From positions 1 through 33,366 of the IMG/VR virus record IMGVR_UViG_3300017530_000065: a stretch of DNA of 33,366 nt; one strand, given 5' to 3'. Under the pieces are notes generated by a model. The model did not search any database and was not told where the DNA came from. It saw nothing but the letters and a program-made list of their open reading frames with translations. A program made the translations under genes and the position numbers. Below are positions 1 through 33,366 of the stretch, in pieces. Each line of letters starts with the position of its first letter. Positions within the stretch are counted from its first letter, which is position 1. Source of the stretch: a virus.

Positions 1-8
1 GCTAACCA
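1..8. repeat. 8-bp terminal direct repeat, left copy
   Basis: The first eight bases, GCTAACCA, are repeated exactly as the last eight bases of the window (33359-33366). This could be the residue of a circular assembly, a cohesive end or an attachment core. No integrase is present, so the attachment reading is the weakest. If the ends are joined, the last gene stops just before the hairpin-rich region at 9-94, which makes a natural intergenic junction. Confidence 0.6.
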
Positions 9-94
9 CCCCCCTACCGGCGCACATGCCCCCCAAAACGCCTAGCCTAGTTAGGCTAGGCTAGGCTAGGCTAGGCGGGATCCCGGTAGGGGGG
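9..94. repeat. 12-bp inverted repeat enclosing TAGGC pentamers
   Basis: CCCCCCTACCGG at 9-20 is the exact reverse complement of 83-94. Between them lie two GCCTA units (40-49), a 2-nt gap, and five tandem TAGGC units (52-76), so 40-49 and 52-61 form a second perfect 10-bp palindrome. It sits between the last gene and the first gene of the presumed circle and next to the first gene's ribosome-binding site. It could be a packaging (cos/pac) site, a replication origin with iterons, a protein-binding cluster or a bulky terminator. There is no T-run after the stem, so a plain intrinsic terminator is not favoured. Confidence 0.65.
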
Positions 95-110
95 CAAGGA
101 GACGAAACGA

Positions 111-290
111 ATGGAATACAGATTGCTTATAAACGGTGAAATAATAAAAGATGGGGATGAGGCAGATGCGAGTCGCTCATTCCATGATGAAGCAAAATGG
201 AAACCGGTTGCAAAACATAGTATTGGCAAAAAAGCATCCGATCCCACATTTCCGGCTCACACTATCTACCGGCGGCCGGTATTGAAATGA
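111..290 (+). CDS. small phage protein, 59 aa, unknown
   Basis: The ATG follows a clear AAGGAG (96-101). The protein is basic and ends in a YRRPV motif that is commonly seen at the C-terminus of small early phage proteins that restate table-like values, but its role is unknown. It overlaps the next gene by ATGA (287-290), so it begins a tightly coupled cluster of small genes. No membrane segment or catalytic motif is visible. The frame is supported by the ribosome-binding site and the coupling rather than by recognised homology. Confidence 0.6.
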   Translation: MEYRLLINGEIIKDGDEADASRSFHDEAKWKPVAKHSIGKKASDPTFPAHTIYRRPVLK

Positions 291-529
291 TTAACTCAAT
301 TCTTAACTGGCTATTCGGTGAACAGCAGTACGGCGAATCATACTGGAACGTGCCTCGCGTAGATGAGTATGCCGGTCTGTGCATCCCGGCGCGGGCAGAG
401 CCACTAACAGCGCGGCGCATTGCGCTGCCACAAACAACACGAAGCAAGTTAGCGGATGCTTTCTTTAAGAACGCGTCCAAAGGGAAACGACATGAGTACG
501 AACGGATCGAAACCAAAGTCAACCGATAA
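287..529 (+). CDS. hypothetical protein, 80 aa
   Basis: The start ATG overlaps the stop of the preceding gene (ATGA), which suggests translational coupling. The N-terminus (MINSILNWLFGEQQYGESYW) is aromatic-rich, and the C-terminal third is basic. No family is recognised. It overlaps the start of the next gene by 38 bp in another frame. Either the overlap is real or one of the two starts is misassigned. Confidence 0.5.
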   Translation: MINSILNWLFGEQQYGESYWNVPRVDEYAGLCIPARAEPLTARRIALPQTTRSKLADAFFKNASKGKRHEYERIETKVNR

Positions 530-692
530 AAGTGGATTACAACCGATGGTAGCCGAAGGTAGCCTCCTAGTGCCGCTAGAAACGTGGTCGTCTCTATTTT
601 CTGAGAGTATGACCGGCAAAACGATTACCGGCGGCCGTTTCTCAGGCGCAAGCGATTTGATTATAAAGTATCTGGAAAAGGTGACGCTATGA
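492..692 (+). CDS. hypothetical protein, 66 aa
   Basis: The chosen ATG follows AAAGGGAAACGAC, a variant of the AAAGGAAACGAA leader found before many genes here (for example at 23139, 27522 and 32954). The N-terminus is Ser/Lys-rich and disordered-looking, followed by a short ordered segment with LLVPLETWSSLF. It overlaps the following membrane peptide by ATGA. No known function. Confidence 0.5.
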   Translation: MSTNGSKPKSTDKSGLQPMVAEGSLLVPLETWSSLFSESMTGKTITGGRFSGASDLIIKYLEKVTL

Positions 693-775
693 CCGCCTGG
701 ATTGAACCGGCGATATGGATATTCCTTCTGCTCGGTATTCTGGCAGCTTGCACTTATATTCTGGAGAACATGTAA
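689..775 (+). CDS. single-span membrane peptide, 28 aa
   Basis: A 28-residue ORF starts in an ATGA overlap with the previous gene, and its TAA overlaps the next ATG. The core (IWIFLLLGILAACTYIL) is one hydrophobic span, so the product is probably an inner-membrane micropeptide. The double translational coupling is the main support, because the ORF is too short for a codon-use argument. Function unknown. Confidence 0.5.
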   Translation: MTAWIEPAIWIFLLLGILAACTYILENM

Positions 776-1158
776 TGGCAAATGAAACGCGCCATTACTT
801 CGGTGCATATCTGAGGATAACATTGAAACCTACCGACCGGGAATTCACCGCTATAGACGACATTATCAACGACGATTTGGCCGACGAGTTGAGCGAAATT
901 ACGCCGCCGTCGCTATCCAAGACCGGCATGATTATCGCCATTAGCAACGGCGCAGCGCCCGGCGGGGAGTGGGTGTGCATTTTCCCGAACGAAGCCGACG
1001 AAGCCGATATTCTTCCGCTCATGGTAGGCAGCGCCATACATCAAAAGATTAACGAGTTGGCAATCAATTATCGTGAGATCATTGCGGCGCTCAGAGAATC
1101 GCCGCTAGTCGAGGCGGTGGTTGTCGAATTTGGATACGTCCTTGATATTGATTATTGA
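775..1158 (+). CDS. acidic hypothetical protein, 127 aa
   Basis: The start ATG shares its A with the preceding TAA, preceded by a GGAG (763-766). The protein is acidic with alternating hydrophobic stretches, including TGMIIAISNG and EWVCIFPNE, and reads like a compact cytoplasmic alpha/beta domain. No catalytic motif or family is recognised. It is the largest gene of the left-end cluster. Confidence 0.65.
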   Translation: MANETRHYFGAYLRITLKPTDREFTAIDDIINDDLADELSEITPPSLSKTGMIIAISNGAAPGGEWVCIFPNEADEADILPLMVGSAIHQKINELAINYREIIAALRESPLVEAVVVEFGYVLDIDY

Positions 1159-1183
1159 TTTTCAAGATAATTCTTGAGGAGAT

Positions 1184-1351
1184 GTGAAGCGAAATGAACA
1201 TGACAAACAGTGTGGGTGCGATGACTGCGTACAGCGATGCGCTTGCGGATGCGGGGGAACATTCTACTATTGCCACAGGCGCAATGATGCGAATACTAAA
1301 CCAGCAGCGAAAGACGGCCGTAAGAGACGCGGTGAGGCTGGAACTGACTAA
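1184..1351 (+). CDS. cysteine-rich zinc-binding candidate, 55 aa (GTG start)
   Basis: This frame encodes a short protein with CGCDDC, CACGCGG and YYCHRR, a cysteine pattern that looks like a small zinc ribbon and fits the many other CxxC proteins of this phage. The only in-frame start is GTG at 1184. It lies just 2 nt after AGGAG, too close for a standard site. It overlaps in another frame with the longer ORF at 1194-1499, and only one is likely to be real. The patterned cysteines favour this frame; length and ATG favour the other. Confidence 0.4.
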   Translation: MKRNEHDKQCGCDDCVQRCACGCGGTFYYCHRRNDANTKPAAKDGRKRRGEAGTD

Positions 1352-1499
1352 CCGCATGAATGCAAGGATAGCGACCGGCACGGCATGGCAGCGTGACCGA
1401 CCACGACCCCAACTTGCATACCTGACAAACTCTATGGCGAACGCACGGCGACACGAGAAGCGATGCGTGGCAATGAGTTTGCACGGCGCAACCTCTTAG
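1194..1499 (+). CDS. hypothetical protein, 101 aa (alternative to the 1184 ORF)
   Basis: This ORF starts with ATG 12 nt after GAGGAG. It encodes a basic, Ala/Met/Arg-rich helical protein (MMRILNQQRKTAVRDAVRLE) ending right before the terminator hairpin at 1517. No family is recognised. Because a cysteine-rich ORF occupies the first half in another frame, the coding status is uncertain. The fit of its stop to the terminator supports it. Confidence 0.4.
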   Translation: MNMTNSVGAMTAYSDALADAGEHSTIATGAMMRILNQQRKTAVRDAVRLELTNRMNARIATGTAWQRDRPRPQLAYLTNSMANARRHEKRCVAMSLHGATS

Positions 1500-1516
1500 A
1501 TTTTTTGTTTCCCTTT

Positions 1517-1544
1517 AGAAACCCCCGATTCGTCGGGGGTTTCT
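1517..1544 (+). terminator. hairpin terminator before the packaging genes
   Basis: AGAAACCCCCGA (1517-1528) pairs perfectly with 1533-1544 around a TTCG tetraloop, giving a 12-bp stem. The downstream sequence (GCTTTGTGCT) has only a weak T-run. It separates the left-end small genes from the terminase promoter a few bases later. Confidence 0.75.
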
Positions 1545-1550
1545 GCTTTG

Positions 1551-1559
1551 TGCTACAAT
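1551..1559 (+). promoter_or_regulatory. extended -10 promoter for the packaging operon
   Basis: TGC-TACAAT (1551-1559) is an extended -10 element in the context TTGTGCTACAATTA, closely matching TGTGGTACAAT at 19773 and TGTGGTATAAT at 25323. No good -35 is seen. The expected start of transcription (about 1566) is only about 3 nt before the ATG at 1569, so the transcript would be nearly leaderless. Confidence 0.5.
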
Positions 1560-1568
1560 TACCGCATT

Positions 1569-1895
1569 ATGTTGAAAGTAAAAACGATAGAGGCCGCGAT
1601 TTACCAGTATAGGGGGAACGTTACGAAAGTAGCAGAAAGTTTGGGAGTTAGGCGCACGACAATATCAAACCGTGTGGTCAAAAGTGACACATTAAAAAAA
1701 GCATTGGATACCGCTCGCAACCAACGAAACGACGCAGTGAAGGATGTTCTTTACGAAGCCGCCGTCCTTGACAAGAATATTACGGCCGCAATCTTCATAG
1801 CAAAAACGCGCATGGGTTGGCGGGAAACAAACATTACAAAACACACCGGCAAAATAATAATGTCGTGGGCAGACGATGACGGCGATAACGATTAA
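1569..1895 (+). CDS. terS: terminase small subunit (HTH protein)
   Basis: This 108-residue protein has a helix-turn-helix at about residues 17-38 (GNVTKVAESLGVRRTTISNR). The following helical region (DVLYEAAVLDKNITAAIFIAKTRMGWRE) is typical of phage small terminase subunits, in which an oligomeric ring recognises the packaging site. It lies directly upstream of the large subunit and overlaps it by 20 bp, the usual order. The first in-frame ATG gives 108 residues. There is no ribosome-binding site, consistent with a leaderless message. A generic HTH regulator is the alternative, but position argues for terminase. Confidence 0.8.
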   Translation: MLKVKTIEAAIYQYRGNVTKVAESLGVRRTTISNRVVKSDTLKKALDTARNQRNDAVKDVLYEAAVLDKNITAAIFIAKTRMGWRETNITKHTGKIIMSWADDDGDND

Positions 1896-3069
1896 AGCCC
1901 CAACACTTCACGCCAGCCAAAATCGCGTAAGAAAATCAACGGCACGGTTCAAGGTTTTGGCCTGCGGGCGGCGCTGGGGCAAGACCCGCCTCGGCGCTGT
2001 TCTTTGCTTGGCAACGGCCGTAAACGGCGGCCGGGCGTGGTGGGTAGCCCCGACTTACAAGATGTCGAATGTCGGTTGGCGTATCATCAAGTCGCTATGT
2101 ATCCAAATACCGGGAACGAAAATCAACAAAGCAGAGCGGCGCATCATGCTCCCCAACGGCGGCGAAATCAGCATCCGCAGTGCGGATCATCCTGACTCCC
2201 TACGCGGCGAGTCGCTAGACTTTGTGGTGCTAGACGAATGTGCTTTTATGCAGTCCAGTGCATGGCATGAGGCGTTACGGCCGTCACTTTCAGACCGCGT
2301 CGGCAAGGCAATGTTCATAAGCACCCCGGCGGGGCGCGGATGGTTTTGGCAGCTATTCCAACAGGCGGCCGATGGCGGGGAGTATGAACGTTGGCAGCTA
2401 CCAACCTCAGATAATCCGTACATCCTAGATTCTGAAATCGAGGCGGCGTATAAGACGCTGCCTGAGCGCATCTTCCAACAGGAATATGAAGCGATGTTTT
2501 TAGATGATGCGGGCGGCGTTTTTCGCAACGTCCGGGAATGTGCGACGGCCGTACCGCTCAATAAGGCAGATGGCAACCGGCAATATATCGGTGGCGTGGA
2601 CGTAGCGACAATGGTGGACTTTACCGTCGTGTCAGTGCTAGATGTGGAATCAAAAGAGATGGTATATATGGACAGATTCAACCGGGTAGAATACCCTGTG
2701 CTTGAAGACCGGATCAATGCCGTGTATAACAAATTCAACATGACGGCGATTGTGGTAGAATCAAACAGCATCGGCCGTCCGGTGATTGACCACATGAGGC
2801 AGCGCGGCATGACTGTGCTACCATTTACCACGACAAGCGCAACCAAGACGGCCATCATTCAGAAGTTACAAACAGCATTTGAGCATGGCAATATCACAAT
2901 ACTAAATGACAGGATATTGGTAAATGAACTGTTGGCATTTGAGGGAAAACAGATGGCGACGCATTGGAAATACGCCGCACCGGCAGGATTACATGATGAC
3001 TGCGTTATGTCTCTGGCGATTGCTTGGGATGCAGTTCAGGCTAACAACGAGGTAAAAGTGTTATGGTAG
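1876..3069 (+). CDS. terL: terminase large subunit
   Basis: This is the ATP-driven DNA packaging motor and nuclease. The N-terminal ATPase has a Walker A GRRWGKT (residues 31-37), Walker B VVLDE (117-121) and a coupling motif STPAGRG. The C-terminal RNase-H-like nuclease has the acidic residues in GGVDVATMVDF, VVESNS and HDDCVMSLA. At 397 residues it is slightly short but within the family range. The gene overlaps the small subunit at its start and the portal gene at its end, so packaging genes are translationally coupled. The assignment is firm; the packaging type (cos or headful) cannot be told from the sequence. Confidence 0.95.
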   Translation: MTAITIKAPTLHASQNRVRKSTARFKVLACGRRWGKTRLGAVLCLATAVNGGRAWWVAPTYKMSNVGWRIIKSLCIQIPGTKINKAERRIMLPNGGEISIRSADHPDSLRGESLDFVVLDECAFMQSSAWHEALRPSLSDRVGKAMFISTPAGRGWFWQLFQQAADGGEYERWQLPTSDNPYILDSEIEAAYKTLPERIFQQEYEAMFLDDAGGVFRNVRECATAVPLNKADGNRQYIGGVDVATMVDFTVVSVLDVESKEMVYMDRFNRVEYPVLEDRINAVYNKFNMTAIVVESNSIGRPVIDHMRQRGMTVLPFTTTSATKTAIIQKLQTAFEHGNITILNDRILVNELLAFEGKQMATHWKYAAPAGLHDDCVMSLAIAWDAVQANNEVKVLW

Positions 3070-4415
3070 ATTATGAAAACGAAGGGCTGAAACCAGGTAT
3101 ACATTTATTTCAAGGCGAGCATCATCTAAAAACGATTGACCACGCCTCATTTTTTGGCAGCGGTATTGATTTTCACAACATCGGCGGGGTCATTTCAGAG
3201 TCGGTGTGGGAGCAATTCGCTAGGGCTGCATGGGTACGCGCCGCCATCGTCACCCGGCAAGATTACATGAGCCAAATACACACTGAATGGGATGGGGTAG
3301 GGGATGAGATAGTTGCCGGCATTAGCCTCATGGACTTGCCGCGCATTGACACGGCGCTGCAACTTTTCGGATGGGCTTTCTTCCACAAAGAACGGTTGGA
3401 AAACGGCCGGGTTATCAATCATCGCTGGCTAAACCCGGACTTTATGATACCGCAATCAGATACCGCCTTTCCCGGTGGATTCCACCTGTACAATTATTCA
3501 ACCAGCGAGATTATCAAGGATGCCGGGGCAATGATACCGGATCACGACTTGCTTATCATTCGGCAGGACGGCGTGAGAGAGGCGTACCCGATGTCATCGG
3601 CACAAGTGGCCGCGTCGCTATCTAGCCAAATAGTGATTGGCATTGCGGAGACAATGGATTCATTCTATGACACTAACGCGCTGCCGGTTGTGGCCGTGAT
3701 AGTGCCGCCAGAGACACCGCAAACCAGCGTCGAAGCAGCGGCAAATCGTTTTCGTGAAATCTTCCAGTTTAGACGGCCGTTGTCTGGCAACAAAACAATA
3801 GGCTTGTCAGGCGACGTAAAAATAGAAACAATATCATTTTCGCCTGACGATTTGCAGATGGGCGAGCTTTCCGATATGCAAATCAACGCTATCCTTGCAT
3901 CGCATCAGGTGTCGCCAGCGTTGATAAACAGAGACGTTAACCGGGCAGAACTTGAGTTTAGACAAATAGAAATGGTAATAAGAATGGGGGCGCGCCTGAA
4001 GCTAATTGAACACATCATCAATAATGATACCGACTGGAACTCGGTAGGTAATCCACACTTGACCCACAACATCAAAAAGCATGAGCTGATGCAAACCCAG
4101 AACTTGGCGACCGCGCAATCCTTGCAAATGTTGACGGGCGGCCAGCCGATAATGACGGTTGACGAGGCACGGGAAACGTTAGAGCTTGAACCAATGCCAG
4201 AGACGATGATACCGGAACAATCAGATCATGAAACGGCCGTGCGCTCATTTGAAATGGCAGTGGTGAATGATGAGACGGCAAAGGCGCGGCGGTATTACAA
4301 AAAGAACGGGGCGAAGGCAAGGCCGTTTACTAGCAGCGTCTTAACGTCTCATGCGTTAGAACATATCAAATCGGAGGCAACCGGCGACTCGCCGGATTAC
4401 TTTCGTAGCTACTAA
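3063..4415 (+). CDS. portal protein
   Basis: The portal is the dodecameric ring at one capsid vertex, through which DNA is packed and to which the neck attaches. The 450-residue protein shows the family layout: an N-terminal wing, a conserved FGWAFFHKERL segment, a tyrosine-rich strand region, then a long helical region (MSSAQVAASLSSQIVIGIAETMDSFYDTNALP) and a crown helix (HQVSPALINRDVNRAELEFRQ). It follows terminase with a 7-bp overlap. The next gene's frame begins inside its 3' end, one base out of phase. Confidence 0.9.
   Translation: MVDYENEGLKPGIHLFQGEHHLKTIDHASFFGSGIDFHNIGGVISESVWEQFARAAWVRAAIVTRQDYMSQIHTEWDGVGDEIVAGISLMDLPRIDTALQLFGWAFFHKERLENGRVINHRWLNPDFMIPQSDTAFPGGFHLYNYSTSEIIKDAGAMIPDHDLLIIRQDGVREAYPMSSAQVAASLSSQIVIGIAETMDSFYDTNALPVVAVIVPPETPQTSVEAAANRFREIFQFRRPLSGNKTIGLSGDVKIETISFSPDDLQMGELSDMQINAILASHQVSPALINRDVNRAELEFRQIEMVIRMGARLKLIEHIINNDTDWNSVGNPHLTHNIKKHELMQTQNLATAQSLQMLTGGQPIMTVDEARETLELEPMPETMIPEQSDHETAVRSFEMAVVNDETAKARRYYKKNGAKARPFTSSVLTSHALEHIKSEATGDSPDYFRSY
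4381..4395 (+). promoter_or_regulatory. small hairpin at portal/MuF junction
   Basis: CCGGCG-ACT-CGCCGG forms a 6-bp GC-rich hairpin that starts 3 nt after a GGAGG (4373-4377). It ends directly before an ATT codon (4396) in the frame of the next gene. It may help position ribosomes on a non-standard start or stimulate a frameshift. This is a structural inference only. Confidence 0.35.
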
Positions 4416-4521
4416 GCGTCGACACCCCCTAAATGAAGATGAGGTTTTTAAGCTGCCGGAGCGAAAGCGACTAGAGAAGCGCGGCGAGCGTGAGATACTG
4501 GCGGCGCTGCGGGCGCAGCTT

Positions 4522-5136
4522 TTGCTACTTGTACCAGATGACGCAACGCTTGATTCATTACAAACACAACCGCCCAACGTGGCCGACAGTGATGACGAAT
4601 TGGCGGCGGCTCTGCTGGCTCTTATTATTGCAGCGTCGTCAATTGGCGTTGGCGCTGGTAGTGACCAACTGGACACGGCGGCGCTTGCGGTAGATAACGC
4701 CGCCGCAATGTCGGCGGCGGATGAACAGAGCGCCATCATTGCCGAGCGAGCTTTACAGCAGATAAACGACACGACGCGCCGGGGACTAATGGCGGCGATA
4801 ACGGCCGCCGTGACGGCCGGGCTAACGATGGAACAATTTAGAGAATCAATAGACAGGTACTTCAACCGTGACCGGGCGGGGAACATTAGCCAGACAGAAA
4901 CGACAGACGGTTTTGCCGTTGGCGTAGCAGCGGCGGCGACGTTGGCGGAAGTTACTCTGATGGAATGGTACACATTAAGAGACGAGCGGGTATGCCCGAT
5001 TTGCCTACCAATGGACGGCAAGCGTCGTCAAGTTGGCGGCGCTTACGACGCGGGCTTGCCGGTGCAAGATTCACCGCCCGCCCATCCCCGCTGCCGTTGT
5101 GGTGAAACGATGGTGCTGAGGTCAATTGGTAGATGA
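4522..5136 (+). CDS. minor head protein, MuF-like (start uncertain)
   Basis: The protein has an Ala-rich helical core and a C-terminal segment ERVCPICLPMDGKR...PPAHPRCRCGE, the cysteine/histidine signature of phage MuF-type minor head proteins placed right after the portal. The listed start, TTG at 4522, is the first standard start codon and lacks a ribosome-binding site. The frame is open and reads convincingly as protein from 4360 (for example LEKRGEREILAALRAQL). So the true N-terminus probably lies upstream, through a rare ATT/ATA start, a +1 frameshift from the portal, or a base error in the assembly. Confidence 0.85.
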   Translation: MLLVPDDATLDSLQTQPPNVADSDDELAAALLALIIAASSIGVGAGSDQLDTAALAVDNAAAMSAADEQSAIIAERALQQINDTTRRGLMAAITAAVTAGLTMEQFRESIDRYFNRDRAGNISQTETTDGFAVGVAAAATLAEVTLMEWYTLRDERVCPICLPMDGKRRQVGGAYDAGLPVQDSPPAHPRCRCGETMVLRSIGR

Positions 5137-5291
5137 TAAAACCTGACAAGCTTCACGAACGCCGCCGCCTCATTCAGAGACTAAAAGAATTAGAGGATGA
5201 ACTAATACAGAGCGGTGCAATAAAGCGCCGGGTTATTCGGCCACGTCGCCAGATTGACAGGCGGCGGCCATATCTATATAATCCTGATTAG
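5133..5291 (+). CDS. small basic protein, 52 aa
   Basis: The ATG overlaps the stop of the MuF-like gene (ATGA). The product has a charged helix (RRRLIQRLKELEDELIQSG) followed by an Arg-rich tail, so nucleic-acid contact or capsid-interior binding is possible. It is the last gene before the terminator at 5318. No family is recognised. Confidence 0.6.
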   Translation: MIKPDKLHERRRLIQRLKELEDELIQSGAIKRRVIRPRRQIDRRRPYLYNPD

Positions 5292-5317
5292 CTAATAATA
5301 TAATACTGCCCTTGCCC

Positions 5318-5356
5318 AAGCGCACTGCCTCCCCTTCAGGCAGTGCGCTTTTTATT
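5318..5356 (+). terminator. intrinsic terminator before the capsid gene
   Basis: A perfect 13-bp stem (5318-5330 with 5338-5350) with a 7-nt loop is followed by TTTATTT. It sits between the packaging cluster and the capsid gene and could lower readthrough. A TATAAT at 5299-5304, upstream of the hairpin, may be a promoter but would be followed at once by the terminator. Confidence 0.8.
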
Positions 5357-5368
5357 TGCGAATAACCT

Positions 5369-7147
5369 ATGCACGAAATCAAAATACTAGACCAAGATGA
5401 TGAGACTATCACACTAGGAGGTTTTGCCGTCGTGTTTGACGGCCGCGATTTGGAGGGGGATACGTTCACAAAAGACACCGATTTTATGCTCGACAACTTT
5501 GCAGATAATCAGCCGGTCATGATAGACCATACGCAGCCGGTGATTGTCGAGCATAACGGAAAGACGTTCAAGCTTACTGGCGTTCCGATGAAAGTAGGAC
5601 ACGTCATAGAGGTAACGCCTCAGGATGTTGGCTTGTACGTCAAGCTTCTTATAGAAAAGGCGGGCAACTATTGGGGCATCGTGGACGGCATGATGTCAAC
5701 GAAACGATTGGGGCTGTCATCTGGCAGCGTATCGCATCTAGTTAGAAAGGACGGTGGCGTTATTAAAACGTGGCCGATTGCCGAAGTATCATTAACGCTC
5801 ACGCCAGCAGAGCCGCGAACGGCCGTGCTAGGTGTAGAGCCTATCAAGATTGTTTATGAAGATGGCGACCTGATAAAAGGGATCATTAAGGCAGCGGGGA
5901 ACGCTGCGGATGATGCAGACTCAGAGGCCACAATATTGGATTCAGGAGAATTAACAATGTCAAACGAAGAACAGGAAGTAAAAGAAGAGGAAGTCCAGGA
6001 TGAGGAAGCGTCAACAGTTGACAATATTGTTGATTATTCTAAGTTCGTGGACGAAATCAAGGCATTGCGTCTTGATATTGAGAAGATATCGAAGCCGGTA
6101 AACAAGATTACAACCACGCACATCAAGACCACAAAGACGGCCGCCAACGAAAACCCTGTTGTTAAAGCCAACGCCGATTATGCTAATTGGGTACGCAATG
6201 GCGGAAACGGCCGTTATCAGTTAGAGCTTTTCGGAAATGAGGTGAAAGCACCGGCTAAATATGCTTGGGGTTTTGACGCTGACGGTAAGCAGACGAAGGC
6301 GATAAATATCACTACCCCGACCGAAGGACAGGAAGCAGTGCCGATTGGTCATCATCGGGAAATCATCCAACAGATGGAAGAAATCGGGCCCCTATACCAA
6401 CGCTTGGGAGTTCGCAATATTCCAGGAAAGGGTACGACGGTCAACGTACCAACGCAGGCGGCGGGCGCTGGTTTGATGACTCCCGCAGCAACCGAAAGCG
6501 CCACTGCTGTTGATAATGACCCGGTGTTCGCACAGGTGGCTATGACGCTATTGAGCTACCGGACAAAGGTTGCCGTGACATACGAAATTCTCAATGATGA
6601 GGATTCAATGTTACTCTCATTCCTGTCTGGATTCGCGGCGCGGGCAATGGTGAACACTCACAACAGCCTGCTAAATGCGGAGGTCGCAGCCAATGGTACA
6701 TCTTATGGCACAACGGCCGCAAATACCGGATTCGCTGCTGGTGAAATTGAGGCGGTGGCTGGTAATGACACTTTAGCGCCGTACATTGACGACCAGGGGA
6801 TGACGTGGGTGATGCGTAACAGCACACATATGAACATCCTGTCAATTGACGGAAATCGTTTTTATGCTGACGATACGGCTGGCGGTATGGTAGGCACACG
6901 CAACCGAATGTTGCTAGATTACCCCGTCACTCGTTCCAACTTTGTCCCTGCCATCGCCACGACTGCCAAAACGGTTTTGCTCGGAAATTGGGCATTCCTG
7001 GCCGTGAGACATGCACCGACGTTTACCGTCCTGCGTGACCCGTACAGCCGCGCCGAAAACGGGGAAGTCGTGTTCCATTACTTCATGCGTACCGTGTACG
7101 CAGTGTTGCAAGCGGACGCTGTCGGTTACATAGAAATGGCGATTTAG
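5369..7147 (+). CDS. prohead protease-major capsid fusion protein
   Basis: The 592-residue reading frame joins two head genes that are usually separate. Residues 1 to about 170 match a HK97-type prohead protease, with likely catalytic His54 (MIDHTQP) and Ser117/118 (GLSSGS) and the typical AEVSLTLTPAEPRT strand. Residues about 197-260 form an acidic, coiled, scaffold-like delta region. Residues about 300-592 are a HK97-fold capsid domain (HREIIQQMEEIGPLYQRLGV; VTYEILNDED; C-terminal FRTVYAVLQADA-like region). The ATG at 5369 has no good ribosome-binding site. A strong internal start at 5957 could make the capsid chain alone. Confidence 0.88.
   Translation: MHEIKILDQDDETITLGGFAVVFDGRDLEGDTFTKDTDFMLDNFADNQPVMIDHTQPVIVEHNGKTFKLTGVPMKVGHVIEVTPQDVGLYVKLLIEKAGNYWGIVDGMMSTKRLGLSSGSVSHLVRKDGGVIKTWPIAEVSLTLTPAEPRTAVLGVEPIKIVYEDGDLIKGIIKAAGNAADDADSEATILDSGELTMSNEEQEVKEEEVQDEEASTVDNIVDYSKFVDEIKALRLDIEKISKPVNKITTTHIKTTKTAANENPVVKANADYANWVRNGGNGRYQLELFGNEVKAPAKYAWGFDADGKQTKAINITTPTEGQEAVPIGHHREIIQQMEEIGPLYQRLGVRNIPGKGTTVNVPTQAAGAGLMTPAATESATAVDNDPVFAQVAMTLLSYRTKVAVTYEILNDEDSMLLSFLSGFAARAMVNTHNSLLNAEVAANGTSYGTTAANTGFAAGEIEAVAGNDTLAPYIDDQGMTWVMRNSTHMNILSIDGNRFYADDTAGGMVGTRNRMLLDYPVTRSNFVPAIATTAKTVLLGNWAFLAVRHAPTFTVLRDPYSRAENGEVVFHYFMRTVYAVLQADAVGYIEMAI
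5945..5959 (+). promoter_or_regulatory. internal ribosome-binding site and start for capsid protein
   Basis: AGGAG at 5945-5949 is placed 7 nt before an in-frame ATG at 5957 (MSNEEQEV...), in the linker between the protease and capsid domains. Initiation here would give a 396-residue scaffold-plus-capsid chain in excess over the protease fusion, comparable in logic to nested head genes such as lambda C/Nu3. Confidence 0.65.
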
Positions 7148-7148
7148 T

Positions 7149-7316
7149 ATGAAATACATCGTGATACGATCCTTCTCCGGCTTTGTCGGTGGTATACGAA
7201 TGTCAATCGTGAAAGGAACAGAGATTGACACGCCAAAAGACGACTACCTGGTAAAGGCTGGCATCATAAAGCCGGTTAAGGTAGCAAAGAAACGGAAGCG
7301 GAAATCAGATGAGTGA
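7149..7316 (+). CDS. small head-tail region protein, 55 aa
   Basis: It starts one base after the capsid stop and overlaps the next gene by 8 bp. The N-terminus is beta-rich (MKYIVIRSFSGFVGG) and the C-terminus is strongly basic (KVAKKRKRKSDE). Short proteins of this kind, with a beta segment and GTE.D.P...YLVKAGII, are common next to capsid genes in siphoviruses, but the function is not established. No membrane segment. Confidence 0.65.
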   Translation: MKYIVIRSFSGFVGGIRMSIVKGTEIDTPKDDYLVKAGIIKPVKVAKKRKRKSDE

Positions 7317-7830
7317 TTCGTCAACCGCCTTTTCAAAGGTAACTAGACTCTTAAGTCAAGCAGAATTCGAGCCTGACGAAATAGCAGGCATGTTAACAGA
7401 GATGGCCGTCAACATGCGCTATGACGAGATGATTGTGGAGGAGACTCGGCTACCAGGTGGACTTGTTGAGTACAATCAGTTTCGCACAGAGTTTGACCGG
7501 CAATGGTTAGACGACCAATCTTTGACGTTCTTCGACAATGACTACAATGTGATAGTGCCTTTGTCTATTAATTATGACGAAGGCATTATCACATTCACCG
7601 CTGGGCAAATCACCGACACGATGCTACCGGTAACGGTTATCGGCACGTCTCACGACCCATACGGCTCGGCGGCAAACCTGCTAATCCAACAAGCGGAAAG
7701 CATGTCCGGCGATCCGTCATCCTTCTCTGTGCTTAACGGCTCTTTCACTTACCAGGAAAGCCAACGAAAGGGCCCTCTTGAGATGGCAAAAATGTACCGC
7801 AAGCAGGCGCGTATTGTAGTGGCTGGCTAA
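7309..7830 (+). CDS. head-tail connector candidate
   Basis: This 173-residue protein is placed just after the capsid, where the adaptor that plugs the portal ring is normally found. A helical N-terminus (residues 1-45) is followed by a beta-rich middle (VEYNQFRTEFDRQWLDDQSLTFFDNDYNV) and a helical C-terminus (EMAKMYRKQARIV). That layout is like phage connector and adaptor proteins. The assignment rests on position and secondary-structure pattern, not a signature motif. It overlaps the next gene by one base. Confidence 0.6.
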   Translation: MSDSSTAFSKVTRLLSQAEFEPDEIAGMLTEMAVNMRYDEMIVEETRLPGGLVEYNQFRTEFDRQWLDDQSLTFFDNDYNVIVPLSINYDEGIITFTAGQITDTMLPVTVIGTSHDPYGSAANLLIQQAESMSGDPSSFSVLNGSFTYQESQRKGPLEMAKMYRKQARIVVAG

Positions 7831-8312
7831 TGGCCGTAAAAGTAATCAATCTTGACGAGAAGATCGCGGGGCTAGAAGCGTTGGCAAACCTGCGGACGTG
7901 GGTAAAACGGCCGTTGAAACGAGCCAACCAATTGCTAATGGAAGAGGCGCGAGATTACCCGACCAAAGACCCCGGCGCGTTTACCGCATTAGCCACGCCT
8001 GGACAGAAGCGGGCATATTGGGCAAAGGTTGGCAGCGGCGAGATTCAGCACGGCGCTAGCGGCTACGTTAGGACAAACAAGCTTCGAGATAGCTGGCAAG
8101 AGATGAAAATCAAACTAGCGGCCGACCGGGCAAAGTCTGGCATAGAATCGAACCTGCCGGGAAATCAGTACGTGATGGGCAAGAGACAACAGCCATTTCA
8201 TGCCAAATCCGGTTGGCTAACGGATGAAAAGTTAGCCAGTGAAAACGAGCGGGAAGTAGACTTCTTTTTTCAAGATGAAATAGCCAATTTCAAGCGAGGG
8301 AAGCTGGCATGA
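7830..8312 (+). CDS. HK97 gp10-like neck/tail completion protein
   Basis: The 160-residue protein shows pattern features of the gp10-like neck family. There is a basic helix near the N-terminus (LRTWVKRPLKRANQLLMEEAR), a conserved segment on substrate-like residues (GYVRTNKLRDSWQEMK) and a C-terminal amphipathic region. It would join the connector to the tail tube. Gene order (connector, gp10-like, tail terminator, tube) supports this. It overlaps the next gene by 4 bp. Confidence 0.65.
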   Translation: MAVKVINLDEKIAGLEALANLRTWVKRPLKRANQLLMEEARDYPTKDPGAFTALATPGQKRAYWAKVGSGEIQHGASGYVRTNKLRDSWQEMKIKLAADRAKSGIESNLPGNQYVMGKRQQPFHAKSGWLTDEKLASENEREVDFFFQDEIANFKRGKLA

Positions 8313-8806
8313 CTCAGGTACAAGATGCGGTGCTGATTGCCAAGACTATTATCGAAGGACTCACGCCAGCCGCGCCTGGCCTTCCACTTACGGCCGTATA
8401 CATCTATCCTGATGAGTACGACACAATGCCGAAGAAGCCCGCCGTTACCTTTGCCACCATTGGCAGATTACGCGCTAATGCCGCCGACATTTGGCAGCAA
8501 GAGGAAGTGTGTACATATATGCACTATTGGCTACTACGGATTATGATATTCCTGTCAGTCGGTGAAACAAAAGACCCGTCTAAAATCATGGCGAATTCTA
8601 TGCTGCTAGAATCGGATTGGGAACACATCGTTATTGAAGCGTTAGCAAATGACCGGACATTGACCGGAACGGCCGTAGCCATTGGAGAGTCAACCGGTGA
8701 CGGTTGGTCAATCGCTTCTCCTGATTTGGAGTGGCGACAATGGAATCAGCAGCCATACTGGGCAATGACATTCGATGTACCAGTAATGCAGGAACATACA
8801 TTTTAA
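8309..8806 (+). CDS. tail terminator candidate
   Basis: This 165-residue alpha/beta protein lies between the gp10-like gene and the tail tube gene, the usual place of the tail terminator that caps the tube. Features are an N-terminal helix (VQDAVLIAKTIIEGL), a central hydrophobic beta segment (HYWLLRIMIFLSV) and a C-terminal strand region ending in WAMTFDVPVMQEHTF. That matches the family's pattern, but no diagnostic motif is known to me. ATGA overlap with the gene before it. Confidence 0.55.
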   Translation: MTQVQDAVLIAKTIIEGLTPAAPGLPLTAVYIYPDEYDTMPKKPAVTFATIGRLRANAADIWQQEEVCTYMHYWLLRIMIFLSVGETKDPSKIMANSMLLESDWEHIVIEALANDRTLTGTAVAIGESTGDGWSIASPDLEWRQWNQQPYWAMTFDVPVMQEHTF

Positions 8807-8819
8807 GGAGAAAAACATT

Positions 8820-9209
8820 ATGCCTTCATTTATGGGTAACAACATGGAATTGATAATTAACGCAGTTCCGATCACATGTCTTACGAATGTTGACACTGAC
8901 CAAAGCAAAGCGACAGCGACAGTCGAGTGCGCAGACAATCCTGATAACGAGCAGCTTGTTGGCACAAAATCAAGCTCTCTCAATTTTCAGGCCGTTGTAA
9001 AGGATGATGATGCGGTGTATTTGAACGGTCTTATTGACTTGGACGGTGCGCTCACATTTAGACCTACAGGCGTTTCGCCTGGCGATTTGGAGCTGGCCTC
9101 AACACGCGGCCAGGTCTCGCAGATAACAACAGGTTTGTCTGTTAATGGATTCATGCCGATGACCGGCGCGGTGATGATGGACAACGGGACGTGGGCGGAT
9201 CAAGTATGA
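8820..9209 (+). CDS. major tail tube protein candidate
   Basis: The 129-residue beta-rich protein has a strong AAGGAG ribosome-binding site 8 nt before the ATG, as expected for an abundant structural protein. The sequence is dominated by alternating strands (ATATVECADN, SSLNFQAVVKD, GDLELASTRGQ), and it precedes the frameshifted chaperone pair and tape measure. These features fit a small siphovirus tube protein. It overlaps the next gene by ATGA. Confidence 0.65.
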   Translation: MPSFMGNNMELIINAVPITCLTNVDTDQSKATATVECADNPDNEQLVGTKSSSLNFQAVVKDDDAVYLNGLIDLDGALTFRPTGVSPGDLELASTRGQVSQITTGLSVNGFMPMTGAVMMDNGTWADQV

Positions 9210-9547
9210 CAACTTTGGTGGCGTTAGAATTCGACTTTAACGATGATTTGACACAGCGTCAGCTTGAGGATTATTACACGGCGCTAATTGACCGGGCAGG
9301 TGAGGCAAGTCACGACGTATTGATCCGCCGCCTTGCTGTTGAGGTTGCTTATTCTTGCGGCTGGTTTCTCTCGCCCACTATCGCGTATACCATAAATGCA
9401 GATGATGAGGCGGCGAGAGTTTCGGGAAAGTTTTCAATAGATGGACTTCTTACCGATATTGCCGCGCTCGACATCAAGGCACTGCAAGCCCTCGGCCGTT
9501 GGATAATGGATAAGGCGGCGGAGTATAACGACATTGACCCAAACTAA
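9206..9547 (+). CDS. tail assembly chaperone, short form (G-like)
   Basis: The 113-residue protein starts in an ATGA overlap with the tube gene. It precedes the tape measure gene, as in lambda G/GT and most siphoviruses. It is mostly helical and acidic (LEDYYTALIDRAGEASHDVLIRRLAVEV). The last codons, CCA AAC TAA, carry a perfect slippery heptamer. The same ribosome can therefore continue in the -1 frame into the next ORF and make a fused long form of 214 residues, whose extension binds tape measure in known systems. Confidence 0.75.
   Translation: MTTLVALEFDFNDDLTQRQLEDYYTALIDRAGEASHDVLIRRLAVEVAYSCGWFLSPTIAYTINADDEAARVSGKFSIDGLLTDIAALDIKALQALGRWIMDKAAEYNDIDPN
9538..9544 (+). promoter_or_regulatory. 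-1 ribosomal frameshift site CCCAAAC
   Basis: In the zero frame the heptamer reads C CCA AAC directly before TAA. A simultaneous slip to CCC AAA leads into the -1 frame, which is open from 9538 to 9849. The X XXY YYZ form, the position and the frame direction all match the conserved tail chaperone frameshift. Confidence 0.85.
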
Positions 9548-9849
9548 TTCTGGACGTGGCCGGGTGGTATGACGGCACATGTCCACAGCCTCCGATGCTA
9601 AAACTTCATTCCAGAATCAAGAGATGGGGCGACCCCTACGGCGGCGGCTGGCTAGACTGGCCTGCCGGACACATTGATAAGCTAACCATCGTTGGTAACG
9701 TGTCTGAGGCGTACGGCGCATTCAAAAGGTACACAGGCAAGGAAACATTTGACAAGGCTTATCCCGGCGCGTGGCAGATCGTCACGGCCGTAATGACGAT
9801 GCGGGAAGAGGCCGGACTAAATTGGTTTACGGGGTTGCGAGATGGGTAA
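9538..9849 (+). CDS. tail assembly chaperone, frameshift extension (T-like)
   Basis: This reading frame has no plausible start of its own: only GTG at 9556, without a ribosome-binding site. It is entered by the -1 slip at 9538-9544. After the slip it reads LILDVAGWYDG and continues 101 residues, rich in Trp and Gly, to 9849. It overlaps the tape measure start by 8 bp. The extension should recruit the tape measure protein during tail assembly. Confidence 0.8.
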   Translation, partial: PKLILDVAGWYDGTCPQPPMLKLHSRIKRWGDPYGGGWLDWPAGHIDKLTIVGNVSEAYGAFKRYTGKETFDKAYPGAWQIVTAVMTMREEAGLNWFTGLRDG

Positions 9850-11437
9850 GATAAAAGTCATCGTTGACGTTGATGTGAAGGGGGAGAAGGGGATAGAGAA
9901 TGTCAACAAAGGTCTTAAGGGTACATCATCGTCAATTCTCGATCTTAAAAAAGTAATCGCTGGAGGAGCTATCGCGGCGGTGGGTGCATCTTTAGTATCA
10001 TTTGGATTGGACGCTTTGTCAGCAGCCAGTGATGTTGAGGAAATGCAAAGTAAATTTGACACCGTGTTTGGTGAATTTGCAGGACAAACAACAGCAGACC
10101 TAAAAACATTTGCAGACGAGGCGAACAGAAGCACAACAGAGTTACAAGGATTCGCGGCTGGCTTACAAGATACTTTTGTGCCGCTTGGTTTTGCCAGAGA
10201 AGAAGCGGCAAAAATGTCTGTCAACGTTACAAAGTTGGCGGAGGATTTGGCGTCGTTTAATAATGTTCCCACTGCTGACGTTGTAAGAGATTTACAAAGC
10301 GCACTTGTTGGTAATACCGAAACGCTGCGTAAATATGGCGTGGTCGCATCTCAGGCAGCCATTGAACAGGAAGCGATCACAAGTGGACTTATAGAAACAA
10401 AAAGCGAGATGACCGCGCAAATAAAAGCACAGGCAATCTTGCAGCTAACGATAGCGGGAACTACCGATGCACAAGGCGACGCTATCAGGACATCTGACTC
10501 TTTCGCAAATTCACAAAAGGGGCTTGAGGCACAAATACTAGATACAAAGATTGCGATAGGTCAAGAACTTATGCCGGCGGCGAGCATCCTGATCGGCACG
10601 ATGGGGACTTTAATTGAGGAAGGTGGGGCGTTAAAATCGGTAATGGCTGACGTTGGGGATTCAATGGAATCGACAGCCGGGAAACTTGACTTCCTTGTTA
10701 ACGCCGTCGCTGATGCAAATAGCGGAGAGGCTGAATTAACAAAATCAACCGTTGCTCTAAAGTTCGCATCAGAAGCACTGAATGCTTTCCTTATCGTGCC
10801 ACGCGGTTTTATGGCGTATAACACGGCCATCATTGATGCCGGTCTTAGTATGCTCGGCTATGAGGAAACTGTAAAGGAAACGGCATTTATCCAAGAGAAT
10901 TTTACAGGTGTACTTGACGACACCACATTCAACGCCACCTCATTAACTCAGGAACTAAAGCAGCTAACGATAGCGACATTTGAACAAAAGACGGTTGTGG
11001 AGGAGATGACCGACCGCTCCGAACTATTCGCCACCGTGACCGCCAACCTTAACGAGATGTTATCTTCTGAGGAAGTCGAGATACGAAAGATAAACGACGC
11101 TTTTGGAGGCACTGTAACACAGGTGCAAATGGCAACCGAGTCTGTGTCAACACTGTTTGACGGCATCGCCGGGTTGCCAGCAAGCAAGTCAATAAGCATT
11201 GACCTAAGTGTTACCGGCTTTAATGCTATTGCCGCTTTTCTCGGTGGCGGCGGGCAGTTTGGCGAGTTTGATTTTGATCCGAATGTTGGCGATGTTCAGA
11301 CGGCCGGTGAACTTGAGGCGCAGGATGCTTTTGACCCCGGCGGCGGCGCAACGATAAACAACAACTTCTTTAATGCCGATTCACCGGCGCAAACGGCGGC
11401 GCAAATCGCCAACCAGCTTGGAGGAAACCTGAACTAA
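9842..11437 (+). CDS. tail tape measure protein
   Basis: This protein sets tail length and is threaded inside the tube. The 531-residue chain is helical, with a hydrophobic segment at about residues 38-60 (VIAGGAIAAVGASLVSFGLD) and long Ala/Glu/Lys-rich helices. It also carries the EEMQSKFDTVFGEFAGQT region, typical of TP901-type tape measures. It follows the chaperone frameshift pair directly. At about 1.5 angstrom per residue a tail near 80 nm is inferred. It contains no ACGGCCGT copies, although the surrounding genes do. Confidence 0.85.
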   Translation: MGKIKVIVDVDVKGEKGIENVNKGLKGTSSSILDLKKVIAGGAIAAVGASLVSFGLDALSAASDVEEMQSKFDTVFGEFAGQTTADLKTFADEANRSTTELQGFAAGLQDTFVPLGFAREEAAKMSVNVTKLAEDLASFNNVPTADVVRDLQSALVGNTETLRKYGVVASQAAIEQEAITSGLIETKSEMTAQIKAQAILQLTIAGTTDAQGDAIRTSDSFANSQKGLEAQILDTKIAIGQELMPAASILIGTMGTLIEEGGALKSVMADVGDSMESTAGKLDFLVNAVADANSGEAELTKSTVALKFASEALNAFLIVPRGFMAYNTAIIDAGLSMLGYEETVKETAFIQENFTGVLDDTTFNATSLTQELKQLTIATFEQKTVVEEMTDRSELFATVTANLNEMLSSEEVEIRKINDAFGGTVTQVQMATESVSTLFDGIAGLPASKSISIDLSVTGFNAIAAFLGGGGQFGEFDFDPNVGDVQTAGELEAQDAFDPGGGATINNNFFNADSPAQTAAQIANQLGGNLN

Positions 11438-13389
11438 TGCCACTCATTGTACAGCTATCGGACGGCACGAAGAATATTGACCTGATATTTGATGAGGCGA
11501 TGCAGCCGAATTTCTCGGCATCATACGGCTACCGCATTCAGCAAGAGGAAACGGTCGTCAATCGCCATCGCCCTGACGCGGGAACGCCTGAACCGACATC
11601 TGGCTATGATTTGCCATCTACGCTATTTCTCACGATGGACGTAAAGGGCACGGCAGATACGCGGCTGAACAAAATCGCCGAGCTAAAGCGATGGGTAGAC
11701 GGGGCAGACCAACAGGCGCTAAGGTACAAGGTTTTCAAAGACGTTCCAAAAATTACATTGGCTCTATCCATTCCCAACGCCACGAATTCAACCACATACG
11801 ATGTGCGCTGGGGATTTGTGGATGATTCTCTTTCTTACTATACGTCAATGGCAGACATTAACGGCCGTACGCGGCAGGTGGTCGTCATGGTACGGTTAGA
11901 GCCGTATGGTGAAGGCGCGGATATTGTGCTACGTAATGATTTGCCATCATCCCCGCATATGTTAGAAGATTCAAACGGCGATGGCCTGGCGGACGGACTG
12001 ATAGAGGTTGGTTTGGGAGTGGCAATTATAGATTTAGAACGTTGGTTAATCGGTGGCAAATCACAACACATGGCGTTTACTGCAACAAATACTCAAGGAT
12101 TCCTGTCTGCGGCCGTCCCATCGACAACGAGCGATGATGTTGTGCTGTTCTGTTGGCTTACTTCACCCGGCGGGGTTGCACCGATAATAATAGAATTGCA
12201 GGATGGCGCGGGAACGGCCGTAACCGCTAAAACGTTTGACCCGTCAAATCCGTCTGGATATGACCAAACAGTTACCGGTGATGACGGCTCTGTATGGTAT
12301 CGCTATTCCATATCCCACTACACAAACAGAGCGGCGGCGAATGTGCAATTGTCAGTTTTCAATGAAGGAAATGATGGCTCTGGGGATTTTTGGACGGACG
12401 GGTGGTATTTGCAAGTAGAGCCGAACTTTGTATCGCCGCCAGTTCCTGATTCGTTCGCGTCTACCGCTTCAATCTTAAACCGAAATGACCCCACAGCAGC
12501 TAACCCAGAGCGAATCAACTACGTCGACACCTGGGGGATTCCCGGCGACTCTCTGGCGTTGGCAAAGTGGGATTTAGAAGGCGTGGTGCTAAGTGCTGAC
12601 GGTGAACCGGCAAGCTATTTTGCTGCCGTGTTGCGTGACGGCAAGGCGCTTGCAGCAGACCAACAATACATATTTGAAGGCGAAGATGGGGTACGGCCGT
12701 TTCCTGGCGGTAGCTGGAATAACATTGTTGACGTTACCCGGTCGGGCGGCGCATATGCCCGCATTGACTTTTCAGGACATATCCATTTTGACGTGCCGAC
12801 AAGATTTACGCTTATCCCCTGGCGCGTCTTTGCCATCGTGAGGGCAGACAGTACCCTGACAACATTTGAATTGTATGACTCCCCGTTTGCCGGTCAACTA
12901 AGTATCATTAGCCAGCCAGTACCGGCGTTGTCTGCCAACCGTTGGGGAGCGCTTGACCTGGGACTGATAAACCCGGTCGGGCAAGTTGTGCCTGGTTTCG
13001 ACCTGGCAACAATCGCTGGGAATTTTGGCATTAACGTTGTGAATAACGGCACTAATGCAGACATTGACTTTGTATTTTGTATACCGGCTCAAACCGACGA
13101 ATCGCCTATGTTTATGGTTACAGACGACATTGAAAGCGGAGTACAAACGATTGGGGAATCACTGGTTATAAACGGCCGTAATAGAGCGGCATATATATCT
13201 GATATTGGTAGGAATATACCCACGCAAAATTTCCTTGTGACGGCGCAGCATGGCGACAAGATGCAGCGTACTATTTTCGCCACGCACAACGACGGCGCTG
13301 GGATACTGATAGATTGGCCGCTGGATGACAATTTCCTTGTCACTCTCACAGCCACGCCACGAACGCGCCAACTTTTGGGGACACAGTGA
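11437..13389 (+). CDS. tail tip / distal tail protein with binding domains
   Basis: The 650-residue protein follows tape measure, where the distal tail protein lies in siphoviruses. The first 200 residues are beta-rich. A DSNGDGLADG motif near residue 182 resembles a calcium-binding loop. The following region (about 200-420) has jelly-roll-like alternation suggestive of a carbohydrate-binding module. It probably helps the tail tip contact the cell surface. Domain names are inferred from pattern and gene order. The gene overlaps its neighbours by 1 and 4 bp. Confidence 0.6.
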   Translation: MPLIVQLSDGTKNIDLIFDEAMQPNFSASYGYRIQQEETVVNRHRPDAGTPEPTSGYDLPSTLFLTMDVKGTADTRLNKIAELKRWVDGADQQALRYKVFKDVPKITLALSIPNATNSTTYDVRWGFVDDSLSYYTSMADINGRTRQVVVMVRLEPYGEGADIVLRNDLPSSPHMLEDSNGDGLADGLIEVGLGVAIIDLERWLIGGKSQHMAFTATNTQGFLSAAVPSTTSDDVVLFCWLTSPGGVAPIIIELQDGAGTAVTAKTFDPSNPSGYDQTVTGDDGSVWYRYSISHYTNRAAANVQLSVFNEGNDGSGDFWTDGWYLQVEPNFVSPPVPDSFASTASILNRNDPTAANPERINYVDTWGIPGDSLALAKWDLEGVVLSADGEPASYFAAVLRDGKALAADQQYIFEGEDGVRPFPGGSWNNIVDVTRSGGAYARIDFSGHIHFDVPTRFTLIPWRVFAIVRADSTLTTFELYDSPFAGQLSIISQPVPALSANRWGALDLGLINPVGQVVPGFDLATIAGNFGINVVNNGTNADIDFVFCIPAQTDESPMFMVTDDIESGVQTIGESLVINGRNRAAYISDIGRNIPTQNFLVTAQHGDKMQRTIFATHNDGAGILIDWPLDDNFLVTLTATPRTRQLLGTQ

Positions 13390-14819
13390 CAAAACTACTT
13401 TGCGGTCGATGGACTGGCGACCTGCCTAACGGCACTCCGATACACGACCTGGCTTTTCACCACCCGGAATCGCTCGGCTTCCGCTGGCGTATCGGTGGTG
13501 AAGACAACCCGCTCGGTGGTGGTGGCCTTATTCGTATGGAGGCGACGGTACGTAGTTTCAGTAAGACGGACGCTTATCAAAGATACAATCAACACGCCGG
13601 GCAGCGCCTTATCATGTATTCGTCTTGGAGCTACGGAAATATTGTCGGTTGGATTACCAGCGTTGAACCGGCCGGGGCGGGGCGGGTTAGATATGTGGCT
13701 GAGGGTACATTTATACGCACATCCACAGAGTTTATAAATGTAACATTTGATGAGTCTGGAACGGACACAATCACCGATGCGATTTTGCAGATTCTAGCCT
13801 CGCCGTCTTTTAGAATGGATGATGGCATTACCACTGAAATAGCTAACAACACGACTCCGCTTGATAGCTGGCAACCGCCGCTTCTAGGCGTACTACCGGC
13901 GGTAGCGATGGGTGAACTTCTAAGAATGTCTGATTCAAATAACGACGTTTACACGTTCCTGTTTAGACCGAATCCATTTCAGCCGAGAATAGAGGCAGGC
14001 CTTTGGCGAGCGGTTTACAGCAAGATTGACAAGACTGCCGCGCCCGATTGGGAGATAGACATTACCGACATGGCGCGATCTGATACGCTTGTGAGTCGAG
14101 ACATCAAAGAGCGTGTGACTCATGCACGGGTTTATTACGGAACTATCAACGGCGCAGCTACAAACACGCAGCAAAATCCATTTGAGCTACGCGATCAAAC
14201 CGCAAACTTTATAGATGACGGCGTGAGTGACGGCGACCTTATCACGAACATTGGCAACAATCCCGGCGACCTGGACGGTTCACGCGGCCGCGTGATTGAC
14301 GTTGATCCGCAGGGTAGAATCCTAACGGTTGGCGCATTGACGGCCGGGCTTCGCAATTCATTTATCGCCGGTGATGCTTACTCAATTCGCATCTCAGACC
14401 CTTCACTTTTAGTAGAAGCGTTTGCAACAGATACCGACCCCTGGCCGGTTGAAGTGATAAAAATAGAAAGCGGCATGACGCTAACGCAGGCGACGCAGTA
14501 CGCCAACTCTCTGCTTGACAATGACCCACTTTCGGTACGGCCGTTTACCATTTCATCCCACCACGTCCGCAAGCCGGACGGCTCTAAATGGCCGCTGTGG
14601 GAAATGGCGGTCGCAGGTGGTGGCATTATTAAAATTAACAATCTGTATCCGTCAAGCGTCAGGGTTTTAGACAGGCTAACCACGTTCTTCATAACGTCGC
14701 TCGACTATGATAATGTGTCTGAGCAGATGCGGGTGACGGTTGACTCAGCGGACACGCGCCTGGACGCGCTGCTAAACCAGCGTGGTATAATTGGCAGCGA
14801 ACTAATACAGCGAGGATGA
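13386..14819 (+). CDS. tail hub / tail tip protein
   Basis: The 477-residue protein, beta-rich and with many Trp and Arg, follows the distal tail gene. It has a hub-like N-terminus (LCGRWTGDLPNGTPIHDLAFHH) and a middle region with VSRDIKERVTHARVYYGT. C-terminal features (QYANSLLDNDPLSVRPFTI...YDNVSEQMRVTVDSADTRLDAL) match the shape of tail hub or late-control proteins that close the tube. Position supports a tip role; no enzymatic motif is visible. It overlaps the previous gene by 4 bp and stops just before the fibre start. Confidence 0.6.
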   Translation: MTKLLCGRWTGDLPNGTPIHDLAFHHPESLGFRWRIGGEDNPLGGGGLIRMEATVRSFSKTDAYQRYNQHAGQRLIMYSSWSYGNIVGWITSVEPAGAGRVRYVAEGTFIRTSTEFINVTFDESGTDTITDAILQILASPSFRMDDGITTEIANNTTPLDSWQPPLLGVLPAVAMGELLRMSDSNNDVYTFLFRPNPFQPRIEAGLWRAVYSKIDKTAAPDWEIDITDMARSDTLVSRDIKERVTHARVYYGTINGAATNTQQNPFELRDQTANFIDDGVSDGDLITNIGNNPGDLDGSRGRVIDVDPQGRILTVGALTAGLRNSFIAGDAYSIRISDPSLLVEAFATDTDPWPVEVIKIESGMTLTQATQYANSLLDNDPLSVRPFTISSHHVRKPDGSKWPLWEMAVAGGGIIKINNLYPSSVRVLDRLTTFFITSLDYDNVSEQMRVTVDSADTRLDALLNQRGIIGSELIQRG

Positions 14820-14820
14820 T

Positions 14821-16248
14821 ATGGCATTACAAACGGCCGCAATTACTGGCAACATTAGAGACTTCACAACTGGTTGGCACAATGCGCCGATCAACATTAC
14901 ACGCACAACGGTCAACCCGATTCCCGGCGAAGAGACGACCCTTGCTCCGAACTTTTCAGCCACATTTTACACTGATGAAAATGGTGACGTTGCTTTCACA
15001 CTTCCATTTGACGACGAAACCCCGACCAACTACGAATTGACGCTGCCAAAAGGTGGCACGTATGCCAATACGATTACTGGCGACACAACGATAGCGGACT
15101 GGATTCAAAGCGCCATACAACCAACGCCGCCTACAGGTGTTTTTGTTCCGGTGCAATCTCAAGGCACTGCGATTGTGCGTGCTGACGGCGGCATCGGTGG
15201 CGATCCGCGCGGTGACAATGCTGTTGATCTGCAACGGGCCAGGTCGAATGATTCTACCGTAGCGTCTGGAGGCAATGCCGTCGTGGGCGGCGGCAACGGT
15301 AACACGGCAAGCGGTTTGAATTCTACCGTTGCTGGCGGCAACCTTAACACAGCAAGCAATGTTGAGTCTACCGTTGCTGGCGGCGGCGGTAACACAGCAA
15401 GCAATGTTGAGTCTACCGTTGCTGGCGGCGGCGGTAACATAGCAAGCGGGGTGGAGTCTACAGTGGGCGGCGGCAACGGTAACATAGCAAGCGGTTCAAA
15501 GTCTACAGTGGGCGGCGGGTCAGTTAATACGGCAAGCGGTGACTCCTCTATTGTTGCTGGCGGCAACAATAACACGGCAATCGATGACAATTCGGTTATT
15601 GCTGGCGGGATTTTTAATGAGGCGAGTGGTAATAGTTCCGTTGTTGGCGGCGGGTTCTTAAATCAGGCGAGTGGTGATTATTCAATCGTAGCTGGCGGTC
15701 GAAATATGCAACTGTCCGCAACGGCCGCCCGTTCGTTTGCCGTCGGATACTCTACAACGGCGGTTAGTTTTACTCAACCAGATGCTTTCATAACATACGG
15801 ATTGCGACCGTTTATGAGCGCACCAAATACCGCCGTAACAGATGCAGATATGAAGGATGGCTCTATCTCATTCTGGATTGACGAGGTGAGCGGCCTATTG
15901 GTATTCAGAGTGAAATATTCAGACGGCACATTGCAAACAGGAGAAGTGCCGTTTTCAAAGTCTGCCATTATCGAAACGATAAGCGTTGGCCGCGACTGGA
16001 CTCCGGCCGACAATGGCAAAGTATTTCATTTTGATGCTACACTGACGATGAATTCCCCGGACGGATTACCGGACGGTTGGCAGGTGGCGCTCAACAATCT
16101 CACGAATACTAATACCGTCACCTTTACGGCGGCGACCACGATGAACGGCGAGGGTGGATTAACGACCATGACCGGTGTGGATTTTGCCAGAGCGACGCTT
16201 TACCACGAAGCAGCGAACGTGCAGTATTTAGGAGGTAACCTTGCTTAG
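14821..16248 (+). CDS. tail fibre with beta-roll repeats
   Basis: The 475-residue fibre has three parts. Residues 1-135 attach to the tail. Residues about 141-300 are 10 or so 15-residue repeats of the type STVAGGGGNTASNVE, a left-handed beta-roll like the YadA/Hep_Hag head domain but one residue longer. The last 130 residues form a globular C-terminal domain. Trimeric YadA-like repeats bind surface components, so this is a host-recognition adhesin candidate. The repeat region is internally duplicated at DNA level and could gain or lose units. Confidence 0.75.
   Translation: MALQTAAITGNIRDFTTGWHNAPINITRTTVNPIPGEETTLAPNFSATFYTDENGDVAFTLPFDDETPTNYELTLPKGGTYANTITGDTTIADWIQSAIQPTPPTGVFVPVQSQGTAIVRADGGIGGDPRGDNAVDLQRARSNDSTVASGGNAVVGGGNGNTASGLNSTVAGGNLNTASNVESTVAGGGGNTASNVESTVAGGGGNIASGVESTVGGGNGNIASGSKSTVGGGSVNTASGDSSIVAGGNNNTAIDDNSVIAGGIFNEASGNSSVVGGGFLNQASGDYSIVAGGRNMQLSATAARSFAVGYSTTAVSFTQPDAFITYGLRPFMSAPNTAVTDADMKDGSISFWIDEVSGLLVFRVKYSDGTLQTGEVPFSKSAIIETISVGRDWTPADNGKVFHFDATLTMNSPDGLPDGWQVALNNLTNTNTVTFTAATTMNGEGGLTTMTGVDFARATLYHEAANVQYLGGNLA
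15240..15710 (+). repeat. 45-nt tandem repeat block in the fibre gene
   Basis: The block encodes about ten 15-residue units. Adjacent units at 15361-15405 and 15406-15450 are nearly identical at DNA level, and outer units are more diverged (AGG/GGG alternation and N-T-A-S conserved). The near-identity suggests recent unit duplication. Unit number may vary among relatives. Confidence 0.8.
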
Positions 16249-16906
16249 TCCACAGATTCACGGCATCGTCTCAAGCGGTAAAGGCGCGGCAATATTACCC
16301 CCGCTTGTCCACCTGGAAGAGGCCGGGCTGCAAGGCGACAATACCTGGCTAAACACCGGCACGGGCGGCAGCATCTACGATTACACGACCGTGAACAATA
16401 CGGCCGACTTTAGCCAGCCATCTGTGAACGGCGTGACGGTTTTGCAGAACGATAACAACGGTTATTTGGTAGCGCCAAACTACCCGGCTGAACAGACCCC
16501 CGGCCAGTCGTACACGGTGATCCGCACTCTGGTAGAAACAGGCGCTAGTAAGGCGGTATTCGCAAAGCAGTCAACCATAGAGTTTATCATCGGAGAGGGT
16601 ACTAGCTGGCGAGCAAGGCTAGGGAATTCGGCCACGGTGAGTCCTGTAGGAAGCATTATTAAAACTGTCATTGTGGTTATTGACTGGATAAATACGACTG
16701 ATTTTACAATTGAGGTGGTGGGCGAGGGAACCAGCACGGCGACTGGGGCAAGCACAAATGTTGATTTTACATCGTTATTTGCCCGGCCTGATGGCCTTCT
16801 GCCATACAACGGCTTGATTGGTGAACACCTTTATTATGACTCCATCCTTGACGCGCCCGACCGGGCAAACGTGATAGCATATCTACAAGACAGATTTGGC
16901 CTATAG
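16241..16906 (+). CDS. LamG-like lectin fold tail protein
   Basis: The start is TTG at 16241, well supported by an AGGAGG 6 nt upstream; the gene overlaps the fibre end by 8 bp. The 221-residue protein has a concanavalin-like beta pattern. Its final DAPDRANVIAYLQDRFGL matches the C-terminal helix common to LamG/ConA-type modules (DAERQAVEAYLxxKYGL-like). It is likely a second host-binding or tail-decorating protein. Confidence 0.65.
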   Translation: MLSPQIHGIVSSGKGAAILPPLVHLEEAGLQGDNTWLNTGTGGSIYDYTTVNNTADFSQPSVNGVTVLQNDNNGYLVAPNYPAEQTPGQSYTVIRTLVETGASKAVFAKQSTIEFIIGEGTSWRARLGNSATVSPVGSIIKTVIVVIDWINTTDFTIEVVGEGTSTATGASTNVDFTSLFARPDGLLPYNGLIGEHLYYDSILDAPDRANVIAYLQDRFGL

Positions 16907-16915
16907 GAGGCTGAT

Positions 16916-17110
16916 ATGAAAAGAGTACCTGATTTACTATATGATAAGAAATTCCAGACCGTCATTGTTGGCATTATCTTGATGACATTAGTCCGGTTGC
17001 TTCCATTTTTGGCAGATTTGGAGGTTGACATACTAAAGATTGTCGGTTTATTTATCTCTCTTATTTTTGCACAGGGAGTTTCAGACATAAATAAAGGTGG
17101 TGATAAATGA
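16916..17110 (+). CDS. holin candidate, two membrane spans
   Basis: The 64-residue protein has two hydrophobic segments (about residues 13-31 and 37-56), a short charged N-terminus and a polar tail, fitting a small holin. It has an AGGAGG ribosome-binding site and lies directly downstream of the tail genes and upstream of secreted lysis-type proteins. It would form membrane holes at the end of infection. The assignment is from topology and position, and a membrane anchor of another kind is possible. Confidence 0.6.
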   Translation: MKRVPDLLYDKKFQTVIVGIILMTLVRLLPFLADLEVDILKIVGLFISLIFAQGVSDINKGGDK

Positions 17111-17484
17111 AAAGAGCCCCCATCGTCTTGCTCCTATCTCTAATTACGGCCGTCGTCTTGCTGGCGAGTCGCCCGGCGGCGGCTGGTTTGTGCGTTGGCT
17201 GTGATACGGCCGTGCCTGACCCAACGCCAGACCCAACGCCAGACCCGACGCCGCCGCAGAAAACGCCAACAGCGACAGGTACATTTGCGCCGACAGCGAC
17301 GGCAACCGCAGAGCCTACGCTAACGCCAGACCCGACGGCTACGGCCACAGGCACGGCTACGCAATCACCCACAGCGACGTACACGCCAACAGCACAAAAC
17401 GCCTGGCTGGTTTATGTGCCTATTTGGCTAGGTTGCCCGCCGGGTATCACGGTTGAATTGTGCCGCGAAACCATGCGGCCGTGA
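17107..17484 (+). CDS. secreted protein with Pro/Thr-rich linker
   Basis: The 125-residue protein begins with a signal peptide (MKRAPIVLLLSLITAVVLLASRPAAAG), then CVGC, then about 70 residues of low-complexity PDPTPDPTP and TATATAEPT linker. It ends in a short Trp/Cys segment (LVYVPIWLGCPP). Such linkers are typical of secreted Chloroflexota proteins. It overlaps the holin and the hydrolase genes, so it is part of a lysis or exit cassette. Function unknown; a spanin-like or envelope-tethering role is possible. Confidence 0.55.
   Translation: MKRAPIVLLLSLITAVVLLASRPAAAGLCVGCDTAVPDPTPDPTPDPTPPQKTPTATGTFAPTATATAEPTLTPDPTATATGTATQSPTATYTPTAQNAWLVYVPIWLGCPPGITVELCRETMRP
17217..17254 (+). repeat. 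12-nt tandem repeat coding PDPT
   Basis: Three imperfect copies of a CCAACGCCAGAC-like unit encode the PDPTPDPTPDPTP linker. This is a small slippage-prone repeat inside the secreted protein gene. Confidence 0.6.
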
Positions 17485-18308
17485 GATACTTGCCGTTTCT
17501 GATTGCGTTCTTCTTTTTCGCCCCCATGCCGATATACACCACATATCTACCAACTATCACCGCGCCTTGCATTGACTCCCCGCAGCGCGGATATGCGTAT
17601 GCCTGGGGCAACTACAATGGCAACGTGACCGCGTATCCTTGCGATGGTTGGTGGTACAACTGGACGGCGAGAAAACCGGTGCAAGACTACGGCATTGGAT
17701 TTGTCCCCACAGTACAATGCGAACCATTCAAACACAAAACCTGGCCGAATGATGACGTTGAAGATTTGGCATCAAGCTACGGTCACGATTACAAAGGGTA
17801 TGTGATTGTCTTGAACGAACCTGACTGGAACCAATGCCCAACCACGCCAGGCGACGCGGCCGTATTTATGGAAGAGCTAGAGATTCAATTTCCTAACGTA
17901 AAATGGGTTGGGCCAAACGTGACTCAGAACGGCGGCGGCTGGTTATCTGAATTCGTCAGCATTTATGATGGCGACAATCTGGCGGGCGTTGGCATTCATT
18001 CGTATTCGCTAAATGGGAATGATGCACAGCCACAGGCCAGACTTGATGAGGCTATTGCGATTTGGGACGCGGCCGGTTGGGATGGCGTGGACATTTGGAT
18101 AACAGAATTCGGCACTGACGACGTGGCAAAGATGAGGCAATATATGGATGTGTACCAGCATGAGAGAGTCGAGCGTGTGGCCTACTTTGCGCCGATAATC
18201 CCGCGCGAGCAACCGGGTATTGACAAATGGCCGTATCCTGAGTCGTCACTGTTTGATGAGGACAGCGGGGAACTGACGGCCGTTGGTAAAATCTACCTGA
18301 ACAGATAA
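17481..18308 (+). CDS. secreted glycoside hydrolase (TIM-barrel), lysis candidate
   Basis: GTG at 17481 overlaps the previous stop (GTGA) and opens with a signal peptide (RYLPFLIAFFFFAPMP). The body carries an acid/base motif LNEPDW (Glu113) and a nucleophile motif WITEFG (Glu209) of retaining TIM-barrel hydrolases (Asl1/Glyco_hydro_cc-like). The substrate is unknown: it could be peptidoglycan glycan strands or capsule. Its place in the late lysis cluster suggests cell-wall degradation. Length 275 residues fits a single catalytic domain. Confidence 0.7.
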   Translation: MRYLPFLIAFFFFAPMPIYTTYLPTITAPCIDSPQRGYAYAWGNYNGNVTAYPCDGWWYNWTARKPVQDYGIGFVPTVQCEPFKHKTWPNDDVEDLASSYGHDYKGYVIVLNEPDWNQCPTTPGDAAVFMEELEIQFPNVKWVGPNVTQNGGGWLSEFVSIYDGDNLAGVGIHSYSLNGNDAQPQARLDEAIAIWDAAGWDGVDIWITEFGTDDVAKMRQYMDVYQHERVERVAYFAPIIPREQPGIDKWPYPESSLFDEDSGELTAVGKIYLNR

Positions 18309-18317
18309 AATACATCT

Positions 18318-18779
18318 ATGACAGTCTGCTTAATGGTCTTCGGCATAATCGGATTTTATTGTCAGCTTGGCGCGGCTGAAATCGGCGAGTGTTTTCTTAA
18401 TCCGCATCCTGATACCGTTACCTGTGTGGTGGATGCTGACGCGCTGCCAATACGGCCGTACAATTACAACCCGGAGCTAGGCGGCATTAACTGCTACCAG
18501 GACACGTGCGAGACGTTAGGCGACGGAACTTTAGTGGCTGATGCTTGGGGATGGGCAGCCGCCTGCGTTCCCGGCTGGTACGGCCGTAAGGTGCTGCTGG
18601 TTGACGAAGGGGAGATGTGGGAATGCAGAGACAACGGCGGCGCAATTGTGCCACGCTACGGCGAAGTATACAGCCCGGCGGACGGGTTTATATCGCTGTG
18701 GTTTCTACCGATTGACCTGCTTCTAAGAGAAGCGCCGCATTACGCGCTAGAATTACTTGATTGGCAGTTTGTGGAATAG
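18318..18779 (+). CDS. secreted Cys-rich 3D/RlpA-like domain protein
   Basis: The 153-residue protein starts with a hydrophobic leader (VCLMVFGIIGFYCQLGAAEIG). Residues about 75-125 (GTLVADAWGWAAACVPGWYGRKVLLVDEG...RDNGGAIV) resemble a 3D or RlpA-type double-psi barrel, found in cell-wall lytic or glycan-binding proteins. Several cysteines suggest disulfides outside the cytoplasm. The name is a pattern-based guess. It is the last gene of the rightward lysis cluster. Confidence 0.5.
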   Translation: MTVCLMVFGIIGFYCQLGAAEIGECFLNPHPDTVTCVVDADALPIRPYNYNPELGGINCYQDTCETLGDGTLVADAWGWAAACVPGWYGRKVLLVDEGEMWECRDNGGAIVPRYGEVYSPADGFISLWFLPIDLLLREAPHYALELLDWQFVE

Positions 18780-18846
18780 TATATAATCGTTTTAATTATC
18801 ATTTTAACATGAGTATGAAATGGTAAACCAGCTAAACGGAACGCAA

Positions 18847-19650
18847 CTAATCAACATATCCAACGCCACACGAAATGCACGGCGACTCATGCTCAAACAA
18901 ACTTGGGTTTATTTTAGCATTAGATTCATGTTCTTCTCTTACCTGTTTTAGAGTAAGCGCCGTCACCTTGCCACCTCGTTGATCGCGCAATAGCGCATAA
19001 TTTTGCCGGACGGGGTGCTTTCTCATCTCAGATTCCCACTGCTCGATAGCGGCGAAACGCTCCGGGAAGTTCAGTAATGTTCGAGTCCAGTCGTGGCGGC
19101 CTTGCTTCACGCAAATGCCGCCGCAGTTTGCGTGACTGTAGCCGAGTTTGTACATTCGTGGCGGCTCTATGCTCCAATCCTCACGGCAAACTTGCGTGTA
19201 TGGCCTGGTTTCATACGGCCGCCATAGCAGCGGAAAATCAACGGAGTATCCCTTCTTTTCGTATGCGTTTTTTGTGGCCTTGCATCTATGCACCTCGGAA
19301 TAATCGAATCCGATATGTATTGTCAATGGCACGTCGAAATTAGAAAGCCAGTCTTTGAAAATGGCGATCTTTAATACACGTGTGCATGGTGCTATTTTTT
19401 GGTTTGGGATAATTTGCACATCCTTAGACACCTGGTACGGATCCCGGCCATCGCTAAGCACCACGATTGGCGGCCAACGCTTTTGGCAATCAGCCATAAA
19501 ACGGTAATTATCACTATCCTCAATGGTGGTGTCCATAAACACTATGGTTGTGTTTTCAAGACCGTACCTCTCCAAAACCCGTTCAACTGTAATTGCAGAT
19601 GAAATTCCCGTACTAAACGACACAATGTTTTGTCTGTTTTCTGCTGACAT
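18847..19650 (-). CDS. PAPS-reductase-like PP-loop protein
   Basis: The 267-residue protein is of the adenine-nucleotide alpha-hydrolase (PAPS reductase/DndC-like) fold. Its PP-loop is altered from SGGxDS to FSTGISSAI (residues about 12-20). A C-terminal cysteine cluster (CTRVLK, NCGGIC, CISCG) could bind a metal or Fe-S centre. In phages such proteins may feed nucleotide or tRNA/DNA sulfur chemistry, but the reaction here is unknown. It lies alone on the reverse strand between late genes, with its own promoter (19753-19763) and an attenuator-like leader. It has an AAGGAG 7 nt before its ATG. Confidence 0.7.
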   Translation of the reverse strand: MSAENRQNIVSFSTGISSAITVERVLERYGLENTTIVFMDTTIEDSDNYRFMADCQKRWPPIVVLSDGRDPYQVSKDVQIIPNQKIAPCTRVLKIAIFKDWLSNFDVPLTIHIGFDYSEVHRCKATKNAYEKKGYSVDFPLLWRPYETRPYTQVCREDWSIEPPRMYKLGYSHANCGGICVKQGRHDWTRTLLNFPERFAAIEQWESEMRKHPVRQNYALLRDQRGGKVTALTLKQVREEHESNAKINPSLFEHESPCISCGVGYVD

Positions 19651-19746
19651 TTGTCATCTCCTTAAAAACAAAAAATCACAGACTGATTGAGCCAGTCTGT
19701 GATTTTTCGCAAACGTTTTGTGATTTTTCGCTTGGCTCAATCAAGC
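19651..19746 (-). promoter_or_regulatory. attenuator-like leader with complementary hairpin loops
   Basis: Read on the minus strand, the roughly 95-nt leader starts with a 5-bp hairpin (19730-19746) with loop ATTGAGC. It then carries GCGAAAAATCACA twice (19719-19731 and 19698-19710), then a 15-bp hairpin (19671-19707) with loop GCTCAAT followed by TTTTTTGTTTTT, just before AAGGAG. The two loops are perfect 7-nt complements and could form a kissing interaction. The first GCGAAAAATCACA can pair with the terminator's 3' arm in place of the second. The features fit a transcription attenuator. Confidence 0.65.
19671..19707 (-). terminator. intrinsic terminator in the leader of the PP-loop gene
   Basis: A perfect 15-bp stem (19671-19685 with 19693-19707, 7-nt loop) is followed on the minus strand by a T-rich tract directly upstream of the ribosome-binding site of the 19650 gene. 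It would stop transcription before the gene unless the leader refolds. Confidence 0.7.
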
Positions 19747-19752
19747 GTAGGT

Positions 19753-19763
19753 ATTATACCACA
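19753..19763 (-). promoter_or_regulatory. extended -10 promoter, leftward
   Basis: On the minus strand TGTGG-TATAAT faces the PP-loop gene; expected start about 19746. It forms a near-mirror image with the rightward TGTGG-TACAAT 10 nt away (CCACA...TGTGG dyad), so two divergent promoters share one centre near 19766. Confidence 0.6.
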
Positions 19764-19772
19764 CCCCGCCAA

Positions 19773-19783
19773 TGTGGTACAAT
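19773..19783 (+). promoter_or_regulatory. extended -10 promoter for the 19820 gene
   Basis: TGTGG-TACAAT (19773-19783) precedes AAGGAGG and the ATG at 19820; expected start about 19790. It shares the TGTGSTAYAAT pattern with 1549 and 25323. No clear -35 is seen. Confidence 0.6.
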
Positions 19784-19819
19784 TATACTCTTAGCAATCA
19801 ACCGCAAAAAGGAGGATTT

Positions 19820-21700
19820 ATGACAAAGAACAGCATCGGTTTTCACACGGGGTTAGGTGGCAACCACGGCGGCATCGGGGAATGGATGGCGGCTGACGCT
19901 GGCAACCGTAGCAGCATTAAAAGCATTGACGACTACGGAAAATGCCTAGAAGCATTAGAAAAAGGCGTTCCGTTTGTTGGCTACCGCATGAGTGCCCCGG
20001 CTAAGATTCCTGTTGAAGTACCGGACTATACGCTATCGCCTCCCAATGCGGCCGTCACCTTTTCCAACATGCTAATGGTCGCCTTGCCGCCAGAATTCGA
20101 TAACAGAACGTGGTTAGAGCCTATCAACGAACCCCGCGCAAAACTTGCACCGGGGGATGTGCAATGGCAAGGAATGAACCCGGTCTTATGGCTGTCTGAA
20201 TTCTCAATTGAGATGTGTAAGATACTGAACCCGCAGGGATACCGGCTGTGCTTGCCATCATTTAACACCGGAGAGCCGCCAGAAGAAGATTATCGCCACA
20301 TGGAAGGGTATGTAAAATATTGTGCTGACAATCCCGGCATGGCGGCGCTGTCGGTGCATGAGTATTCATTTGAATGGAATGATAGATGGGATGAAATCTA
20401 TCCCTACCATTACGGCCGTTTTGAGCGGTTTATCGCACTGGCTGATGAGGCCGGGATACCGCGTGACTTTAACATTTTCGTCACTGAGTGGGGCGGCTCT
20501 CACGACTGGGCGCACGATTGGGATTGGGTTAAAAAGTGGACTGACAAATACAATGAGATTATTGTACGCTTTCCACAAGTAAAAATGGTAGCGGCGTGGT
20601 GTCTGCAAAACTATCAAGGTGCGCCTATCTCTAACCAGGTGCAAACCTGGATACGGCCGTTTCACGATGGCAGTTACGAAGATGACTTTGACCCAGGGCA
20701 ACAGCCCGCCACGACGTTTTTGGGAACGTTGCCCGGCGATACCACACCGCCGCCGACCGACCCCCCGCCCGGAAGCGACTGCCCCGGCACAATCAACATC
20801 CGGAGGGTTTATAATCTTCTACCACAAGATACAACTATTGTAGAATTGGCAACAGTTGCGGGCGAATTGCACCAACTTCGTAACACATTCGGTTACAGTC
20901 ACGATGACGCAATCACGCTTGTGACGCATGGTAATGAGAAATCAGAGATGTTTGTCTATGAGCCGCAGCGGCGCAACAGGGGCGACTTGGAAGAGATAGA
21001 AGATAGCGGCGCGAGATGGAAGGCAGCTTATTTCAAAGCCAGGCCACCGGCGGATAAGCCGCCAAATAGACCTCCCGGAGGTGCTACTTTGAACATACGA
21101 AAATACTTTGAGCCAGTGGGAGACATCGGCCAGCAGGTGGTATTCAGGTTCACGGACGGCCGTACACAAGCACAGCAGCTAAGGCGACAGGCTGACGGCT
21201 CTTGTGTTTTGTGGAAGGGTGAGGGACAGTGGTTTGATGGTAAACAGTATGTGGATTATGAACACTGGCGCGTCCAGGATGGGCAGGTACAAAAGTTTAT
21301 TGATACGTCCGACGCTGGCAACGGTGGGCGCGATGCGTACAATCTTCACTGGACGGCATGGCTGCCTGAGGTGGTAACGATTGGTCAGCAGTACACAAGC
21401 ACCCCAACCGTCACCCGATTTAACCGGACAAACTGCCAAGTAGTTGACGATTCGTCAACGGTTGATTATCTTACCGTCGTAGAAGTATTGCCGCGCTGGG
21501 TATCAAAGTGGGATAAGGACATCGTGTATGAGGATGTTATGGTGGTAGAATGGAGAAAGTCACAAAACGGCGCGGTTATTGAAACGTACAAGTTTGCGCC
21601 CGGCGTGGCATATGTGGCCTGGAATGATGGTGAAGTGGGGGAAATTCCGCTTGGTCGTGAGCCGTTAACCGGAAAGCTTACAGTGTGCTATAATATTTAG
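19820..21700 (+). CDS. large glycoside hydrolase, endolysin candidate
   Basis: The ATG at 19820 follows AAGGAGG. The 626-residue protein has an N-terminal TIM-barrel hydrolase with EPINEP (Glu104) and FVTEWGG (Glu223) as likely acid/base and nucleophile. A Pro-rich linker follows (TPPPTDPPPGSDCPG, about residues 310-330), and then a long C-terminal part rich in Trp and Tyr that may bind cell wall. There is no signal peptide, so release would need the holin, as with a classical endolysin. The substrate (glycan of peptidoglycan or capsule) is not known. Its catalytic pattern resembles that of the 17481 gene, which has a signal peptide instead. Confidence 0.65.
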   Translation: MTKNSIGFHTGLGGNHGGIGEWMAADAGNRSSIKSIDDYGKCLEALEKGVPFVGYRMSAPAKIPVEVPDYTLSPPNAAVTFSNMLMVALPPEFDNRTWLEPINEPRAKLAPGDVQWQGMNPVLWLSEFSIEMCKILNPQGYRLCLPSFNTGEPPEEDYRHMEGYVKYCADNPGMAALSVHEYSFEWNDRWDEIYPYHYGRFERFIALADEAGIPRDFNIFVTEWGGSHDWAHDWDWVKKWTDKYNEIIVRFPQVKMVAAWCLQNYQGAPISNQVQTWIRPFHDGSYEDDFDPGQQPATTFLGTLPGDTTPPPTDPPPGSDCPGTINIRRVYNLLPQDTTIVELATVAGELHQLRNTFGYSHDDAITLVTHGNEKSEMFVYEPQRRNRGDLEEIEDSGARWKAAYFKARPPADKPPNRPPGGATLNIRKYFEPVGDIGQQVVFRFTDGRTQAQQLRRQADGSCVLWKGEGQWFDGKQYVDYEHWRVQDGQVQKFIDTSDAGNGGRDAYNLHWTAWLPEVVTIGQQYTSTPTVTRFNRTNCQVVDDSSTVDYLTVVEVLPRWVSKWDKDIVYEDVMVVEWRKSQNGAVIETYKFAPGVAYVAWNDGEVGEIPLGREPLTGKLTVCYNI

Positions 21701-21716
21701 ACGTTGGCTTCCCCTC

Positions 21717-21764
21717 GCGCCCGGCTATTTCAGTGACATGAAATAGCCGGGCGCATTTTGTTTT
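21717..21764 (+). terminator. strong intrinsic terminator between convergent genes
   Basis: A 16-bp perfect stem (21717-21732 with 21739-21754, 6-nt loop) is followed by ATTTTGTTTT, just after the 21700 stop. It ends the rightward late transcription facing the leftward annealing-protein operon. Confidence 0.85.
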
Positions 21765-21783
21765 ACATCATTAACACAAGCGT

Positions 21784-22785
21784 TTAAGTTTCCTTGCGTT
21801 CCACACACCAATCAAATATGGAAACGGCCGTTTCCGTCTTTAGTACCGTTTTGTACAGCAGCGCCTTTTCGCCAAGCTCCGGCCATAGTTTCATGGCGCT
21901 TATTGCATGTTGGCGGACGTTGTACAGGCCGGTCAACACAAGCCTGTCAGCTACGAAACCGGCCTTCACCGGGTCGCTCTCTGCAACCTGTTGCCTAAGT
22001 TCTTCATTTGTGTACGATGGTTTCTCAGGCTCGTAATCATGACCATATGCGCCGGAAATGTTTTCATCAAGAACCTCCTTTACCATTTTATCAAGTTCTT
22101 TTTCTACCATTGCCACCGCGCTTTTCGGATGTGGTGTCAATTCCTCAAATGTCGTCTCGGCTGGCTTGGTGGTCGGGGTTGGTTCAGGTTCGGCAATCTC
22201 GCCGGTTACAATGTCAATAGGCACATCGGCTTGGCTCATTTCCTCCTGCGTATAAACGCCCGACAAGTCGGCAGGAAACGCTTTGCGTAATGCGCCAGAC
22301 TCGGCACACTTTGCCAGCATTACATGAGGAAACTTTTGCCACATACTGCCCTTCTTGTCACCTGGATAATATTCGTTCCAGTATGCAGAGTTGGAAAAGG
22401 CGACGCGCTGACCTGATACCAGTTTCCACACCGTGACGCTGGCTTTCGCCGGTGCATCGAATGTAGTCTGATAGCGTGTCTGTGATATTTTACCGTCAAA
22501 TACCGCCTCGTCATTTCCTGCATACTTGCCCGTCCGGTCTGCTACCAGACGATAGCCATCAATGCCGGTAATGATGGACATTTTCGGACCCGCTTTCGTG
22601 CTGTATTTTTGGAAATAGATTTGCTTTGCCAGCGGGTCAAGGCCGGTTTTTTGACACTGATGCAAGAATAATTCTAGCTCATCATCCGTTGCTCCGATGG
22701 CAACCGTGCGCTTAATTAGTTGCACCTTGCTGTCGTCAAATGTGATAATGTCTGTATTTTCCGTTGTCGTCAATTCGTTACTCAT
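21784..22785 (-). CDS. bet: single-strand annealing protein (Bet/RecT family)
   Basis: The 333-residue protein shows the Bet/RecT signature: RTVAIGATDDELELFLHQCQKTGLDPLAKQIYF near the N-terminus, IITGIDGYRLVADRTGKYAG, and FPHVMLAKCAESGALRKAFPADLSGVY. It anneals single-stranded DNA ends and supports recombination-dependent replication. The start at 22785 is chosen by AAAGGTGAAACGAAAA; an ORF extending to 22848 is rejected because the zinc-ribbon gene overlaps there. The C-terminus is acidic and disordered before the last helical part. No partner exonuclease of the Exo or RecE type is recognised nearby. Confidence 0.85.
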   Translation of the reverse strand: MSNELTTTENTDIITFDDSKVQLIKRTVAIGATDDELELFLHQCQKTGLDPLAKQIYFQKYSTKAGPKMSIITGIDGYRLVADRTGKYAGNDEAVFDGKISQTRYQTTFDAPAKASVTVWKLVSGQRVAFSNSAYWNEYYPGDKKGSMWQKFPHVMLAKCAESGALRKAFPADLSGVYTQEEMSQADVPIDIVTGEIAEPEPTPTTKPAETTFEELTPHPKSAVAMVEKELDKMVKEVLDENISGAYGHDYEPEKPSYTNEELRQQVAESDPVKAGFVADRLVLTGLYNVRQHAISAMKLWPELGEKALLYKTVLKTETAVSIFDWCVERKET

Positions 22786-22900
22786 TTTTCGTTTCACCTT
22801 TCCAGATTGACCGGCACTCCTCGCAGAGCTGCCGGTCTTCATACTCACAATAAGTTAACGGCCGTCTCTGGCAGCATCCGTCACATTTGTTATTTTTCAT
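22778..22900 (-). CDS. zinc-ribbon micro-protein, 40 aa
   Basis: The product (MKNNKCDGCCQRRPLTYCEY...LCEECRSIW) has CxxC-C and CEEC cysteine pairs, a compact zinc-binding pattern. It is coupled at both ends: its ATG overlaps the stop of the 22900-23139 gene, and its tail overlaps the start of the annealing protein. This gene includes one ACGGCCGT copy (22858). A DNA or RNA contact is likely but unproven. Confidence 0.65.
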   Translation of the reverse strand: MKNNKCDGCCQRRPLTYCEYEDRQLCEECRSIWKGETKNE

Positions 22901-23139
22901 CACCACCCCCGCGCTTGCGCCAGAAAATCTTCATATGTTGCGTCAACATCGGCCAATTCCACATCAGTACCGGTTATTTTGAATGGTAGATACTTCTGTG
23001 GCTCTGCCCCGGCCATACGTTCTGCCTTAGCCATCGGCATGTTGCCGTCGTGATAATTGCAATTTACGGCATTTGCCCACGCCAGCCACTCCGCCGTGTA
23101 TCCTCTTTCTGAAAATAACGGTTTTCGTTTCTTTCCCAT
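22900..23139 (-). CDS. hypothetical protein, 79 aa
   Basis: It starts after AAAGGAAACGAA (minus strand), the recurrent leader of this phage. A basic N-terminus (MGKKRKPLFSERGYTAEWLAWAN) leads into a helical acidic C-terminus (ELADVDATYEDFLAQARGW). A small hairpin with GCCGGG arms (around 23152-23172) lies just upstream of its ribosome-binding site. No known family. It is in one leftward operon with the annealing protein. Confidence 0.65.
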   Translation of the reverse strand: MGKKRKPLFSERGYTAEWLAWANAVNCNYHDGNMPMAKAERMAGAEPQKYLPFKITGTDVELADVDATYEDFLAQARGW

Positions 23140-23194
23140 TTCGTTTCCTTTGCCGGGTACAATGCCCCCGGCTGGCTCTATTCTGTCGTGTTTA

Positions 23195-23404
23195 TTATAT
23201 CTTTCTTACAATCTGGTCGGCGTGTAAATATCGATGGCCTGTGTCTCCAGCGTATGCAACTAGTGTCACAGAGTGTGCGTTTACGTAGCCGTATCGTGAA
23301 CGCCAATGCCGTTCTGTCTTGACAAACTCATTGTCAAAATGCCAAAATAAATGTCCAGGCTGTATTTTTTCAAATTCGCATTCGGTTTCGTGTTTATTGT
23401 CCAT
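23195..23404 (-). CDS. hypothetical protein, 69 aa, first gene of leftward operon
   Basis: It begins after AAAGGAAACGACAA (minus strand). The sequence is His/Trp-rich (GHLFWHFDNEFVKTERHWRSRYGYVNAHSV) and compact. It is the first product of the promoter at 23444-23472, so it may be an early regulator or host-takeover factor. No family recognised. Confidence 0.6.
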   Translation of the reverse strand: MDNKHETECEFEKIQPGHLFWHFDNEFVKTERHWRSRYGYVNAHSVTLVAYAGDTGHRYLHADQIVRKI

Positions 23405-23443
23405 TTGTCGTTTCCTTTTGTGCTAGTCAATTTCAATAAACAG

Positions 23444-23472
23444 AGTATACAACATGTTGTAAAAATTGTCGA
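23444..23472 (-). promoter_or_regulatory. leftward promoter with operator palindrome
   Basis: On the minus strand TCGACA, 17 nt, TATACT. The spacer contains the perfect 12-bp palindrome ACAACATGTTGT (23449-23460). Its inner AACATGTT lies one base before the -10, exactly as in the promoter at 32873. It drives the annealing-protein operon. Confidence 0.7.
23449..23460. promoter_or_regulatory. operator palindrome ACAACATGTTGT
   Basis: A perfect 12-bp palindrome lies in the spacer of the leftward promoter and near the rightward regulator gene. A binding site for the HTH-like protein encoded at 23518, or for a host regulator, is the simplest explanation. Confidence 0.6.
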
Positions 23473-23482
23473 GCGTTTGCTG

Positions 23483-23511
23483 TTGACAGTTTCAATTGCC
23501 TATTGTACACT
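23483..23511 (+). promoter_or_regulatory. rightward promoter for the regulator gene, leaderless
   Basis: TTGACA (23483-23488), 17 nt, TACACT (23506-23511). The ATG at 23518 lies 7 nt after the -10, where transcription is expected to start, so the message would be leaderless, as for lambda cI from PRM. Confidence 0.7.
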
Positions 23512-23517
23512 CTACAT

Positions 23518-23808
23518 ATGATAAAACAAGAACGGTTTACCTATATGTTGGAAACATCTGGTTTGACTCAGGCGCAAATGTGCCGCCTGATGGATATTGA
23601 TCCGTCCGATATGAACCGGTACTGGCATGGCAAACGCCAGCCACGCCCGGCAGTGCTTATGGAATTCATGGTAGCCAGCGGCGAGCTAATCCCGGTGGCA
23701 TTGTCAGAATGGTATGAAGCAGACGAGGCGCGGCTGTTGAAGATTCAGCGGCGCGTCCAGGCATTGATAGAGGAAACGATGAGCAAAAAGTGGATGGTGA
23801 ACGCATGA
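23518..23808 (+). CDS. small HTH-like early regulator
   Basis: The 96-residue protein has a helix-turn-helix-like segment (LTQAQMCRLMDIDPSDMNRYWHGKRQP, about residues 15-42) with the order seen in XRE/Cro proteins, and a helical C-terminal half for dimerisation. It lies next to the divergent operator and has a leaderless promoter. It may be the phage's repressor or Cro-like switch protein, although there is no integrase here to support lysogeny. It overlaps the next gene by ATGA. Confidence 0.65.
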   Translation: MIKQERFTYMLETSGLTQAQMCRLMDIDPSDMNRYWHGKRQPRPAVLMEFMVASGELIPVALSEWYEADEARLLKIQRRVQALIEETMSKKWMVNA

Positions 23809-24023
23809 TATTTAAGTGTACAGATTGCCAGGGTGGATTCACCTGGGCAGGTATGGGGATGTCTCACACCGGCTACGAGGAAGAGGTGTGGGAACCGTGC
23901 GTAAAATGCAGCGGTCGCGGGCGTGTATGGATATTGCCATTTGGTATTATCGTATACAGAGCAAAAAAACAATATTTCACTCTACGGTATCCAGCCGTAG
24001 AGGAAGAGGAGATACCGTTCTAA
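23805..24023 (+). CDS. zinc-ribbon protein, DnaJ-like cysteine pattern, 72 aa
   Basis: CTDCQGGF near residue 5 and CVKCSGRGRVW near residue 36 form a DnaJ-type zinc knuckle pair. The rest contains a hydrophobic strand (ILPFGIIVY) and an acidic end. It is translationally coupled to the regulator (ATGA) and to the next gene (TAATG). A nucleic-acid or protein-binding role is possible. Confidence 0.6.
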   Translation: MIFKCTDCQGGFTWAGMGMSHTGYEEEVWEPCVKCSGRGRVWILPFGIIVYRAKKQYFTLRYPAVEEEEIPF

Positions 24024-24220
24024 TGACAGTACAAGAATTCAACGATGAGGCGGCAGCAGTATGCCGAGCGATGCGTATTTATGGTGGCTCATTCATGCAG
24101 GCAATCGGGGATGCTGTTAATGTCGCAGACTTGGAGGATAAAACCAAAATCAAAAAAACGTGGCCGCGAGAGTGGCAGCAATATTTGAAGATGGCGGAGG
24201 CTATGAATGACGATTCCTGA
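24023..24220 (+). CDS. hypothetical helical protein, 65 aa
   Basis: Its start overlaps the previous stop (TAATG). It is helical and Ala/Met/Lys-rich (FMQAIGDAVNVADLEDKTKIKKTWPREWQQYLKMAEAMNDDS). Its C-terminal coding end (GGCGGAGGCTATGAAT, 24193-24208) is copied at 24795-24810. Function unknown. Confidence 0.6.
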   Translation: MTVQEFNDEAAAVCRAMRIYGGSFMQAIGDAVNVADLEDKTKIKKTWPREWQQYLKMAEAMNDDS

Positions 24221-24461
24221 AGCGCTCAGACGTGGCATTACGGCCGTCACACATCCAACCTGGAAGCTCGGCCACCTTCACATTGAACGGTTTGGCAACG
24301 GCATTATCATACACGGCCAGACTAACGCAGATGGAAAACAATCATGGCTGAGGAGGCCATATGACCACACCGACGGCAAACCGTCATGGCATGAGTATGA
24401 TGACGATTACACAGGCCATGATGGGTATATGGAATATCGGCATGAGGACGAAACGGTATGA
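24207..24461 (+). CDS. hypothetical protein, 84 aa, His/Asp/Tyr-rich
   Basis: The protein overlaps the preceding gene by 14 bp. Its C-terminal half is dense in Asp, His and Tyr (HTDGKPSWHEYDDDYTGHDGYMEYRHEDE), which may bind metal. The N-terminal part contains an amphipathic strand-helix pattern. No known family. Confidence 0.55.
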   Translation: MTIPEALRRGITAVTHPTWKLGHLHIERFGNGIIIHGQTNADGKQSWLRRPYDHTDGKPSWHEYDDDYTGHDGYMEYRHEDETV

Positions 24462-24574
24462 ATAAAATCTATGATGTGTGTAATGTGTGTAATCTTGAAA
24501 GTTACGCAGTCGGCCATTATGATGAAACCGGCCGGTTTCACAGGTTGGCGCAAAAGTTGATGGTGAACGCATAA
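24458..24574 (+). CDS. short Cys-pair protein, 38 aa
   Basis: The ATG overlaps the previous stop (ATGA). It contains one CxxC (VCNVCN) and a His/Tyr-rich middle. It ends in LMVNA, the same C-terminus as the regulator at 23518 (WMVNA), because the coding end was copied. It may be a degraded copy or a true half-knuckle. Confidence 0.45.
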   Translation: MNKIYDVCNVCNLESYAVGHYDETGRFHRLAQKLMVNA

Positions 24575-24586
24575 AGGAGAAAAAAC

Positions 24587-24793
24587 ATGTATGAACTATT
24601 TCAGAGCGTAACGGCGTTGCCGGAAGGTGACATTGATTTTGATAGTGAAGCAGACGCTATTGCGTACGCATTAGATGAACATCGACATACACTGTTATTT
24701 GTAGCTGACATGAGCGACGGCGGAAACTTCGTCGCCATCGTTTACGGCGGACAGGTTTGGCTACCGTCATTTGTTGATGAGGTGAACGCATGA
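24587..24793 (+). CDS. hypothetical protein, 68 aa
   Basis: It has a clear AAAGGAG ribosome-binding site. It is acidic with alternating strands (TLLFVADMSDGGNFVAIVYGGQVWLPSF). It ends in VNA, sharing the GGTGAACGCAT boundary with two other genes. No family recognised. Confidence 0.55.
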   Translation: MYELFQSVTALPEGDIDFDSEADAIAYALDEHRHTLLFVADMSDGGNFVAIVYGGQVWLPSFVDEVNA

Positions 24794-24837
24794 CGGCGGA
24801 GGCTATGAATAAGGAGGATAACGATAGTGCCAATTGA
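24790..24837 (+). pseudogene. 15-codon remnant at a copied gene boundary
   Basis: The stretch after the 24793 stop holds an ATGA-coupled ORF (MTAEAMNKEDNDSAN) that copies the coding end of the 24023-24220 gene (AEAMN...). It is joined to a copy of the boundary after the regulator. It looks like scar tissue of a duplication or deletion. It contains the AAGGAGG used by the HNH gene. Confidence 0.35.
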
Positions 24838-25273
24838 CATGAGCCGTTACCCGGTCGACTGGCCGCAAATCCGTGATCGCGTCCTGAAACGCGCCGGGGG
24901 TAGCGCAGCGGATTTGCGCATAGGCGCGGCCTGTGAGTGGTGCGGTGTGATGAACTACTCCGTCGGCTACCGCGACTCAGGCGGCGAACTTCACGCGCTA
25001 GACAGAGTGTTTCCCTCTTACCGCAAGGCGACGAGGGCAGCGATCAAAAATAACCAGCTTGCTGGCAAATCAGGCAAGCACGGCCGTTACATCGTTATCG
25101 TGCTGACTATCGCTCATATACACGATCCGGACCCGGCCAATTGCGCTGATGACAATTTGGCAGCGCTTTGCCAGCAGTGCCACAACCGGCACGACTCTAA
25201 GATGAGGCAGCGCAACCGGGCGGCGGGGAAAGCCCGGGCAGCGAAAGCGGCCGGGCAGATGACGCTACTATAG
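24827..25273 (+). CDS. HNH endonuclease
   Basis: The GTG at 24827 is 9 nt after AAGGAGG; the ATG at 24839 is further away and less favoured. The 148-residue protein has CEWC (36/39), an HNH core with H97-I-H99, N110-L and C115-x2-C118-H119...H122, i.e. a zinc-bound HNH domain. A basic C-terminal tail follows (KMRQRNRAAGKARAAKAAG). HNH nucleases in phages act in packaging, homing or host DNA damage. Here it lies in the early region rather than by the terminase. Confidence 0.8.
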   Translation: MPIDMSRYPVDWPQIRDRVLKRAGGSAADLRIGAACEWCGVMNYSVGYRDSGGELHALDRVFPSYRKATRAAIKNNQLAGKSGKHGRYIVIVLTIAHIHDPDPANCADDNLAALCQQCHNRHDSKMRQRNRAAGKARAAKAAGQMTLL

Positions 25274-25323
25274 ACAACCCCTATCGCAGCCATTGACGCG
25301 GCCTATACTGACGCGGCGCGGAT

Positions 25324-25333
25324 GTGGTATAAT
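25324..25333 (+). promoter_or_regulatory. extended -10 promoter (TGTGGTATAAT)
   Basis: TGG-TATAAT with an upstream TG matches the promoters at 1551, 19753 (minus) and 19773. Transcription would begin near 25340, giving a long leader of about 108 nt before the 25448 gene. Confidence 0.55.
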
Positions 25334-25340
25334 AACAATT

Positions 25341-25412
25341 GAGGCTTACGGGGACTTGATCGCCCTCGGACAGCCAGACCCGGCTCACTGGTTGCCTCTC
25401 TCCCTCTTTTTT
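25341..25412 (+). ncRNA. possible structured leader RNA with U-run
   Basis: GAGGC (25341-25345) pairs with GCCTC (25394-25398). Inside, CGGGG (25349-25353) pairs with 25364-25368 (one G-U), and CCAG (25374-25377) pairs with CTGG (25388-25391). This gives a three-way junction followed by TTTTTT (25407-25412). It may be a small RNA with a terminator or a leader riboregulator. No match to a known riboswitch class was recognised. Confidence 0.35.
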
Positions 25413-25447
25413 ATCTTGAGCCACTACAAAATTGAGTCGGAGACACA

Positions 25448-25801
25448 ATGAATGATATAGAATTAAAAGCATACGTTTTAGACTTAGCCAGTGAAATCAA
25501 CAAATCACTTGTTGCCTTTACTGACTTCGGTACGGTTTCACGCTGGCTATGGCTAAGGAATAGCGCTTGTTTCTCAACTTTTACCGGGCATTCGGTTAGG
25601 ATGTCATTCCCAAAGTTTACACAAACACTTAGATATATATGCTTAATGACAGCAGATCATCTTGATATTATTCTCATTGACAATGATTATCAAGATACTG
25701 GTTATCAGTTTGAATTCCTCCTGTTTGCTGACAATGCTAACGCGCCGACGGAAATTTTACTAAACGGTTGGGATAATGTGATAGAAGGAGAGGCAGCATG
25801 A
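25448..25801 (+). CDS. hypothetical protein, 117 aa
   Basis: It follows GAGTCGGAG, a weak ribosome-binding site. The protein is helical at the N-terminus (ELKAYVLDLASEINKS) and beta-rich in the middle (YQFEFLLFADN). It overlaps the primase-helicase start by 4 bp. It could be an accessory factor for replication, but there is no family assignment. Confidence 0.55.
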   Translation: MNDIELKAYVLDLASEINKSLVAFTDFGTVSRWLWLRNSACFSTFTGHSVRMSFPKFTQTLRYICLMTADHLDIILIDNDYQDTGYQFEFLLFADNANAPTEILLNGWDNVIEGEAA

Positions 25802-27225
25802 GCGAAACAATGAATAAAGACTACGATGAACAACCACTTGACCATGACGGCCATGCCGCCTGTGTCCTGATTAAATACCCGGATATGTACAGGCACACCG
25901 GGGAGCGCGGTTGGCTTGTTTACCGTAATGGATACTGGCAAACGAAGGGGGCTGAAGCATCGGTAACGAGAGCGATTAAAAACGTTCTTAGGGAGCGTGA
26001 GCAACAAATAATAAAAGACCCGTCAATTGAAAACGAAAAGGCGCGATCATCTATGCGGCGCATGTGCAAGGCAAACAACGGTACGGTGATCGGCGTTCGT
26101 GCCATGATTAAATCGTTTGAAGATTGTGAGTGCAGCATCCTAGACTTTGACAATAATCCCAAACTTATTAACTGCAAAAATGGCGTTGTGAACCTTGAAA
26201 CCGGTAAACTTGCGGCACATTCTGCTTTACTAATGTTTACGTATCGCCTTAATGTTGATTACGAAAAAGGTGCAAAAAACGAGACGTGGGATACGTTCCT
26301 GGCTACCATCGGGATGGATGATGACACGCTCAATTACCTGCGGATATTGTCGGGATACTGCCTTACAGGACTCACAAGAGAAGAATTGATGTTCTACTTA
26401 TACGGTGAGACAAGAACCGGTAAAGGTACATTTACGAACGCGCTGCTAGGGGTTCTTGGACTATACGGGATGGGTATCAATTTTAGGACGTTCACAGTTA
26501 GGCGGGATGGGGATACGCAGAATTTCGACCTGGCAATACTATCACAAAAACGCTTCCTATCTGCCAGCGAATCAAAGCGCCATGAGCGGATAAACGCCTC
26601 AGTGTTTAAGCAGGTGACGGGCGGTGATCCGATATTTGCAGCCTACAAAGGTAAAGATGGATTCTCGTTTATTCCGCAGTGGAAGATTATGCTATCGTCT
26701 AATTATCCTCTTAATGCTGACCCGATGGATTCAGCAGTTTGGGCAAGGGTTAGAGTGCTGAAATTCGGCAAGTCAAACCTGGGAAAGGAGGACAAAACGC
26801 TTAAGGCAAAGCTGGATACAGACGGGGCAAAAGAGGCCATCTTGGCATGGGCTGTAAGCGGCGCTGTTGAATGGTTTTCTGATGGTCTAAACACACCCGC
26901 AAATGTCACCGAAAACACGCACAAAATGCGCCTTGAGGTGTCCTCTGTTTTGATTTTCATAGACCAATGTTGCACACTCGGAATAGACAAAACAAGCGAT
27001 GGTAAGGCGCTCTATTCTGCCTACATAGAATGGGCAATCGGTGAGGGTTATCACAAGCCGTACGGCCGTATGTCATTCACCCAGGCACTCGAAAGACTGG
27101 GGTGTAAAAGTGCCGTCCGCAAGGTAAGTGGGAAGTCCACAAGGTACTATACAAACATAAAATTCTTAGGCGATGCCGCTGGCGATTTGTCCATCTCTAA
27201 CCGAATTGAACTGGACGTTTTTTAG
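25798..27225 (+). CDS. D5/P4-type primase-helicase
   Basis: The 475-residue protein is the C-terminal superfamily 3 helicase part of D5-like primase-helicases. It has a D5_N-like region (about residues 60-195), a Walker A GETRTGKGTF near residues 203-212 and an acidic Walker B region downstream. Sensor motifs (FKQVTGGDPI; LSSNYPL) follow, with a C-terminal winged-helix part. It unwinds DNA and, with a primase part, may start replication. The N-terminal primase is short or absent, so the host may supply primer synthesis. The adjacent downstream non-coding region is a likely origin. Confidence 0.85.
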   Translation: MSETMNKDYDEQPLDHDGHAACVLIKYPDMYRHTGERGWLVYRNGYWQTKGAEASVTRAIKNVLREREQQIIKDPSIENEKARSSMRRMCKANNGTVIGVRAMIKSFEDCECSILDFDNNPKLINCKNGVVNLETGKLAAHSALLMFTYRLNVDYEKGAKNETWDTFLATIGMDDDTLNYLRILSGYCLTGLTREELMFYLYGETRTGKGTFTNALLGVLGLYGMGINFRTFTVRRDGDTQNFDLAILSQKRFLSASESKRHERINASVFKQVTGGDPIFAAYKGKDGFSFIPQWKIMLSSNYPLNADPMDSAVWARVRVLKFGKSNLGKEDKTLKAKLDTDGAKEAILAWAVSGAVEWFSDGLNTPANVTENTHKMRLEVSSVLIFIDQCCTLGIDKTSDGKALYSAYIEWAIGEGYHKPYGRMSFTQALERLGCKSAVRKVSGKSTRYYTNIKFLGDAAGDLSISNRIELDVF

Positions 27226-27521
27226 TGAAACCGCAAAAGTGGGGGTACTATGACGGTATACATAATGCGTAAGACATCCGTTCTTTTGCTCCTAGTAGAC
27301 ATAATGCCACAACATTACATAAAGACACTTTAGTAAACATAATGTCATTTTGGTAAACATAACGTGAGAAACACCAACATTTTATTCGGAAAGTTACAGG
27401 GTTACAATTATACCGTCATATCTTACGCGCTAGTAAAAAATAGTAAGATCGCGTATGTAGGGTAGAATGTGCGTGTATAATTGTAACCCTGTAACCGATA
27501 TATTGTTAAAAAGGAAACGAA
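27226..27521. other. non-coding, repeat-rich region, candidate replication origin
   Basis: About 296 bp without a supported gene directly after the helicase. It holds a 21-bp perfect inverted repeat (27393-27413 and 27475-27495). It also holds a 12-bp inverted repeat (TATGACGGTATA at 27249-27260 with 27409-27420), an ATCTTAC/GTAAGAT hairpin (27420-27426 with 27443-27449), and four ACATAAYG repeats (27260, 27299, 27337, 27357). The region is AT-rich with TATATTG near the end. These are features of an iteron-type origin. Confidence 0.55.
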
Positions 27522-27713
27522 ATGAATAATTGCCCGAATTGCAATAGAAAACCAAGTGTGAAATCTGAAACGATAAGATACAAGGGAAAGTTTAGGACTA
27601 GCTTTTTCGTAGAGTGCCCGCCGCCGTGTCAAACAGGCAGATTTCTTGTTACGGAACGTTGGTATTTTAGAAATGAAAAAGAAGCCGTTTTAGATTGGAA
27701 TAATCATACTTAA
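27522..27713 (+). CDS. Lar-like restriction alleviation protein
   Basis: The 63-residue zinc-ribbon protein has CPNC near the N-terminus, CPPPC in the middle and a C-terminal WYFRNEKEAVLDWNNH. This is the pattern of Lar-family proteins (two Cys pairs and a ...AIxAWN tail), which lower type I restriction in some phages. It follows AAAGGAAACGAA. Function in this host is inferred only. Confidence 0.6.
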   Translation: MNNCPNCNRKPSVKSETIRYKGKFRTSFFVECPPPCQTGRFLVTERWYFRNEKEAVLDWNNHT

Positions 27714-27724
27714 GGAGGACTGCG

Positions 27725-27910
27725 ATGAGCTTAAAAAGAAAGCGAAAACACAACTATGAGAAGGTGATCGGTAAGTTGATAAAATCTGGTGTGTTGCCAT
27801 CCGGCGCTGGCGTTACTGATGTATATATTCTGCATGACGAATGGTGTGGCATTTACAAGTCAAAACGATGTAACTGTAAGCCAGATGTACAGATAAAAAA
27901 GGAGGGATGA
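27725..27910 (+). CDS. small conserved-type protein with HDxWC motif, 61 aa
   Basis: The short protein has DVYILHDEWCGIYKSKRCNCKPD, a recurring phage/plasmid pattern with one CxC and a basic N-terminus. The cysteines and histidine suggest a metal-bound fold. It follows AAGGAGGACTGCG. No defined function known to me. Confidence 0.6.
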   Translation: MSLKRKRKHNYEKVIGKLIKSGVLPSGAGVTDVYILHDEWCGIYKSKRCNCKPDVQIKKEG

Positions 27911-27913
27911 GAT

Positions 27914-28051
27914 ATGAGCGATAAACAAAAGTGGGCAGCTTATTACGCCGCCTTGAAAAAGTGGGAAAAGGCACGGCCGAAGTCTGGTAATAATTACGAA
28001 CTTGAATCTTGGCTTGAGGAAAAGCCGATAAAACCTGGAGAACTGGCATAA
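27914..28051 (+). CDS. hypothetical protein, 45 aa
   Basis: The short ORF starts after AAGGAGGGATGAGAT and ends with TAATG overlapping the next start. The sequence is charged and helical (WAAYYAALKKWEKARPKSGN). Too short for a family call. Confidence 0.5.
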   Translation: MSDKQKWAAYYAALKKWEKARPKSGNNYELESWLEEKPIKPGELA

Positions 28052-28341
28052 TGAAAACATGTGAACGCTGTCACCTTGAAAAGAACGAAGTTGAATTTAA
28101 CACTCTTACACGATACCAGCGGCCGGTACGTGAACCATTCGCGGCCGTGTGCGTCACTTGCTACTGGAACCAGATGCGGACAACAGATAGCTGGCAGTCA
28201 GTTGTAAAGTCGGTGCGTATGCGGCTCGGATATGTTGATGCAAAAGAAGTAGGTAAGTTTGGCATATACAGCCTCGACCAATTGACACGGCCGTTTACTG
28301 ATTGGCTACTGCAATGTGGGGCGAGAGAGGAACTGATATGA
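28051..28341 (+). CDS. CxxC zinc-finger protein, 96 aa
   Basis: It has CERC (residues 4-7) and CVTC (about 34-37) with a hydrophobic helix in the C-terminal half (LDQLTRPFTDWLLQC). It resembles recruitment or small transcription-type zinc fingers. It is coupled by ATGA to the next zinc-ribbon gene. Confidence 0.6.
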   Translation: MKTCERCHLEKNEVEFNTLTRYQRPVREPFAAVCVTCYWNQMRTTDSWQSVVKSVRMRLGYVDAKEVGKFGIYSLDQLTRPFTDWLLQCGAREELI

Positions 28342-28532
28342 AAATTGACCAACGTGTAAAAATAGAAAAATATTGCCCGGCATGTGGTTCTGGCACAAAG
28401 CTGGTCGTACGCACAAACAGGAAATCAGACAGCCAATTTCTAGGTTGCGAGAATTTCCCGATTTGCACACATACTGAAAAGATACCAGAAAGTATGTATA
28501 TGGAAGCCGCGGGACAGAAACGGCTTCTATGA
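28338..28532 (+). CDS. topoisomerase-type zinc ribbon protein, 64 aa
   Basis: The product has CPACGSGTKLVVRTNRKSD and FLGCENFPICTHTE, the C4 zinc-ribbon pattern of bacterial topoisomerase I C-terminal repeats. As a free small protein it may bind DNA. The start ATG overlaps the previous stop (ATGA). Confidence 0.6.
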   Translation: MKIDQRVKIEKYCPACGSGTKLVVRTNRKSDSQFLGCENFPICTHTEKIPESMYMEAAGQKRLL

Positions 28533-28541
28533 GGAACTGAC

Positions 28542-29375
28542 ATGAAAACAAACACTATCACTACTGGCGATTACCTGGACATTGGCGAAAACATCATACC
28601 CGGCAGCGTTGACCTCATCATGACCTCCCCGCCGTACCCCGGCCAAAAGAATGACAGCCGCGGCGTCTCGGAATGGCTAAATTGGTTTACGGCCGTATCC
28701 CGGCTCATGTATGCCAACCTGACTGCTAACGGCGTGTTAGCTCTGAACGTGGCATTCAAGCGCACCGGCGGCGGCTGGTACGACACGCGGCTCTTTACGC
28801 AGCTTGTACCGATGCTGGAAGAAACCGGCTTTAACATGATTGACATTTATCCATTCCTGAAAGCCAACCCCGCGCCGAATGGCAGCGTCGGCGTTAATTC
28901 GCGGCACGACACCCCGGCCTGGGAGCCGGTTTTTGTGATGAGCAAGGCGGCCGTTACGGCCGATTATCAATTCGAGCCGGTACGAAAACCGTACAAGCCG
29001 AAATCATTTACGGCAGATGGCAACCTATGGACAAACCGCCTCGCAAACGGCGATACGGCCGTGCCCCACCCCGGCGGCGCACGTCAACCGAATTATTTAC
29101 TCGTTTCCACGTCTGGTACTTCACGCACAGGAATGCCACGCGCTGAAGGCCAAAGTTTCCCGGTCGCAGTGCCTGAGCGTTTCATCCTTCAGCATACGCA
29201 ACCCGGCGATACCGTGCTTGACCCATTCGCTGGCGTTGGCACTACTTGCCGCGTGGCACAGACAAACGGCCGTAAATACATCGGTGTGGAACTGTTGGAG
29301 CGTGAAGCGGCAAAGGCGCGAGAGTGGCTAGATGAGCCGTTTCAGCAGTCAATTTTGGACTTTGCCAGATATTGA
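28542..29375 (+). CDS. DNA amino-methyltransferase (m4C/m6A, beta class)
   Basis: The 277-residue enzyme has the catalytic motif IV TSPPYPG near residues 28-34. SPPY is usual for N4-cytosine methylation, with N6-adenine possible. The AdoMet-binding motif I DPFAGVGTT is near residues 227-235, i.e. the beta-class order. It follows GAGGAACTGAC. It probably modifies phage DNA against host restriction. Its target sequence cannot be read directly; the ACGGCCGT palindrome is an attractive but untested candidate. Confidence 0.85.
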   Translation: MKTNTITTGDYLDIGENIIPGSVDLIMTSPPYPGQKNDSRGVSEWLNWFTAVSRLMYANLTANGVLALNVAFKRTGGGWYDTRLFTQLVPMLEETGFNMIDIYPFLKANPAPNGSVGVNSRHDTPAWEPVFVMSKAAVTADYQFEPVRKPYKPKSFTADGNLWTNRLANGDTAVPHPGGARQPNYLLVSTSGTSRTGMPRAEGQSFPVAVPERFILQHTQPGDTVLDPFAGVGTTCRVAQTNGRKYIGVELLEREAAKAREWLDEPFQQSILDFARY

Positions 29376-29534
29376 GTGTGCGAGTGTGGCACATTTCGGC
29401 TGTAACGGTTACGGGTGGCTGTGGGAGACGTGTAGCCCCAAACCATATGGCACACACTCCCCCCGGTAGCAAAAACGCTTGGGCGCAACCTGAGACGGGT
29501 TGACACAACTGCGGTAACATGGTAACATTTACTC
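29376..29534. other. intergenic region with promoter and inverted repeats
   Basis: No gene is supported in these 159 bases. They contain GAGTGTG near the start and CACACTC near 29452 as a loose inverted repeat, a GTAACGGTTAC palindrome, and at the end a promoter (29500-29528) with duplicated GGTAACAT. Confidence 0.5.
29500..29528 (+). promoter_or_regulatory. promoter for the 29535 gene, leaderless
   Basis: TTGACA (29500-29505), 17 nt, TAACAT (29523-29528), then TTACTC and the ATG at 29535. The spacing puts the likely start of transcription at the ATG, and no ribosome-binding site is seen. Confidence 0.6.
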
Positions 29535-29990
29535 ATGACTAAACAAAAGATAGTCCCCTTTGAACTAGAAAGCGAAAAAGGTAAATTGATTCAATATGGA
29601 CTTAGTTACTCCCCCAACGGAACGGTTGAGTTGTTTACATTCCAGAATGCAAAAGTAAACACAAAGCGGAAACAGCAACCATCTCCCGATGGCAGTGGCG
29701 TTGGTGAGTGGAGATGGCACAAGACATACGTGAGCGCGGAAGTAGCGGCGCGGCGGCTGCTGGCAATGGGTATGGCAGGCGTTTATGCAACTTCTGTTGA
29801 TGATTTTATGGTGAAGGTTGACGAAGCGGTAGACAGAGTTTTGCTCGGATTACAACCAGAAAATACCAAAACAACTCATGTGCGTATATATCAAGAAACG
29901 AAAAACATGCTACTGGCAAAGTGTACCGATACTTCACTGTCGTCTGCTGATATTATTCATGAGGCGGTGTGCGAATGGCTATCAAAATGA
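29535..29990 (+). CDS. probable ribbon-helix-helix DNA-binding protein, 151 aa
   Basis: The C-terminal part (THVRIYQETKNMLLAKCTDTSLSSADIIHEAVCEWLSK) reads as a ribbon-helix-helix fold. The N-terminal 100 residues are an unrecognised domain with conserved-looking Arg/Trp (GVGEWRWHKTYVS). It may be a regulator. It is transcribed from the leaderless promoter at 29500. It overlaps the next gene by 4 bp. Confidence 0.6.
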   Translation: MTKQKIVPFELESEKGKLIQYGLSYSPNGTVELFTFQNAKVNTKRKQQPSPDGSGVGEWRWHKTYVSAEVAARRLLAMGMAGVYATSVDDFMVKVDEAVDRVLLGLQPENTKTTHVRIYQETKNMLLAKCTDTSLSSADIIHEAVCEWLSK

Positions 29991-30133
29991 GTAAAAAACA
30001 CCACGTTAAAAACGGCCGTAAGTTCAGCAAAACAAAACCTTGTCGTAAGTGTGGTGGTTATGGCAATATGCTGGTTGGCAGCGAATGGCAAGACTGTCAT
30101 GTCTGTCTGGGTACTGGCGGAAAAGAACAATGA
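29987..30133 (+). CDS. DnaJ-type zinc-ribbon micro-protein, 48 aa
   Basis: The ORF starts in an ATGA overlap and ends in another. The product has CRKCGGYG and CHVCLGTGG, a DnaJ-like zinc knuckle pair, and a basic N-terminus. It includes one ACGGCCGT copy at 30012 (NGR). It resembles the 23805 protein in cysteine pattern. Confidence 0.65.
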   Translation: MSKKHHVKNGRKFSKTKPCRKCGGYGNMLVGSEWQDCHVCLGTGGKEQ

Positions 30134-30573
30134 GCGACATTACCCGCTGGCTCGACACCTACACAACGCAAGTTTCCCCGCAGACCAAAAAGCAGCTAGA
30201 TTACTACGTCGGTAGCAACCATCTGATTTTCCCCGCGTCGTCAAAATACCAAGTCGGCGCATTCGCAAAAGCGATTGGTTGCGATGCCGCCGAATTACAC
30301 TCAGAGCTATCCCGGCGCGGTCACAAGTTTATCACGGCTAAAACGGCGCGTGTTTACGGAACGCGAATCACGACACAATACGAATATGATACCGTGACGA
30401 CGTTGCGATTTAGACATCCAACTGAAGCGGGCGTAAGCTGGATTGGTCAAGACTGCCTTGACTGTGGTGTGCGCATATTTACGGCCGTACACGGCCGTTG
30501 GTACTCATGTCAAGAATGTGGCCTGAAGTGGTCAACGAATCCTAAAACAAAATGGAGACGAAACAATGAGTAA
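30130..30573 (+). CDS. zinc-ribbon protein, 147 aa
   Basis: The ATG at 30130 overlaps the previous stop (ATGA). The N-terminal part is helical with a DNA-binding-like helix pair (YQVGAFAKAIGCDAAELHSELSRRGHKF). The C-terminal part has CLDC and CQEC cysteine pairs (about 110 and 130), a zinc ribbon. Two ACGGCCGT copies lie within 20 bases of each other (30481 and 30491). Function unknown; a primase- or transcription-accessory role is possible. Confidence 0.6.
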   Translation: MSDITRWLDTYTTQVSPQTKKQLDYYVGSNHLIFPASSKYQVGAFAKAIGCDAAELHSELSRRGHKFITAKTARVYGTRITTQYEYDTVTTLRFRHPTEAGVSWIGQDCLDCGVRIFTAVHGRWYSCQECGLKWSTNPKTKWRRNNE

Positions 30574-30817
30574 ACGAATTGAACACGACGTGGCAGCGCT
30601 AAATTTACAGGTTAGTGTTTTGGGTATCAAGCTAGAAGTAGCCGAACTGCGGCAGCAGATAGCTGCCGCAATTCCCCCCGGCGCGTCACCAAAAGAGCTT
30701 GAGATTCTTTTGGAAATTGTGCGTAGTTGCAACCACAACGACCGCACCAAAGTGATAGCCGATGACTGTGCTAGAATTATGAAAAATGAGGTTGTAGCCG
30801 TCGAGCTACCATTTTGA
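30566..30817 (+). CDS. hypothetical helical protein, 83 aa
   Basis: Preceded by AATGGAGACGAAACA. The sequence is coiled and helical (LNLQVSVLGIKLEVAELRQQIAAAI; LLEIVRSCNHNDRTKVIADDC). It could dimerise. It overlaps the 30130-30573 gene by 8 bp. No family recognised. Confidence 0.55.
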   Translation: MSKRIEHDVAALNLQVSVLGIKLEVAELRQQIAAAIPPGASPKELEILLEIVRSCNHNDRTKVIADDCARIMKNEVVAVELPF

Positions 30818-30820
30818 TTC

Positions 30821-31288
30821 ATGTCAATAACGCTTAAAGAATTTCAGGCGATGCTGCGGGGCAGCGAGGCCGTGCCAGACGTGTCTGCTACAGCAACCCG
30901 GCACGAACCAACCGCTGCACTATTCACGCAGTCCGATTTAGAGGCGACGTTTGCGGCTGAATTGTTTATTCGGCACGCTGATCTAATTCCGCAGATGCAG
31001 AGGGAGTACAGATTTAGCGGTCGAAAGTGGAGGCTGGACTTTGCATGGCCTGTTCTGGCTGGCATCGAGGTGAAGGTGGCAGTCGAAACGCATGGCATCG
31101 GCGACAGATCCGGCGGCGCTGGTCGTCACTTGCGGCCGGCTGGATTTATTGAAGATCGGAGAAAGATGAACAGCGCGGCGGTGCTTGGCTGGATAGTGCT
31201 GGAATGCACACGGCCGCAAATTGACGACGGCTCAATTTTCGACCAGTTAGTTCAGGCGCTCAAATTGAGAGGTTGGAACCAGAAATGA
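30821..31288 (+). CDS. PD-(D/E)XK-like nuclease
   Basis: The 155-residue protein carries MQREYRFSGRKWRLDFAWP, KVAVETHG and RHLRPAGFIEDRRKMNSAAVLGWIVLECT. This is the order of acidic residue, beta-hairpin and R-x-K helix found in small phage endonucleases of the Vsr/DUF559-like PD-(D/E)XK group. It may be a resolvase, repair or restriction-type nuclease, and the neighbouring C5 methyltransferase suggests a linked role. It is coupled to the methyltransferase by an ATGA overlap. Confidence 0.65.
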   Translation: MSITLKEFQAMLRGSEAVPDVSATATRHEPTAALFTQSDLEATFAAELFIRHADLIPQMQREYRFSGRKWRLDFAWPVLAGIEVKVAVETHGIGDRSGGAGRHLRPAGFIEDRRKMNSAAVLGWIVLECTRPQIDDGSIFDQLVQALKLRGWNQK

Positions 31289-31968
31289 TACTGCTTGACT
31301 TATTCTGCGGCGCTGGCGGCTGTTCCGTCGGCTACTCACGCGCCGGTTTTGATGTGGTCGGCGTGGACATGCACTCACAGGAAAACTACCCATTCGGATT
31401 CATGCAAATGGATGCACTCGACGCATTGCGGAAACTTATAGCCGGTGAAGGTTTGGAATTCTCAGACGGCCGTATTATTGACCTGGCTGATATTTCCGTG
31501 ATTGCGGCAAGCCCGCCTTGCCAGAAATACAGTGTGGTGGCGGGGCTGGCGAGCGATACTAAAACGGCGGTTGACCTGGTTGCACCTGTGCGAGAATTGC
31601 TAATTGAAACCGGCAAAACTTACGTTATTGAAAACGTCCCCGGAGCGCCATTTGTCGGCGCTCCGCTTCTTCTATGTGGAACAATGTTCGATTTACGCGT
31701 TCGACGGCATCGGTATTTTGAAAATAACGCGGGCTTGTGGTTGCCTCCGCAGACGTGCAACCATTGGAGCAAGATTAACGAGAATGGATTCTGTACAATG
31801 TTTGGAAAGGGGGCATCTAAAGAAAAAGGCGGCAACAAGGCGGCATGGCAGGCAGCGTCAGGCATTGACTGGATGATAGTTCCGGAAATGAGCCAGGCGA
31901 TACCGCCAGCCTATACAGAGTACATCGGCGGCAAACTGATAGAAATGGTGAAATGTGAAACGGCTTAG
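31285..31968 (+). CDS. C5-cytosine DNA methyltransferase
   Basis: The ATG at 31285 overlaps the upstream stop; a TTG at 31273 is less likely. The 227-residue enzyme has motif I LDLFCGAGG (residues 4-12), the catalytic PPCQ (77-80), ENV (116-118), a RRHRYFEN motif VIII and a C-terminal YIGGKL motif X region. It is shorter than typical enzymes, so its target-recognition domain is small. It methylates cytosine, plausibly to protect phage DNA. Its target sequence is unknown. Confidence 0.85.
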   Translation: MILLDLFCGAGGCSVGYSRAGFDVVGVDMHSQENYPFGFMQMDALDALRKLIAGEGLEFSDGRIIDLADISVIAASPPCQKYSVVAGLASDTKTAVDLVAPVRELLIETGKTYVIENVPGAPFVGAPLLLCGTMFDLRVRRHRYFENNAGLWLPPQTCNHWSKINENGFCTMFGKGASKEKGGNKAAWQAASGIDWMIVPEMSQAIPPAYTEYIGGKLIEMVKCETA

Positions 31969-32863
31969 CTTGCTGGCTCTTCTACTTCTCGCCGCCTGTG
32001 GCGACACTTACACGCCGCCGCCTGCCAACCCGGCCAGCGCCAATGTTGCCGCTGTTGCTACACTGACTGCCGCCGCCAACAGCATACAGGCGACTGCCGC
32101 CGCCAATAGCATACAGGCGACGGCCGTGTCACAACAGGCCACCGCAACCGCTGCCAGCATCCAAGCCACACAACAGGCCGAAACTGAAGCTACTGCTACA
32201 GTTCTAAGTGCGCTCAGCATTGTGGCCGTTTATTCAACTCAGACCGCCGTGGCGATAATTACAGACCGACAGATTGTAGACAGTGAAGCGACGGCCGTTG
32301 CCATACTCAGGAATCAAAACCGGCAGGAATCGGCCGACAATTTCTGGCTTTATGTCAGCATTATGATTCTAGTTGGCTTGGCGATGGCGCTTTTACTTAT
32401 CGGAAAAGTTACGACAATCGCTATATGGAGATGGCAAACACGACCTGACTTGTTGGAAGATGAAAGTGGAAGAGCCATTGCTCATCGTTCAGATTACAAG
32501 CCGGTTCGTGGCCGCGTTACCGTTCCACCCGCGCCAACCACGCAACCCCAACGAAACGGCAGTCCTGTCTGGCTCCAGACCCAGAACGGCGCAACCCGCG
32601 CAAACTTCGCGCCTATGAGCCGTGAGGAAGCAACGGCCGTGTCTAGTTGGCTAAACGCAGTGAGCATGTCCGTTGTTGAATTTAACCGCGATGGCGCGGC
32701 CGTATACAACATCGGCCACCCTCGCGCCGACGGCGTGATAGACTTGGCGTTGTCATCAGGCTACGCCACGAAAGACGGCGGCCGCTCTGCCCCCGTTGTC
32801 CCCGCCGTAAACCTCGTTGAATTTCAAGATATGCTATTTCCAAATCAGCTTCAAAACTCGTGA
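31955..32863 (+). CDS. phage-encoded lipoprotein with membrane segment
   Basis: GTG at 31955 opens a signal peptide with lipobox LLLAAC (Cys15). Ala/Thr-rich repeats follow (about residues 25-85, SIQATAA units), then a transmembrane span (about 130-150) and a C-terminal soluble part. A lipoprotein in the early region is typical of superinfection-exclusion or surface-blocking factors, but this role is inferred only. Two ACGGCCGT copies lie in the repeat and linker part (32120 and 32291). Confidence 0.65.
   Translation: MKRLSLLALLLLAACGDTYTPPPANPASANVAAVATLTAAANSIQATAAANSIQATAVSQQATATAASIQATQQAETEATATVLSALSIVAVYSTQTAVAIITDRQIVDSEATAVAILRNQNRQESADNFWLYVSIMILVGLAMALLLIGKVTTIAIWRWQTRPDLLEDESGRAIAHRSDYKPVRGRVTVPPAPTTQPQRNGSPVWLQTQNGATRANFAPMSREEATAVSSWLNAVSMSVVEFNRDGAAVYNIGHPRADGVIDLALSSGYATKDGGRSAPVVPAVNLVEFQDMLFPNQLQNS
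32066..32119 (+). repeat. two 27-nt tandem repeats in the lipoprotein gene
   Basis: Two copies differing by one base (AAC/AAT) encode TAAANSIQA units; further diverged copies follow. The array ends directly at an ACGGCCGT palindrome (32120). Confidence 0.75.
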
Positions 32864-32872
32864 ACCAATTAC

Positions 32873-32901
32873 TTGACAAAAAAACCAACATGTTATACAA
32901 T
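32873..32901 (+). promoter_or_regulatory. early promoter with AACATGTT operator
   Basis: TTGACA (32873-32878), 17 nt, TACAAT (32896-32901), a close sigma-70-type match. AACATGTT (32887-32894) sits one base before the -10, as in the leftward promoter at 23444. It drives the 32954-33363 genes. Confidence 0.8.
32887..32894. promoter_or_regulatory. operator core AACATGTT, second copy
   Basis: The palindromic core is the same as within ACAACATGTTGT at 23449 and has the same one-base distance to the -10. This suggests a common repressor. Confidence 0.55.
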
Positions 32902-32953
32902 GGTCTTATCTTGATTAACTAATGTAATGTCCATTGGACAAAGGAAACGAAAA

Positions 32954-33085
32954 ATGAAACGATACAATGTGTACTGGATGAACGAAGAACTGGAAACATT
33001 TTGTGAATTGATTGTTGCAGACAGCGAAGAAGAGGCCAAACAACAGGTTACCGGTAGCGTCTTGTATGTTGAGCGCGTGATGTAA
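32954..33085 (+). CDS. hypothetical protein, 43 aa
   Basis: It starts after AAAGGAAACGAAAA and ends TAATG with the next gene. The compact acidic protein (RYNVYWMNEELETFCELIVADSEEEAKQQV) resembles small phage alpha/beta domains. Function unknown. It is first in the operon of the 32873 promoter. Confidence 0.6.
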   Translation: MKRYNVYWMNEELETFCELIVADSEEEAKQQVTGSVLYVERVM

Positions 33086-33363
33086 TGGCAGGAATAACCA
33101 AGCAAAAGTATAACCAAATTCAGGAGGTGGCTATGGAGATAGTCGCCTCCTACGGCATTGCAAAACTGGACGGCATCATTGATGTGAAAATCCGCTATGG
33201 CATTCTGCGCGGATGGTCGTACCAGCTAATGGCAGAATTTGACATCAAGTCTGACGCCGCCAGAAATCACATTGCCCGCGCCTGCCGTCGGCAGCGGTTT
33301 CCAGATTGGAAACAACTGGACGGATGGGGCGGCAAACGTGACGGCGCAGGAATCAGCAGCTAA
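33085..33363 (+). CDS. DNA-binding helical protein, 92 aa
   Basis: The protein has an HTH-like segment (RGWSYQLMAEFDIKSDAARNHIARACRR, about residues 40-68) and ends in GGKRDGAGISS, a Gly/Lys/Arg tail of the kind found in terminase or DNA-binding proteins. It stops 3 bases before the window's end, next to the structured region at 9-94 if circular. It could bind that site. The small terminase is already assigned at 1569, so this is a second DNA-binding candidate. Confidence 0.6.
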   Translation: MAGITKQKYNQIQEVAMEIVASYGIAKLDGIIDVKIRYGILRGWSYQLMAEFDIKSDAARNHIARACRRQRFPDWKQLDGWGGKRDGAGISS

Positions 33364-33366
33364 CCA
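33359..33366. repeat. 8-bp terminal direct repeat, right copy
   Basis: GCTAACCA repeats the first eight bases of the window. It includes the stop codon of the last gene. Confidence 0.6.

Follow-up and report, generated by a model that had tools for sequence, protein, structure and literature searches.

The window analyzed here, a 33,366-nucleotide stretch of phage DNA, carries genes for a terminase, portal, capsid, RecT and a D5-like primase/helicase, together with two genes for DNA methyltransferases (Table 1). Distributed along it are 41 exact copies of the 8-bp palindrome ACGGCCGT (1.2 per kb), and our recount agrees in number and position with the earlier note, which had set the 41 against a chance expectation of about 0.5. 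Base composition (order 0) predicts 0.50 copies, and the Markov and codon-shuffle nulls proposed in that note remain far below tens of copies, with Markov models of order 1 to 4 giving 0.67 to 9.4. The runner-up 8-bp palindrome occurs 3 times, while the hexamer CGGCCG occurs 81 times and the runner-up 6-bp palindrome 16 times. As had been claimed, sites fall in all three codon frames (17/11/7, the commonest being phase 0, which reads Thr-Ala-Val), with a further 6 outside called genes, and coding offers no explanation for them: shuffling synonymous codons within genes yielded 4.1 ± 1.8 copies (maximum 10 in 500 shuffles) versus the 38 observed, and shuffling codon order a mean of 0.9. The gaps in spacing to which attention had been drawn turned out to be unremarkable (largest 2,609 bases, p=0.84), as did the site-free first 1.3 kb (p=0.19).

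Table 1. Coordinates of ACGGCCGT sites and DNA methyltransferase genes in the window.
Feature	Position	Strand	Basis
Site 1	1314..1321	.	exact match
Site 2, terminase gene	2014..2021	.	exact match
Site 3, terminase gene	2277..2284	.	exact match
Site 4, terminase gene	2545..2552	.	exact match
Site 5, portal gene	3773..3780	.	exact match
Site 6, portal gene	4233..4240	.	exact match
Site 7, capsid gene	5819..5826	.	exact match
Site 8, capsid gene	6207..6214	.	exact match
Site 9	7907..7914	.	exact match
Site 10	8390..8397	.	exact match
Site 11	8669..8676	.	exact match
Site 12	9784..9791	.	exact match
Site 13	11861..11868	.	exact match
Site 14	12214..12221	.	exact match
Site 15	12693..12700	.	exact match
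Site 16	13172..13179	.	exact match
Site 17	14537..14544	.	exact match
Site 18	17146..17153	.	exact match
Site 19	17206..17213	.	exact match
Site 20	18276..18283	.	exact match
Site 21	18452..18459	.	exact match
Site 22	18580..18587	.	exact match
Site 23	20412..20419	.	exact match
Site 24	20653..20660	.	exact match
Site 25	21156..21163	.	exact match
Site 26, recT gene	21824..21831	.	exact match
Site 27	22858..22865	.	exact match
Site 28	24240..24247	.	exact match
Site 29	25080..25087	.	exact match
Site 30, D5-like primase/helicase gene	27062..27069	.	exact match
Site 31	28287..28294	.	exact match
N4/N6-type DNA methyltransferase (considered; tie to ACGGCCGT not shown)	28542..29375	+	PF01555, 1.8e-33
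Site 32	28689..28696	.	exact match
Site 33	29055..29062	.	exact match
Site 34	29266..29273	.	exact match
Site 35	30012..30019	.	exact match
Site 36	30481..30488	.	exact match
Site 37	30491..30498	.	exact match
Small C5-type DNA methyltransferase, 231 aa (tie to ACGGCCGT not shown)	31273..31968	+	PF00145, 1.6e-8
Site 38	31466..31473	.	exact match
Site 39	32120..32127	.	exact match
Site 40	32291..32298	.	exact match
Site 41	32633..32640	.	exact match

Distribution of ACGGCCGT in bacteria and other phages

We scanned 84,980 species genomes for ACGGCCGT and then counted it across 396 genomes of one class, the Anaerolineae. Among the 15 MAGs reached via the genome scan, 13 contain 6,466–15,176 copies each, with the reversed control word at 64–459. 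Class-wide, the count passes 1,000 in 21 of the 396 genomes and stays below 400, at background, in nearly all of the rest; within one family (Anaerolineae/Ardenticatenaceae MAGs), 33 of 52 genomes exceed 1,000. The earlier note had suspected a link to Chloroflexota and suggested searching their genomes for the same enrichment, and this family, with its thousands of copies, bears that out. Density in the enriched bacterial genomes is about 1–2 per kb (O/E 80–83), with 1.8–1.9 per kb in G012 (14,867 copies) and G014; the composition of the octamer-masked window also correlates best with these two among the bacteria compared (r 0.79).

Unrelated tailed phages share this abundance at 1.2–3.7 copies per kb: G001, G002, G003 and G006, whose terminase, portal, protease or tape-measure families differ from those of the window, carry 226, 227, 85 and 93 copies, respectively, and G002 (3.65 per kb in the stretch read) is denser than the hosts read. 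The closest terminase relatives of the window phage have 1 copy in 288 kb, and searches for closer relatives by capsid, RecT and methyltransferase recovered distant ones only. Since hosts and unrelated phages are rich in the word and the terminase relatives poor, the phage appears to have taken over the word of its putative host, as the earlier suggestion of an inherited host bias would have it. On these sequence comparisons, ACGGCCGT is very probably the highly iterated palindrome (HIP) of the phage's putative bacterial host, a member of this Anaerolineae family, to whose word the phage would have drifted or been selected.

Conservation of sites and switching of the outer pair

In host alignments covering about 20–25 kb, mostly of one region, ACGGCCGT sites of G014 are retained well above matched controls: 32 of 41 (78%) are intact in G008 (82% identity) against 26–28% of controls (p = 9e-11), 21 of 25 in G012 against 33%, and 40 of 46 in G013 against 44%. 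Synonymous positions behave likewise between G014 and G012, with CGT kept in 18/18 cases within sites and 28/62 elsewhere, GCC in 24/24 and 270/379, and ACG in 23/24 and 56/89. Constraint at the DNA level, which had been proposed as a DNA-level role, is thus seen. One-off variants in G014 lie mainly at the ends of the word (9.4 and 7.9% at positions 1 and 8; 1.1–1.6% at 4/5). C2-to-T one-offs look raised in this genome, but modeling the local context brings them close to background, and a deamination signature was accordingly rejected; near-miss words are inside the background range for their context.

Family members without ACGGCCGT mostly keep the CGGCCG core constant and exchange the outer pair, as in cyanobacterial HIP1. 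The main word is TCGGCCGA in G408 and G116, GCGGCCGC in G201 and TGCCGGCA in G411, and bare CGGCCG stands alone in G424, G298, G019 and G224. A scan for phages rich in TCGGCCGA returned, among the matches listed, chance matches. The sites also show a wider dyad, GGNNACGGCCGTNNCC, at genic and intergenic positions, with G at about 50% at -4/-3 versus about 28% in control palindromes; in the host alignments, conservation of these flanking G/C positions is not clearly above background.

Methyltransferases as candidate makers

The nearest solved structure to the N4/N6-type enzyme of the window is M.PvuII, an N4-cytosine enzyme (7e-16), and the C5-type enzyme matches phrog_363 (2.5e-33). The tie that had been suggested between these two enzymes and the palindrome found no support: the PF01555 profile detects no such methyltransferase in the enriched phages G001, G002, G003 and G006, and the enriched G012 has no C5 (PF00145) enzyme and a marginal, not a strong, PF01555 match. 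As universal host factors, the C5 enzyme (missing in 10 of 24 genomes) and the PF01555 enzyme (marginal in G012) were both rejected, as was MethyltransfD12 (PF02086), which is near-universal yet closest to DpnM/Dam, so that its target is probably GATC. Among the PF00145, PF01555, PF02086 and DUF1156-like families, we identified no CGGCCG methyltransferase common to all enriched genomes. A DUF1156-like orphan methyltransferase goes along imperfectly with enrichment (17 of 21 enriched genomes versus 32 of 375 others) and is a candidate maker only: it is missing from the strongly enriched G020 and G420, and its occurrence without CGGCCG enrichment in G097, G171, G197, G180, G219 and G101 speaks against it as a sufficient cause. 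A gene for the NurA nuclease adjoins it in G017, G382, G316, G201, G408 and G010.

Possible basis of the enrichment

We infer that sites are seldom lost, both from the chromosome and from phages replicating alongside it, because a host factor acts on CGGCCG together with the base pair that flanks it. The outer A/T pair would form a second layer of specificity, the part that switches between species. Tentatively, the factor may be an orphan DNA methyltransferase, with strand-directed repair or end resection reading the mark that it leaves, in line with Elhai's proposal for HIP1 (PMC4390886).

It is also possible, if somewhat doubtful, that ACGGCCGT is itself useful as a chromosome-wide binding site (a Chi-like resection stop, a self-mark, or a nucleoid or topoisomerase site), methylation being secondary or absent, in which case host and phage would both be selected to carry it. 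Conservation at synonymous positions and the presence of the wider dyad at genic and intergenic sites alike agree with this, as does the density of G002 beyond that of the hosts, and NurA beside the candidate methyltransferase would fit resection control. However, several words occur within one family, so any reader must switch specificity easily; no binding protein was identified, and the flanking G/C, whose conservation does not clearly exceed background, also counts against it. We consider it unlikely that the word is a pure epiphenomenon, made and protected by biased mismatch repair or other directed mutation and functionless in host and phage. Elhai's model predicts about 1 copy per kb, conserved fixed sites, outer-position deviations and replacement words (PMC4390886), all of which are seen, and phages replicating in the same cells would be caught up as well; yet near-misses in the background range reveal no visible strong ratchet converting them, and no repair factor was identified.

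That the word marks DNA for uptake by a naturally competent host, as in Neisseria or Haemophilus, is highly improbable: uptake sequences are similarly abundant genome-wide (compare 1–2 per kb here), but we know of no palindromic uptake word, phages have nothing obvious to gain from uptake, and the word switches within the family. That the phage's own methyltransferases recognize ACGGCCGT, with the phage accumulating it for protection or regulation, is hardly tenable; the window does encode two such enzymes, but other enriched phages do without the PF01555 enzyme, the enrichment is genome-wide in bacteria, and self-protection needs no additional sites. Chance, codon usage or assembly artefact, to which the prevalence of phase 0 might point, is excluded for practical purposes by the shuffles, the Markov models, the use of all frames, the intergenic sites and the 33 enriched genomes in one family.

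Returning to the host factor, its most elaborate form would be a Chloroflexota HIP outside cyanobacteria, with a CGGCCG-centered word under DNA-level constraint and a switching outer pair, in which the DUF1156-like enzyme and NurA mediate methylation-gated, Chi-like resection or self-recognition, and phages mimic the word as self; we regard this as a rather improbable combination.

Significance and comparison with known systems

HIP sequences were described in 1995, and their role has been open since; to our knowledge, the case has so far rested on one phylum, and selection on HIP1 was reportedly the subject of a 2018 paper in NAR. By virtue of its abundance in hosts, its conserved position and the same-core alternate words in sister species, ACGGCCGT is a second, independent case of HIP-type sequences. 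Our literature search found no report of ACGGCCGT or of HIP in Chloroflexota. With an independent case and a different core, ideas on HIP such as methyl-directed repair, Chi-like resection control and self-marking become comparable across phyla, and the natural switching of the outer pair, the measurable DNA-level constraint and the host-following phages provide material for this. In communities with these Anaerolineae, ACGGCCGT could also help to assign phage contigs to their host.

The 658-aa DUF1156-like candidate, encoded in G012 at C10:161120-163093, resembles the anti-phage-associated DUF1156 methyltransferase (NF042963)/COG1743-type in having motif I followed by motif IV (TDPPYFDSVQYSDLAAFF) and zinc-ribbon cysteines, but its score of 76 bits is below the cut-off (1000), and it is shorter and often adjoins NurA. 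With the DNA uptake sequences of Neisseria and Pasteurellaceae the octamer shares a short genome-wide word at high density; unlike them, it is palindromic, occurs in phages and changes between species of one family. Chi sites of RecBCD/AddAB are likewise short, GC-rich and dense, with a possible link to resection through the NurA neighbor; ACGGCCGT, being palindromic, lacks the orientation of Chi, and an effect on resection is at most predicted.

HIP1, GCGATCGC, is found in cyanobacteria, where alternates exist (Elhai 2015, PMC4390886); its core CGATCG is flanked by an outer pair of G/C or T/A, and departures from the word concentrate at positions 1/8 and are fewest at 4/5 (PMC4390886). ACGGCCGT is not HIP1 itself, being another word with another core in Anaerolineae instead of cyanobacterial hosts; it further differs in its documented presence in several unrelated phages and its possible wider dyad (GGNN...NNCC), and no universal core-specific methyltransferase has been found yet. 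Nevertheless, it has the hallmarks of the HIP class, namely a gross genome-wide excess that is not codon-driven, a density inside the class range of about 0.5–2.5 per kb, variants at positions 1/8 and alternates. The likeness to HIP1 noted at the outset thus extends to density, frames, outer-position deviations and alternates: both are 8-bp GC-rich palindromes, with ACGGCCGT at about 1–2 per kb (O/E about 80) in all frames and intergenic DNA, deviating mostly at positions 1 and 8 and replaced in relatives by alternates, so that the core CGGCCG occurs with outer A/T, T/A or G/C.

Abundance of the octamer in the phage

A recount of the window yielded 41 exact copies of the palindrome ACGGCCGT, agreeing with the earlier note in number and position, against 0.5 predicted from base composition and 0.7 to 9.4 from first- to fourth-order Markov models; the higher-order expectations are inflated because such models already contain most of the octamer and thus absorb it. 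Shuffling synonymous codons gene by gene, which preserves every protein and the codon usage of each gene, gave 4.1 ± 1.8 octamers, with a maximum of 10 over 500 trials; the genes actually contain 38, bearing out the contention that coding does not explain them; shuffling codon order gave 0.9. All other 8-bp palindromes occur at most three times. The core CGGCCG is itself present in 81 copies (8 expected), and most of the 40 lying outside ACGGCCGT retain one of the two outer letters. The gaps proposed in the octamer's distribution were not significant on testing.

A word of the host family

We scanned 84,980 bacterial and archaeal species, each represented by one genome, with a query of three closely spaced octamers. 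Among the matches listed, the dense ones came from Chloroflexota metagenome-assembled genomes (MAGs), including Anaerolineae CHL1, ACE_CHL11, bin10092 and S016_13, Ardenticatenaceae CFX1, and Chloroflexi CFX4, CFX8 and BJ8; those from high-GC actinobacteria were chance matches. Thirteen of 15 scan-derived genomes contain 6,466 to 15,176 copies (reversed-octamer control word: 64 to 459), the exceptions being G019 (1,727) and a Roseiflexaceae MAG, G022 (52). Over-representation in Chloroflexota, which the earlier note had suggested looking for, is confirmed in part of the class: counts across 396 Anaerolineae genomes are bimodal, with more than 1,000 copies in 21 and fewer than 400, sometimes zero, in nearly all the rest. 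In the 52-genome family of CHL1, 33 exceed 1,000. Over 400 kb each, the density is 1.9 per kb in CFX8 (G014) and 1.8 in CHL1 (G012), with an observed/expected ratio of 80–83, equal to that of the phage. Some Anaerolineae genomes (e.g., G041, G073, G146, G175, G260, G349 and G380) have no copy in 3–6 Mb, with 15–247 copies of the control word, and look as though the word were actively avoided.

Octamer-crowded contigs were also recovered from IMG/VR: G001 (226 in 100 kb), G002 (227 in 65.5 kb), G003 (85 in 33.5 kb) and G006 (93 in 40 kb). Their phage genes (terminase, portal, head protease or tape-measure) belong to families unlike those of the window, whereas the phages related to the window through their terminase (L005–L032, at most 59% identical) carry one octamer in 288 kb. 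The word therefore follows the host rather than the phage lineage. Once octamers are masked, the tetranucleotide profile of the window shows its strongest correlation, among the bacteria compared, with G012 and G014, which supports a host resembling these, short of proof. Separately, GATC and GCATGC are scarce in the phage (see table), which may reflect host restriction at these sites; the likely hosts encode a DpnM-like GATC methyltransferase.

Features located in the phage window and in Anaerolineae genomes
Feature	Location	Strand	Observation
GATC scarcity	window 1-33366		44 GATC, 129 expected; CGATCG 0 and GCATGC 0, 8 expected for each
PAPS-reductase-like protein	window 18847-19650	-	phrog_424, 4e-36; one also on enriched phage contig L706
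Protein	window 19772-21700	+	~30% identity to part of enriched phage G001 and, in G018 and G187, to stretches adjoining the candidate methyltransferase, near genes with an N_BRCA1_IG domain
~95-bp dispersed repeat	L396:8888-8982 (G014 contig 2)		inverted ends, ACCTGTCAGGT-like arms
DUF1156-like orphan methyltransferase gene directly adjoining NurA nuclease gene	L556, L565, L550, L549, L522, L552		Anaerolineae
NurA homologue adjoining other DNA methyltransferases	L358, L359		G011 and G014
GCCGGC enrichment	L501 (G084)		145 in 20 kb, 22 expected; no fixed outer pair

Conservation as DNA and switching of the word

Host sites favor GG at -4/-3 with a mirrored CC, a preference shared by all codon phases and by sites between genes; based on simple ORF calls, there are 2.0 octamers per kb in genes versus 1.3 between them in G014 and 1.8 versus 1.7 in G012. 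In a 20-kb stretch of G014 aligned with its orthologs (slightly more for G012), octamers survived unchanged at much higher rates than control 8-mers of equal G+C and CpG content: 37/39 versus 64% in G011, 40/46 versus 44% in G013, 21/25 versus 33% in G012 and 32/41 versus 26% in G008 (p from 2 × 10–5 to 9 × 10–11). Where the amino acid was unchanged, codons within sites were kept more than identical codons elsewhere (G014 versus G012: CGT 18/18 versus 28/62; GGC 18/18 versus 186/283; GCC 24/24 versus 270/379; ACG 23/24 versus 56/89). In these alignments the immediately flanking base showed no conservation, and the signal weakens at about 74% identity. Either selection or protection of the word by a repair process would account for these data.

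Several family genomes poor in ACGGCCGT carry highly iterated palindromes (HIPs) of another form. In short genome samples, we found TCGGCCGA in G408 and G116 (51 copies in 40 kb each, 1.0 expected), GCGGCCGC in G201 (42 in 24 kb, 0.7 expected) and TGCCGGCA in G411 (41 in 41 kb, 2.5 expected; 3,665 in the whole genome, from the control-word column of the 52-genome count). CGGCCG is enriched without a fixed outer pair in G424, G298, G019 and G224. Elsewhere in the class, GCCGGC in G084 is a possible further HIP-like core. A dispersed MITE- or REP-like repeat, located in G014 and numbering dozens of copies in G008, G011, G012 and G013 (many per genome, about 83–98% identical), has no ACGGCCGT inside it.

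The ACGGCCGT word is thus a HIP of the host family, borne by several phage lineages, conserved at the DNA level and switched between species. A site-specific host process would act on CGGCCG, most likely methylation that is read by repair or resection.

Candidate host enzymes

The proposed tie to the phage's own two methyltransferases found no support. As to host enzymes, 10 of the 24 genomes that exceed 1,000 copies lack a C5 methyltransferase (PF00145), and for PF01555 G012 gives a marginal match and G224 none, which excludes either family as a universal maker. A Dam-like D12 enzyme is near-universal; as its nearest relative is DpnM, it is predicted to recognize GATC. A further enzyme, a 658-aa orphan with motif I preceding motif IV, zinc-ribbon cysteines and remote likeness to DUF1156 anti-phage proteins, is found in 40 of 52 family genomes and, in the class sample, in 17 of 21 enriched versus 32 of 375 other genomes (p = 10–13, shared ancestry ignored). 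It was not found in the genomes enriched in bare CGGCCG, in G411, or in two strongly enriched MAGs (G020 and G420), and several genomes without CGGCCG enrichment do carry it. In its tree, ACGGCCGT genomes form two groups, with T..A and G..C genomes on long branches. A NurA nuclease gene adjoins it in six family genomes, whose words have A/T, T/A and G/C outer pairs. We therefore regard it as a candidate, rather than the identified, maker of the CGGCCG-word enrichment.

Relationship to HIP1

The likeness to HIP1 put forward in the earlier note holds: HIP1 is the closest known system to the CGGCCG-centered word of this Anaerolineae family. Positions 1 and 8 account for most one-letter variants of ACGGCCGT and positions 4 and 5 for the fewest, the same profile as that of cyanobacterial HIP1 (Elhai, 2015; PMC4390886). 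In both systems a core takes alternate outer pairs, the cyanobacterial words GCGATCGC and TCGATCGA being built around CGATCG (PMC4390886) and those described here mostly around CGGCCG. By every testable feature except the cognate methyltransferase, for which there is so far a candidate, the ACGGCCGT system belongs to the HIP class.
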